A stretch of DNA of 64,000 nucleotides. Origin: Margaritifera margaritifera (taxonomy: Eukaryota; Mollusca; Bivalvia; Unionida; Margaritiferidae). The position numbers and the translations under genes are program-made. The notes below the pieces were generated by a model that was given only the letters and a program-made list of their open reading frames with translations, was not told where the DNA came from and did not search any database. Location: NCBI GenBank assembly GCA_029931535.1, contig JAQPZY010001660.1, positions 6,642,001 to 6,706,000 on the forward strand, read 5' to 3'. Below are positions 1-64,000 of this stretch, piece by piece; positions within the stretch are counted from its first letter, which is position 1, and each line of letters opens with the position of its first letter.

Positions 1-449
1 TGTACCATAGAGGACGTGTTGAATTGTGGTCTGCTCAGAACCAAGGGAGGTGTGCTTTACTTCCTCGCCATGTGTGCTGATCACACAAACAAAACAGTCT
101 GATTTTTCATGAAACTTCTTCTTTGAAGCAGCTAAAAAAAAGTGAAAAACAAAACTTTATTCATCAAAATTGTAACTTTTTAAAAACACCTCATCTATAT
201 TTGGCAATATATTTGCTACTTCATGATAATATTTGAAATTGCACTGAAACATTGCAAATCACACAATTTCAATCAATTCAGCTAGAAAATTAAACTCTAG
301 AATGTTAGTGAGCAGGCGCTCAGAGTATACCCTTGTTATTTTGAAAGCAGTATTAAAAAAACCAAGAAAGTTGGTCACAGTAAGTCATTTTTGGTGCACA
401 AAACCCCTTCATCCAAAGTTGCACCATCAGTGTAAGATTGCTGGCAGTA
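1..449. other. No gene seen
   Basis: AT-rich sequence with no coding stretch, RNA gene or structured repeat that I can support. Confidence 0.5.
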
Positions 450-599
450 CAGTACAGCTCACATGATTTTTCAGAATCCCACGCTTCACGGTGGGGGACT
501 TAATCCCCTCCACTTTCGCTCCAAGATAACACTCCGCAGTGGAGAGATACATACCTTCAAATCACTAATGCGCCTCGGCTGGCACGCTGATGGCAACTC

Positions 600-2229
600 C
601 ACCCTGGAGGGGCTGCTCGACATTACTGATTGACATTTGAACAGCCAATGAATGAAGACCACCCATGGAAAGACTGAGACGTCAAGAATGATTTACAACC
701 AGATATCATTTGAAGAATCAGTCGTCTTTATTTCCATCATATATTTGGACAACAAAAAAAATAATTTAAAAAGTCTTGTATATTCAGTACATGTATACTT
801 AGAAAAGATTGATCGACTTCTTTGACAATAATTTTACGCTTTTACTTTATTCAAAGAAATCGGAATAAATTTACGCCCTGACTCGACAAGAGGTATGCCT
901 TGTTGAGCTTCTCTCAAACAGCATAAATGTATCCTATTGTTCCAAAGGAAAAGTAATTCTCTGAGATATGGACAATTAAATTCCAAATTGACAACTGCTT
1001 CTGTTTATAAAAGAAAAAAAAATCAACCAAACAAAAAGAAAAGTACATTTACACTGAAATGCAAACCACGTGCTTTGTCAGTAAGCAGTAATGGCACAGT
1101 CACGAGGCTGAATATACGCAAATTTGAACTAGTTCAATTCTGACTGCATGTGTACTGTAAGGGACTGATCATTTAATATATGGGGCTAGAATGATGGGGC
1201 TAGAATGTTCTTTCCAATAGGGATATTTTTCTTTCATCACAAGATAAATTTCTTTCAAGAAAAGTATGGAATGGACTAATGTCTTTTTTTTATGACAAAT
1301 CAAAACAAGGCAACTGTTTTCAAGCATCCCCCCCGCCCTCTTTACAAAATTAAATGGTTTCTCCATAATAAAGACTTGACATCAGTGGATGTTTACATAA
1401 ATCAATGAAGTGACCATTGTCAACACTGTTATAAAATACTGACAAGGATTAGCATCAAAAGATGATGTAAATTTCAGCTTGGGAAAGGTGTGTTTTTATC
1501 ATATGAAGGCATGTGACTTAATGCATTGTACTTAAGAGCCCCAATTATGGTCCAACATTAGCAACGGAAGTTTGATAATTGTTTGTAATTAACCTGAACT
1601 CAACTTATTGCTGAAATGAATAATAATGTGGAAAATTTTAAAATCTCAGATGTTCAGAGATTTTAATTTCCAACAAATTTAGGGCATTCTGCATGTATGT
1701 ATTGCCTCCACATGTATCCTATTATTTGTTCATTTCTGTGAGGGGAAAATATAAAAATAAATTTTTGTATCATCATAGAAAAAAAAATCATATGGAAATG
1801 ATATGTCGATAAACTAATCGTAATATTGATCTATTTCTTATAATTATTTTGACACAGATATTAAAGTATACAGTTACCTGTTTGTGACTATGGGAGCAGT
1901 TGGTTATTGAGGAAAAAAAAATGTAAACTAATTTCTTTGAACAGTGTTTGGCATGTTTCTGTGTGTGGTATATTGCTTTACAGCTACAGTTACTGTGATC
2001 AAGTGGATAAAGTGTGCGACTTAGTCACACACACACTTGACTTTGGAGCACGAGGTCATGAGTTCTTTTTTGGCTTGGTGTGAATGATGAGGCCACTAAT
2101 TGAAGAAAGCTAGCCAATCAGGGAATACTTAAACTGTTACTGAAACACGTACACAAAAAAAATGTTTCTAATGTTAAGTGCAACTGGTTATGATGATTTC
2201 CGCAGTAGTGCTTTGGATTCCATATTTTA

Positions 2230-2230
<1 letters not shown>
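600..2230. other. No gene seen
   Basis: AT-rich stretch with only short open frames of low-complexity composition. No domain, splice-site-bounded exon or repeat array was recognised. Confidence 0.45.

Positions 2231-2293
<63 letters not shown>
2231..2293. repeat. Compound (TG)n(GA)n microsatellite
   Basis: A run of TG dinucleotides passes directly into GA dinucleotides with one interruption (AAAGAG). Confidence 0.95.
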
Positions 2294-2320
2294 GGGTAGT
2301 GAGGGGTCTTTGCTAAAAAT

Positions 2321-2400
2321 AGTTATTGATCCAGAAATGCTTCAACAGGTTCATCTCATAAACAGTTATTGATCCAGAAATGCTTCAACAGGTTCATGTC
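2321..2400 (+). repeat. 43-bp direct repeat, two copies
   Basis: The block beginning AGTTATTGATCCAGAAATGC occurs at 2321 and again at 2364 with near identity. Confidence 0.9.
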
Positions 2401-2404
2401 ATTT

Positions 2405-3965
2405 TTCTGTGTGATGCTCAAGTTTACTTGGTGATACAAATATTCAGTAGTTATACATACAACAAATGGGTATATGTTTATCCCGGTTCAGGTAAGTTTT
2501 GAGATTTTGTATAGATGTGCTACTTATAATTTCTGTTCATAAATTGTAAAAGGCAGGAATTAAATTTGATACAAGGTAGTTCTACATAAAGGGAACCGAT
2601 TGATTGAGTGTTGTAGGTCTCATTGTTAATAACAAATGGTCAAATTACATCTTTGTAAGTAGTTTGGAGCAAGACCATTGTCAATTTAAAAGAACTAATC
2701 TGACTGACACAAGGAATTGAAGACAATAAACAGATAAATGCAAAACTTTGATACTAGCTGTATTGATTAGTTCACTAGTTTTTCTTTCTATCACTGATTT
2801 TTCTTTTACAAGAATCAAACAATGGAACAGACTGTGGTTATACAGTATGATTCACTTGTCCCCGAGTACAATGTTTATTGTCAACTCAGTGGCAAAGAAA
2901 ACAAACCTGCAGAAGAGCTGCTGTTGTGTTTTTAGGTTACCAGTTCGCACATGAAATTAACATGTCAATATCAAAGAAAACAAACCATGTTCATGGTTTC
3001 TCTTGTGCTAGGTTATTAGTTTGCACATGAGCACTTCTCTTCGAAAAGTGCACATGTAAACTACATATATCCAGGATGACTTTTTGCGACCATTTGTAAA
3101 TTTTTTTAAAAACCGCTACTTTGGCAATTAATACAAAATAGTACAGTTTAAAATAAAATACCGATTTTAAATCTTAATAATTCTTCTTTAAGCAATAATT
3201 TTTGCTTTTGTGTGTTCATGCAACAACCGCCAAAACTAAGCTTTCTCAAGTTTGAATTACCCCTCTATAATGCTGTGATTGGATGTCAGAAGAAATGGTA
3301 CAATATGTGAATGAGAACTCATGCATGGGGTAACCATTGGAACTTGTGCCATTTGTTTCACCTCAGTCAGGTAAGAATGCAATTATGTTATTAATTTGTT
3401 CAATGTTTATTGTTCTTTTCATTGCAGAGAGTACAGTATCACTGACTTACGATCATTAAAAAATTCTATTGTGCAAACTGAACAAGAAATAAGGACATGA
3501 AAGGATGTTTAGACTCCAAAAATATAGTATTGAAGAACAAAATTAGATTTATTGCGCAAAATGTAGTATTAATACAGTTTGCGAGGCATTGTCATTATGT
3601 TAATATTATCTAAAATTTGATTTGGCATTATGTATCATACATTATCTTCATTAGAACAAGGAAATATTTATAATAACCGAATGATCATGTTTTTTTCAGT
3701 ATAAAAAAAAAGTGATAACGATGTAGATAAATCGGTGCCTCTCTCTGTCTAAACCTCTTTAGAGCATGCTTGCAGGGGTCATAAACAGTAAACCACGCCC
3801 ATATTATCGAGACCATGTCCACTCTGCGGTGGTGATCGGATGCGACTCCGCGAGAAAGCGTGGTGTGGTGCAGAGGATTCTCCGTGAGACACCATGGCAA
3901 CTCCGTCAGGACGCGTGGTGAGATGGTGGAGGTTTTTTTTCTTAATCCTTTCCACTCTCTCTTTC
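2405..3965. other. No gene seen
   Basis: AT-rich stretch without recognisable coding sequence. A short GC-rich block near 3780-3965 belongs to the inverted-end repeat of the 450-4014 segment. Confidence 0.4.
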
Positions 3966-4084
3966 TACCCCCACCGCGAAGCGTGGGGTTCCGAAAAATC
4001 ACGTGAGCTGTACTGTATGTGAAAGGGTACTGGATTAAGAGTCTATGCTGGATTTTTAAGCAATATCTAAAAAATGTGGAAAAT

Positions 4085-4775
4085 ATGTAACTGTGACCCT
4101 GTTTTGGAGTGCAATACATCTATGCAAATTTAATGGCAAGAAGTAAAAGGGTACTGAAATCAGCCCAGACATGATTTGCAAACAATATTGATCAGTCCTG
4201 TAAAGCAGGTCACAGTGACCCATCCTTTGTGTGCAACACTCATTCCACCCAAGATGAATGGTGCAAGTTTGATATTATATGTGACAAGTTAATACAATTA
4301 GAGCCAGGACACAGTTTAAAAGAAAGTTTTAATAGATCATGGAATGTAGGTCACAATGACCTAGTAATGTTGCATGACTCTTGTTCATCCCAAAATGCAC
4401 CTACAGTGCAAGTTTCATAGGAATTTCAGTCTGGACAGAGAGGATGGACATGATCTTTAAACAAAGTTTATTAAATCATGGAAAGCAGGTCGTAGTGACC
4501 AACATTTGGTAATATATGTTCATCCCAAGATGCAACTTTTTTGTAAGTTTGGTGGCAATTGGTGAAAAGGAATTGAAATTAAAGCCCAAACATGATTTTT
4601 CAACAATTTTCATTTCATCTTCGAAAGGAGATCACTGCAACATTATTTTGATGTAACATTAAGTTCATTCCAAGATGCACCCTTAATGCAAGTCTTATGT
4701 CAATAGTTACGTTTATTGATATACATGTAGAAATCACAATCCAGACAGGGAGGACAGAGTTATGGATGGTTGGTA
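4085..4775 (+). repeat. Degenerate ~145-bp satellite with ERE-like palindromes
   Basis: About four diverged monomers share phrases such as 'gtgcaagttt' and 'atcatggaa' and a palindrome. The palindrome is AGGTCACAGTGACCC at 4207-4221, AGGTCACAATGACCT at 4348-4362 and a decayed AGGTCGTAGTGACC at 4487-4500. Inverted AGGTCA half-sites spaced by 3 bp are the consensus oestrogen response element. A related array lies at 39838-40440. Function is unproven; it may simply be a repeat family that contains this palindrome. Confidence 0.65.
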
Positions 4776-5075
4776 AAGTAAACCCTACATACTGCCTGTT
4801 TCTCAAATTTGGGTATACAAAATACCTTTCAGACTACATAATTTGATTTAGTACATACTATACACAAACTGCAGATCAATCAATCATAAAAATGTTGTAC
4901 TTTGTATGTTTCATTTACCAATATCACCGAGAATTAATGATGCTAAATTATAATTATTTACACTATAGAACTGCAAGTGAAACATATGGCCTAGGAGCCA
5001 ATCCCATTTTGCACAAGTATCTTATAAAGTTAAATCCAAATAATAGATATTTATTGCAAAAACTAAATTAAATGA

Positions 5076-6292
5076 CCAGACCTGCCAACCCTAAAAGGGC
5101 CTTTTCAGTAAGGCTGTAGATATTTTCCCATAAGTTAGACATATTTTCAGTAAGGTGTAGCGAAATATCATGTATATGTACAGCTATTGTTGACTTGGAA
5201 AAACATGTGTTTCAAAAGTTTATAAGTGTGTTCTGATGCAGGAAAGGCAACACAATGTTCAACTAAAAAGTTTGTAAAGTACACTTCACCCTTAATGACC
5301 TCCAGTTCAGTTTCAGAAATGTAGTTCTTAAAACCACATAGATGTAAATGACTTCTTGTTAGATGCCTCAACCTGACACAAATTATCTCTCTCACCATAA
5401 GCAATATTGAAATTGACATGCCATGATGTCCAATATATGTAATTGCTGCCTTTCCTGTATCTGCATATTCTTTTTTATACTTCTGTGATGATTGTCAGGG
5501 CTTTTTAACAGGCTGATTGTTACCTTCACATTCAATGTGTTTTCATTCATTGGAATTTCCAGACCATGTTATGATGTAAAAGCAAAAGCTTGATCATACA
5601 TGCATTCTGCATGAAAAACACAGGACTCCAGTCAGTACCCATGAACCTATTCCCAATCTAATTTTATTGCATTTTTGTCCCCACTTTGTTTGACTTTGAT
5701 GGTGATCCTTGGCTTAGATTTAGGCATTCTTGGTACTGATTTAAAGGAAATTATTTATTCTTTAGAATATGAGCATTATGGTGTGACTGTCTGTGTGTAT
5801 TTTGACAACAGTGCACAGTGAGTAATCAGGCATTGATGTGGGCCTGGAACTGAAATCTGTGACCCATGGCATCTTGTTTTGTTTACAGTTCAGTCCCTCC
5901 AAAAAATGCTGGATAACCTATGACAAGAACTTCACTGTGAGTTCATCTTTGAAGATACTTTAGATTAACATGATTTTTAGGATTTGGACACACTGCATAG
6001 TTCAATACTGAGAAACAAATGTTTGGACCATACAGGGACAATAATTGTGACCTGAATCCAGGTAGTTTAAAACATCGGAAGAACCTCCTGTCAAAGTTAG
6101 TCTGGTTCCCTGACCAAATCCACTGAGTCTAATATGAAAACCCAGATCTAGACCAACCCACACAAAAAATATCTGGATTTAACTTCTCACAATGATTGTA
6201 TTTTCTTATGTTTTCCTATTGTGTGTAAGTCCGTAATTTAAGGGTTATTTCAGTAAAACTTATATTAAAATTTTAAGGGTTGGCAGGTCTGG
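5076..6292. mobile_element. Non-autonomous DNA transposon-like element, 1.2 kb
   Basis: The left end CCAGACCTGCCAACCCTAAA is mirrored at the right end by TTTAAGGGTTGGCAGGTCTGG, giving terminal inverted repeats of about 21 bp with one indel. A subterminal 'cagtaa' motif recurs near both ends. No transposase is recognisable inside, and no convincing target duplication was found. It lies just downstream of the caspase exon on the caspase strand, probably inside an intron. The superfamily was not assigned. Confidence 0.6.
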
Positions 6293-6569
6293 ATGTCTCA
6301 TAAAATATATAAGATATTTTCTTAAATTTGTCAAATATGTAATACAACTGGTCATGAAGTTTTGAAGATATCCTATATATTTTTATGAGATACATGTATG
6401 TTACAGAAATAAAAAAAACTATCAGATATCTGATGAAGAATATGGGGCATCAAGGTAAACTTTACATAAGATATTTTACAAATTGAACACATATATATGA
6501 CATAAAAGCAATATATTGAATAATTTTAAATAATTGTATCGCAGTTAACAACAATGTGAATATGATTAC

Positions 6570-6780
6570 CTTTCTTCAGTTTGCATATCATCTGTTCCGC
6601 AATTAGATTTTTGTACACCTTCACTCTAAAGTCAAATTTGTCAAACAGCGTCTTCATGTTCATCAGGTCTTTATCTGCTCCATTGCGTTTTGTTAAGCCG
6701 TCTCGCATAAATGTTTCATTGACAATGACCACTGCCAGTCCACGATGCATATGCTTGAAGTTGTAGACATTTTCAGCCAT
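6570..6780 (-). CDS. Caspase large-subunit exon (host gene, partial)
   Basis: The minus-strand reading encodes a caspase p20 N-terminal block: HRGLAVVIVNETF, then R-x-G-x-D-x-D (RNGADKDL), then FDFRVKVYKNL. This matches the beta1 strand and following helix of caspase-3/7-type proteases, cysteine proteases that carry out apoptosis. The exon ends in a good donor (AAAG|GTAATC at 6570/6569). Upstream, an acceptor (TTGCAG) lies at 6824 and an in-frame stop precedes the ATG, so this may be the first coding exon of a short-prodomain caspase. The catalytic His and Cys exons were not found in the lower-coordinate sequence; they may lie outside the window or be too short to recognise. Confidence 0.78.
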
Positions 6781-6823
6781 TCTTCAATACTTCTTTTCAG
6801 TGTTTGTATCAGAATTACACAAT

Positions 6824-6830
6824 CTGCAAT
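6824..6830 (-). other. Putative splice acceptor of the caspase exon
   Basis: On the minus strand, TATTGCAG ends at 6824 and opens an exon of about 43 nt of 5' UTR before the ATG at 6780. Confidence 0.5.
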
Positions 6831-7189
6831 AGTTAAAGTTATGATCTAGTTACAATCAGAAGTTACCATAATGATGGCTCATGAGAGATTCAGTGATGTA
6901 TCCAAGACAAGCCTTGAATGCACTGACAGAGCCTGAATAGCAGTGTTGGTTATTGGTAAAAATGTCGATCATCAGTTTCTACTAAATGATTTACAATCTA
7001 TTAATTTTTCCACATGATATCTTGCCAGAACTAGTGATAATTTCAAGCAGCCTAAAGTCTGAAAGCTCATTACCAGTCCAATCTTTTGTATGGGTGGTTA
7101 ACTTGTATGATGAAAATAATACCAGATGAAACAATTTTAATGATACAGTGAAACCTATCCACAGTATTAAGGTTAAGGACACTCAAGGG

Positions 7190-7373
7190 ACCACAAAATT
7201 CTGTCCTTTATGGATAGGTGTCCTTTATATTTAAGTCAAATTAATAACAGGATTAATATGTGGGAAGATTCAAGGGATTAAATTAAGAACAGGGATTTAT
7301 CTATGGAAAGATATCCTTTATATGTATACAGTGAAATTAAAAACAGGGATTAATCTATGGGAAGATGGACCCC
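7190..7373 (+). repeat. Degenerate ~55-bp tandem repeat (left of DIRS remnant)
   Basis: Repeated phrases 'aacagggatt(a/t)atctatgg(g)aaga' and 'tcctttatatgta' form a degenerate array. The same array continues in the same orientation at 10563-10680, so the DIRS-like element between appears to have inserted into it. Confidence 0.65.
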
Positions 7374-7692
7374 CATCCAAGCATACTTTAAATGTGATGG
7401 ATGGGAGGGGGGGGGGGGCATTATTGGAGTAAGCCAGAGGCTGAGCATTTATAAATTAGCATTTTCACCTTGGTGCTTGCTTGAGAGGCACTCTTTAAAG
7501 AGAACCAAAATCATCTGACAGTCATAAATAACCAGCTGTTTATCCCTCCACATCATATTTTAACCCTTTTTTTGTTGGCCATAATAGGGTGGGAACATAT
7601 CATTGGGAAGGTTTATACATGCTCAGCCTCCGACTTACTCCAATAATGTCCCCCATCCATCACATCTAAAGTATGTTTGGATGGGGGTCCAT
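7362..7692. repeat. Inverted repeat pair at the left end of the DIRS remnant
   Basis: Arms at 7362-7453 and 7612-7692 are about 85 bp each. Shared text includes GGACCCCCATCCAA and GGAGTAAGYCRGAGGCTGAG. A G-run of about 11 lies in the left arm. Confidence 0.8.
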
Positions 7693-7799
7693 TATTTTTC
7701 ATAAGTCTTTGGTTTTACATGTATAAATTAGCATGTTTAAAGAAAGACAACACAAACACTCAAATTCAACACTTTCATTTCATTTTTAGAACACTTGTA

Positions 7800-8932
7800 C
7801 AAAAGTTTTATTTAAATGTATATCACATCGTAAGTAGAATTTGTGAACATTCTTGGTCGAGGACCAATTTGCTGTTCTAAGAATTTCCTGGAGTGAACAA
7901 CCTCCCCTATGGGCTAGCTGCGGATGTTGAAGCTGAATGATATGAATTATAATACTGGATATCAATGCCTGAAAGTTGTAGCACCACTTTCAACCACCCT
8001 GCTAATGTGCTACTTGTAATTGCTTTAAAAGTATGAAAAAACACAATTAACTGATCACACTTCCTAAGACTACGAGTTCTATCAAGGTAATGTAAAATTG
8101 TGTGCATAGGACATGCCCTTTCGTCAGGAAAATGATGGATTTTTAAACAAGAACTCTTCCTTTGTCTAGAAGTTTTAGTAGAGTAGAGAAATAAAACTGA
8201 ATATCATTGTTTGATATACACATATTATGAATATTCATGGCAATCAATGTTTGTGCCCTTGCTGCTCTGGAAAGTGCAAAAAGAGCTGCAGTTTTAAATG
8301 ACAGCAACTTACAATCTACATCCTGCTGGGGAAACAACTTACTTAAATATTTGAGCACTTGTTCAACATCACAAGTGATTGCATAATTTGCTTGAGGTGG
8401 ATTCATAATGAAAATACCTCTCATAAATCTTAATTAATTAAAAGTGGCTTAAAACACCAGTTCTGACCTAGTAATTGTAGAGTTTGTAACAGCATATGGA
8501 CTTGCGAGTGTTTACAACACTATATGATTTACCAAGGAATACAAGATAACTCAAGTATGCCACAACTATTTCTTCAGATGCACTATAGGGATTGTTTTTC
8601 CTGACAGAACACCAAATGTTCCACTTCCTCCATGCAAGGTTATACTGCTTTTGTGTGCCTTTTCCCCAGAAATCGCAGATGAGTTCAATAGCTTTCTCTG
8701 GAAGTCTTCTACTTTGGAGGTTTGCCCTGATACAACCACACCTATCAACTTCAACTTTTCCTTTGGAGGATGAATCTCTCTTGAGTGTGGGAGTAAGCAG
8801 GTCCTTGTGTCGAGGCAGCCTGGCAGGAATATCAACAATACAAGCCATAAGTAAAGGAAACCAAGGGTGAGATGGCCAATATGGAATTATCATAAGTGCT
8901 TTGTCAATTTTGTCACTCGTGATCTTATTCAA
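7800..8932 (-). pseudogene. DIRS-like tyrosine recombinase, decayed
   Basis: The N-terminal SAM-like core-binding domain reads GTQKQYNLAWRKWNIWC and EEIVVAYLSYLVFLGKSYSV (8750-8470). The catalytic part follows in broken frames: LLSFKTAALFALSRAARAQT (8330-8240), LHYLDRTRSLRKCDQL (8090-8040), HSASTSAA (near 7925), and ANWSST...HKFYLR with the candidate nucleophilic tyrosine near 7820. The enzyme family integrates circular cDNA. The expected arginine around the HSASTSAA box is not visible, and there are several frame changes and stops, so it is inactive as written. Confidence 0.75.
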
Positions 8933-8943
8933 AATTTTTCCTA

Positions 8944-9655
8944 TTAAGCGGAAAGGGGGAAAAAAGATCGAAATTCATGCCAGGAAAAGGAAAAAGCATC
9001 AAACTTAATTGCTCCTGGTTCTGGATTCCATTTATCAATTTGAAAATTTAACCTAGAAGCAAATAAATTAATGTCTGGTTGAAAAAAGTGAGTGCAAAGC
9101 CTACTAAAAATGCCTCTTTCTAACATCCACTCAGTAGAGTCTGAAAAATTTATAGAATAGAAATCAGCAGAAGTATTATCAACTCCTGGTAAGTAGATGG
9201 CTGAAATGTCATTGTCTCTTTTGAGGCACCATTCCCAAAGAGATTTTGAAAGATAATCCATTTCTTTAGATTGCATTCCACCCATATTATTAATGTATGA
9301 CAATGCACATGTATTGTCTGTTTGAATACCAACATGTTTATTCATAACTAGGCAATAAAATGATCTCAAGGCATGGAAGATAGCAAAAAGTTCTAAATAA
9401 TTGATGTGATAATTGGATTCTTCAACTGACCAAAGGCATGGACTGATTGGATTCTGTTGAAACAGCACTCCACCCTAGTGTGGATGTATCTGTCTGGAGA
9501 AAAAAATCAACTGGTTCGGGTCTGATACTTTTACTATTACATATTTTTATGTTTTCAGACCACCAGTCTAACTCGGCCTTGCTGTTTTCCGACAGGATTA
9601 TATGTGCATCATAGTTTTGGTAATATGCAAGACTGAGAACTCTGTCTCTTTCCAA
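8944..9655 (-). pseudogene. RT C-terminus/RNase H of the DIRS-like element, decayed
   Basis: Two minus-strand pieces in different frames meet at about 9440. The first has LDWWSENI and TDTSTLGWSAV, the RNase H first-aspartate strand. The second continues with INYLELFAIFHALRSF (the acidic helix), IQTDNTCALSYINNMGG (third catalytic Asp) and LPGVDNTSAD. The order and motifs match RNase H domains of DIRS elements. It lies immediately upstream of the recombinase on the same strand. The reverse transcriptase expected upstream is missing. Confidence 0.75.
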
Positions 9656-9716
9656 ATAGTGATATTACATTGGCTCTTCTAAAACTGCTTGAAAAGCATT
9701 AACAAAATAAACCAAG

Positions 9717-9722
9717 ATTATG

Positions 9723-9782
<60 letters not shown>

Positions 9783-9922
9783 GGATTAAAGACGTGTGCG
9801 ACGAACGTGGAGAGAGATTTTGGATTAAAGACGTGCGACGAATTTCGTCATGTATGTCTATGACGAACGTACTTAGTTATTTGGATTAAACTCCCAAAAT
9901 CTCTCTCTCTCTCCACATAATC
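9717..9922. repeat. (GA)n foldback: inverted repeat with purine arm
   Basis: GATTATGTGGAGAGAG...GAGATTTTGG at 9717-9784 is answered by CCCAAAATCTCTCTC...CCACATAATC at 9891-9922. The left arm is lengthened by (GA)n expansion. The loop holds two copies of a 'GGATTAAAGACGTG(TG)CGACGAA' unit. Confidence 0.85.
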
Positions 9923-10129
9923 TTTTCACTAGTGCTAGACTAGACGTAGTAAGTATATATACACTGACATTGAAACAGCCCCATTGTCAGTATTTTATCT
10001 AGTGTATTTGAAAATTAAAATAATATCTGCTCTTATAGACATATATCCTTCTGATATATTAATTAGGCAGCCGACCTCGGACGCTGTTCAGGTCAAATTG
10101 CCCAAACTTTACAAATTTAGCACAGGTTT

Positions 10130-10240
10130 ATGGCTGCCGACATGGACGAAGTCCTGTCACTTACCCCATCTGACTCCGAGATGTCAGACTTTTCGGGGTT
10201 TGATATTAATGATATTGGAGCAAATGTCGAACGTGACTGA
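10130..10240 (+). CDS. Short acidic ORF, possible mobile-element gag start
   Basis: ATG at 10130 opens 36 codons (MAADMDEVLSLTPSDSEMSD...), rich in Asp, Glu and Ser. It is followed at once by the 67-bp tandem repeat. Acidic Ser/Asp N-termini are common in structural proteins of invertebrate retroelements, but no domain is recognisable. It may be a chance ORF. Confidence 0.25.
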   Translation: MAADMDEVLSLTPSDSEMSDFSGFDINDIGANVERD

Positions 10241-10430
10241 CTGAATTTGAATTATAGACGTGTGCGACGAATCTCGTCATGTACGTCTGTATGTCGATAG
10301 TCTGACTGAATTTGGATTATAGACGTGTGCGACAAATCTCGTCATGTACGTCTGTGATGAACGTCTGACTGACTGAATTTGAATTATAGACGTGTGCGAC
10401 GAATCTCGTCATGTACGTGATGAACGTGGG
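10229..10430 (+). repeat. ~67-bp tandem repeat, three copies
   Basis: Each copy reads CTGACTGAATTTGRATTATA then GACGTGTGCGAC(G/A)AATCTC then GTCATGTACGT. The segment GACGAATCTCGTC can form a short hairpin. Two related units lie at 9779-9888. Confidence 0.85.
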
Positions 10431-10562
10431 ATAACAGCTGGTTATATATGACTATGTCACGTGATTTTGTTTTTCTTTAAAGAGCGTATCTCAAGCAAGC
10501 GCCTAGGTGAAAATGCTAATTTATACATGTGGAGCCAAAGGCTGATAAAAAATAATGTCTCT

Positions 10563-10680
10563 TACATGTAAGTGAAATTAATAAAAAGGATTAATCTATG
10601 GGAAGACATCCTTTATGTATAAGTGTAATTAATAACAGGGATAAGTGTATGGGAAGATGTCTTTTATTAGGGATAACCAG
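10563..10680 (+). repeat. Continuation of the ~55-bp tandem repeat
   Basis: Same repeat and orientation as 7190-7373 (GGATTAATCTATGGGAAGA, ATCCTTTATGTA), interrupted by the DIRS-like insertion. Confidence 0.65.
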
Positions 10681-11115
10681 TGATTTTTAAAATTTTTGAC
10701 TACTGAAAAAAAAAAACTTTGCACCTTGCAAAACTTTCAAAAGGTAGAATGCCAAAAATGAAGTATTTTGGGTAGTATGACTTTCTGTTTGATTCTAGCA
10801 AGTTTTCAATGTTTTCATCTATGACGTTTTTCAAAATCACTTAAAATTTCTTGTTCCAAAATTCTGATCAGTTAAATTTCTTCCCCTAAAATCTGTTGCA
10901 TGTGGATTTTTTTTCTTGTTTAACTTATCATTCCTTTCAGTTATTTAAGTAAAAAAAAAAATATTTTGAATCACAATCCCAAGATTTTTAAAACTTAAAT
11001 TCCCGCCCCCCCCCTTCAAAGTACATTAATACATAACAAACAAATAACACTTTATTATGTCCTATTTGACTTTATTACTCACACACAGCAAACATTAATT
11101 GCTGACTCTTTTCTT

Positions 11116-11291
11116 TCAAAAAGAGTTTCATTTCAGTATTATCCTTCTGAAAAATGATTAATTGCAATATTATCCATAAAAAAGAGTTTAATGTCAGTAT
11201 TATACAGAGATTAATTTCAGTATTATCCATAAAAAAGAGTTTAATTTCAGTATTATCCATAAAAAAAAGTTTAATTTCAGTATTATCCAGA
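11116..11291 (+). repeat. ~33-bp AT-rich tandem repeat
   Basis: About five copies of a unit containing TTTCAGTATTATCCATAAAA and AGAGTTTAA, with some truncated copies. Confidence 0.85.
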
Positions 11292-11299
11292 TATCATAA

Positions 11300-12180
11300 G
11301 AATGAAAAGAGCATTTATTAATTTCTTGGTAAATTCCTTGCATTGAATGCCTAGATAACCAGGTAACATATAAACGCTGGAAAAAATTATACCCATAATA
11401 TAAACAAAACAGATAAAACACTTTAATTTTTTAATTGAACATGTGAAATAAGGAAACATTGATAAAACAGAAAAAGGTATCAATGGTTGCAATTACTGCA
11501 TTATTTAAGTAATTTTTCAAACCTTCTTCTATCTCTGGATTAAAACTAGTTAATAATAATATTTCTTAATTTTATTTACTGATGACACTTAGATGCTGGT
11601 GATGTAGGCATTAGACTGTATTACATTATGTGACATTTGCGTTCTGATGATATAGAATTGGGATTATTTTTCTTGCAAGTTATAAGCATGTTCATACTGA
11701 TATTGTATTTAATGTTATCAAATAATTGTAGTTTTCAGATGTGTATCAATCATCCAATTAAAATATCAGAATGAAATTATAGGCAAAATAAGGAGACAAC
11801 TAAATCCTGATAGAAGAGAATGGAGCGAAACGCAACACCTGTGGTTTACATGGGTGCAGCCATATTGAAATACGTACTATCGGTTTTGTCGCTGCATCAC
11901 CCCACATGCAAGATTCTACTAATTACTGCTTTTTCCCTAAAATCAATTCAATTTTTATTAAATGATCTTAATTTATATACTACACTCATTAAAATAATAT
12001 ATGATTTATCAGTATACCCTGCATATGACTAATTTTAAAATTTTCTGAATATTTCGCTCATATGAGAAATTAATGACTCAACCTCAGAATCAAGAATGGA
12101 TCAAAGGTATATTTAGAGTCATGTCTCTAGTTTCACCATTGGTAGTTATTTGTTCCATCCAATCACAAGTTTCAATACAA
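11300..12180. other. No gene seen
   Basis: AT-rich. Part of 12060-12180 may be the 3' end of the DIRS element that follows, but no boundary is visible. Confidence 0.4.
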
Positions 12181-12184
12181 GAGA

Positions 12185-12700
12185 AGGCAGAAGAGTGTGG
12201 GTGTAAATTACGCATACGCGAAGGTAAAAGGAGGAGAAGGTAGTGTGAGATTGCCAAAACGCGGCTTTATTCACATCCTCCAGAGACAAATGAGGTAATT
12301 AGGCTCATGAGGTAGCAATGGCTCGAACCTCATGAACTTTAATTTTCATGAAAGAAAGATCCCTCTTGGTAAGGTACTGGAAAGCTCTAGCTGGACATAC
12401 AAATCTATCCTTATCGTCCCCAGCACAGGTACGACTGAGACTTGGGATCTGGTTGGCAAAGGAGAGCAACCGACTCATAATTCTATTGAATCTCAGGCAG
12501 CCTTGTTCTATGGATAGAGCATGAAGCTTGTTCCTACGTCTCACGGATGCTAAGGAGAGCAAGAAAACAGTCTTGAGGGTAAGGTTCTCGAACGAAGCCT
12601 CACTAAAAAGTTCATAGGGGGATTTATTAAGGGACCAGTAGACACATCAGATTCCACCTAGGCATCAGAAAGCGAGACACTAGTATCTGCAGTTCGAAAT
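12185..12700 (-). pseudogene. DIRS tyrosine recombinase catalytic domain, decayed
   Basis: The minus strand reads SPYELFSEASFENLTLKTVF, LSLASVRRRNKLHALS (catalytic Arg region), VCPARAFQYLTKRD, VHEVRAIATS (second catalytic box), and after two in-frame stops LEDVNKAAFW...FSSFYLR with the candidate nucleophile Tyr near 12205. This is the DIRS-type recombinase that integrates circular DNA. The stops lie directly after the second box (near 12303 and 12297). Confidence 0.8.
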
Positions 12701-13099
12701 ACCTGATCAGGTCTGTTAAGTGAGAGTCCGATCCTTCGAAAATTTGAGTGTTAGAAAGGGCTGCCCTATAGCCCTTGATAGTAGAAACTGATCATTGTCT
12801 CTCTTCAAACAGGAAGTGAAGAAAATCAGCCACTGCGCACAAAGAGGGACAGGTAGGATTGATACATTTCCTACTGCAGCAATCGCAAAAGATTCTCCAC
12901 TTGGCATGTAGAACTTTGACGTAGATCGCCTCTTGGATTGAACGATGCACTTGGCAACTTTGCTGGAAAACTTCTCCTGGTGGAGAGATCATTTGAGATG
13001 AGCCAAGCATGAAGGTGGAGAATCTGTGGGCTAATGTGCAGAAGAAAACCCCTGTGCTGTGACAGAATGTCCCTCCTCTGGGGTGACATCCTGGCTGGT

Positions 13100-14311
13100 C
13101 TACCAGCAGGTTGAGAAGATCGTTGAACCACGATCGTTTAGGGCCACAGAGGGGCTATCAACACGAGCTGAGCAGTGGAGTTCCTTACTTTGTGAAGTAC
13201 TTGTGGACTCATCCTGAAGGGTGGGAAGGCGTAGGCAAACAGACGATCCCAATTCAGGTTGAAAGCATCCACTGCCCAGATTCACGCAGCAGCCCCTTAT
13301 GTTGTCGACGCACCTCTGAAGGGCTAAGAACACTGCCCTCATTTCCAAATTGTTTATGTGGAGGATAGATTCTTCCCGGGACAACAAACCCTAAAGAATC
13401 AGACCCTCCGGCTCCCGATGAGCGGCCCACCCTGAATCTGACGCGTCTGCAAACAGGTCGGAGTGGGGATCGGGGGCATGTATAGGGACTCTGGCAAGAA
13501 ACCGGTCCCAATTGGTCCACCATGACAGATGAGGGTGTAAGGCCTGACTTAGAGAAGTCCGGACATTCAGAGGGTCCCTGTGTGGTTTCCAGTTTGTCAA
13601 GAGGAGAAACTGGAGAGGATGCAAGCGTATAGGGTGACCAGGTCCGCTGCAGAATTCAAGGTCCCCAGCTGAGAAATAAAAAGACAAGCTGACAACATGG
13701 TTTTGGCTCTCAGCGCCTCCAACAGGGACATGATCTTGTCTACTCTGTCCCGAGGGACACGGACTAACCCCTTGTTGGTAAGGAAATTAATCCCCACGTA
13801 GACGAAATCTTGAGATGGAGAAAACTTCGACTTCTCTAGGTTGGGTAAGAGACCCAGTCTGGTCACTATAGACCAACAGCAAGACAGGTAAATTCTGAGG
13901 GACTCGAGCATGCCATTGTGGATCAACCAATCATCGACATATTGGAGGATTGGGATACCCAGCGACCTTAAGTGGGCTGCAACTACTCTCATGACCCTGG
14001 TAAGCGCTCTGGGTGCGGAGGCTAGACCGAACGGCAGAGCGCGAAATTGGAAGACCTCGCCATCCAAGCAAAACCGGAGGTACTTCTTGTGAGGAGGAAA
14101 GACAGGGATGTGAAGATACGCATCCTGAAGATTGATGGAAATCGCCCAGTGTCCGGTCCTTATGGCATTTCTGACTGAAGTTGCTGTTTCCATCTTGAAG
14201 GGTTCCTCCTGTAGAAATTTGTTTAGGGAGGAAAGATCGATAATTAGACGAAACTTTTCCTCTTTCTTGGGTACCACAAAAATGCGCGGTAGAAAGCCGG
14301 AGTATGGTCAT
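13100..14311 (-). pseudogene. DIRS reverse transcriptase / RNase H, decayed
   Basis: The RT block (14311-13597) has FRLIIDLSSLNKFL, INLQDAYLHIPV (motif A, the usual Asp context retained as QDAYLHI), LPFGLASAPRALTRV (motif B) and ILQYVDDWLI (motif C, YVDD catalytic pair). RNase H follows with DASDSGWAAH near 13430 and LHINNLEMRAVFLALQRC near 13360-13310, in different frames. RT is open over 226 codons; later parts are frame-broken. It would copy the element RNA to DNA. Confidence 0.85.
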
Positions 14312-14571
14312 TTAACACCCGCTCCACTGCACCCTTCTAAAGAAGGGAGTGTACCCCTTCCTTTAACTGCACCAGATTTCACTGGTGGAAGAGTATGGGG
14401 GTCCTTACTAGAGGAGGGAGATTTCTAAACCGAAGATGGTATCCTCCTTGTATGATAGAGAGGACCCAGCCATCTGCCATGATGCAGGACCAAGCCTCTC
14501 AAAAAAGGCTTAGTTTGGCACCTACGGGATCCCATGGAAGAGGAACACTCTGCAGGAGAGGGATCGGATCC

Positions 14572-16640
14572 CTAGGGCGGACCCTCCTTTTCCTTAGGAA
14601 AGGGGGGAAGAACCCGTAAACCTCTTCCCTTGGCCTCTGTGGCGTATTCTTCTAGGTGCCAACTGACGAAGGGGAGGTCTGAACAGAGGTTGTTGCTTGG
14701 ACTGGGGCTGCGTGGCTTTAAAAAAAAAAGTTTGGTTTGATGACTTCGCTTCCTGACCAGTTTCGACGGGCCAGGCGCAGATGCAAGACAGCAATGTTGC
14801 TGGTCTCTCAAGTCTTGAGATGCCACAGAGGGAATGAGCCCTCCAAAAAGATTCTCTGCCTCTAGGGGAGCAGCCCTCAAAAGGTTCTTACTGTGCTACA
14901 GTAATACCTTGGATGTGTCCAAAGCAACATCCCTGCGGAGATGGAGAAGCTCCGCCGATAAAGCCATGGACAAGGATAACGCATGTCTTGATGTTTTTGC
15001 CACTGCTTCCAACAAACAATGAAGAGCAAGTGTCGACAGAGTTTCCTCCCTAAGCAGGTTGAAGGAGGCTGCTGGAAAGAGATCAGCATGTGAAGCTACG
15101 GTTTCTAGTGACCTAGCTTTTTGCTCTATGACCTCCAGTGTTTTAACTGGAAGGTGAGCCCAAGTCCCTGTGGACATACCCACTTGCATCGCTGTGGCAT
15201 CTAAAGTGGGAGGTTTAAGGGGCCAGTAAGGGGTGTGAACCCGATAACTAGCTGATGAGACCAAAGGTATCAACATAGAAGGGGGACGGACCATCCTTCA
15301 CGTTGTCTAGGAAACTCCTGGCCCTTGCAAAACCTTTGGGACATTTCTTTAACTGTAGCCGAGTGAGGAAGCAACAAGAAATCTGGACGGGAGGCAGATC
15401 CAGCTAGTTTCTCCAAGCTGGAGAGAATCTTAGTATCCTCCGAGCCTGAGGGCTTGGGACACAAATCATTGGGCAATAGGTGGTGAACCTCATTAACCGC
15501 TCTGTCAAACAACCAGACCTCTTCTTCCTCTGCCGCCTTAATCGATGGTTTGGGAGATCCTAAGGAAGAGAGTGCCACCTCTGTCGGTTCCGTATCAAAC
15601 TCCTGAGAATCCACAAGGTCAGAAAGGACATTCTCATCCTGCACTCAAACCTGGGAAGCAGGACTATGTGACCCATTGTCTCTCTGATATTTAGGTTGGG
15701 GAGACTTAGGAGTAAGAGGGACCTCGACCCGTGATTCCACAGGCGGAACTAGGGGACTGTCCTTAGTGGCAGGCACAGCAGAAGTATGCGCGACTCTCAA
15801 CACCCCTGGTGCGGTTGGGGGAGAGTCTGCCCCTTTCCATCCTTCTATGGACTGCGGCATCGATCTCACCGCCATGGGGCCAATGGCCTGAAGGCCATGG
15901 CTGAAAGTAGGGGACCATCTAATCGCTGCCATGCGGTGGCAGGACCCACATCCCATAGGGGTTTAAAGGAATCATAGGGAAGGGGGATGCCGATTCAATC
16001 CCCTTCCCTAGTTCTACATCGGCATGACGAATCAAAATCCCAAAGGGGCTTGAACGGTAGTCTAGAGGGATGGGGGTCTTGACCTGGACCCTCTCCCCAT
16101 ACCGATAGGTCTCAAATGACCGGTAATGACCAGTACCCGTAGCCCTATGACCGGTGACTCTCGCCCGGTGACCGGTGACCATGACCCGGTGACCGGTGAC
16201 TGGTGAATGACCAGTCAGGTGACTCTGATCTGTATGAAGATCCTCTCCCAGATCTGACAGACTTAGATCGATGCTCAGCCCTTTCAGGGTGGCATGAACC
16301 TGTCGCCGACAACGGGCCACGGGGGCTGAAAGGGTGCTGTTCTCCCCTCACGGGGGGACGCGACTCACTTTCGGCCGACCCCACTCTGTCCTTCGACATG
16401 ACAGAGGGTGCTGCCCTCACTAACAGGAGGGCGCAACTCGCTCTCTGTCCTAGTAGAATGGAGAGGTGCTGCTCCTCCCATCCGGAAGGGGCGCGACTAA
16501 CTCTCTGTCCTTCATGTGACTCGCTCTCTGTCCTAGTAGAATGGAGAGGGTGCTGCTCCTCCCTTCCCAGGAGGGGTGCGACTCACTCTCTGCCTTACTG
16601 GATCAGGAAGGGTGCTGCCCTTCCTCACGGGAGGGTGTGA
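14572..16640 (-). pseudogene. DIRS gag-like structural region, decayed
   Basis: Overlapping minus-strand open frames share a gag-like composition. The N-terminal part is Arg/Ser/His-rich with repeats (TGHRVMV, TGHRARV, TGHRATG). The middle contains EVHHLLPNDLCPKPSGSED. The C-terminal part is helical (ARSLETVASHADLFPAA, LSTLALHCLLEAVAKTSRHA). Position upstream of RT and the helical C-terminal core match DIRS ORF1. The frame changes near 15644, 15290 and 14880. Confidence 0.6.
16130..16215. repeat. Short in-gag minisatellite (ACCGGTGACC)
   Basis: ACCGGTGAC(C/T) recurs at about 8-20 bp spacing. On the minus strand it encodes tandem TGHR-type peptides. Confidence 0.8.
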
Positions 16641-16660
16641 CTCACTCCCCACCCGCCTGA
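16320..16660. repeat. GC-rich tandem repeat in the gag N-terminal region
   Basis: Four to five degenerate copies of AGGGTGCTGCYCYYCCC followed by GGGGYGCGACTCACTCTCTG. It lies at the 5' end of the DIRS coding region and may be leader sequence rather than coding. Confidence 0.75.
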
Positions 16661-16699
16661 CATACCTGTAAAAAAAGAGACACTGAAAACAAAATAATG

Positions 16700-16722
16700 G
16701 TGATATATATATATATATATAT
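16700..16722. repeat. (AT)n microsatellite
   Basis: Uninterrupted AT/TA run. Confidence 0.95.
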
Positions 16723-16739
16723 AGGTAGTAAGATAAAAA

Positions 16740-18640
16740 CAAGGTGACGTAAACCAGATTTATCGACTACTGGACAAGAATAATAAGCGAAAAAACCAGC
16801 TTGGCAAAATGCTTTAATTAATATTATAGCAAAAGGAATAATTTCCTATGCTAATTAGTTAAAAATTGAACTGGAGTTCAATATAAAAACGCATATAATA
16901 AGAAAATACTGGTGCGTAACCTGCTTTCTCAAGCTTTAAAAATAAGCCAACCAATCAGAATTAAGGGAAATCAATTTTCAATGCTTTCGTGAGTTTTCAA
17001 AAAACAAACAAAAGAAAATCAACTGGTTGGCGACAGGGATAGGGAAAAAGGATAATTTACCTACCTAGCTTACGAAAACAATACGGAATTCTCAAAAGGC
17101 AATAATTAACCGCCACGAACAATACGTGAATAGGGAAATAACTGACTAACCAAGATTAAGAACAGGATGTTTCTTGGTATCAAATTGCCAAACTCTGAAT
17201 ATTTCCAGACAAGGAAACTACTGGTCAAGGTCAATACCACCTGTAGTTTACGAAAAACGTAATGAAAAAGTAACATTCGCTACGTGGACTCGTCTAGCGA
17301 AGGCAATTTCTCAAGTGATAATTTCACCGTCTTCATCAAAATGACGACAGGAAAAGAAGGAAGTATGAATTGTGGGAGTCATGTGCTCAGATTGTGGGGT
17401 TTACACAGAGAGCTCTATTCACTAGAACTTTCTAATCTACCCTATGGAAGGATGAATTCTCATCATACAGTCAGGTATTTCCCGTCACGGGAATAGATTA
17501 GCTATGCAATAGCAACAGAGTAGACTAATACTGATATTAAACTTAATTTTGGAGCATGTTACTGTACTTTTGGATTATAACGATACAATAAATGTTATCC
17601 GGGACAAAATTTTGAGTGGTCTTCCATTGGCATCATTGCTATATCATGTTATGTTTCCTTTTTTTCAGTCAGTTAAGTATGTCACATGTAGGCAAGTTAA
17701 ATGCAAAAAATGAGTTCATGCCAAATTTAAATACCTGATTTTCCAGAAATTTAAATAGTTGAAAGTGTACAGTTTTCTCCCTTTTTAGGACATATTACGA
17801 TTATATTCTTTTATTTTCATTTCAATAATACAACAGTATGTAAATTGATGTTTTGTTGATTTTTTGTGTGTTTGTAATTGTAATTTGTTTGTGTCGTCCT
17901 CCTTTAAGATGGATCTGTAGATCTCGAAAGCACTTGGCCAGTTCCTCAGACTTGCTGCAACCGTGCTTTGTTTCCTCTCTCTCTCTCTCTCTCTCAGCCT
18001 CATTGTGGACCATAGCAGATGCTACTTTTAAGAAAACATAGTTTTCAGTACATCATGTGTGTTTGCAACTTTTCAGAAATTTTGAAACTTTTAATATCCA
18101 TGACATCTATAACCCTTATTTACAAAAGCTATTACATACGGGCGATGTAATGTTCGTATACGGAACATACATGTGCATAAAATTCCCCTCTGCAGAGCTC
18201 AAATAGAAAAGGGGAGAGGAATATTTGATTTACCAATTTTCTTTACATTCCCTGAGCTATACGGCTCAGTTCAAAGATATTAAAATATGCTAGCTGAGTT
18301 ACTTATAAAGCAATAAATCCATGCATGCAAATTTGCCAGTTTTGGATCAGCTGTAGTAAGTCTTAGTCGATACATTTGGAAATGTACGAAAAATATTATT
18401 AATCAATGAATATATGCTTGAAACATTGTTGATTGCACTAAAATTATATTGAAAAGCTTAAGAATACCAAATAATGCCAAATATCACTCAATGAAACCTG
18501 TTTATGAGGATTATGAGGATACTTTCATAATAAACATGGACTCCATAAGTGTTAACTCCAAGAAAACTTCAGAAAAGCAGACAGCAGCTGTTATACCTGC
18601 ATGTACATGGAGATTTTAGAACAGGGAGCTGGTCAAGTAT
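16740..18640. other. No recognised gene; (CT)n at 17975-17995
   Basis: This may include 5' untranslated DIRS sequence up to about 17500. The only conspicuous structure is a short (CT)n tract near 17975. No domain or RNA gene is recognised. Confidence 0.4.
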
Positions 18641-18641
18641 A

Positions 18642-18754
18642 TAATCACCAAGTTCAAGTATTTGAAGGATAGTAATCACCAAGTTCAAGTATTTGAAGGA
18701 TAGATCACCAAGTTCAAGTATTTAGAAGAATAGTTCAAGTATTTTGAAGGATAG
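18642..18754 (+). repeat. ~31-bp tandem repeat, 3.5 copies
   Basis: Unit AATCACCAAGTTCAAGTATT followed by TGAAGGATAG; the last copy is truncated. Confidence 0.9.
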
Positions 18755-18883
18755 GGGTAAATTCACTTGTATTTAGACTTAGTGTTTTTTAAGCTGGTTT
18801 AAAAGGTAATTGTGTTAGCTGGTACCTGTTATAACTTGTTATAAGAATATAATAGTATTAATTGTTATCCACTTATTGCCCTA

Positions 18884-18896
18884 TGTGTGTGTGTGT

Positions 18897-18969
<73 letters not shown>

Positions 18970-18980
18970 ACACACACAGC
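18884..18980. repeat. (GT)n microsatellite ending in (CA)n
   Basis: A run of about 40 GT units passes through TGTACACACACACA, so it can form a hairpin at its right edge. Confidence 0.95.
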
Positions 18981-19044
18981 AGACATCTAGGTGTAAAGGG
19001 ACACCTGCTCATAAAGGACATTTCTTTGTCCCATTTCTGACAAA

Positions 19045-19050
19045 TATGAA
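19045..19050 (+). repeat. Target-site duplication, left copy (tatgaa)
   Basis: Identical to 38846-38851. A 6-bp duplication is the Polinton hallmark made by its retroviral-type integrase. Confidence 0.9.
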
Positions 19051-19133
19051 AGTAGTATGATGGGGGTGTTGGGGCCCCTACGGGACCTCTATGTTAAAAA
19101 GGGTCAAAGGAATATAGGCCCAAAATTTATAGG

Positions 19134-19230
19134 CCCGTACGGGAATTGAACATGGTGGGCCTCTCTGGACCTGTACGGGAATGGAACAGGGTGGGTATCT
19201 ACAGACCCGTACGGGAATGGAACAGGGAGG
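19134..19230. promoter_or_regulatory. Three 36-bp TIR iterons with CCCGTACGGG palindrome
   Basis: GTACGGGAA occurs at 19137, 19173 and 19209, exactly 36 bp apart, each followed by TGGAACAGGG or a variant. The right TIR carries the same array inverted (38690-38765). Placement inside both ends suggests a binding site for a replication or integration protein; this is inference. Confidence 0.6.
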
Positions 19231-19285
19231 GAAAACACAGTCACACATACATACACACAGTGGAAAGGCAATCATAAAAAAATAA

Positions 19286-19321
19286 TCTTTTCTTGGTAAA
19301 TGGTTGGCCCTGAAAAGGGCC
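19286..19321 (-). terminator. Histone-type 3' end signal of the left outermost gene
   Basis: On the minus strand GGCCCTTTTCAGGGCC (19321-19306) forms a 6-bp stem with a TTTC loop. AACC follows, then CAAGAAAAGA (19295-19286), ten bases after the stem. Stem-loop plus purine-rich downstream element is the layout of metazoan replication-dependent histone mRNA 3' ends. It lies inside the left TIR, 25 bp after the minus-strand ORF stop. Confidence 0.75.
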
Positions 19322-19345
19322 GTTGGAGTTTGTTAACCAATCAAG

Positions 19346-19579
19346 TTAACATAGGTGGCATCTCATGGAGGGTCTTTTTCTCCTTAGACCTCTACGTACT
19401 TCAGGCCCGTAGTGAAGGACACGCTTCAAGCATCCTTGTCTTTCGACATAAATTCTTCGTTTCCATATGGCTGTCTCGGTCATCTTCGTGATAGCCCATG
19501 AGGCTTTTACATACATTGGATAGTCCAGATTGAACAGCATCCCCAAGACGAGGTTCGATGATTCCACTGAGGTATACAT
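19346..19579 (-). CDS. Left-end small gene L0, unknown, basic C-terminus
   Basis: An intact 77-codon ORF starts at ATG 19579 (MYTSVESSNLVLGML...). The C-terminal half is basic (RRGLRRKRPSMR). TATATATA lies 18-26 bp upstream on the same strand, and a histone-type stem-loop follows the stop. I do not recognise the protein. The very short distance from TATA to ATG means the leader would be almost absent or start at the ATG; an alternative start upstream is not seen. Confidence 0.5.
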   Translation of the reverse strand: MYTSVESSNLVLGMLFNLDYPMYVKASWAITKMTETAIWKRRIYVERQGCLKRVLHYGPEVRRGLRRKRPSMRCHLC

Positions 19580-19593
19580 CTTGAGACAAGCGG

Positions 19594-19605
19594 TGGTATA
19601 TATAG
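19594..19605 (-). promoter_or_regulatory. TATA box for L0
   Basis: GGCTATATATACC on the minus strand just upstream of ATG 19579. Confidence 0.45.
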
Positions 19606-19719
19606 CCTAAGAGCGAATTGAAACGGATCGAAATGAACTACCAATCCAATGTCGCGTTACAACCGGGTAGGTTTTTCTTCCAATCGGAAGAGAGCGGGGG
19701 GGGGGGGGACGTCATCTTG

Positions 19720-19729
19720 AGTATAAAGG
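19720..19729 (+). promoter_or_regulatory. TATA box for L1
   Basis: GAGTATAAAGGC lies 40 bp upstream of ATG 19768, after a G-run (19696-19709) and GACGTCATC. L0 and L1 are divergent. Confidence 0.55.
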
Positions 19730-19767
19730 CATCACAGTGTTCGTAGGGTTTTACCTTGAGTGACATA

Positions 19768-20337
19768 ATGGAGACTACGAAGAGTATGTATTGAGGTGAG
19801 CCTGCAACAAATGCCGTGCTGAACTTTCAACCGGAAGAGTTTAATTTAGATTTTCTGTCTCAAGAATTTTTACCTGAAACCACGACTGCTGTACCGGCCT
19901 CTTTGCCTGTCATGGATGATTTTAAAAAGAGGCAACAAGAAGAATTAGAATTTTTTTTACAACGTCAGAGAGAAGCCAAAGAAGTTTATCTTCAACAAGA
20001 AGAGGATAGAAGAAAACAAGAAGAAGAAATAAGAAAGTTAGAAGAGGAGAAGTGTGAAGAAGAGAGTGAGGAAAACAAAACGGTGAGTCTACTACAAGAC
20101 ATTTTAGCGGAGTTAAAAAATCTGAAAAACATGTATCAGATTTCTTTAACACAACCCAAGAGAAAGAGACCTTCACGGGCCAAACATTCTAAACCCATCA
20201 CTACTACTGAGATGCTACCACCACCACCACCATTCACTACTACTACTACTACCAAAGCAGCAGCCGGAGGAGGAGGAATAGGAGTTGGTCGTGGAAAGGG
20301 ATTGAGACAGTTGAAGCTGATCATGTCCAGTCCATAA
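19768..20337 (+). pseudogene. Left-end small gene L1: coiled-coil protein, one in-frame stop
   Basis: ATG 19768 opens a frame with one early TGA (19792-19794) and then 173 open codons. The middle (about residues 50-110) is a highly charged Gln/Glu/Arg/Lys coiled coil (KKRQQEELEFFLQRQREAKE). The C-terminal part has a basic patch (PKRKRPSRAKHSK, possible nuclear signal), a Pro/Thr run and a Gly-rich segment ending GRGKGLRQLKLIMSSP. The family is not recognised. Own TATA box upstream, histone-type stem-loop 28 bp after the stop. If initiation occurs downstream of the early stop, the protein may still be made. Confidence 0.6.
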
Positions 20338-20364
20338 GTTTGTTTAACAAACAAACACCCCAAC

Positions 20365-20400
20365 GGTCCTTTTCAGGACCACCCAGATCTCTAGAAAAGA
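20365..20400 (+). terminator. Histone-type 3' end signal of L1
   Basis: GGTCCTTTTCAGGACC (20365-20380), then ACCCA, then CTAGAAAAGA (20391-20400). Relative to the other copies the second stem pair switches from C-G to T-A on both arms, a compensatory change supporting RNA structure. Sequence around it (CAACGG...ACCCA) closely follows the histone stem-loop consensus. Confidence 0.8.
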
Positions 20401-20586
20401 TGATCATTCCATTTGCCAAATCAAGTAAAACTTTAAAATCCCATCTTTGGTTTGTGTAAGATGAGTGCGTGCATGCATCCATACTCTAAAAAAACAAAAA
20501 ATACTTACTTTTTTTCCATTCTGGTCTATTCTCTTATTAAAAAAAATCACAATGAACATAACACCACACTCAAAAAAGTTCATCGT

Positions 20587-21108
20587 TCACTGTCTGTCTC
20601 TCTTGTTCTTGAATTTCTTCATAGGGATCAAGGGTTCTTTTTCTTCTTCTTTCTCACTGTCTTCCAGTTGTCTAGCTTTCTTGCTTTTCTTGACGATGGG
20701 GATAGGTTCTTCTTTGGGGACTGAAGATCCCTCGGCTTCCTCCCTCTCTGGTAGGTTCTCTTGTTTCTGAGGACACTCGGAAGACCAATGTCCTTTTTCT
20801 TGACATTGATAACAGGTATCTTTTGTTTTGTCTCTCTTTTCGTTTCTTTGGTTTTGTTGACATTCTGGAGCCCAATGTCCTTTCTCTTGGCAGATATAGC
20901 AAGTATCTTGACTTTTATCTCTCTTTTGTTTTCTTTGAGGACATAATGAAGCCCAATGTCCTTTCTTTTGGCAGATATAGCAAGTATCTTAACTTTTATC
21001 TCAAGCGCAGTTGTGTTGAAATATCCTGTTGTCTATAGCCTGATAGTAATTGCCAGGGTTATAAATTGGAATACATCTGCGGTATAATGTATTTCTTGAC
21101 TCTTCCAT
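20587..21108 (-). pseudogene. Zinc-knuckle (CCHC x3) protein, two in-frame stops
   Basis: The minus strand from ATG 21108 encodes a 35-residue N-terminus (MEESRNTLYRRC...), then two stops (near codons 36 and 40). Three tandem zinc knuckles of the form C-x2-C-x4-H-x4-C follow: CYICQKKGHWASLC, CYICQEKGHWAPEC and CYQCQEKGHWSSEC. An acidic/basic C-terminal tail ends at 20587. The knuckles are near-identical ~70-bp DNA duplications, so they expanded recently. CCHC knuckles bind single-stranded nucleic acid. It converges with L1 and diverges from PolB. The gene was missed as a simple ORF because of the stops. Confidence 0.75.
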
Positions 21109-21162
21109 CTTCACAGTTTGAAAGTGGAATCACGAATACTGATTCTGAGGGTAAGAAGGTAT

Positions 21163-21176
21163 CTCTATATATAGCG
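21163..21176. promoter_or_regulatory. Palindromic TATA between zinc-knuckle gene and PolB
   Basis: CTATATATAG is a perfect palindrome placed 48 bp before the PolB ATG (21222) and 57 bp before the zinc-knuckle ATG (21108, opposite strand), so it could serve both directions. Confidence 0.5.
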
Positions 21177-21221
21177 AGAGACCCTGTGTGAAACTGAATC
21201 AGATTCAAATCAGACTTCAAG

Positions 21222-24200
21222 ATGAAAAGATCACGCCCAATCCATGAGAAAACAGAAGAAGAAACGAAGAGACGGCGACGAAGACTTTCCATGCCGCCTG
21301 AAACACCGCTAGATGAACTGCTAGCTCAAATCCATGCTAGCGATTTCGAAGAGGAGATGAGTGAGCCTGAAACCAAACCACCTTCTACCAAACCCAAAGA
21401 ATTTACCACCCCTCACCAAGAAAGACCTACCGTGGCTCCCGAAAATTACAATCGCATTCGAGAGACACAAAAAATAACCTATAGAAAATTTCGAACTACG
21501 GCTTACACTCACACTGTCCACTTTAAAGACTTCAAGTCCGAAGTGCCTCCCGAGAAAGCTGCAGGGTTCATTACCGATTTGTGGGGTTCTGTGTTACAGA
21601 ACTTGAAACAACAATGCGGAGCCAAAGAGGACGATCGATTGAGACTGTCCATTCATCATGACAGTTTGAAGTCGCCTGTCTGGATCAAGTTCAGCACCCC
21701 GGCAGAATTAACACCAGCCAAAGTCATGACCAAAATCGAACACGTTCAACAATCCAACAAAGAGTTTACCATCACCGATGGAAAGGCTACACTTTACATG
21801 ACTCACGTATCCCTCCTCGAGGTAGCGGACGAAGCAGGAAAGTGTTACTGGTGGACGACCTTCGCAGTACGAAACGCAGTGTCGTCCAAATCGACAATTC
21901 TCAGGACCAGATGTGCTTGGCCCGTGCCATCGTGGTGGGGCGAACGTATGCCAACAAGAACGAGAGCGTAGAATGGAAAAGAGCCTGGAAGAACATTCGA
22001 CGATTGTACAGACCCCAACAACGAAAAGAACCAGAACTCCTGTTACGACAAGCAGGCATACCCAAAGAGACCGTGTGTGGCATTTCTCAAATGCAACAAC
22101 TTCAAGACGTCTTGGCTCCTGGCTACACCTTGAAAGTACACCCTCAAGAAGCGCGCGGAGCTCTGCTGTTTCGAGGACCCGATTTCCCCGAAGGAAAATA
22201 CATTCACATCTATTACCATCAAGAACATTTCGATGCCATCACCAGTATTACAGAATTTCTAGGATACTCTTACTACTGCGAGAAATGTGAGCAAGGATTT
22301 AACAGTTGAGAGCGACACATTCATTGTGGAGAGAGATGTCGGGGCTGTTTAGCTGCCAAGCCATGCCTTCCTGAAAAACAGGTGCATTGTGCGACGTGTC
22401 GACGAACCTTTGTCAGTCCCTCTTGTTACGAACAGCATCGCAGGACACAAGGTCACCAGCAGAAATGTGCTTGCGACTTATTGAAATTGTGCTCCAAGTG
22501 TGAACAACTGATTCGAACCAACAACCCCAAGGCACAGACTTGTACCGGAAAGAAAAGCTGTCGCATTTGCAAGCAGATGGTTGACTTTGATCATCAATGT
22601 TTCATTCAAAAGTACGACAATACACTGAAGAAAGAATTAAAGACTGATCAAAACAAGAACCAAGTGGGTTTCATCTTTTTTGATTTTGGATGCATGCAAT
22701 AAACAGGCATTCACATTCCCAATTTCTGCGTCGCTCATCAGGCTTGTGAGAAGTGCATCCAAGAACCTATCTACGTGCACTGTCCTCATTGAGGTAGGAT
22801 TCCAGGAGGACGTGAAAAAATCATTCGTGGTCCCAACACTTTGTCCAAGTTTGCTGAATGGATTTTAGACCCTACCGACAACACTTGGAGCGAAGAGGAC
22901 ATTCAACGTTACGGGACCTGTCATCGCTATGCGACCGTCATGGCTCACAATTTCTCAGGATACGATGGACAGTTTTTGTTAAAATATTATTCACAACAAG
23001 GTACTGAATGCCCTAAAGTCACCATGAATGGAGCCAAACTGATCTACATGCAAGTGGGACAAGTGCAATTCTAAAGATTCCATGAGTTATTTGGCCATAC
23101 CTTTGAGTCGAATGCCTAAAACATTTGGCATGACAGAAATGGCCAAAGGATATTTTCCTCACTTCTTCAATACGGAAGCCAATCAACACGTCGCACTACC
23201 GCATTTGCCTGACGTTGACTATTACGACCCCGACGGAATGCACCCCGAACGCCGAGAAGCCTTTCACGCTTGGTACCACACTCACAAGTCAGAACCGTTT
23301 GACTTTCAAGATGAAATGCTGAAGTATTGTCGATCCGATGTGGACATTTTACGACGTTACTGCGGAAAGTTTCCACAATTATTTCTAGATCATGAAGAAG
23401 TTGATCCTTTGAAGGAAGCGTGCACCCTAATTAAAGCCTGTACCTTAGTGTACATCAAAAACTTCATGCCCGAGAATGAACTAGTCATCAAAGACTCCAA
23501 CACGTCTCTCTTTACCAGTCGTCAATACTCTACCAAAGCTTTGCGTTGGCTCCATTACTTGAGCCAAAAGGAAGACAAATGGATACAACATGCCAGAAAC
23601 GGAGGAGGAGAAAAGAAAATAGGTAGTCTTTCAGTGGATGGTTGGGACTTAGAAAACCCTCAGAGGGTGTACAAATTTCAGGGCTGCTTATTTCACGGAT
23701 GCCCTACTTGTTTTCCTCAACGAGACCTGAAAAATCCTCTCACGGGAGTCAGCATGGAAGACTTGTACGAATGCACTTACCAACGCCGGTTAAAGTTAGA
23801 AAGTCAAGGATACCAAGTTTTAGAAATGTGGGAGCACGACTACGATCGACGTTTTAAAACCAATCCTGAATTTAGGAGCATGGCCGAAAGTTACGACGTG
23901 GTTGACATCGAACCTTTTGGATCTACGCCACAGTTTGCTTGGAGGATGAACCAATGCCACGCGTTTGCTGTACGACGTAGATGAATCAAGAGGAGAAGAA
24001 ATCAAATACATCGACGTGTGTTCGTTGTATCCTTGGGTGTGCAAATATGCTCGATTTCCTACCGAACACCCTGAAATCTTGACAGAACACATCGACGTGG
24101 AACACATTCGTCAATACGAAGGATTGATCAAATACAAAGTCTTACCCCCAACCCACTTGTTCCATCCTATCTTACCTCATCATTGCCAAGTTAAACTGAT

Positions 24201-25311
24201 GTTTCCTTTATGCCGTACGTGTGCCGAAACATGTAACCAAGATGACCCCTGTCACCACAAGGAGGAAGAACGCGCTTTGACAAGAACGTGGGTCAGCGCC
24301 GAATTGTTTCGGGCTCTGGATCGAGGATACCGCTTGTTAAAAGTGTACGAGATCTGGCACTTTCCTACCACAGTACAATACCAAAAGGACGACGCTTCCC
24401 ATCCAGGCATTTTCTCGTGGTACGTCAACCAATTTCTTAAACTCAAACAAGAAGCCAGCGGCTATCCCTCATGGTGTCAGACTCCCGAAGACCAAGTCCG
24501 ATTCAAAGAACAGTACCGGGCCGTCGAAGGCATCACTTTGGAAGACATGGAAAAGAACGAAGGAAGAAGATCGTTTGCCAAAGTCATGCTCAATTGCTTG
24601 TGGGGAAAAATGGCACAACGTACGATCTTACCCAAGACGGAATACTTGACCGATCCCAGTACCTACTTTAAACTGGTAGACGACAAAAGTATACTGATGA
24701 AACACGTAGAAATCGTCCGTGAAGATTTGATCTTAGTCAGTTTCGAAGAAGAATGCAAGTTTGTACGCCCCGACAAGTTTAGCAACGTGATCATTGCAGC
24801 TTACGTGACAGCCCATGCTCGCTTGAAATTGTACGACAAAGCTTTAGAAGTGTTGGGAGATCGTGTCCTGTACTTTGACACCGACAGTTGTATGTACATC
24901 CATCGCCCTGGGGCCCCACACCCTACCATCCAAGGAGATCATTTAGGAGCCTGGATGGACGAGCACCCTCAAGAGACCATCCTGAGTTCTGCCTGCGGCG
25001 GCCCTAAAAATTACGTCTATCGATACCGAGACCGACAAGGCCAACTTCACACCAAATGCAAAGTCAAAGGATTAACCCTGAACTATCGAACCAGCCAAGT
25101 GGTGAACTTTGAGGTTTTGAAAAATGCTTTGCTAACTGAACAAGCGGAAGACTTTCGAGTGAAAACTTTAGAACCTCACAAGATCGTACGGTTACCCAAT
25201 CACCAAATCATCACTCGACCTGTAGGAAAAGTTTACCAAATTGTGTACCAGAAACGAGTGAGACTTCCAGACCACACGACTTTACCGTATGGACACGCCG
25301 ATCTTCACTAG
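21222..25311 (+). pseudogene. Protein-primed family B DNA polymerase (Polinton PolB), broken
   Basis: The DNA polymerase copies the element using a terminal protein. The N-terminal part is a basic/variable extension, then a Cys/His-rich region (YYCEKCEQGF, HCATCRRTFVSPSCYEQH). Exonuclease-like blocks follow: FIFFDFGCMQ, MAHNFSGYDGQF and YCRSDVDILRRY. Palm motifs lie in the last 448 open codons: VCSLYPWV (A), KVMLNCLWGKM (B), YFDTDSCMYI (C). Breaks: frame changes near 21808, 23072 and 23935; stops at 22307, 22700, 22790 and 23947. In the first exo block the residue after DF is Gly, where an acidic residue is usual. Gene length (about 1,360 codons) fits the family. Confidence 0.9.
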
Positions 25312-25335
25312 AACAGAAAAGCACCAAGATTGACG

Positions 25336-25863
25336 ATGACTTCAACACAGCAACCGTGTGATGAACCCACTGCAGACTTCAAGTTGAAAGAATACAAACT
25401 TTCCGTGGTCTTGCCTGACTATTGTGATTGTACCAGTCGATTGAACATGTTCAAAAAATGGCCTAAACATAGGAATGGATTACCCACTTCCAGCTCTTTA
25501 GCCAGAGCAAGATTTGTCTACTTTGGACAGGGAAGTGAAGTGCAGTGTTTCAGTTGTGGTGCAACCATTCACATGGACTATAAAGATTCAGCTATCCTGG
25601 AACATGCCAGATGGTCTCCAAGCTGTGGTTACCTTTCTTTGGTGTTTCCACAGGATAAAACAGTACCATTCTCCAGTATAAAAAAGGACCACTTCCAAGG
25701 AGTACCACACCACATTAGGACTTCAAACGTTGACCGAGCAAGAAGAAAAAAGATGAATGCGAATTCCACCAACCCACCGAGTGAGAAATCTACTGTGAAC
25801 TTCAAGTGCGATCACGACCTGGAGTGCGATGCGGTGCCATGCGACGAGACGGATGCGCTTTGA
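25336..25863 (+). CDS. BIR-domain (IAP-like) protein 1
   Basis: ATG 25336 opens 175 intact codons. Residues about 30-100 form a BIR domain: RLNMFKKWPK, LARARFVYFGQGSEVQCFSC, then H and C in EHARWSPSCGYL, giving the C-x2-C...H-x6-C zinc site. The usual Trp in the middle is replaced (HMDYKDS). The C-terminal tail is basic then Asp/Cys-rich, with no RING finger. BIR proteins of viruses and hosts bind caspases or IAP antagonists and block cell death. It follows the PolB stop by 24 bp and is one of the few intact ORFs. Confidence 0.85.
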   Translation: MTSTQQPCDEPTADFKLKEYKLSVVLPDYCDCTSRLNMFKKWPKHRNGLPTSSSLARARFVYFGQGSEVQCFSCGATIHMDYKDSAILEHARWSPSCGYLSLVFPQDKTVPFSSIKKDHFQGVPHHIRTSNVDRARRKKMNANSTNPPSEKSTVNFKCDHDLECDAVPCDETDAL

Positions 25864-25968
25864 CATCAGCGATGCAGCACGACTTACCGCTCCACTAGCG
25901 ATGCAGGACGCCCTTTCTTCTTTATTGGGAATGCTAAACGTATCCCTACCTGTGTATGCCATCCCTAC

Positions 25969-26283
25969 ATGGGTAAAGAATTGACACTGCCTGTGGTTTT
26001 GCCTGGCTATTACAAGTTTCAAAAGCGACTCCAGACGTTCCAAGATAAGTGGCCTAAATAGCTACAAGGACCTACTCCCAATGCTTTAGCCAGATCCGGA
26101 TTTATCTACTTGGGAGAAGGAGATAAAGTTCAGTGTTTCAGTTGTGATGTGAGACTTCACCAATGGGAGCCTAACGACTCTGCTTACTTGGAACATGCTA
26201 GATGGTCTCCGCACTGTCAGTACTTGCCTTTAGTTGGTGAAGAGTACGCGTACGATGAGTCGGATGCCAGTTCCAAGAAGTAA
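25969..26283 (+). pseudogene. BIR-domain (IAP-like) protein 2, one in-frame stop
   Basis: ATG 25969 opens a 104-codon frame with a TAG at 26059-26061. The domain is canonical: LARSGFIYLGEGDKVQCFSC, LHQWEPNDSAYLEH (with the typical Trp) and HARWSPHCQYL. It is a paralogue of BIR 1 (shared LPVVLPGYY/LSVVLPDYC start and HARWSP), so a tandem duplication within the element. An upstream start beyond 25969 is excluded by stops. It is followed after 1 bp by the next ORF. Confidence 0.8.
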
Positions 26284-26284
26284 C

Positions 26285-26770
26285 ATGTCAGATGATACTT
26301 TACAAGAATACATTTGTGGTTTGCCTTGGGAGCTGCGAGAACGCATTTACCAAGAATTGGTTCAGATACAAGTGAAACGCAAAGAACCATTGCATCCTTT
26401 ATGACACAGAAAATTTAACCAGTGGTATCTGAATGCTATAAGAAGTTTAATTACTTTGAAAAGGTTCAAATGGTCAAACACTGATCGAATAAGAAATTGG
26501 GCTTGTAAGAGATTGGATAAAACGACATCTCCCTATAATGCGGGAGTGATACACAAAATTCCATGGAACGAAGTGGAGGAAATAAAAGTGACCAACTTTG
26601 AGGAATACCCAAAACATTTACAAGACGTGTCACCTCAAGACGAAACACCTTTACTTCATCTGAGGTGTAAGGTCATCACTGAACATCTTGGATATCCTTT
26701 ACCCACCGATTCCATTTGGCAAGTGTATGACTATTTCGTCACAAAGAAAGTCGTGCCTGTGAATGGTTAG
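26285..26770 (+). pseudogene. F-box-like small protein A, one in-frame stop
   Basis: ATG 26285 gives 161 codons with a TGA near 26402. The N-terminus ICGLPWELRERIYQELVQIQ resembles the start of an F-box (LPxELxxxI), the motif that docks substrate adaptors to SCF ubiquitin ligases, but it is too short to be sure. The rest (KIPWNEVEEI, GYPLPTDSIWQVYDYF) is not recognised. It is paralogous to the next gene. Confidence 0.5.
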
Positions 26771-27210
26771 TTTAGAAGAGCGCATTCGTGGTTTGCCTTT
26801 GGAGCTGCGAGAACGCATTTACAGAGAGTTTGTCAAGATACAAGTGAAACGCAAACTCAAAGTCATTTCTCGATTTTTAATCTATGCTTACTTCCAAACT
26901 GTAAGAAGAGTGATTCTGGGGAGAACCTATCATAGTAGGTGCTCTGGAGTAGTCTATCACAAAAGATACCAACCTTGGGAATCTGGATATAAAAACCCAC
27001 CATGACATGACCGTGGTCTTCACTTGTGAAACGTATTCCGTGGAAGGAAATCAACGATCGTGTTCAGACCTTAGAGGATTATAGACACTTGATACAAGAA
27101 CTGTTTCCATTGAATTTTGGACGCTATGCGGTGTGTGTGTTAGTGACTGCATTTCTTGGATTTCGTTTTCCAGGACATTCGTTGTGGACTATTTTGGAGG
27201 AACAGTGTTG
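26763..27210 (+). pseudogene. F-box-like small protein B (paralogue of A), frame-broken
   Basis: It starts at ATG 26763, overlapping the end of A by 8 bp. The N-terminus IRGLPLELRERIYREFVKIQ is nearly the same as in A. After a stop at 27003-27005 the similarity resumes in another frame: KRIPWKEINDRVQTLEDY and GFRFPGHSLWTILEEQ, matching A's KIPWNEVEEI and GYPLPTDSIWQVYDY. A tandem duplicate; function unknown. Confidence 0.5.
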
Positions 27211-27230
27211 TTGGTGGACTAACCAAAGAC

Positions 27231-27479
27231 ATGACCATTCACGCTTTATCGGCACACGAAAGACAAATTGTGCTCAAAGTGTTGAGACTCGTGATGAACA
27301 CGAGTTGTGTACCTCCGTGTGAAGACATTAGTAAAACTTTATCTACCCTTGTGTGCATCGCTAGTTGGTTACACCAACAACTTTACGATTGGAAAGATGT
27401 ACGTGACTGGAAAAGTATTGGTTTCTATGCTTGGCTACAAGAAGTGGCACAGTTTGCCAAAGACCTGGCACATCACTAA
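27231..27479 (+). CDS. Small hypothetical protein
   Basis: Intact 82-codon ORF from ATG 27231 (MTIHALSAHERQIVLKVLRL...AQFAKDLAHH), predicted mostly helical. It may be a separate gene or the C-terminal part of B after a frame change. Not recognised. Confidence 0.4.
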   Translation: MTIHALSAHERQIVLKVLRLVMNTSCVPPCEDISKTLSTLVCIASWLHQQLYDWKDVRDWKSIGFYAWLQEVAQFAKDLAHH

Positions 27480-27513
27480 GTTTCCAAAAGTGAATTTGGA
27501 ACCCAAGTTCACC

Positions 27514-27802
27514 ATGACACTTACACCTCAAGAAGAAAAAGAAGACCACAACGTCGTACCGATACAACCACCTGAGGAACACCCCCCCCCCCTTTCCGTC
27601 AGAGACATTTCATTCTTCCACCACAGAGACCAGAATACCACCAGTGCCTGTGCACTCCATTCGTAGGACACCTATTCATCCAGTGTGTTGTGGTTGTTGT
27701 ACATTGACTTGTTTATACAGAACTTTGATTCTTTTAGTGGTAGCCGTATTGTTGTACCTGGCCATTTTTGCTGTATGCGTTTTTGCACTTCATGACTTGT
27801 AA
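27514..27802 (+). pseudogene. Small single-pass membrane protein, frame change in a C11 run
   Basis: ATG 27514 starts an acidic, Pro-rich segment (EEKEDHNVVPIQPPEE). The frame changes at the C-run 27582-27592. Downstream the plus-1 frame gives IRRTPIHPVCCGCCTLTC and a membrane segment (LILLVVAVLLYLAIFAVCVF) ending ALHDL. The layout (acidic cytosolic part, Cys cluster, C-terminal anchor) suggests a tail-anchored membrane protein. The run could be polymerase slippage in the element or a sequencing error. Confidence 0.5.
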
Positions 27803-27850
27803 ATATGTTTTTGTTTGTTTAAAACATTAAACGTGTATGAAACGTATAAA

Positions 27851-28631
27851 ATGTCTTGTGTCTTTTGTATTCTTCTCAAAATTCTTCCTACCTCAGTCAA
27901 GGCTACATCTTCTTCCTCTGCCTCTTCTTCTTCTGTGGTCAAAGTGATCGACGAAAAGTTATATCGTCAAAGTTGGGAAGCTTTGTATCTGCGCCATCCT
28001 TTTAACATGTTGATTGCGGGACCTAGTGGTTCAGGCATAACCGAATTTGTCAAACTTTTGATCGAACACAAATCTTATCTGTTTGATCGCCCTCCTCAAC
28101 GCATCGTGTGGTGTTACAAAGAGTGGCAATCGTCTTACACTTTACTTCGTGAAAGTCAAGGAGAGGCCATTTCGTTTGTGGAAGGCATACCTCGCGAAGA
28201 CGATGGGATCGTGTCTGACGTGAGTCAAACACATCTGATCATCTTCGACGACATGTTAGGAGAAGACGAATAAGAAATTAAACTTTGGTTTACACGAAAA
28301 GGACATCATCGTAATGCCAGCATCATTTACATTACTCAAAATTAATTTCAACAAAGTAAAGCCCATCGTAACCATCAGTCTTAACGCTCATTACGTGGTC
28401 TTGTTTAAAAGCCCCAGAGACAAATCTCAAGTGCAAGTGTTAGCCAAACAGTTAGGCATGCCTTGGCTGAATTATGCGTACGACGATGCCACTCAAACAC
28501 CTCATGCGTATTTACTCATTGATTTAAAACCTACCACTCCCGAATACTTGAGATTTTGTACCCAATTGTTTCACCATTGGTGTCAAGAAGGAGGTCCTGT
28601 CATTTACACGTCACGTTCAGCCACTCTCTGA
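27851..28631 (+). pseudogene. FtsK/HerA-type genome-packaging ATPase (A32-like), broken
   Basis: It drives genome packaging into the capsid in this virus class. The Walker A region reads IAGPSGSGITEF: the Lys normally before Thr is Ile, which would abolish ATP binding. Walker B is intact as HLIIFDDML. Further family features are FTRKGHHRNASIIYITQN and SLNAHYVVLFKSPRDKSQ. Breaks: TAA at 28271, TAA at 28343 and a frame change near 28355. About 260 codons, normal for the family. Start at ATG 27851, just after GTATAAAATG; an upstream non-ATG extension is unlikely. Confidence 0.85.
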
Positions 28632-28641
28632 AAAGAAAAAA

Positions 28642-28651
28642 ACTATAAAAA
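28642..28651 (+). promoter_or_regulatory. TATA-like box before the Lys-rich core gene
   Basis: AACTATAAAAAC lies about 40 bp upstream of ATG 28688. Confidence 0.4.
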
Positions 28652-28687
28652 CATCCACTGCGTCATTTCTTTCTCACAGTCTTCAAG

Positions 28688-29540
28688 ATGACATCCTTTC
28701 AATCTCATCCTCCTACTAAATTGATTCGTGCCTTGTATGGTATCAGTCACGAAAAAAATGCACAAGTCCGTGCCCATTTGTTAGAAGCTAGTCTCAAAGG
28801 AGTGTTACAATGGTTTACTTTGACGGCACGTCAATTACTGCAAGGCATCATTCACATCCCTCATCAAACCCAACGTTTTTTTTCAAAAACATAAAGGGGC
28901 GTTGTCACAACTGGCCAATCCTAGAATCGATCCACGCACTATAAAACAAATCATTTTAACCCCTGGGGGTAGCGGTTCTTTAGGAGGGGTCATGATTCAT
29001 TCACTTTTGAAATGGGATCCTAATGCCCAAACCAAAAAGAAAACCCCCAAAAAGAAAAGCCCTAAGAAGAAAACCCCCAAGAAGAAGAAGAAAAGTCCTG
29101 CCAAGAAAACACCAACCACCACGACCCGCAAGAGAGGTACTGCTGCTAGGATGCAACAGTACACCCGAAAACCACGAGAGGCAGTGACAGTGGATCCTTC
29201 TCCTGCGTCCACATCTTCACCTCCCTTCGTCATGATGCCTGCCAAACCGGACTTAAGATCCGTGTTTCCTAATTTGATGCAAAAATGGAAACCCATTTCA
29301 AAAGTTACCACTTCGGGACCATCAACTTCGGCTGATCTGGCCACGTCAGCTGCCGCTAAAAAAGTACCCTCCCCTAAAACCAAAGTCCAAGAGAGAACCG
29401 GCATGTTACAAAGTTTAGTGGATTTATCCAAAGAAGAATTGAAACGATTTAGTCCATTGAAAACACCTCAACATCGAGTGATGCCTGTCATGAAGATGGT
29501 ACGTCGTGCGGACAATGAGTGGAGACATGTTCCAGTATAA
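28688..29540 (+). pseudogene. Lys-rich virion core-like protein, frame change in a T8 run
   Basis: ATG 28688 starts a helical N-terminal region (NAQVRAHLLEASLKGVLQWF). The frame changes at the T-run 28876-28883, then continues with NPRIDPRTIKQIILTPGGSG. A histone H1-like tract of KKTPKKKSPKKK repeats (near 29030-29110), a Ser/Thr/Pro linker and ERTGMLQSLVDLSKEELKRF follow. Strong positive charge suggests DNA condensation in the virion, comparable in role to adenoviral core proteins; this is inference. About 283 codons. Confidence 0.6.
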
Positions 29541-29590
29541 ATTAGAAGTGTGACCTGCCAGAGACCTCAGACTTGCTCCTGACATCCAAG

Positions 29591-29992
29591 ATGACCCCCA
29601 AACGTGCACACCGCCACCACCAAAAGAAAAAAGGACTTCCACCTCGTCTGGCTAAACATTGGGACGTCTTGTCTGTCCTGACCAAATCCAATCCTCCCAT
29701 GCGAAAACAACTCATTCAAACAGCCCCTAAAGAAATCATCGATACTGTGTGTGAATGTTGTTTGAATGTCTTGAAAGGAACGGTACCTTTGTCCAAGATA
29801 CAGAAACAAAAATTAGGCAAACATCGGAACGTTCTTCGCCAAATGGTCAAAAAGAAAATACCTCTCCAGCAAAAGAAAAAAATGTTGGTGCAACAAGGAG
29901 GATTTCTACCCATGCTGATAGGACCTTTGTTAAAAATAGTGGCTCCTTTGTTAGGAACAATTGCTGGACCTCTTTTAGGAGGAGTCAAGTGA
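29591..29992 (+). CDS. Conserved Polinton small virion-type protein with hydrophobic Gly-rich C-terminus
   Basis: Intact 133 codons from ATG 29591. It has a basic N-terminus, a helical centre with two Cys (CECCLNVLKGTVPLS), and a C-terminal GGFLPMLIGPLLKIVAPLLG ending in LLGGVK. Proteins with this Cys/helix core and GGFLP-type tail recur between ATPase and integrase in Polintons and are thought to be minor virion components, in the style of adenovirus pVI/pX. An upstream TTG start is possible, but ATG is preferred. Confidence 0.65.
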   Translation: MTPKRAHRHHQKKKGLPPRLAKHWDVLSVLTKSNPPMRKQLIQTAPKEIIDTVCECCLNVLKGTVPLSKIQKQKLGKHRNVLRQMVKKKIPLQQKKKMLVQQGGFLPMLIGPLLKIVAPLLGTIAGPLLGGVK

Positions 29993-30071
29993 TAAAAAGA
30001 CGGGAAGAAAAAAAGAAGATAAAAAGTACTCCCTTCTCTGGAAAGACCACACATTTGTACCTTTGGATGTC

Positions 30072-30579
30072 ATGGAAGGACGAAAACTGACTTTAGTTCC
30101 TTACAAACAATGGATGGAATTCCATCGTTGGAACGAACAATGGATACCTCATTTACCTCCCAATCCCAATCTCCACGAGATGTCACAGTTACAACAAGAA
30201 TTACAAGCGTTGATGGATCAAAGCGATTTGTCAGAAACAGAAAAATTGCAACGGTAAGGTCAACTCTTACAACGTCTGCAACTCTTTCACCAGAAAGCTG
30301 TAGATGAAAACAGCTAAACCCACTCTGAGAGATTTCAAAACCCTGATGAAAAGCGAACCTAAAGTCACCACTAAAACAGACACCGCCACGGGGAAAACAG
30401 AAGAAGACGAGCCCCGACAAGTGTTTCAAACTCCGTCTGCTGGCATACCAAGTAAGATTGCAGCTTCCTTGTTGACACCCTCTCCTACACCTCATCGAGA
30501 AGAAATGAAAACTTGGGTTAAAAAGATGATGTCCACTCCTTCTTCAGCAGAAGAAAAAAAAGAAAGACAGCAAGACTGA
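30072..30579 (+). pseudogene. Minor virion-type Polinton protein, broken
   Basis: ATG 30072 (MEGRKLTLVPYKQWMEF) with TAA at 30255-30257 and a frame change near 30310. It continues TLRDFKTLMKSEPKV, an acidic/Thr linker, and IPSKIAASLLTPSPTPHREE. Position before the integrase and the 'L+P...W' start fit a recurring Polinton protein of unknown function. The 160 bp to the integrase ATG hold no clear gene. Confidence 0.45.
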
Positions 30580-30738
30580 AGTGTAAAAAGACACCACCAA
30601 GAAGAAACCTACCATCATCACCCCTTCTTCACAACCCACTCCTGTGGCTTGTCGAACATGTCAAGCCGCTTCGTCCAAACCTCACGACACCAAAAGTAGT
30701 AGTATCGAACAGTGGGCGACTTATTGAGGAGTCCAAAC

Positions 30739-31848
30739 ATGGAGAAACTTTTAGCTAGCCTTTACTACAATCCTGGCCATGCTGCTGGTTACGGAGGAGT
30801 TACAAAATTTTATCGGTCTGCCAAAAGTAAATTGAAAAGTGTACGTTTGGCAGAAGTACGAAGATGGTTACAAGAACAATTGACGTACACGTTACACAAA
30901 CCCATTCAACAAAAATATTCTAGAAGTCCAACCAAAGTGGAGGGTATCGATCATCAATGGCAAGCAGATTTAGCCGACGTCTCTCATTTGGCAGCCTACA
31001 ATCGTGGTCACAAATATTTGTTTTGTGTCATCAACGTGTTTTCCAAATTCGTTTGGGTCGTGCCTTTGACTTCTAAAAGCAGTACCGAATTGGTACATGC
31101 CTTAAAACTGGTGTTTAAACAAAGTGGCCGTCACCCTTTACGATGGCAAACCGACAAAGGCACCAAATTTCTAAACCAAGCTTTTCAAAAACAATTCAAA
31201 CAAAGACACATTCATTGTTTTACCACCGAAAATCCTGAAACCAAAGCTAGTGTCGTGGATCGTTTTCAAAGAACTTTGAAAGAACGCATGTGGAAATATT
31301 TTACACATCAACACACTCTAAAGTACATCGACGTGTTACCACGTTTGGTCAAAGCGTACAATCAATCGTACCATCGTAGCATCGGATGTGCCCCCGAAGA
31401 GGTCAGCCCTGAAAACGAAGTGACAGTGTTTGATAAATTGTTTGGTACACCCAAATGGAGACCCCAGAAGAAAACCCTGGGGTTGAAGACGGGAGATTGG
31501 GTTTGCATCGGAAAAACCAAACGCACTTTTGACAAAGGTTATTTACCCAAATGTATGACCAAATTGTTTTGTGTCACTGGACCCGTGCGTGGACATGATC
31601 TTCCCGTCTATAAATTTGAAGACATGCACGGAGAAGTGTTAAAAGGAACTTTTTACTTCCCTGAGTTACAACGAGTGACCAAAAAAAAAGACGACTTGTA
31701 TGACATCGAAAGCGTTCTCGAACAAAGAACATGCAAAGTGGGCAAACGTCGAGTGGAAGAAGTCAAAGTATGTTGGAAAGGATATCCCCTTAGTTTTGAT
31801 TCTTGGATTGCCGCTTCCCAAGTCGTCGACTCTAAAAAGAAGAAGTAA
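30739..31848 (+). CDS. Retroviral-type integrase with C-terminal chromodomain, catalytic Glu changed
   Basis: An uninterrupted 369-codon ORF. The rve core has Asp in QADLADV (first), Asp in WQTDKGTKF (second) and KASVVDRFQRTLKER, where the third catalytic position is Asp instead of the usual Glu. An SH3-like DNA-binding part (LKTGDWVCIG) follows, then a chromodomain (YDIESVLEQR, VCWKGYPLSFDSW) that in related elements guides insertion to histone marks. The enzyme inserts the element and makes the 6-bp duplication seen here. The Asp may reduce or abolish activity. Best-preserved core gene; ATG 30739 chosen over a GTG at 30712. Confidence 0.92.
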   Translation: MEKLLASLYYNPGHAAGYGGVTKFYRSAKSKLKSVRLAEVRRWLQEQLTYTLHKPIQQKYSRSPTKVEGIDHQWQADLADVSHLAAYNRGHKYLFCVINVFSKFVWVVPLTSKSSTELVHALKLVFKQSGRHPLRWQTDKGTKFLNQAFQKQFKQRHIHCFTTENPETKASVVDRFQRTLKERMWKYFTHQHTLKYIDVLPRLVKAYNQSYHRSIGCAPEEVSPENEVTVFDKLFGTPKWRPQKKTLGLKTGDWVCIGKTKRTFDKGYLPKCMTKLFCVTGPVRGHDLPVYKFEDMHGEVLKGTFYFPELQRVTKKKDDLYDIESVLEQRTCKVGKRRVEEVKVCWKGYPLSFDSWIAASQVVDSKKKK

Positions 31849-31854
31849 CCCAAC

Positions 31855-32142
31855 ATGCAGTGCAACACAGCCATGACCTCGACTCCTTCGCAGAGTTCCT
31901 CTCTTCAAGAATTACAAAAACAACCGCTCTGGGTGTGGTGCGGAGAACGTGTGCCTAAAAATCAAATCGTCTTTTTCTGCCAAATCTTTGTGGTGTATTG
32001 TGTCATTGGAGCAGCCATTGCCAATTTGAGTTTGCAACAAGGGGGCAAACAATTGTAGACCATTGTACTCAGCAGTTGCATCGGTTATCTTCTACCCAGT
32101 CCCTCCTTGAAATTTACGACGGACAACAGCGCAACGGTATGA
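31855..32142 (+). pseudogene. Conserved Polinton membrane protein, one in-frame stop
   Basis: ATG 31855 opens 95 codons with a TAG near 32056. First membrane segment: IVFFCQIFVVYCVIGAAIAN. Second: TIVLSSCIGYLLPSPSLK. The SCxGYLLPSPxLK signature between integrase and minor capsid is typical of Polinton/adintovirus membrane proteins, probably in the virion. The stop codon overlaps the next start as ATGA. Confidence 0.7.
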
Positions 32143-32264
32143 CCAACGCCAGTCCACCTTCTTCCAGTCACCACAATACCAGTCCTCTTTTGGAACCGTT
32201 TGAACATCATTCTCCTCTGAACTCGAGTGACTCCTCGGAGACCAGAACCACCTTGGAACTATGA
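32139..32264 (+). CDS. 41-residue Ser/Thr/His-rich ORF coupled by ATGA overlaps
   Basis: Its ATG (32139) overlaps the membrane-protein stop and its TGA (32262-32264) overlaps the minor capsid ATG (32261), each as ATGA. The sequence (MTNASPPSSSHHNTSPLLEP...) is low-complexity. Perfect double ATGA coupling suggests termination-reinitiation on a shared mRNA, or chance. Product unknown. Confidence 0.4.
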   Translation: MTNASPPSSSHHNTSPLLEPFEHHSPLNSSDSSETRTTLEL

Positions 32265-33151
32265 ATAACCGATTTTATTTAACTTTACCGAGTGACAGTT
32301 CCATGGATGTGTTTCCCAACAACACCTTATGTTGTTTCACGACCAAATTACCTCAGTCCATCCAATTGGATCACGAAGCTCATTGGGAAGTAGGTTTGAT
32401 AGAAATCATTTATCCTATGCAAGTTCAAAATATAAACGGTCAAAACACTTTCATCGTGGATATCCTGAACGAACAAGTACAAGAACACTTGGACAAAGCT
32501 GATCCTAGCTTTCACGAATGCAAAAAGGTATCAGATAAAAATTCTCCCTTGACGAGCTATACCGTGAGAATTCCTACAGAGTATTATTTTAGTGCTAAAC
32601 ATTTGGTGGACACGATTATGGCCATCTTCGAAGCCCTATTTGCCAAAGCCTTAGAAAAAGCCAAGAAAAGTGTCCAGATCAGTTACCATCCTGTGGCATG
32701 CAATCTCGTCTTGCAATTTTCGGACGACAAAAACATTAGCCATCACTTTTTCTCCTGGGTTGTATGCTATTTTGGGTGGGAATAGAAAGTTACTCAATAA
32801 AAAAGTCCAAAGCAACTAAGGATTCGGAAAGGCTTTTCACCACCCTATCGAATTGAACGTTGGACTGAATTTGTGGTGGAGTACAACATGGTGGGAAACA
32901 CAGCCGCTCCGTTACTGAGAGTCATTCCTTTCAAAGTGGATTCTGCCGTCCCCGCGTACGAAGATGGTGGAAACACGTATCACGTTCACCGTGAATTTGT
33001 ACATCCTCATTATCTTCCAGTCAGTAAATCGTATTTTGACAGTGTCAACATTAGTATAAAAGGAGATTTGGGACAAAGTGTTCCATTCATTAACAAAAGA
33101 AAAGTCACGGTGAAACTACATTTTCGAAAAAGGTTCTCCAGCGAATTGTAA
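32261..33151 (+). pseudogene. Minor capsid protein (penton-like), broken
   Basis: Forms the capsid vertices. The start FYLTLPSDSSMDVFPNNTLC and EAHWEVGLIEIIYPMQVQ are the family's N-terminal signature. The C-terminal jelly-roll part has MVGNTAAPLLRVIPF, HPHYLPVSKSYFDSVNISI and VTVKLHFRKRF. A region near 32755-32865 has two compensating frame changes and a TAA, so the ends share one frame. About 296 codons, normal length. Confidence 0.85.
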
Positions 33152-33159
33152 CACCAAAA

Positions 33160-33603
33160 ATGTATCCTGTGTACCGAGGAATGGCTCGACAACGATGACA
33201 CGGTTTAGGAGATATGTTAAAATCGGCTTTTTGGACAGTAGCCCCTATTTTGAAACCCATGGTGACTCGAGGATTGCATGCCTTAAAAGATGCCGCTTTG
33301 ACGCAAGGAAAAGAATTTCTGCAAAACGTCCTCATCAACAAACAAAATCTGAAAGAAGCCTTTATGAGAGCAGGAAAAAATGTGTTGATGCACACTGGAA
33401 AAGATCTTTTGGGTCTCCGAGAGAGTCCTATAAATTCACTTCACGCTTCTGGCCCTGGCATTACTTCTTCTTCCACTCCACAGCAAAGACAAGGCAGAAA
33501 GAGACGACGTTGACATCCCTTCAGAGCTCATAAAACACACGGTGTTCCAAAAAAGAATAAGAAAAGAAGAACGGTCAGAGAATTAGACGTGTTGGATTAC
33601 TAA
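33160..33603 (+). pseudogene. Small basic virion protein (adenovirus pX/mu-like), two in-frame stops
   Basis: ATG 33160 MYPVYRGMARQR, stop TGA 33196-33198, then GLGDMLKSAFWTVAPILKPM, an amphipathic helix region, STPQQRQGRKRRR, stop TGA 33511-33513, and a basic end (KKNKKRRTVRELDVLDY). The MYPVYRG start and Gly/hydrophobic helix match a small protein found between minor and major capsid genes of Polintons. Without reading past the stops, only the middle part is open. Confidence 0.6.
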
Positions 33604-33613
33604 ACCCTTGAAA

Positions 33614-34927
33614 ATGATGCACCGAGATTCTTGCGAATGTACCAAGTCAGAACTGGATCTGTTTACAATGCCCCCTACCATGATGAAGATGCAAGAATCA
33701 CAATGGGTGGAATTTCATCCTGTATTGTCTTTGATGACTTCAGCTCCTATCGAATTTGAAATCAAAGGACAAACTGAAGATTACATCGATCTGAATAGCA
33801 GCCACTTGTACCTGAAACTCAAAGTGATCAAAACGGACAACAGCAATTCTGATGGCAATGCCCGAGTCACTCCCGTCAATAATTTTTTGCATTCTTTGTT
33901 CAGTGAAGTAGATTTGTACTTGAATAACAAACTGGTCAGCAGCAGCATGGATACTTACTCTTACCGTGCTTACTTGGAAAATCTCTTGACGTACTGAAAA
34001 GAAGCCAAAAACACCCATCTGGATGCTTCCGTGGTATGGAAACCTGACACCTTGGATGCCTTCAACGACACAGCCGTGACTGCAGATGACAATCCTCACA
34101 ATGTGGGCTTCAACGACTGCCGAAAGAAAATCAGACAAGGGCGTACTTTAGAACTGATGGATCGTTTGCATTTGGACATGTGGTTGCAAGACAAGTATTT
34201 GTTGAACGGAGTGGATGTACGCCTGAGACTGAATAGCAGTAGTACCATCTTCCATTTGATGGCCAATGCCAACGAGTACAAAACCATCATCGAAGAAACC
34301 AGACTTTACGTGCGCCGTGTGGAAGTCTTACCTAAAGTAGCCAACAACATCAGTCAAACTTTGATCAGAACCACTGCCAAGTATCCTATACGACGAGTGG
34401 AAGTGAAAACATTTACCATTGCCGCTGGACTCCGATCCAAAGTCAAAGATCACGTTTTCCAAGGACAGCTCCCCAAACGTTTGCTGATTGGCATCGTCAG
34501 TAATGCAGCCCTCAACAGAGTCATCGATCAAAATCCCTTTGAGTTTCAACACTTTAATGTCTCCAAGATAGAAGTCAGTCGAGATGGCCAGACGTTGTGT
34601 ACCAGACCTTTTGAACCTAACTTTACCCAGAGAAATTACTTGTGATCTTACTTGACCGTGTTTGAAGCCACAGGACAGTTAGGCACCAACAGCAGCCACG
34701 GCAGTTCATACGAGGATTATGCAGGAGGATATGCGTTGTGGGGCTTTGATTTCACTCCTGACCAAGGCAGCGAAGAAGGACATTTCCACCCTATAAAATC
34801 AGGCCAACTTCGTGTGGAACTTCAGTTTGCTACAGCTCTAGCTAACACGGTGAACGTCATCTTGTATGCAGAATTTGATAATACTCTAGAAATCAACAGT
34901 TTGAGAGAAGTGATTCTAGACTATTAG
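33614..34927 (+). pseudogene. Major capsid protein (double jelly-roll), two in-frame stops
   Basis: Forms the icosahedral shell as trimers. One frame covers the whole gene (about 437 codons), interrupted by TGA at 33995-33997 and 34643-34645. Signature segments: VEFHPVLSLMTSAPIEFEIK, DYIDLNSSHLYLKLKV, NNFLHSLFSEVDLYLNNKLV, TYSYRAYLENLLTY, then ELMDRLHLDMWLQDKYLLNG, YPIRRVEVKTFTI, and at the C-terminus GYALWGFDFTPDQ and NTLEINSLREVI. The order and length are normal. The adjoining capsid and protease genes are on the same strand, as in an assembly module. Confidence 0.93.
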
Positions 34928-34938
34928 AAGAAAAAAAG

Positions 34939-35505
34939 ATGCAACACGAAGAACCTATGGAGATAGAACAAGAAGATGAGGGATTTTGTGAAGCACAGCA
35001 GTCACTACCCTCCACCAGTGATGACGATGTGATTCATCCAGAACCAAAAAAAGAAGAAGAAGAGAAAATTAGTGTTCCCAAGTTTGCTGGATTTATCCCA
35101 TGTATGCTGTCAAGATGGCCAGAACAAGAACAACATTTAGTGTCCTGTTTTGCTACGGAATTGGGTGCCAAAATTACAGATCTGTCTATATAACATTGTC
35201 ATGGATGTCAAATCAATCATCCGAGCCAGAAACAACACGACAAATGTTTGATGATGAGCGCACAAGAAAAAATGGACGAATATTTGGAGGACGCATGGTC
35301 TCTGATCTCGGAAGAAAAGGTGTTGAGAAAATGGTATAAAGACTTGCAGGATTCTTCTTCACCTCCACTCACTCCTCTGGAGATCCGATGCATCAAAGCT
35401 CACTTGCAAAAGAGTATAGAGACTGTCCGTGATTCATCGACTTACTTGAGAGACCAATTCAAGCATAAAGTCAAGTGTGAATTGATGACTTATCATTACC
35501 TGTGA
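34939..35505 (+). pseudogene. Conserved CxxC/His protein of Polintons, one in-frame stop
   Basis: ATG 34939 opens a frame of 188 codons with TAA at 35191-35193. The N-terminal half is acidic (EEPMEIEQEDEGF). Directly after the stop comes HCHGCQINHPSQKQHDKC, a Cys/His cluster likely to bind zinc, then an acidic helical domain (EKMDEYLEDAWSLISEEKVL). The cluster recurs in adintoviruses and related animal DNA viruses just before the protease. Function unknown. Confidence 0.65.
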
Positions 35506-35521
35506 AGCAAGAAAAAAAGAA

Positions 35522-36132
35522 ATGGATACCTGGGAACTTCATTACCTGTTGACTCACAGTTATTACACTTCTTCTTGGAATCCTATGGTTTGTGCTAAAG
35601 ATGAACTACCCCATCACAAACCTAAGACGTTCATGCCTATGTCATCAATACCGATGACAGTCATCGACCAGGAACCCATTGGGTGGCCGTGTACTTTCCC
35701 AATGATCACTGTGTGGAATATTTTGATTCTTATGGATTACCTCCTTTGGAAGACGACATCATTTACTTTATGAGAAGAAATGCCGTCTCTACTTGATTCA
35801 ATAATGCCAGATTACTAGGATCGGATTCTATGGTGTGTGGACAATATTGTGTACATTTTCTTCATCAACGCAATCTCGGATATTCCTTAGAACATTCAGT
35901 GACTTGTTTTGATAGTGAGTATGCTCGAAATGATGCTAAAGTAGAAAGATGGTTTTGTGAACATTATGGTTATCTCTTGTTTTTAGCTCAGAAACGTAGT
36001 GTGCATCAAAATGATGTAGAAAAGTGGAAGTTAAGTTTGCCTTCCCAACGTTGTCAACCCTGTAAAATACGTTCATGTTTAATCTTGTTGGTTAGTTGCA
36101 TTTTTATGTTAGAGAAGCTTCTTGTTCATTAA
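35522..36132 (+). pseudogene. Adenain-type cysteine protease, one frame change and one stop
   Basis: The virion maturation protease. It starts MDTWELHYLLTHSYY and has the VCAKDELP box. The frame changes near 35636, after which GTHWVAVYFP (catalytic His), VEYFDSYGLPP (catalytic Asp) and VCGQYCVHFL (catalytic Cys) are all retained. A TGA lies at 35794-35796. The C-terminus (CKIRSCLILLVSCIFMLEKL) ends in a hydrophobic segment, possibly a membrane anchor, which is unusual for adenain and may be a read-through extension. Confidence 0.85.
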
Positions 36133-36261
36133 AAAATGTTGATTTTTTTAAAAATTGGTGTTGTGTGATTTATTGAATTTGAAAAAAATGAAAAATGTAT
36201 ATGCTCTATCTCTTTCTATTGATCTGAGGCCACCAACTCTGTCCATTTCTCACTATCGATC

Positions 36262-36304
36262 TGAACCATGTTTTCCATCGCGTCCGTGCTTCCAGCATAT
36301 AAAA
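36262..36304 (+). promoter_or_regulatory. Right-end promoter R1 (TATA box)
   Basis: GTTTTCCATCGCGTCC...CATATAAAACGGTG. It shares order and wording with the R2 and R3 promoters. Confidence 0.65.
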
Positions 36305-36371
36305 CGGTGCGTTGGCTAGTGCAGTCACTCTTGTTGACTTGTCAAGATCTCAACAACAACACTTCAAGAAG

Positions 36372-36755
36372 ATGGCAGCCAAGATTAGCAAGTTGAATGA
36401 AGCCATGGTGAACATGCAGAGGGTGAGGCATCATTTGCTTCAGAACAACCCAGAGAGGAAGACGATGATCTTTTTGCAAATGGCTCAAGATCTGGTGGAA
36501 GAAGTCCTGAGAGAAGAAATCGTCAGGGACAGAACAGAACGGTAGCAGAGACAAAGAGTGCAGCAAAGACAACAACAACAGCAGCTACAACAACTCTTGC
36601 AGCCGATGAAACTACCAGATGGAGAAATCACCTGTAAGATGGATTGTGAGGAGTTTGCCTTCTCTTTCACCAGAAAGAGACCTTGTCTTAAAGCCATGAG
36701 AACCGTGGCAAAACGTGGCCGCCCTGCTGCGGCTGCTACTGCTACTAGAAGTTAA
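36372..36755 (+). pseudogene. Right-end small gene R1: helical/Gln-rich, one in-frame stop
   Basis: ATG 36372 (MAAKISKLNEAMVNMQRV) opens 127 codons with a TAG at 36543-36545 at the start of a Gln-run. A helical segment (FLQMAQDLVEEVLREEIV) resembles one in R3 (LTAQILVKEVMEKEVATI). The C-terminus is basic (KRGRPAAAATATRS), possibly nuclear. Own TATA box at 36296; histone-type stem-loop 20 bp after the stop. No known family. Confidence 0.6.
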
Positions 36756-36775
36756 ACACAACTTCTTACCCCAAT

Positions 36776-36811
36776 GGTCCTTTTCAGGGCCACCCAGATC
36801 TCTAGAAAAGA
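36776..36811 (+). terminator. Histone-type 3' end signal of R1
   Basis: GGTCCTTTTCAGGGCC (one T-G pair in the stem), ACCCA, then CTAGAAAAGA at 36802-36811. Confidence 0.78.
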
Positions 36812-36839
36812 TAACCACTCTTACATTGCCTAAAAAAAA

Positions 36840-37230
36840 CAAAATATGTTTTGTGTATGTATGTTTGTGTGTTTTGTCTTTGCCCACTTCAAAAAAATTT
36901 CCTTTCCCAAAAATGTTTGTATAAAGAGTGTGTGTTTGTGTTTTATAAAAAAAAAGGATTATGTGGTGTGTGTTTGATAAAAAAATATAAAAATTTTAAA
37001 AAGGGTTGTGTGGTGTGTGTTTGTATAGAGTGTGATTGTGTTTTATAAAAATAACAAAAATATTTTCTTTTTATTGTCCGCTTACTGGGTCTGTTTTTTT
37101 TGGTTAGGGGTGATGGAGGGCAGAATCCACGAAGCATAGAATGACGTCATCAGGATGACATCAGAAGCGGTTGTGTGGGTGATGTTTTTTTTAGGTGTTA
37201 GGGATGTTTTCCTTCATGTCCGCGCTTAAA
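36840..37230 (+). repeat. Intergenic block duplicated between R1/R2 and R2/R3
   Basis: The order TTTGTGTTTTATAAAAA, TGTGGTGTGTGTTTGATAAAA, TACTGGGTCTG, TTTTCCTTCATGTCC, TATATAAA recurs at 37640-37925. The promoter-gene-terminator unit has therefore been tandemly duplicated. Confidence 0.7.
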
Positions 37231-37240
37231 GTATATAAAA
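37209..37240 (+). promoter_or_regulatory. Right-end promoter R2 (TATA box)
   Basis: TTTTCCTTCATGTCCGCG then CTTAAAGTATATAAAAC, about 45 bp before ATG 37283. Confidence 0.7.
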
Positions 37241-37282
37241 CAACGCCTTCCCAGTTGAGCTACCCCCATTTACTTGTCAAAA

Positions 37283-37540
37283 ATGAACAAGAGCGAAATC
37301 ATCAGACAGATATGAGTGCATCTAGAGGTGGCGTGGCACCTCCTAAGGGAAGTGGAGAAGATGGAGAAGAGGGAGGAGGAGGAAAAGGAGAAGACAGAGC
37401 CCATCAGACCACATCGGATGATGACGGAGGATTGGGAGCCTGAAGCTACCCAACCTGTGTCGGCTTTCCCCATCATCTCCAAGAAACACCGACGCAGCAA
37501 AGCTAGATGGAGTGGGAGCTGCCCTGCTTGTAGGGCTTGA
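37283..37540 (+). pseudogene. Right-end small gene R2, one in-frame stop
   Basis: ATG 37283 (MNKSEIIRQI), TGA 37313-37315, then VHLEVAWHLLREVEKMEKRE, an acidic stretch and a basic Cys-containing end (KKHRRSKARWSGSCPACRA). Shorter than R1 and R3 but with the same start-helix pattern. Own TATA upstream, histone-type stem-loop 43 bp downstream. Unknown function. Confidence 0.55.
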
Positions 37541-37582
37541 CCAGGGAGGTGCTCACACCTCTAGATGTACTCAAAAAAACCC

Positions 37583-37618
37583 GGCCCTTTTCAGGGCCAC
37601 CCATTTATCAAGAAAAGA
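37583..37618 (+). terminator. Histone-type 3' end signal of R2
   Basis: GGCCCTTTTCAGGGCC (perfect stem), ACCCATTTAT, CAAGAAAAGA at 37609-37618, matching the downstream element of invertebrate histone genes. Confidence 0.82.
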
Positions 37619-37896
37619 TAAAAATCCAATTGGCCTTATATGTGTTTGTAGGTAGTGTGTTTGTGTGTATGTTTTCCCACTCCAAAACAAATTCCATTCC
37701 CTTGTTTTTGTTTGTAGAGTGTGTTTGTATAAAGAGTGTGTATGTGTTTTATAAAAAAATTAAAAAACAAAAAAGGGATTGTGTGGTGTGTATGTTTGAT
37801 AAAAAAAAAAAATACTTTCTTTTAGGTCCGCGTACTGGGTCTGTGTTTTTTTAGGTGTGGTAAGATTTTATATGTATGTTTTTGGGGAAGGGGATG

Positions 37897-37930
37897 TTTT
37901 CCTTCATGTCCATGCTTAAAGTATATAAAG
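37897..37930 (+). promoter_or_regulatory. Right-end promoter R3 (TATA box)
   Basis: TTTTCCTTCATGTCCATG then CTTAAAGTATATAAAGC, 35 bp before ATG 37958. Confidence 0.7.
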
Positions 37931-37957
37931 CGGTGTCTTCCGCAGTCACACCATTCA

Positions 37958-38492
37958 ATGTCAACTGAAAAGAAGACCAGAATGACAACCATCGAGAATC
38001 TGCAGAAAGCCTGGGATGTGATGGTGGGAGTGGAGTGCCTGGTAGAAAGGATAGAGTGTTGTTGGAGATATCCAACCACTCTACCCTTTGTCTCCAACCA
38101 AGTGGCCACCCTAAAGAATGCCAGGAGTCTGGTGCACGATGTGATGGTGGAGGACCATGAAGACCTCGTCTACCACAACACTTTGTCGAGTAGGGCTTCT
38201 CAAGAAAGCCCTGGACTTACTGGAAGGGGTGGAGTATTTTCTTCACCAAGTAAAGGAAGATTTGTGGTTGTATCCACCCCCCAGTACCGTCAGACGGGAA
38301 GCAACAGCCCTTCTCACAGCCCAAATACTGGTCAAAGAAGTAATGGAGAAGGAGGTGGCCACCATTAAGAAGGCTTCTGCTGATGAAAGAACTCAGAAGG
38401 AGAAGAAGAAGAAACAGAAAGACTTCCATCGCCTGAATTTGAACTGGATGAAAATCCAGGACAAGTTCAGGCGAATGGGACATCCCGACTAG
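37958..38492 (+). pseudogene. Right-end small gene R3: duplicated helical domain, frame change
   Basis: ATG 37958 starts domain 1 (LQKAWDVMVGVECLVERIEC, then NARSLVHDVMVEDHEDLV). The frame changes near 38190. Domain 2 follows (LLKKALDLLEGVEYFLHQVK, then LTAQILVKEVMEKEVATI) and a basic tail (KEKKKKQKDFHRLN). The two ~60-residue domains align, so the gene arose by internal duplication, and domain 2 also resembles R1. Not recognised. Confidence 0.6.
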
Positions 38493-38557
38493 CTGCCTGA
38501 TAAGAAGAAGAACAAATTTCACATCCCAGGTTTCCTAATCCAATGTTGGAGAAAACA

Positions 38558-38845
38558 TTAACCCACTCCAACGGCCTTTTTCAGGGCTAACCATTTACCA
38601 AGAAAAGATTATTTTTTCATGATTGCCTTTCCACTGTGTGTGTGTATGTGTGACTGTGTGTTTTCCCTCCCTGTTCCATTCCAATACGGGTCTGTAGAGA
38701 CCCACCCTGTTCCATTCCCGTATGGGTCCAGAGAGGCCCACCATGTTCAATTCCTGTACGGGCCTATAAATTTTGGGCCTATATTCCTTTGACCCTTTTT
38801 AACATAGAGGTCCCGTAGGGGCCCCAACACCCCCATCATACTACT
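38558..38845 (-). repeat. Polinton right terminal inverted repeat
   Basis: Reverse complement of 19051-19336 with scattered changes. It carries the three iterons and the R3 stem-loop. Confidence 0.93.
38573..38608 (+). terminator. Histone-type 3' end signal of R3, inside the right TIR
   Basis: GGCCTTTTTCAGGGCT (two wobble pairs), AACC, then CAAGAAAAGA at 38599-38608. It is the inverted partner of the signal in the left TIR, so each TIR ends the outermost gene that reads outward. Confidence 0.75.
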
Positions 38846-38851
38846 TATGAA
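38846..38851 (+). repeat. Target-site duplication, right copy (tatgaa)
   Basis: Identical to 19045-19050. Confidence 0.9.
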
Positions 38852-39378
38852 CATACTGTCCATAATGGACAATTTTCCTTTCTTCCTTTGGTGTTCTTTA
38901 TACAAATGTGTCACTAGAGAAAGAGAGTGCTCATGAAGTCATATATATATATATGTATTATATGCATCTGTGTGTGTACAATTTCATAATAATTAGGTAA
39001 TAGAAAATACTGCTTGAACCAATATCAAAAATGGTATTTCCTCATTTGATTTCTAGAACTTGTGTTTTAGGTAGAAATAGTCACTTTCAAGGTTGATATA
39101 TTCTACTATTTTTCTGTGGAAAAAAACTAACATATATCTTCCCTGCAGAGTGTAATCAACAATTACATAACTCACCACTACTTTCACTAGTCTCCAGTAG
39201 CCATTGTAAACATTATCATGCAGAAAATAAATTCAGACTAGAGTGATTTTGGCCACTTTTCCAACTAAAGATCTTTTTTTACCAATCTTTTATCTTTACA
39301 TTTGAACTTTGAATCATTTTAAAATTTGAAATTTGAACTTTTAATTGACATTATTTGGCCTGAATTGTGCTAACATAT
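38852..39378. other. No gene seen
   Basis: AT-rich flank of the Polinton with a short (AT)n at 38940-38952. Confidence 0.5.
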
Positions 39379-39385
39379 TGTGAAA

Positions 39386-39421
39386 CCACCTACCTACCCA
39401 CCTACCTACCTATCTACCTAC
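39386..39421. repeat. (CTAC)n microsatellite
   Basis: Tetranucleotide ACCTACCTACC run. Confidence 0.9.
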
Positions 39422-39837
39422 TGTGACAGGGCATAAAAGAATAAAAAGAACTTTCTTTTCTATTATATCAAAGTAGAGGTAATAAGTTGGTAATAAACAA
39501 ATTAATGTTATTTTTTTTATTACTTTTTTAAAAATAATTGTTCTTAAAATCTGCTTAAAAAGCTAGTATCATTGTCCACCCCTAGAAGCCAGGTATTACT
39601 GGGTGAAAGTCACAGGCTATGAGTAACCTTAGAGTGACAGTCAGCAGTACATAGTTCATGCATCAACAAGTACCTGATTAACAACAGGTGAGGCCTCGCA
39701 TGAGAAGGATGCTGCATGCAGTCCACTCATCTATTTTCTGTTCATTTACATGTACAATATAGTAAGTTAAACTGCTGAGGGTAACATATCACAATATACA
39801 ATGAACTAAATGCAAAAACTTAACCTAAGCCAGTAAA

Positions 39838-40440
39838 ATGCAAAATGTAGGTCACAGTGGCATTCTTTAGTGGTATGGGTGTGGTACTAATAGAGCTGCA
39901 TACAATCATCTAGTTTCATGACTTTAGCATGAACAGAGCTTGAGAAATAGGCTTAAAACACACATTTTAACCAAGCTGAGTGAAACATGAAATATAGGTC
40001 ACAGTGACCAACATTTGTTATGAGGTTGTGTAGTACTCATCAAGATGCTTCCCCTCACCAACTTTCATGAATCTAGGTATAACAGTATATATACATGGTG
40101 CAAAAAACCTATTTGGTCATGAGCTAAATGCAGAAACCTAACCTAAGCCAATAAAATGTGAAATGTAGGTCACAGTGACCTTCTTTTGTGGTAAGTGTGT
40201 TGTAAAAATAGATATACATACAATCATATAGTTTGATGAGAATTAATCATAAAGTACACAACTTAATCAAAGGGAGTGAACTTGAAGCATGAAATATTGG
40301 TCATTGATCAACATTTGTGATGATGGTATAGTACTCATAAGATGCATACCCTCACCAAGTTCCATGATTCCAGGTATAACAGTATTTATACAATGTGCAA
40401 AAAACCTGAGCTAAACGCAAAAACTTAACGAAGAATTTAC
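39838..40440 (+). repeat. ~145-bp satellite with ERE-like palindromes, second array
   Basis: Four diverged monomers share AAATGTAGGTCACAGTG and 'actcatcaagatgc'. Palindromes: 39996-40010 (AGGTCACAGTGACCA) and 40167-40181 (AGGTCACAGTGACCT, perfect). Same family as 4085-4775. Confidence 0.7.
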
Positions 40441-40449
40441 AACTAATGT

Positions 40450-41160
40450 ACATGTTTGTACCAATTTAGCCCCATACCCTGAAGTAGGACGTGCTACGAA
40501 ACCCACTCAAAACTGTTGCCTAGGACCTAGGAAGAAAGAATGGTTGATGTTCAATGAGGGTGTACATGTGTATATGGTTTTATCTGTGTGGACACTGACA
40601 GGGGGAGGGGGGTTAGTACAATAGCCTACCTCTACTTCATAGAGGTGAACTAGAAAAAGAAGCTCTCCTTCTACATATGCCAAGCAAGTCAGCCTAGGTC
40701 AGGAAAGCCCTATTTGAAGTCAAAAGTGATGGAGTTACAAATACATAATTTAAAGCTTGTAAGAAATATGGCCTGTCATATATAGTTATCTTCTGAGAAC
40801 ATTGAGTGGTGAGATAATTTTAGATAGCAGAAATGGACCTGACCCTTTTCTGTCCAATTCTGAGGGCAAGACCATTGCCAATTACATAGCAGAAATGGCA
40901 ATGTGAGGTATGGGTCTGGTTCCAGGTGAAATATTGGATCTAGTTCAAGACTTGTTGAAATATTAAAAAAAGAAAAAAATCCCTTCAAAGGATAGCAGAC
41001 CAGATACTCTTGGGACAATGTTTTTTTCTCCAGACACTCAGCAATATTTTAGAAAAATGTAAATAAACCCCTCTAGAGGCACCAAGGTCAAAAGTTACAC
41101 CCAAAAAGGTGGATGCACAGTTTATGGGATATAAATTTGGTTTACTGACATAAGGGCGAG
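40450..41160. other. No gene seen
   Basis: No recognised coding sequence or structure apart from a G-run near 40605. Confidence 0.4.
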
Positions 41161-41188
41161 TTAATAAGAGCACGCGAGAAAAGGGCGA

Positions 41189-43615
41189 GTGGACAAAAAA
41201 GGCGAGAGGAAATTTCTATTCAATAGACTTTTGCTTGATAAGCCTCATAGAATTTGGAATGCCAGTGAAACAGGCTTTACAGTGTATAGCAAGACAGGAA
41301 ATGTAATAAGAACTACAAAAAGCAGGTATCCAGATTACATTCCACAGCTTACCAATGGATCAACAAAATGAAGATTACCAGTTATGTACACATATTGCTG
41401 CAATGCAAAAGGGTAATGCAGGGTTCTCAACAGATTCAAACCCTCAGGTTTTGGCACTTGGAATTTAAGTCTGAACCATTTCTGATGCATGGACTTTCCA
41501 ACCTGTGCACTTTTATAATGCATGTTGATTTGGGCTGGAGCATCAGTTTTAATTACCCTTGATTCGCCTCTGGCATAATTTCCTACTGAGTGAATGCTGT
41601 GCATAACAAATTGACTGTATGTGCCAGTGATTGACATTTGCTAGACTACTAGGTTTACACTTTATCAGCTAATAATATCACACCTATGCAAAATCAATAT
41701 GAACAGGTCACTGATGTCACATTTAGGTGGGCATAACTGAATCAAGGTAGATTGTTTTGAGATTATGTTTGAAAGCTCTTTGCAGTGAACTAGGACATAC
41801 ACACCTCTTCCTTCTTCATTGACTTGTCATATACTGGCTCGTATTAATTAATCACAATGGTTCAAAGAAGTATATTTTCTTTTCTGTCTCAGAAACGACC
41901 TGCCAGTGATGAACATTCCAACCCTCAGACTCCAAAGAAGCATAAAGGTAGTAACAATTCTGAGGAGAATAAATCTCCTAAAGTTGTAAGAAATCTTTAG
42001 CATCAGTTTGCTCGATGAATAGGGAACAATCCCAGATACAAGCTCATGACAAAAAAAAAACAAATGACTCCTGAGATTTCAGTTTTGATTCCTGAGATTT
42101 TCATTTTGACTCTTTAGACTTTGGTGTCAATGGTCAGATGACACTTCAGTTTTGAAATCTATTGAGAACCCTGTTAATGCTTCCATTTATGGTATTTCCA
42201 AAGCCTAAACGTACAGCATATGATCCATTCATTGATGCAACAAGAGGTACGTTCAAGGATGGAATATTTTCCTAAAGGATGGATGCATGCAGCAACAGTT
42301 TTTAAATTTATAGACCACTCTGACACCAATGCTTGGCAAGAAGAAAGACCAGTTCATTTGTTGATGGACAGTCTGAGTTCCAACCTTGGTTTGGAGTCTT
42401 TTACCAAAGCTGCAGCCAAAGGAATAGAGCTTTGTTAACTGGTACCTAATGCCACACATCTTATGCAGCGATTAGATAAAGGTGCTTTTGGACCATTAAC
42501 AAAGCATTGGTATTCGACTGTTCGAAAAAACACAAAATCAAATCCTGATCAACCAGTAGGTAAGAGAAACTGTGCAGCAAGATTGGCCGAAACACACCTC
42601 AACTTTTATAAACCAAGTATTATTGTTGGAAGTTTGAAATCAGCCAGGATTTATCCTGTCAACAGAAATTGTGTTTGCGATGACAGTTTGATGCCATCTT
42701 TGACATATTAACACGCATGAGACCATCTCCAAAGAAACCAGATGCTTTTGAAGTGGACCACAGTGACTGCAGCACTGATGGCATTCATGCATATTGTTCA
42801 GTTCTTTTAACACTCCCACAAGATCAAAATATGAGCAGAGAGTTGAGATCATCATACCATTGGGCAATCATCTGGTTTTGCTGCATATCAAAAGTTAAAG
42901 CAAAAGGCCTGTCCAAATAAAGTTGTACTGGTTGAAGATACTCGTCCAGAAATCATAGTACATGTTATTGACCATGACTCTGATGACAGCAAACAAAAGT
43001 CACTTCATGTGAACAAGCATACTGAGATACCTGTTGATTCAGGCCTTGATATTATTTCAGGCAGTAGACCTTTTCTTCTTCTGATCAGAGTTCTCTCAAC
43101 ACACAAGATACCACCAATACTTCTTTGATGTCTCCACAAGGTTAAAATACGATACAAGCCAGTAGAGTTCATTTGTTTTGCAAGAACTTCTAACATTTCT
43201 GAGAGTGCAGTCTAAGAAAAAGAATCCAAACTGAGCTGTTGATTTCTTGCCGGACTGTTTGACATCAACATAAGCAATAAGAACAATGGTACTATCAGAA
43301 TTAAATGTAGCCAGATATAAAGTAGAAAGAGAGAAGAAAGCAGAAGCTAAGTATGTAAAGATAAAGAAAAAAGTTCAAAACAAAAGGAAAGCTAAATTAC
43401 TGTCGAGAAGAACCCAGGAAAATCTCATAAGAAAAGTCTCTTCTGTCCATTCTACAGAAACTATTTATCCAGTTTGTCATAGATCTTTTGAGGAAGAAAA
43501 AAAAGATTGTGTTAGCATGTTGTGGGCCCAGTATGACAAGTGCATTATTTGGATGCATGAGCAATGTATTACATGTAACTTTGTCATTGACTTTCCTGTT
43601 CATGCTTACTTGTAG
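41189..43615 (+). pseudogene. pogo/Tigger-like DDE transposase with zinc-finger-like tail, decayed
   Basis: Pieces in order: RIWNASETGFTVYSKTGNV (catalytic first-Asp box, with Ser for Asp) near 41240; after a MITE insertion, FPKPKRTAYDPF (42195); RPVHLLMDSLSSN (second catalytic Asp) near 42350; THLMQRLDKGAFGPLTKHWY near 42460; GSLKSARIYPVNRN near 42640; and a tail with YPVCHRSFEEEKKD and WMHEQCITC (43460-43570), a decayed PHD-like finger. Order and spacing match jerky/pogo-type transposases. Many stops and frame changes; the N-terminal HTH was not found. Confidence 0.65.
41420..42172. mobile_element. hAT-like MITE nested in the transposase pseudogene
   Basis: The ends AGGGTTCTCAACAGATTCAAA and TTTGAAATCTATTGAGAACCCT are inverted repeats. 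They are flanked by near-identical 8-bp repeats GGTAATGC (41412-41419) and GTTAATGC (42173-42180). An 8-bp duplication and (C)AGGGTTCTCA ends are typical of hAT elements. It has no coding capacity and splits the transposase reading. Confidence 0.75.
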
Positions 43616-43929
43616 AATCATGATGCACATAAATACAAGGAATCAGGATCTAGAACTGTAAAAGATTCCAGAAAATACAGGTACCTCAACTATTATTGTG
43701 ATATACGTATGTACGGACAATACTAATGCTATATGCCCCCCCCTCCACCTTTCATTGGTAGGGGATGAACAAAATCATGTAGATGATTTTCAGTTGTATT
43801 TTACATTAGATTAGTACTTGAAGATTGTAAGTGAAATATCTCAGTAAGTACAAACTATTAGATTGAAGCTTTTCTATTTAATGGCTGAAAACCAATTTTC
43901 CATGATTATTCTGAGAATAAAGTGTCAGA

Positions 43930-44260
43930 ATACATGAACTGGGGACACATATTGTTCAGATTCAAACTTGACCTGTATTTTAAGAATATAAAGCTGCATG
44001 TAAAATTTAGCTGAGATACAAGAATTCTGTAATTAATGGTCTTTGGTTGAAAACAAATAATTTAATATTTGTTAAGTCAATAAAGGGCCGTAAGTCATTA
44101 AGCAACTGACAGATAATGCTGGAATTCTAACTCGACCTATATTTTTAAATATAATGATAAATGTAAAATTTGGTTGAGATATATAGAAGCGTTGTTTAGT
44201 TATTGTCAGAAATCAATGCTGGTATGAAGGGATGGACAGATAGAAAAGCCTAATGCTAAA
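43930..44260 (+). repeat. Dispersed invertebrate repeat, two degenerate monomers
   Basis: Repeated phrases 'ctygacctatattttaa', 'atgtaaaatttrgytgagata' and 'gggatggacagatag...ctaatgctaaatgcccccac' form two partial units about 150 bp apart, a style common in bivalve genomes. Confidence 0.45.
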
Positions 44261-44589
44261 TGCCCCCACACCATTAGGTTGTGAGGTATAGTAAAAAAAT
44301 AGCTAATAAAAACATGTTATGCATTCTTATATTGGAAAGAGGTTTGCACAGTTATTAGTTTTTCCTTCCCTTAGTCAAGTCTTTATTTATTTTAAATTTG
44401 TTGTGCTCAACAAATTTTGAAAGACTTGGTAGATGCAAATAAACTTTGATACATTAATGTTTAATATTTGGAACCTTTTAGTGCATCAACATTAAGAAAT
44501 AACACTTTTTTTGCTGATTTTTAATGAGATCTGGATCCTTTATCAGTTTGAAAAACATTGTTTCATACTTTAGCTGCGGGGAATTTTTC

Positions 44590-44597
<8 letters not shown>

Positions 44598-44659
<62 letters not shown>
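44598..44659. repeat. (AT)n microsatellite
   Basis: About 30 uninterrupted AT units. Confidence 0.95.
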
Positions 44660-44660
<1 letters not shown>

Positions 44661-45780
44661 CAGAAAAAATTATTTATGTAGAGTGAATACAGTGTGATCT
44701 ATAGTACACCAATTTGTGTCTTTGCAGAAATCCACATAAGCCTCAAATGAAAAGTCAAGAAAGTCATCCATACTAATAAAAAACTGTCATAAAATGGTAT
44801 CACACGTACAAAATAAAGCCCCCTATGATAGATCCACAAGTTTTACTCAGAGTGGATCTGAAATGCACAAATATTACTAATGTAAATGCATCATTGATTT
44901 AGGTACCAGAGCTCAACCAAATTGATTCCAAATTATAAAATAATGTTACTGATAAAAGGAGGTGTTTAAAGATAACAGGTATACATGTAGCTGGTCCTCC
45001 TTTAGGACATGCCCCTCATGGCTTGAGCGCCATCTTAAGAAACTTAATAGAAAGACATTGCACAATAAAGGCAGAGCATGTTGGGGAGCCGTAAGCAAAT
45101 TCTCCACCATGGCCCCCAGTTCATGAAATGGGTAGAGGCATTGATAGACCATGTAATTATCATATCTGATAATGTAATCAAAATCTAATATGAGGATGAT
45201 TATGAAAGATATCCATGAATATAAATGAGGTTATCTTGATCTGATTGGCTGAGCCTCTTATTACTCTATAGTATACATGTACGTTGGAATTTTAAAATAT
45301 TAGGAATAAAGGCCAATATCATTAAGATCTCACATGAGCTTGAGAATGAGGTTGGTTCATTCACATAAATGAGGTCACTGTGCATCTAATTATCTTCGCT
45401 TGTTACCATTTTAGAAGTCACATTATGATTGAAATTCGACCAAACTGCACATAGCCATTATAAAGGGAAACTGTTGAGTTGGCTTCTTAAATTAGCTGAC
45501 TGAGCTACATAAGATAGGTGAGCGATATCATGCCCATTTAGTGAAAACAGACTCTGGACATTTTATTGATCTTGTACAAAATGCCAATACCGATTTTTAA
45601 ATTAATCAGGTTTTACTCATACTGTATATTTTTCTCCATGTCATAGGAAGAAAACAAAAGAAACTTTTATCATTTTGTCCTCATTAAATCTTAAAAGAAG
45701 TTTAAGGTTTAATTTTGATGTCAAATCAACTACTGTATTAAAAATTAGTTTATGCACATTTAATTTTGTCATTGAACTTA
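44660..45780. other. No gene seen
   Basis: AT-rich with no recognisable coding or structured element. Confidence 0.45.
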
Positions 45781-45784
45781 TGGT

Positions 45785-45806
45785 ACATCTTTGTTATTCA
45801 CTGAAC

Positions 45807-45903
<97 letters not shown>

Positions 45904-46014
45904 TTGTATTTTGCCAAAGTTAGGACATGTTTTAGTTTTGGTTAAGTTTACTTTTTATATGCTGTTTCTTTGGTCATCTTGCGATGTGTCCATTGATCTT
46001 TGTTGTTAACTGAA

Positions 46015-46096
<82 letters not shown>
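45785..46096. repeat. Two (GA)n arrays in a ~210-bp duplication
   Basis: (GA)n at 45810-45898 and 46018-46096. Each is preceded by CTTTGTT(A/G)TT(C/A)ACTGAACAA, so the arrays and their left flank were duplicated together. Confidence 0.9.
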
Positions 46097-46099
<3 letters not shown>

Positions 46100-46163
46100 C
46101 CCAAATGCCTGTCATTTTTTGAGTTTCTTTTTTAAATACTATTTTTGAAGGTTATTTAAAGCC

Positions 46164-46235
46164 TGGCATTTGGGCCGAATCAGGCTGTAATTTGGGCCGA
46201 ATCAACCCGTGATTTGGGCCGAATCAGCCTGTTTC
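46164..46235 (+). repeat. GGGCCGAATCA repeat, three copies
   Basis: TTTGGGCCGAATCA(G/A)(G/C)C(T/C)(T/G)G occurs three times at 22-bp spacing. Diverged copies lie at 48740-48845. Confidence 0.85.
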
Positions 46236-46565
46236 CGTCCCGGAATCCTTTCGTCTGAGCGAGAAACGGGTTTGGCTTGCCGCCGATCAGGAACTGGGAA
46301 AACGACTGTATTGAAGTTTGTAGCTGGAAAATATGGGAGTACTCACCTCCACCATGTTCAACAACAGCCAGATAATTGGACTAAATTAACTTGCTTCTTT
46401 ATTCGAATGTACGGCAAGTATTACGAAGACATCCCGAGTCTTTCACGGCCTGTTGCACACTCGAAGTTATTCCACTTGCAAACTTTTCGACTCACATCGG
46501 AAAGAGACAATGTTCCGAATTGTTCTCTTTGTCGTGTCGCGAAAATGAAAGTAGAAGGTTAACAG
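46236..46565 (+). other. Unidentified open stretch
   Basis: Two overlapping frames are open for about 110 codons. One reads SGTGKTTVLKFVAGKYG, which lacks the spacing of a true P-loop. Base composition is higher in GC than around it. It may be a decayed first exon of a mobile gene. Confidence 0.25.
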
Positions 46566-46869
46566 GTGTGCCTAGAGTGACTGAATTTAAAGAATTTTGT
46601 TTTCAATTTTTGGTTCGAAGCTGGAAAAACTTGGGGTGGGGGTGGGTGGGTTCTCCTCTATGTATCGTTATAAATAACAATTCTACCAGTTGGCCTCTAC
46701 CTATCCATGCCATATCCATTTTCCAATTGCATTTTGATAATATTTTTCATAACTTACTATCTGCTTTTAGATAAAGCTATGGATGTCAAACCACACCAAT
46801 GAAACTGGCGGAGGACTGGAGTGGCCTGTCAAAGGCCTTGAAAGGCTTTAAGTTTATAACTGCATCAAA

Positions 46870-47135
46870 ATTGGCTAACCTTTTGCACATAAGATTCTCA
46901 CGTGAGATCTAACTCATGTTAGTCTCATGTGCATTTTACATGCAAATTAGTTAGAACTCACATGAGCAAAAGAATCTAACAAAATCTGAAAATGAGCAGG
47001 AATTGTTAATAAGAGCAAGCATTTCCTCACATGAGCAAGATTTTGCTCACATGAACAAGTACTTGCTCATGTGAAAATCACATGAGCAGGAATTATTAAT
47101 ATAAACAAGATTTTCCTTAAATGAGCAAGTTTGCT
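46870..47135. repeat. CACATGAGCAA-rich repeat
   Basis: CACATGAGCA and its reverse complement TGCTCATGTG recur many times in both orientations, so the region can fold back repeatedly. Confidence 0.7.
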
Positions 47136-47149
47136 CACGTGATCAAAAG

Positions 47150-48730
47150 GAAAAAAAACCCAGACTAATATTTGTTTTAATGTATTTGATAAATATTTTT
47201 GACAAGAATGAAAAAGAACAAAGTTCCAATAATAAAACTTATTTAGCAGCAATAAAGAGATTTTCAAAGTGATATTAAAATCTAGTGAAGATGAGCATAT
47301 TCAAGTTCAGTTATGTTTTTGTGAGGTTTCTCACATGAGAAAAAAAGACAACCAGTATATAAATATGTGATAATAATGATTTTCAATTATTATAATTATT
47401 ATATCACATGCATTCTATAACAATAAATGCTTGCGGCACAAATGGGCATGTATGAAACCACTTGTTCACTCATTAAGTAAATTAGTGTGATTATTGTGAA
47501 AGCATAGGTCTTCACGCACATGAAACTAGCCATGAGGTGTATTGCATCCAAGCACTGATTTCATTACTGATGATAACAAAAGGTATAGGGTCTCGGGCTA
47601 GTATTGACCAACCAGAAAGGTTACTTTCGTTCACTCAGTGAATAATCCAAAATTATACCAAACAATGTTTAATATTTATATCATTGTTGATAAACATTCA
47701 GTGCATTGTGCAGTGACAATTGTAAACTTGTATTGAAAAGGGAAGAGACAGAAAAAATCACAGAGAGAGATAGAGAAAGAGAGTGAATGCATTATAGAGG
47801 TAATGGAATTCGTCACCCAAAATGTTATTCTGACATTTGGTACATTTTCTTTCTTCACGTGGATTCTTATTACTTTGACCATTTTCAACATGTAATTTAT
47901 AGATTGACATCCTAAATTTTAAGATAGGTGAGTACAATTTTTTTAAATTAAATATTCTTCATATCTGAATATCGGTTTTAAAAAATGTCAATTTTTTTTC
48001 CTTAGGACGGTTTATTTTCTAAAACAGATAACCAATCTTGTTTGTGTTGATCTAAGAGGATGATTTTAATAAAAATCCTAGTACCTCTCTTCCTCATAAA
48101 ACTATGAGAAAACCTTTTGCAAATGTTTTGCAATGACACCTTTACAAATAAACACTGATTTGTTCATTAAGATGAAAAGAACTATAACAAATTTATTATA
48201 TAGAATAATTATTTACTTAAATATGAACAGCAATAAACATGGAAAATTGACATAAATATACCCATTGTAATTATAAGACACATGCACACACATGCATTCA
48301 GCAACTAATAATATAGAGTGGGATTCTGTCAATCTTTCTTATCTAAGACTTAGTTATAAGATGGAAAGATATAACAATAATTTATAGACAAACAAAAATC
48401 ACTATTTTGCAATCAGTTACATACATGAATTAATCCGATAATAAAGCTGATGATAAGAAACAAGGAAAACTGAAAAACATCTACTTAACCATCTTTAATT
48501 GAATTCATAAATATATTAAATATCAATAAACGGTACAATTATTAGTATTTATTTAATTTAATGTTGTTAACATTACAACCACAAGACATGTATGCACATG
48601 AGGAAATGTTATTTATTATTCTATTCACTTTTGCACAATACACATTTACATATTTTTAACTAGGTAAATTACGCATTTACATTCTCATTTGCTTAAATGT
48701 ACATGAACTCTTTATATACTATCTATATCA
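47150..48730. other. No gene seen
   Basis: Very AT-rich; no recognised coding or repeat array. Confidence 0.45.
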
Positions 48731-48856
48731 AAGTATTGTGGACCAAAATGGCCCACATATGCGGGCTGAAGCAACCTGGTTGACATAGAGGGCCGAAATA
48801 ACCCAACCGAATCAACCTGGGACAATCTGGTTTTGGGCCAAAATGATCTGTACCTA

Positions 48857-48995
48857 TTCGACCGGAAGAGGTTGAATTGGATTTCCGCCATCTGTCCAAT
48901 TATGTAAACAAAACCGATTTAATTGAAGTATTGCATTTCTTTTACAATGACATGCTCAATATCAAATGGTACGAGTTAGAAAAACAGTGTAAAAG
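48857..48995 (+). other. Possible exon of the downstream transposase-like gene
   Basis: An open stretch reads RPEEVELDFRHLSNYVNKTD and LIEVLHFFYNDMLNIKWYEL, ending near ...EKQCKR. A good acceptor (AATTCAG|GAAGAAGG) at 50041 begins a sequence continuing WPHFSKRLEKFK, so the two may be joined by splicing. Confidence 0.35.
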
Positions 48996-49319
48996 GTTTC
49001 CAGTGCTATTTCCATGCTTTTTTCATGTGGTGTTAACTTACTGAGTCTATATAATTGATACTGCCCTAAGTGCCATCTTTTATTAAACCATGCTGTGTGA
49101 GTGTAGCATGGAAGTTTGAACTTTTGTCATAATGTTTACATTGTTACAGTCGCCTACACCATGGACTATGTCAAGAAAAAAACAGAACTTGAGCATGTTT
49201 TAAGGTTGATTGAATGTATTGGGATATTATAGCCCAATTTTCAACAGTATTTTATATGCCTGTATAATATATGTCCATCTTTCTGTCTGCCAATTTTACC
49301 ATTTGATTTCTGTACAGTA

Positions 49320-49600
49320 GTTTTAGTTGCCCACCATCTACAGCTGCCAAACTTTGTGAATGATTTACACTTGTTCAGTTAAGGAAGAAGCGTATTGATT
49401 TTGGAGTCCAAAGGTCAATGGTCAAAGTCACTGTGACTGAAAGAAAAAAAAATGGTTCTGCACAATAACACCAGTTTTTCATGACATGGATCAAATTTTG
49501 TGGATGACTTTCACTTGGGGAAAGAAAGAAGTCTATTGATTTTGGAGTAAAGAAGTGAAAATTCAAGATCATTCAGACTAAAAATAAAAATGGTTTTTGT
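49320..49600 (+). repeat. ~140-bp dispersed repeat, two copies
   Basis: Units share 'aactttgtg(a/g)atga(c)tt', 'cacttg', 'gaagaa', 'attgattttgg' and 'gtcactgtgactgaaag'. Same family as 58170-59010. Confidence 0.7.
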
Positions 49601-50040
49601 GTAAAAATTTCAGTTATCTAAATCGAGGACTATTAAAATTGTGGCTTGCAGATAATATGACATTAGTGGTACTCTTTTTGTAATCATGAACATGTTATCA
49701 TGTTTTTACCATAAATGTAGAAACATACAATTTATGAATAGCAAAATGTAATTAGAAATGTACAGAGAAATGAAACTTCACTTTTAAGTATTCATGCAAC
49801 ATTTGTAATGTTTGCAATATTGATTGGATTGTAATTGTTGTACTGAATAAATTTGTTTTATTGACCTTAGTTCATTCAGCTGGAGGTAAGTAAACAGATT
49901 AAAGTTCAACCCAGTTCTTTTTACACCATTGACAAATCCACACATACATTTATCACAAGAGATATAATTTTAACAAAATAGCCTCACAAGCAGCCTGGTA
50001 GAATAGGTACAGTGTTATGGTTTCATTTCTGAATAAAATT

Positions 50041-53000
50041 CAGGAAGAAGGTGGCCGCATTTTTCCAAGCGACTAGAAAAGTTTAAAGTTTACCTAATGA
50101 ACAATTTATTGACATGTATGACTTAACTGTTAAAAGCAAAAAATTCAGTCTAAATGAAATGGCCAGTTTCTTCAACTGTTCAGCTTCTTCTTTGAGGAAG
50201 AAGTCCTCAACCATTAAAAGCCAAGCCAAAAAACTAAGAGGTGACAAGAAACTATCATTCATGAATTCACTTTGTGAGCTGGCAATTCAGTGACAGAACC
50301 AATGATACCTAGTGAGTTTTAAGGTGTGGCATCGACATCAAGAGAATCAGCTCTTACAGATTTTGTGGAATTCTATAAGATTAATCTTCAGGAAAAGGAG
50401 GAAAAGATTTGTAAATTTTAAAAAGAAAGAGAATCAATATGCAGTTCTAGGAAAAGACTACTAAGAATGAAAAATAGTATTGAGAGACTTTTTCAATTAA
50501 AATGTTGAAGATATGCAAAATTAAGAAAAGAATTAAGGTCAAGAAAAGTGAAGAAAGAGTCAAAGAAAGAGACACTGTTTGCAGAGAAACAAAGATATGT
50601 TGAGAAGTACATGTGAAAAGTTAAAGACTGAGACGAAAGCCAACTTTTATACAGGAAAGAAACTGAACCTTAAAAAAGACCTTGATCAACAAAATGAAAG
50701 AAATGTAATTTTGGAGAGTATGTTGTTGTAGTATGATAAAAAGTTTGAAGAAATGCTGAAAGAACATAAGAATTTATGCCAGGACTTGATCTACACTGAA
50801 TCTTTACACAGTGATCATCAGAGTAACGAAGTCAATGCTTGGCTCTAAAAGTAATTCATACTCCACAGATCTGCATTTGTGTGTCATGAACTTATTGAGT
50901 GAAGTGTAGGAGTTCATTACATAAACAACACTGTAGTACATGCGGCACAGCTTTGTGGAAAGACTCTTAGTACAATAAACAGAATTAGTGATCAGAGAGT
51001 AAATATTTCTCATGTTCACATCTCTCAGGAACTAACCAAAGAAGAAAATACAACTTTAATGTCAGACAAAATACAAACAAAAGGTGACAGTTATGAAGTT
51101 TTTGCAATAAGAGACTCTTCAGAAAAGCCATGGGTGCTAGGTTTAAAGAACATGCAGAATAAGGCATCTGAAACATGTTTGGAAACCTTGAAAGATCTTG
51201 TGAGTGATATAGATAACTCAACAAAAACCACACAAGGAAAAGAAATTTTAGGAAAAATAAAAAAGACTATGCCAGACAGAGCAGCAACTGAAAAGAAATT
51301 TCACACATTGCTGCAGATGTACAGAGAAGAAATTCTACCTACAGTATATTCTAACTGAGATGGGCTTTCACTCACTGAAAAAGATTCTATGGGAAATATG
51401 AACAATTTTACTGTGGCCTACATATCCTGGTCAACTTTGCAGAAGTTGCAGACAAAATAATTGATTCATTTGAAGAGGATGTCAAAGAGAACCCTCTTGG
51501 AGCAGAAGACAAGCCAGAAACTAAGTCTTTTTGCAAATAAGATGAAAGTGGTATGTCCGAAATACCTTGCAAGGGGAGGTGATGAGAAAAGTGGTTGCTA
51601 TGTAGATTTCAGGACCTTAATGAACAAAAAGGATGATGAAGAGGGCTTCAGTAAAACCAGGAAAAAAAGCAAGATCAACATTATTGGTACAATTTCGAGC
51701 CAACAGATTCAGCATCCTTTTTTTTATGCTGAGATTGTTTTCTCTCTGTCACCTTATATTCAGGAGTTTTTTGAAAAAGTCTTCCCACCCAGTAATTGTC
51801 TTCAAAATGCTGCGTACTGTGACAACAATGTTCCTCTTTTCATATCTGTATGTAAAGCTTTAGGCCTGTTTTCCAAGCTTGTAACATCACCATTTTGGCA
51901 CCTGTTAGAAAGCAGTTCTCATCTAAAAGATACAAGCAGATTGTACCAGACCCTTTACAATTTCCTTTGCAAAGCAAAAGAAGATGCTTCAGACTTTATA
52001 TGTGGCAATGAAGTCCCCTTCCCTGAGAATATACAGAAAGATTTCATCTATGAGAGGCTAGTAAAAGTCAGATGAAAATGATAATCTTACATGCCAGGTT
52101 TTGCAACAGATTTTTACTGCATGGCATTTGTTGCTGTTGAAAACTGTTGGGAATCATTTGGCTGGTGGAAAATATATAATGGTCAGTGCATCATTGGCAT
52201 TAGGGACAAAGTCTGTACCACACCACAATAAATTTCCTGAAAGAGTTTTATGCATTTTTAGATGGTCTTATTCGCTGTTGACCAGCAGCTTCCACATTAT
52301 GTAATGAAGCCTACATTCTGTTCTCACTGAACAAGACAGCAAATTGGTTGCAGTCATTAACAGAGGAAGAAAGAAAATCCTTCCTAACTAGGGCCAGGAT
52401 GGAAGGCAGGGAGATAAGAGCAAAGTACATTGAGAAAAAGAAATAAATAGAAAAGTTAAATAGAGAGCAACAGAGAAAGAAAAAAAAAGATATTGAAAAG
52501 AAGAAGCATGATGCATTTACACAGACGGCGGAGATTACCATTGAAATATTGTATTATTGGCTTTGGCAGTTCCCAGAAACGGTGGCTAAACAGTTGAAAA
52601 GTTTCAACTCTGAATCAGATCAAAGGAAATCACTAAAGGCACAGATTCTGTTTAGAAAAATTGTGTTAGGACAGAAATATGCTGACAAAAAAGTGTTTCA
52701 ATTCAGTGAAAAAGGGAAACAGTACAGTGTGCAGAAGTTAACATAATATTAACTTTTAATAGATGCTGCACTGAAAGTGACAAATATCTCACAAGATGAC
52801 CTTTTCTTAGGTAAAAGGATTATTCATTACCAAATGCAGGACAATGTGAGAACACCGTACAAAGGAAGGGTGATATCATTTGTGCCAGGCTATCCACAAT
52901 GGTACAGTCTTGAGTACAAAAATGATTGTGCTGTTTATGTCTACAAACTTGTAGTGGATTATGCATCTGGGGATGTAGAATTTGTAGAAGATACATGTAG
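50041..53000 (+). pseudogene. Unnamed invertebrate transposase-like gene, decayed
   Basis: Recognisable segments in order: WPHFSKRLEKFK (50050), LNEMASFFNCSASSLRKKSS (50150), a Lys/Glu coiled coil (50380-50790), TKTTQGKEILGKIKKTMPDR and AATEKKFHTLLQMYREEILP (51230-51350), GGDEKSGCYVDFRTLM (51580), CKALGLFSKLVTSPFWHLLE (51860), and at the C-terminus GKRIIHYQMQD and VPGYPQWYSLEYKND (52810-52920). I know such proteins as a large repeated family in oysters and cnidarians, with no established name. Several frame changes and stops. An acceptor precedes 50041. Confidence 0.5.
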
Positions 53001-53004
53001 GTTT

Positions 53005-53800
53005 CAGTTTGTATTTGCCATGTTGATTTTTTTGACCTGCCATTGGTGTTTCCTGTGTTGATTTTTTGGGCATTCTGTTTGTGTTTCCCATGTTGATTTT
53101 TTGGGCATTCTGTTTGTGTTTCCCATGTTCATTTTTTGGGCATGCTGTTTTTGTTTGCCATGTTTATTTTTTGGGCATGCTGTTTGTGTTTCCCATGTTC
53201 ATTTTTTGGGCATGCTGTTTGTGTTTCCAATGTTCATTTTTTGGGCATTCTGTTTGTGTTTCCCATGTTCATTTTTTGGGCCTGCCATTGGTGTTTCCCA
53301 TGTTCATTTTTCGGGTATGCTGTTTGTGTTTTCCATGTTTATTTTTTGGGCATGCTGTTTGTGTTTCCCATGTTCATTTTTTGGGCATGCTGTTTGTGTT
53401 TGCCATGTTCATTTTTTGGGCATTCTGTTTGTGTTTTCCATGTTGATTTTTTGGGCCTGCCATTGGTGTTTCCCATGTTCATTTTTTGGGCATGCTGTTT
53501 GTGTTTGCCATGTTTATTTTTTGGGCATGCTGTTTGTGTTTCCCATGTTCATTTTTTGGGCATTCTGTTTGTGTTTCCCATGTTCATTTTTTGGGCCTGC
53601 CATTGGTGTTTCCCATGTTCATTTTTTGGGCATGCTGTTTGTGTTTGCCATGTTCATTTTTTGGGCATGCTGTTTGTGTTTGCCATGTTCATTTTTTGGG
53701 CATGCTGTTTGTGTTTGCAATGTTCATTTTTTGGGCATTCTGTTTGTGTTTCCCATGTTGATTTTTTTCCATCCTGTTGCTGTTTCTCATATTGATTTTT
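53005..53800 (+). repeat. 35-bp minisatellite, about 22 copies
   Basis: The unit is TTTTTTGGGCATGCTGTTTG followed by TGTTTCCCATGTTCA. Monomer classes (GCATGC, GCATTC, GCCTGCCATTGG) follow each other in a repeating order, giving a higher-order period of about four to five units. 35 is not divisible by 3 and the unit lacks forward stops, so all three forward frames stay open. The long ORFs here are by-products, not genes. Confidence 0.92.
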
Positions 53801-53964
53801 CTTGCATGCTGTTGTCAAGTTGCAGTTTATTGTTACTTTCCTGTTGAAATGTTAATTAGATTATCTATTACAATAGTATTTGCATGTTTTTATTTTAATT
53901 GTACATTATATGAATCTACTGCAGTTAATTGTATCCCTTAGTAGACGGGATATAGAATTAAAGT

Positions 53965-54412
53965 TTGATAAGCTATAACTTGCTGCATTAATCAATTTAT
54001 AGCACTGAAAACTTTAAAATTGTAATGCTTGATAAGCTGTAACTTGTTGTTTTAATCAATTTATAGCACTGAAAACTTTAAAATTGTAACACTTGATAAG
54101 CTATAACTTGCTGCTTTAATCAATTTATAGCATTGAAAACTTTAAAATTGTAACACTTGATAAGTTATAACTTGCTGCATTATTCAATTTATAGCATTGA
54201 AAACTTTAAAATTGTAACGCTTGATATGCTATAACTTGCTGCTTTAATCAATTTATAGAATTGAAAACTTTAAAATTGTAACACTTGATAAGTTATAACT
54301 TGCTGCATTAATCAGTTTATAGCATTGAAAACTTTAAAATTGTAACGCTTGATAAGCTATAACTTGCTGCTTTAATCAATTTATAGCACTGAAAACTTTA
54401 AAACTATAACAA
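53965..54412 (+). repeat. 64-bp tandem repeat, seven copies
   Basis: TTGATA(A/T)GCT...TATAACTTG begins at 53965, 54029, 54093, 54157, 54221, 54285 and 54349, exactly 64 bp apart, with GAAAACTTTAAAATTGTAAC in each. Confidence 0.95.
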
Positions 54413-54589
54413 TTCTTAACTTTTCTTTACAGAGCCTGAAAGAGTTCTTCAACTGCAGAAACACGGTATATAACAAGCTGTAACATATTTTCTCTGTGAG
54501 TGGTTGTAAATGACAATTTTTTAACAGTAAAAATCTTTGTAAAGCAAATTTCATTTGATTATCTATCCATATCATAATTTGTTTTGTGT

Positions 54590-56747
54590 CTTAAGCTCAT
54601 TTCCCCAAACCTAACAAAAAACGTTAAACAATTGCTTTAATTTGAAAATTAAAAAAATTATAGAAAATATATTTTTTGTCCCAGTTGTTTAAAATATATC
54701 ATTTAATAAACAGCTAAATTACCTTTCTCGTTGTGCCAAATTTGGTTCAGATATCTCTACAAATAAGAAAGATATGGGTATGATACCACTTTTTGACACA
54801 AAAATAGGTTTCTGCATTAACACTATTGTGATGACATCGTTAGAAGAAAAATGTTGTTGGGACATATCTGAATAAAATAAGCATCTTTGTGCTTCAATAA
54901 AATAGCATTACATGTGTGAAATTTTGGTTCAGTTATCTTTTAAATAAAAAAAACATTGGTTCATGCTACTGATGTTACATAAAATTGTTTGTATCTTGTA
55001 TTCTGAATTGTACCCCACTTTCAATCTTCAAAACTATTTACCTGGCACAATTACAATCTAGATGAGAATTAATTAATTCCATCATATCTTACAAATTTCA
55101 ATCCAGACCTTGCTCCATCAACGCCAACTGTTGCAACTTGAAAATATGTAGTCAACAGCATGTGCAGTGTTAAATGGATGCTATTTTTTGGGGTAAGAAG
55201 GAGCAGCCTAATGTACATGATCAGGTGCAGTAGTGTGAGGAAACCTCTCACACAGGTAAAAATCACGTCAGTACATATATATACTTTTTTAGGAATTAAT
55301 AGAGGACACTAGAGCATTTTCTGTATTCTATTTTTTTGTACGTACAAGTATTTTGTATTTTGGGTCTGTTTTTATATTTCTGATGCAAAAGAGTACTTCC
55401 TTGTTGGACTGTCTTCAGTTTCATACATTATGTTCAACGGAAATTAATCCACAAAAAATAAACCGCAATCTATTTGGACCACCTCAACTATTTCTACAAT
55501 TTGATTGACTGTAGGATTTGTAGTGTTCTAGAAGTGGTGCTCTATGGTAATACAAACTTTCCCTCTTGCTGAATCAGCAACCTAGAGACCAGAGATAAGG
55601 CTGATATATAGGATGCTAGATGTAGGTCTGACAAGTGAGTCAGTTGTAGTATGTATGCCATGGAATAAACATGTTTCTGTAGAAACTGGTCTTTGCCTCT
55701 CACTACAAAAACACAAACATTACAGGATTGACTGAGAAGTTGCAAATGAAACAATAGTTTGATGTATTTGCAACTTTTCTGCCAGTCCTTGTTTTGTAAA
55801 TAACAGAGGTGGTCTGAATGGCAGCTATCAGCATTCATTTGAGGCATGATCCATAGGATTGACCTCAAAGTTTAAAATGTTTCGCATGTTGATGCCAGAC
55901 AAAATTGTGTTATAATAGAGCATAGTGTACCCATCTCCAATGAAGTACACAAAAAAGCAGTGTACATGACAAGAATCTATTTTTATCAATGATATTATGT
56001 CCCCTTTCTGCTTCTAGTACATGCACAATGGGGATTGTGGGGGGACAGACAGAAACATAGAAAGCAGCAGTTTTAAAGCAAAATGCATGCTCTTAAAGGA
56101 AACTTGCAAAAATTTGCTTCAGATAGATCTTATTTGCTCTATATACATCCTTCAGTCAGACATGGATTTTATAGTGTCTGCTCAAATACATTGGACACTT
56201 TATAGGGTCTACTGAAAATAGAATTGTGCACATTTTCATCATTAATGTTAGCAGTTAAAAATTATGGGGTGACACTTCAAGGAGCACTGTTTTATAAATT
56301 TTCATAAATTTTACTTTGAATTTGTTTTTTTCTGTTTCATTGAAAATGTGGACAAATCATGAATGATTGTGTTCAATGTAAACATGCTGAACATTTCATT
56401 TAAAGAAGCAATCAACCTTAGATGTATGTAGAGGTTTCCTGGTTTAAAAATAGAGCATGACTGCTAATAATATGGTCACATGACACCTCAGTGTGTTGTC
56501 AGAGATGGAAATCACAGGTAAACCTCGATATATTTTTATGTTAATTCTGTGTTAATAAAAAACTATTTACTGCTGTCCCCAATGGGATGAAATCATTTTA
56601 ATGCACAGTAATGTATTTTCCAAGGAGTAGAGCAGCTTTGATCTGCTATTTTTAGAGCAATAGATAAAGCAAGTTATTTGTGTAATGGGATAGTGGGGGT
56701 CATTCAGTGTATGAAAAAGTGTTATCTTTCTCTTCCTCCCACACTTG

Positions 56748-56750
<3 letters not shown>
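54590..56750. other. No gene seen
   Basis: AT-rich; no recognised coding sequence, RNA gene or tandem repeat. Confidence 0.45.

Positions 56751-56757
<7 letters not shown>

Positions 56758-56808
<51 letters not shown>
56758..56808. repeat. (CT)n microsatellite after a C-run
   Basis: CCCCCCCCCC then about 24 CT units. Confidence 0.95.
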
Positions 56809-56809
56809 A

Positions 56810-58030
56810 TATTGTAGTTAGTGATCATTATTGCTTTGACAGAGTACACCAGAGACTTTATATCACAGAGACTTTATAACACCCATAAAATGTGAAATAT
56901 GGTTGTAATGACCTTCTTTTCTCACTAAAACTGGCTATGCCAAGTTTTTGGATTCTGTACTATACGAGTCAAGCAGGCAAGACATCATTCAACAGAATTT
57001 CCTGTTGGCTTGATTCTTAGCACAGACCTTTAAATTTGTATCCAATTATAAGCTAGAAAGAAGAGAAAAATCTTTCATTTGGATTTGATTTCATGTTTCA
57101 ATCAGTATTTCACTTGCATCATCATTGGTACTTTTCTGAAGTATCGTACCCATTTTATTCTTGTTTTTTTTTTATTGCAAAAATAATAATAATGTTTATG
57201 TGGGTTTTTTAAAAATGTTAGTCAGAATGTTGACATCTTAATTACTATTCAAATATAAATTAATCAAATTATTGAGTAAAGACACTTCTGATCAGACTGC
57301 ATTATTCTGGAATGTTTGGCATATAAAAAACAAGAAAAAAACCCCAATGGATAAATATGTCCAGACCCTACTTGCAGGACATTTATATGACCAGAGAATG
57401 TTGTCATCCTGCTTTCATCTCCATTTGTTTCAGTTGTAGCCTACCAGCTGTTGTAGTGGTAGGTATCATGCATATTGTATACAGTATATATGCACTTTTT
57501 TTTGTACCTAAACGAGAGTCCATGTTGCACTCTTGAACCTCATCATGTACATTGTTTGTTCCATCTCCCAAAAATAGAATGAATTTAACATTATACTCTC
57601 TGTTTATGACTTCATTTTTCCAGATTACTTAAGTTTGAGCAGGTGGAGCAAGGTATTGTTTGAAATTTGTAAGACATGAAGGGATCAATAATTCTGAGCT
57701 AGATTTTAATTGAGCCAGGTAATTACAGTACTTTCCATGAATTAAAGTATGGTATGATTCAGGATGGATTGGAAGCTGACTATAGTAATGTAGTCCTGAG
57801 TTTTATTATTCTCCATTGGCAGCAATCAAGACCAGATAAAAATATCCCGGTGGATCACAGTAGAGACTAGAGTTTTCTCTGACTTTTTCCACCCAGTTTT
57901 AGATATTTGGATAGTTATTTGGATAACTGTAACCCCTACATATTGTCAGTTGTTATCGGCCCAAAAGATGTTTTTAGAGGTAAAACGTAGCATTTGTTGC
58001 AAAATGTAATTAAGATGACATGCATTTTTA
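56810..58030. other. No gene seen
   Basis: AT-rich with no supported feature. Confidence 0.45.
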
Positions 58031-58169
58031 ATTGAGTGTTATTTCCTATAGCAGGCTGGCTAAACACTTTTTGGCAAAATATCCATTTTTGTTGCCCACC
58101 ATAAGGCGTAGCTTATATTATGATATTGTCCATACATCCATCTGTTTGGTACCAATTTGGTTTCTGCAT

Positions 58170-59010
58170 GATAGCTCAAGTTGTTCACCAAATACAACCA
58201 AACTTTGTGGATGGCTTGCACTTGAGGAAAGGAAGGACCCTATTGATTTTGGGCTTAAAAGTTCAAAGGTCAAGGTCACTGTGACTGAAAGAAGGAACAC
58301 AGTTTCCTCACAATAGCTTGAGTTCTCCACTGTCTACAACTTTCAAACTTTGTGGATGGCTTGCACTTGGGGCAAGGAAGAAAGCTGTTGATTTTGGACT
58401 CACACTTCAGATGTCAAGATCACTTTGACTGAGAGAAAAAATTTTGCTTCTGCAAAATAGCTATAGATCTCCAACATAAACAGATAAAAAACTTTGTGAA
58501 TGGCTCGCACTTGGGATAAGGAAGAAACCTATTAATTTTGGGGTATAATTCACTGTCACTGAAAGAAAAAAAATGGTTTCTGCATGTTTTCCTGAGTTGT
58601 CCATCATTTATGGTTTTCAATCATTGTCAATGGCTTTCACTTGGGGTAGGGAAGAACCCTATCCAATTAGGGGTCAAAAGATCAAGGTTACTCTGACTGA
58701 AAGAATCAAATAGTGTCTGCACAGTAACATTAGTTCTACATCACAAACCTGGACCAAACTTTGTGGATGGTTTGTACTTGAGGTAGGAAGAGTCCTATTG
58801 ATTTTTGGGTCAGAAGGTCAAAGGTCAAGGTCACTGTGACTGAAAGAAGAAAAATGGCTTTTACACAATAACATTTGTTCTGTATCACAGATTTGGAGCA
58901 AACTTTGTGGATGGCGTACACTTGGTAAGGAAAAAACTATTGATTTTGTGGTCAACAGGTCAAAGGTCAGGGTTGCTGTGACTGCAAGAAGACAAGTTAT
59001 CAGCACAGAG
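58170..59010 (+). repeat. ~140-bp tandem repeat, about six copies
   Basis: Units share AACTTTGTGGATGGCTTGCAC, 'ggaagaa', 'attgattttgg' and GGTCAAGGTCACTGTGACTG. The block TCAAAGGTCAAGGTCA holds two direct AGGTCA half-sites, including the extended TCAAGGTCA used by monomeric nuclear receptors. Copies diverge and drift in spacing. Confidence 0.8.
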
Positions 59011-59164
59011 GAGTATTAAACATGGGGTGGGCATATAATGTGCCATTCACAGTACTCTTGTTATTGTCAAGTTTTATTTTAAAAAGTGAACTTCAAGAAA
59101 ATTTAGGTCAGGTGAACAGAAATAGACAAAAAGCTGTCTTTTTCTTTCTGCATTACCAGGTTTA

Positions 59165-59212
59165 CCAGTAATTTACCAGTAGTTTCAAGTAGTTTACCAG
59201 TAGTTTCAGAAT
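59165..59212 (+). repeat. Short TTTACCAGTAGT repeat
   Basis: TTTACCAGTA(A/G) recurs three to four times within 48 bp. Confidence 0.7.
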
Positions 59213-59279
59213 CAGCTGTGTATCTCCCAATCAGAATCCATTTTCTGATGAGTTGTAGGTATTATATACAACTTCATTC

Positions 59280-59307
59280 ATATATATATATATATATATA
59301 TATATAA
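59280..59307. repeat. (AT)n microsatellite
   Basis: Uninterrupted AT run. A second short one is at 60001-60022. Confidence 0.95.
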
Positions 59308-59319
59308 AGAATACAAATC

Positions 59320-60470
59320 ATATTGCGATCATGTGTGTCTTTGTTATCCAATCAGATCCAAAGAAGTTGGACAGAAGTCCAGTAGCAGAACACTTCTCTT
59401 TTACTGGCCATTTTTTCAGTGACATTATGCTAACTGCAATTGGCCACAACTGCAACTTGCAGTTCTGAAACCAAGAAAGAAAAGGAATCGTACTGTATAC
59501 ACCGCCTAAGAACACTGAAACCAAGCAGCTTAAATCAATAAGACTCTGAAAGGGCAAACACATGTAAATAAAATAAAATAAAATCATTATCTGTTTAGAG
59601 CCATTATTTATCAATTAAATAATTGGTTAGTTTAATTCATTATTTATTCACTTATTTATAACCTTTTTGTAGTTCTTGTTAGTACATGTACTATTATTGT
59701 GGTTATTGTTAAATAAAGAGACAGTGAATTATCCAGGATATAATCTATGGCTACATCACTTTATATTAAGAAATAGATGGTGCTTTTGCTCTGCATTTTG
59801 TGGGTCAAAACCAGTTAGAATGCCATTTTATCATTGGAGTTCAAAACCAATAAGGCACAATATTCAAAATATTTTGAAATAATACTTCTGTTACATCCAT
59901 AATCATGTTAAGTTTTGTAAATTCATTGTTTTCTCTTGTGTTTAATGTTTGTCTTGTTTGTCTCTGTTTCATATTTTTGCCTTTGACAAAGACTCAATGA
60001 TATATAAATATATATATATATAGTCAACAGTTACTAATATCAAATTTCACATCAGCAACAACTGTGGGGGAGGAAAGTACAAACTATATCAAACATGGAC
60101 ACTTGAAAAGTGTGCGAGTCAGAAAATCAGTGACAATCTTGGGAAAGGTGTCATGATTCTGGTAAAATGTTCGGTCAGTATTTAGATACAGGGTTGGTCT
60201 ATAGAGCCTGTCATTCAGCGGTGATGGTTAACCAGTCATATGCTGTATGTAATGGAAGTGGGTGTTGGTATGGTATGGTAAGGTATACATAGATAGAAAG
60301 GGAGATTAGAAGAGGGAAGTAAGTTGAGTGGTAAGATAGTTCTCTGAAAATAGTGTAGCTAGATTGTAGTGTAGTAACTTTTGGGAGGTGGACAGGAAAT
60401 GTTCCATATGCAGTGTTTACATAAACAGTAATTATCTACTATGACTTAGTTTGGTTGGTTTATTTTATAC
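59320..60470. other. No gene seen
   Basis: No supported coding or structural feature apart from the short AT run. Confidence 0.4.
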
Positions 60471-60480
60471 CACTGAGATC

Positions 60481-60500
60481 CCCCCCCCCCCCCCCCCCCA
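60481..60500. repeat. C20 homopolymer
   Basis: Twenty consecutive C, at the 5' edge of the Gypsy remnant. Confidence 0.95.
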
Positions 60501-60597
60501 GAAATATAGGGTCATATGGATGAGCCAGAATTGCTGGTCTGATATCCTCAGATTCAGAGGAATTTCAGTGGAGAATAGATGAAGTGCTAGAACTTGC

Positions 60598-61145
60598 CTC
60601 CCATGTGTCAGGGCCATCCACGATGATATTCTCATCAGGGGATGTGGAGAAACTGATGCCGAGGCCATAGCAGACCATGATAAAAAACTGAAAGCTCTGT
60701 TTTAGAGATGCAGAAAGAAAAATCTGAAGCTGAACAAGGATAAGTTGAGTCTGAGACACAAAGAAGTATAGTATTCAAGGGGCACATGATAAATGCAGAG
60801 GGCCAAAAAGTAGATGAAACAAAGGCCTGAAAGTAGATGAAACAAAGGTTGAAGCCATCAGAGATATGCTCACTCTAACCAACAAACTGGAAGTTAAATA
60901 TCTGTTAGGGATGGTGATTAATTTGAAGACGTTTGTGCCAAGGCTGTCTTTGGTCACTGATCCCCTTAGCCAAGGAGTGTGTCTATTTCAGGAGGGCCAC
61001 CTAGTGCTGACAGGAGCTAAGGTCCATTATGCACAAATTAGCTATTATTTTAAGAGTGGAAAACTTCAAAACTTTCACATCGCTTACATGAAAGACTCAC
61101 AAATGTACATCGTACATACATTGAGTAAAACAACACTTGCCGCAT
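60598..61145 (+). pseudogene. Ty3/Gypsy reverse transcriptase fragment
   Basis: AIHDDILIRG carries the catalytic DD of the RT active site (first residue changed from the usual Tyr/Val context). It is followed by ADHDKKLKAL, RCRKKNLKLNKDKLSLRHKE, then EVKYLLGMVINLKTFVPRLS (thumb). Later GAKVHYAQI and YIVHTLSKTTLAA echo RNase H and its end. Several in-frame stops and a local ~20-bp duplication (AAAGTAGATGAAACAAAGG) at 60808-60850. No LTRs seen. Confidence 0.75.
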
Positions 61146-61620
61146 GAGAAAACAGTGTAAGACAGAGACAGAGTTTTGCTTGTTCATAGGCATTCCCCTT
61201 TTTGTAAAGTACTAATCATTCAGAATGGCATCATCTTCGAGAGATGGGGCTGGGGGGAAGGGGGGTCGAGCATAATGATTCCAGTCTTACAGTAAGATAT
61301 TATATTGAGAAGACTTCATTCAAGTCATATGGCATTCAAGTAGAGCAGAAACGAATAACTGAACATTCGAATTAGAATAACTTTTTGGGAATATTCAGAT
61401 AGAAAATCAGTATTCAAATATTCGTTTGGTTACCTAGCCAGTTTGCCAGCATTTTGTAAAATAAACAAACAAATCAAAATTTAAACTATGTAGCCCTGTT
61501 GAATTAGTCTTCAAGGGAACAACTTTAAACCTGCAAAATCACCTGAAATTCAAACTCCCACTCACAAAGTAATCATATTGCCAAATTTCTGAATAGTCAC
61601 ATTTTTTTCATTGTCATTCA

Positions 61621-61875
61621 GATGCTGTTGAAAAGCTAGATAATGTGTACTACAGCAGGTTGAGAAAGAATTATGGTATTGAACAGGGTTGTCATATCAA
61701 AGTCAGCAATGTTTATATGTATCAAGCAACATATCCAGATTTAATTAAATTAAATTTGCCACATGTCTATGTTATTATTCTTGGGAACAATTCACTTCCT
61801 AGAGAGTTTTGTCTTGATAGGCCCTGCATTCAACTAAGCAAGCAATCAAGAGTTACTAACCTTCTTTACCTGTAG
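61621..61875 (+). CDS. Possible host exon, unknown protein
   Basis: A strong acceptor (TTTTTTTCATTGTCATTCAG) at about 61620 opens a frame of about 84 codons, DAVEKLDNVYYSRLRKNYGI to SRVTNLLYL, with balanced composition and ordinary codon use, ending at TAG 61873. It could be a terminal exon. No domain is recognised and no partner exon seen. Confidence 0.3.
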   Translation, partial: DAVEKLDNVYYSRLRKNYGIEQGCHIKVSNVYMYQATYPDLIKLNLPHVYVIILGNNSLPREFCLDRPCIQLSKQSRVTNLLYL

Positions 61876-61879
61876 TTGG

Positions 61880-63850
61880 TTATACCAGAGATAGACCTTT
61901 CCATTACAGTTTTAATGGGTGCTACTATGCTTGTATCATGTGACATTCCATCATTACGGTACTGATATCGCACAGTGCTTGATACTGTGGAAGCTATATT
62001 CGTACACATTTACTGTAAATATCATTCATTTGCACAAGCATTTAGGTTAATGGCGCATCGATGTGAAAAAAAATATTTGGTGAATTGTGTACCCTAAAGC
62101 TTCACTGTTGTTTATCCAGAGGCTGTAATTCCTAGAATCATTAATATTATCCTCAGTTATTTATTTCTTAGTTCTAAATTTTGAATTATTTAACTAATTT
62201 TATCAAATTGTCTTTAAAAGAAAATTGTTATAATTTTTTGTCCCCTAATAATAACACCAGCTAAAATAGGTAATACTTTTTGTAGCTTCACTTTCATTAA
62301 CGTATTTTTCTGTTTACTACTGCAATTCTCATATATCAGATAAGTGGGTACATAGCTGAATTACATATACCGATAAATAAATGCACAAATGAATGAAATT
62401 AAATAATTATTAATTTCAACAAATAATTACAATAATTAATCAATAAATAAAAAAAATTCTATTCACTTTATCGATGAATGTCAAATTTGAAAATTCCCAT
62501 AAGACATAAAAACTATAAATGATTGTACCTATTAACGACTTTGGTTACATCTGTACGATCCTTTCCTTAGTAATTTTGAAGGTGATTATTTACATATTAA
62601 CTTATCATAAACATTATGAAAGAAATGTACTATTTCTTCTCACAAACTACTTGTATTATAAAATCATAAAAAGAAGCAGACATTTCAAAATATTCTATTA
62701 CAGCATGTGTTTTCCTTTCAATTTTGTAGAAAAGGAGAATAGTAATCATAATGCCATAAGTGTTTAGTTTGTGATTACACATCAAAGAGGTAAACAACAA
62801 AACCATTAAATGTATTAAATAGGTGATTGTCCAATTACTTGGGCATTTCGATCTCTGTTACTTTTACAGATAATTTGTCAAATTTTTGGAATTTCTCTGT
62901 AAGTTCAAATTTGATTTCTTTTAAATAAAATTCCTTACTTCATTTAAATTAAATGGAGAGTAATTTCCCAATTTTCCTGCGAGCTAATTTTTCAGAAATA
63001 AGGACCTTAATTTTGTGAACACAAGTGTCCTCATTAATGCGTATTGTTTTGTTGTTGCTGTTTTTTTGTTTACGTAAATTTTGATGTAACTGTTTACTCT
63101 AGTGTTTGAGAGTACACATTCAAAGAATTATTTGAAATTATAGTTGATTTAGTGCAATAAAGGAATATGGAAGTGTTTGCCAACCATTTAACTTTCAACT
63201 AATGAACAAAAACCTAATGTTGATTTACAAGATATCAGCTGTGTCCTATAACAAAAATGTGGAGAAATGTATCATATCTAACAAAAGACTTCAAGATTTT
63301 AAGCAATTTTACCTCTCACCATTTTTAAGCAAAACTTGAATGTCAGTTACAAAAGAAACTACATGGTTGATCTCTATTTCTTTCAAATAAGGGACACACA
63401 TTTGTGCCTGTTTAAAATATATTTAATTTCAAAATATGCAGCATAAGCCCTCTGAGCTTTCCATTCACTCCTTTGTTTTCACTCCAACAAAATCTTGCAA
63501 GATTTGGTCGGTATGCATTACCTTGTTGGGTCATTGCAATATTGATTAGGAGTTCCAAACCCTGCATATGTATAAGTCACCCACATTCATTTGAGTTTTA
63601 GTCTGAATCCTCTCCCTCTCTACACCCCCCCCCCATAAGTTTTCTTAAGACCCCAACATTGTCATTTACAGGCGTAACTAGATTTTAGATTTAGACATTA
63701 ATATAAATGTCAATGAATATTCAAATTCGAATACATACAAATATTCAAAAAGGAAAATTCGGTATTCATTTCAGCTCTGTGGTTGAAGAAGTTTACCAGC
63801 CAAACAGGAGCAAAGACATTGAAAACTGCATCAGCAAATATTCTTTACAA
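61880..63850. other. No gene seen
   Basis: Strongly AT-rich with poly-C near 63628. No supported feature. Confidence 0.45.
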
Positions 63851-63865
63851 CAACAGAAAGAGCCT

Positions 63866-64000
63866 CTGATCAGTCATGAAATACTCTCAAGCTTCTGATC
63901 AGCCATGAAATACCCTCAAGCCTCTAATCAGTCATGAAATACCCTCAAGCCTCTAATCAGTCATGAAATAAACTTGAGCCTCTAATCAGTCATGAAATAA
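63866..64000 (+). repeat. 29-bp tandem repeat running off the window
   Basis: CCTCTAATCAGTCATGAAAT followed by ACCCTCAAG, about four and a half copies, continuing past the last base. Confidence 0.9.

Follow-up and report, generated by a model that had tools for sequence, protein, structure and literature searches.

The outermost genes of a Polinton lying in the 64-kb stretch of DNA analysed here (the window) are very probably built like replication-dependent histone genes and processed by host SLBP and U7 snRNP into short mRNAs without poly(A). The SLBP/U7 route is usually regarded as private to replication-dependent histone genes. With less confidence, we consider it probable that this virus-like element family has put its whole end-gene block, with five gene types in the window of which four were tested across the genome, under the host histone mRNA pathway, with expression when and where histone mRNA is present, in replicating cells, and with an apparently bipartite U7 contact that is common to the host histones.

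The Polinton/Maverick group is defined by a 6-base target duplication, long inverted repeats and AG...CT ends. The element in the window is a canonical Polinton (Table 1), possessing all of these traits together with an rve integrase and a B-type DNA polymerase, the latter matched by PF03175 above the Pfam cut-off in two frames. As to the packaging ATPase and the double jelly-roll capsid protein of the group, a Pox_A32 match at 0.0079 is below the Pfam cut-off; the capsid-like frames gave no Pfam match, and the one frame searched against PDB sequences gave none there. Promoter blocks and 3′ blocks were seen to recur among the right-end genes. The window copy is partly decayed and therefore records the system instead of running it.

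All five small end genes of the original prediction were found as frames at the predicted places, but four of them (A, C, D and F) are interrupted, leaving gene E alone open. A search of the host genome for families A, C, D and E revealed open copies of all four, and the median dN/dS of the end-gene families was 0.10–0.24. A TATA motif is located 25–74 nt upstream of the ATG in 5/5 end genes of the window versus 2/6 core genes. The view that the end proteins are not histones was upheld, with seven proteins of families A, C, D and E showing no Pfam histone match, nor any other Pfam match above cut-off, and with core-histone tblastn (H1 not queried) yielding 0 matches in the fetched end-gene loci. 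Against PHROGs, the best E value of the end proteins was 0.033. A MAT1 match of one D protein (E 0.0016), which covers a charged stretch and falls short of the cut-off, was rejected.

Table 1. Features of the Polinton, its end genes and their 3′ signals (window positions)
Feature	Position	Strand	Remarks
Left target-site duplication TATGAA	19045..19050	.	identical 6 bases at 38846-38851
Polinton	19051..38845	.	19,795 bases, termini AG...CT; assigned by termini and duplication, rve integrase, DNA polymerase B
Left terminal inverted repeat	19051..19336	.	holds gene E signal; 95% identity to right repeat, 288 columns
Gene E TTGCC box	19267..19271	-	
Gene E downstream element CAAGAAAAGA	19286..19295	-	
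Gene E stem-loop, histone-type	19306..19321	-	RF00032 38.8 bits
Gene E	19346..19579	-	77 aa, basic, open in window copy; family dN/dS median 0.10
Gene D frame	19768..20337	+	in-frame stop at codon 9 in window copy; open copies elsewhere in genome
Gene D stem-loop, histone-type	20365..20380	+	RF00032 35.8 bits
Gene D downstream element CTAGAAAAGA	20391..20400	+	near-match to host H2B element
Gene D TTGCC box	20413..20417	+	
rve integrase and chromodomain	30739..31848	+	PF00665 3e-11, above cut-off; PF00385 2e-4, below cut-off
Gene F frame	36372..36755	+	in-frame stop at codon 58 in window copy
Gene F stem-loop, histone-type	36776..36791	+	RF00032 28.5 bits, below cut-off 34, E 5e-4
Gene F downstream element CTAGAAAAGA	36802..36811	+	
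Gene F TTGCC box	36826..36830	+	
Gene C frame	37283..37540	+	in-frame stop at codon 11 in window copy; open copies elsewhere in genome
Gene C stem-loop, histone-type	37583..37598	+	RF00032 37.6 bits
Gene C downstream element CAAGAAAAGA	37609..37618	+	
Gene C variant TTGGCC where TTGCC box expected	37630..37635	+	
Gene A	37958..38492	+	frame-shifted in window copy; open copies elsewhere in genome
Right terminal inverted repeat	38558..38845	.	holds gene A signal
Gene A stem-loop, histone-type	38573..38588	+	RF00032 26.6 bits, below cut-off 34, E 3e-3
Gene A downstream element CAAGAAAAGA	38599..38608	+	
Gene A TTGCC box	38623..38627	+	

Searching the 64 kb for GGYCCTTTTCAGGRCC with up to three mismatches revealed exactly five matches, a number reached in 0/100 shuffles. 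The covariance model of the histone 3′ stem-loop, RF00032 (Histone3), reported to E 1, matched the places 3′ of the five end genes and these alone, in agreement with the original prediction, and three of the five stem-loops exceeded the cut-off of 34 bits. The stems start 20–80 nt past the stop codons of the frames, and the predicted CWAGAAAAGA is found downstream of each. A TTGCC box was recognised as a further part of the signal, absent from the initial description. As the terminal inverted repeats contain the signals of genes E and A, these two are not independent. Two signals are followed within 200 nt by an ATTAAA (at 20536 and 37759), so that the end genes may use poly(A) despite their histone-type signal.

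Genome-wide counts were obtained from one host genome of 2.45 Gb. The strict form of the signal gave 3,444 exact matches, counted irrespective of an adjoining end gene, versus 0 for the reversed control. All 75 RF00032 places that were scored, chosen as the top of 508,685 first-look candidates, passed the cut-off, and in the 73 loci that contain them, 106 of 111 motifs lie beyond the 3′ end of a Polinton end gene on the same strand, the other five having no assigned gene. Host histone genes were rejected as the source of these matches, as queries limited to the core histones matched 0/73 fetched loci. Among end-gene copies whose own 3′ end had not caused the locus to be fetched, the signal is present in 58/59, revealing the motif in related Polintons of the same host genome; the lone exception has kept the downstream element, with the stem-loop shortened. 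The purine-rich downstream element was found in 40/44 signals (a subset of the fetched loci, window copy excluded) and the TTGCC box in 130/143, versus 2.6% in shuffles and 2/142 further downstream.

The signal pattern occurred 0 times in a collection of 84,980 genomes of prokaryote species. In IMG/VR, no relative was found by integrase, polymerase, capsid-like and gene E queries or by two patterns; five contigs matching a looser pattern have phage-like frames by eye and no Rfam histone match, and are apparently due to chance. These contigs, along with the two window matches below the Rfam cut-off, are what a chance or loose-motif artefact would have in its favour, but such an origin is excluded for practical purposes because of the genome and prokaryote counts and the adjacency to end genes in 58/59 copies.

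Hairpins of another class would also be conceivable as DNA or RNA elements, namely a replication signal, a packaging signal or a hairpin poly(A) signal of the giant-virus type, and the position of two hairpins within the terminal inverted repeats would suit them. This is highly improbable, however, for a sequence that is specifically histone-like (RF00032 passed in 3/5 window cases), lies 3′ of stop codons on the coding strand and is accompanied by the tail, the purine element and complementarity to a U7 candidate.

The first conservation test relied on copies most of which had been retrieved through their signal, and hence favours conserved signals; the test was repeated on copies not fetched by their own signal, with fewer pairs. 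Divergence of the signal was lower than that of four-fold sites in genes C, D and E, three of the four families compared. With copies not chosen by signal, the identities of stem-loop and downstream element were 91% and 91% for gene E (5 pairs, 41% four-fold identity) and 88% and 95% for gene D (20 pairs, 69% four-fold identity), while the signal was 100% identical in the 3 pairs of gene C. The one such pair of gene A, at 88% four-fold identity, gave 75% for the stem-loop and 67% for the downstream element; in a larger, signal-chosen set of gene A copies, stem-loop identity was 78–89%.

Compensatory stem changes, put forward earlier as proof of selection on RNA structure, could not be substantiated. 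In 26 distinct 16-mers, pairing was found in 138/156 cells versus a shuffled mean of 138.1, and covariation was consequently discarded as evidence for such selection. T-A occurs at pair 4 in 23/165 signals and at pair 3 in 1, and a C/A mismatch at pair 4 in 15/165 (window signals excluded in each case).

The signal could conceivably derive from a piece of a host histone gene that the element captured and multiplied internally by duplication, and which is now carried as neutral baggage. The 3′ end of gene D is closely like that of host H2B, promoter and 3′ blocks are shared among right-end genes, the covariation test was null, and the single unbiased gene A pair is poorly conserved, all of which would fit this history. 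Neutrality is nevertheless disfavoured by the 88–100% identity of the gene C, D and E signals at 41–69% four-fold identity in copies not signal-chosen, by the 58/59 copies with a kept signal and by the retention of the TTGCC box in 130/143. While capture from a host histone gene is a fair explanation of where the signal came from, capture followed by neutral persistence is very unlikely.

Host counterparts of the signal and of its processing factors were identified. All seven fetched H3/H2B 3′ ends have the stem-loop and the purine element, together with a box whose last bases are GCC. Host histone genes are partly arranged as tandem arrays. SLBP was detected by PF15247 with 64.3 and 38.8 bits, as two exon-like matches on C413. 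For U7 snRNA, five of nine RF00066 places were compared, and C813:273643-273694 emerged as the candidate, although its 25.7 bits rank fourth of the nine and are below the cut-off of 34. Its Sm site, AAGTTTCTCTAG, is of U7 type, deviating from the consensus AAUUUGUCU at two positions with the terminal CU kept, and is followed by a 7-bp terminal hairpin. In PMC7026596, the terminal CU of the U7 Sm site is described as virtually invariable. A summed score for promoter likeness to host U1 genes, which was reached by 13/500 shuffles, is suggestive of a resemblance between their promoters and that of the candidate.

Duplexes between the candidate and the 3′ signals had a mean of −19.3 kcal/mol over 174 element signals versus −9.1 for shuffled sequences; for the seven histone ends, the mean was −21.5 kcal/mol versus −9.8. 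The 1% shuffle tail was surpassed by 89% of the 174 signals; of the histone 3′ ends, 7/7 surpassed it, versus 0 to 14% with the four other candidates fetched. Of 20 control stretches flanking the candidate, one was at −15.1 and the others at −11.7 or weaker. The putative 5′ extension of the candidate alone beats the 1% shuffle tail in 11% of element signals and 43% of histone ends. The predicted contacts comprise the downstream element and the TTGCC box in the histone and element sets alike. Provided that the candidate is U7, the downstream element thus has the anticipated complementarity to it.

Histone-type processing of the end genes, as originally predicted, is supported at the sequence level by complete signals, i.e., Rfam matches, presence in 58/59 copies, conservation in genes C, D and E, likeness to host histone ends and pairing with the U7 candidate; the covariation argument for it was lost. 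The proposed route would begin with short genes that carry a TATA motif ahead of the ATG and whose stem-loop comes soon past the stop codon (mostly ~10–80 nt), followed in order by a cleavage region (mostly ACCCA), the downstream element for U7 binding and, in most cases, a TTGCC box. Living copies would have their stem-loop bound by host SLBP and their downstream element paired with host U7 snRNP; in this animal, the TTGCC box probably also pairs with U7, via GGCAA in its 5′ part. Cleavage would occur directly past the stem-loop, in line with the rule of 4–5 nt for histone pre-mRNA (PMC7026596), giving short mRNAs without poly(A). We infer that the end-gene mRNAs of such copies would be cleaved, lack poly(A) and be limited in abundance to S phase (or oocytes).

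It is quite possible, if short of probable, that the signals act as histone-type 3′ ends for a purpose other than S-phase timing, be it nuclear export of intronless genes, oocyte or germline expression, or clean outward termination at both element ends. The two outermost signals of the window lie inside the inverted repeats, and in clusters of more than 10 kb, among 100 matches listed, the outermost signals face outward in 15/19, the same way in 4 and inward in 0, an arrangement that would stop read-through into host DNA. On the other hand, three of the five window signals are internal and follow separate genes, which makes border insulation alone insufficient.

If processing through the histone route holds true, it would be a novel means by which a DNA virus or transposon couples expression to host DNA replication and bypasses the poly(A) pathway, and thousands of element signals could compete for, or coevolve with, host histone processing. 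The timing and cell type of Polinton expression and the roles of the end genes become directly testable, and the genome offers thousands of natural histone 3′ end variants as study material, along with what may be a second U7 contact.

The signals resemble metazoan replication-dependent histone 3′ ends in the six-base-pair stem, the TTTC/TTTA loop, the ACCCA-type tail, the short 3′ UTR and a purine element complementary to the U7 candidate, a layout shared by the fetched host H3/H2B genes. Unlike replication-dependent histone genes, the Polinton end genes encode no core histone and sit in a mobile virus-like element. That element, in turn, is like Polinton/Maverick elements and adintoviruses in its 6-base duplication, inverted repeats, AG...CT ends, B-type DNA polymerase and rve integrase with a chromodomain match; the adintovirus rve integrase carries a C-terminal chromodomain (PMC11071296). 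It differs from the Polintons and adintoviruses of that paper, in the main text of which 'stem-loop' and 'polyadenylat' occur 0 times, by the histone-type 3′ ends of its end genes. Six matches to 'histone 3'UTR stem-loop' at the Rfam gathering cut-off were reported by Bulzu et al. 2025 (PMC12220804) from a PLV/virophage collection, in a scan covering 8,300 Polinton-like genomes, with none of the six in cryptophyte PLVs; unlike the present signals, they are given in that section as a count, with no discussion of their gene context, of a downstream element, of U7 or of function. A histone link in an animal DNA virus group, as here, is also seen in the 'Histoid' genes of adomaviruses described in PMC11071296, but there it consists in a histone-like protein, whereas in the present Polinton it is the mRNA end only that is histone-like.

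Scanning the window with GGYCCTTTTCAGGRCC at up to three mismatches revealed five occurrences in 64 kb, a number that none of 100 dinucleotide shuffles attained. The Rfam histone stem-loop model Histone3 (RF00032; E up to 1) matched exactly these five places within the window and nowhere else, three of them above the curated cut-off of 34 bits (38.8, 37.6 and 35.8 bits) and two under it (28.5 bits, E 5e-4; 26.6 bits, E 3e-3). From the stop codon to the stem start, the distance was 20 to 80 nt in all five named frames (end genes E, D, F, C and A). The five motifs of the original prediction, which had placed histone-type 3′ processing signals behind these genes, were thus confirmed by motif scan and covariance model alike.

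The element carrying the end genes is a Polinton, the inverted repeats of which are 95% identical over 288 columns and contain two of the five signals. Its coding content comprises an rve integrase whose chromodomain match is weak, a B-type DNA polymerase in two frames and a weak match to an A32-type ATPase. The copy in the window is partly decayed, gene E alone being open; the four families searched (A, C, D and E) have open members elsewhere in the host genome. The Polinton also carries an IAP-like gene, perhaps followed by a second copy. No histone-type signal was found in the same-strand DNA adjoining the CCHC frame. Proteins of the gene D family terminate in GLGRGKGLRQLKLIM, which may resemble H4/H2A tails. 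Coordinates are collected in the table.

Features of the window and of retrieved host loci
Feature	Sequence	Position	Strand	Observation
Retroelement-like frames	window	8468-9474 and 12305-14307	−	resembling reverse transcriptase/recombinase elements; DIRS-like by eye
Polinton	window	19051-38845		starts AG, terminates CT; 6-base duplication TATGAA on both flanks
Gene E	window	19346-19579	−	open
Gene D	window	19768-20337	+	in-frame stop
CCHC frame	window	20587-20988	−	zinc knuckles in three stretches; convergent with gene D
BIR (inhibitor of apoptosis) domain	window	25336-25863	+	Pfam 1.8e-15
Repeat of BIR region	window	about 26070-26160		91-base stretch recurring 588 bases on, 76% identity
Gene F	window	36372-36755	+	in-frame stop
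Gene C	window	37283-37540	+	in-frame stop
Gene A	window	37958-38492	+	frame change
Apparent short tandem repeat	window	53036-53847	+	spanned by three overlapping open frames
Gene D family example	L033	2301-2921		N-terminal FNLDFL-type acidic stretches, charged middle, basic KRKRPSRAKH-type stretch
U7 candidate	C813	273643-273694		ATCTTTTCAAGTTTCTCTAG, then hairpin
U7 candidate (with GGCAA upstream of its core)	L012 (C813)	around 1493-1552		
Sm-site RNA candidate	L009 (C1214)	1501-1564		top RF00066 score, 29.4 bits; AATTTGTCTAG Sm site; strong hairpin by eye

In the host assembly (2.45 Gb, window included), the best 75 of 508,685 first-look RF00032 candidates were scored, and all 75 exceeded the cut-off. 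The 73 loci holding them contained 111 good motifs by motif scan, 106 of which lay 3′ of a Polinton end gene on the same strand (E 43, A 41, D 12, C 10), with no gene assigned to the other five; core-histone queries against these 73 loci gave zero matches. Another 30 loci were chosen because their DNA resembles the right end of the element, which itself accounts for two of them; here, 42 of 44 motifs were 3′ of an end gene. Since both locus sets were selected via the signal or the DNA around it, a separate count was made of end-gene copies in loci fetched for some reason other than the copy's own 3′ end. The signal, accepted from 60 nt before to 200 nt after the expected stop, was present in 58 of 59 such copies (D 23, E 16, C 13, A 6), which are mutually related and not independent events. 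The sole exception was a C copy with a shortened stem-loop and a retained downstream element.

A strict pattern combining the stem-loop with ACCCA and the downstream element occurred 3,444 times in the host genome versus 0 times when reversed, as a count of pattern matches irrespective of adjacent end genes; a prokaryote genome collection gave 0 matches. Among 100 listed places, 19 clusters longer than 10 kb were discerned, with the outermost signals facing outward in 15, in the same direction in four and inward in none; the outward-facing arrangement is the one also seen in the window.

Median dN/dS values mark the end genes as real genes: E 0.10, A 0.22, D 0.24 and C 0.22 (pairs kept at dS 0.05-1.5: 81/136, 30/36, 35/36 and 15/15, respectively). 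A first conservation test on 99 gene E pairs, the copies being mostly signal-fetched, gave identities of 43% at four-fold sites, 95.6% in the stem-loop and 95.9% in the downstream element. The test was also made on copies that had been selected for reasons other than the signal they carry, taking in only those with a detectable signal: four-fold, stem-loop and downstream element identities were 41%, 91.2% and 91.1% for gene E (5 pairs) and 69%, 87.8% and 95.0% for gene D (20 pairs), and three gene C pairs showed 100% signal identity at a four-fold identity of 57-69%. As the signal is more identical than the four-fold sites in the C, D and E pairs, it is conserved there above the neutral level; gene A is excepted, its single pair lying below four-fold identity (88%) in both stem-loop (75%) and downstream element (67%).

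Selection on RNA structure had been argued from compensatory stem changes. At stem pair 4, C-G was replaced by T-A in 23 of 165 signals and a C/A mismatch was present in 15, and the count of paired cells across the 26 different 16-mers was the same as the shuffled mean. This argument is therefore unsupported, and the case for the signal is carried by conservation, position and trans-complementarity in place of covariation. Overall, the original interpretation is partly supported, conservation being shown for C, D and E but not for A.

A histone-domain search of the host genome listed 150 matches, tandem arrays on contigs C528, C642 and C308 among them. Seven histone 3′ ends were retrieved, some being near-identical array copies, and were assigned to H3 and H2B by their last residues. 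All seven contain GGCCCTTTT(T/C)AGGGCC, a purine element (e.g., CTCTAGAAAAGATGA or TTCAAGAAAAGAG) and a box terminating in GCC; their tails are ACACA, ATACA or ATGCA, and the strict pattern misses all seven. Host H2B and element gene D have closely similar 3′ ends. Of 174 element signals, 143 could be assessed, having both a recognised purine element and sequence of sufficient length; TTGCC followed the purine element in 130 of the 143, with a spacing of 14-18 nt in 95 of the 130; window signals enter the set of 174 more than once (from the window, L014 and L015). Controls gave 2.6% in shuffled letters and 2/142 at 100-145 nt further down. This TTGCC box is an addition to the original prediction.

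On the host side, an SLBP RNA-binding domain was found on contig C413, and the Rfam U7 model (RF00066) gave nine sub-threshold places, five of which were retrieved. The candidate on C813, which scores under the Rfam cut-off, has GGCAA 14 nt upstream of ATCTTTTC, a spacing that fits the TTGCC box. Pairing with the host U7 5′ end had been proposed as a check, and the 5′ region of this candidate reached a mean of −19.3 kcal/mol against the 174 element signals (shuffled targets, −9.1) and −21.5 kcal/mol against the seven histone ends (shuffled, −9.8); among 20 control stretches taken from the candidate's flank, one was at −15.1 and the others at −11.7 or weaker. With the other four retrieved places, 0 to 14% of targets passed the 1% shuffle tail. 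The candidate's 5′ extension alone passed this tail in 11% of element signals; for histone ends the figure was 43%. A bipartite U7 contact, in which GGCAA would pair with TTGCC boxes in host histone genes as well as in element genes, is possible and is absent from the literature consulted. The likeness of the candidate's promoter to host U1 promoters is suggestive at most, the score summed over five U1 genes (two further retrieved U1 upstreams excluded) being attained by 13 of 500 shuffles. The C1214 place showed complementarity to element signals no higher than shuffles and is an unexplained Sm-site RNA candidate.

U7 snRNP is described to cut histone pre-mRNA 4-5 nt past the stem-loop, with base pairing of U7 to the downstream element as the guide, resulting in mRNA without poly(A) (PMC7026596). 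The end genes of the element have every cis part of this system and the host contributes SLBP and the U7 candidate, with fitting pairing, so that histone-type 3′ end formation is proposed as the working mechanism for these genes. By analogy with histone mRNA, end-gene mRNA might be abundant only in S phase; oocyte expression, export of intronless mRNA or a clean terminator at the element borders are alternatives as to why histone-type ends are used.

In the literature searched, mostly without subscription papers, no virus or transposon was found to be described as using the histone-type 3′ end route, nor was there any paper on Polinton and SLBP or on Maverick and histone mRNA. The original statement was that no description was known in Polintons; in the literature read, the genes next to such signals, their downstream element, the pairing with U7 and what they mean are not described. 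In a scan of 8,300 genomes, six histone 3′ UTR stem-loop matches are tabulated among ncRNA classes and are not discussed there, and the bare presence of such Rfam matches in Polinton-like viruses is thus already published (PMC12220804).
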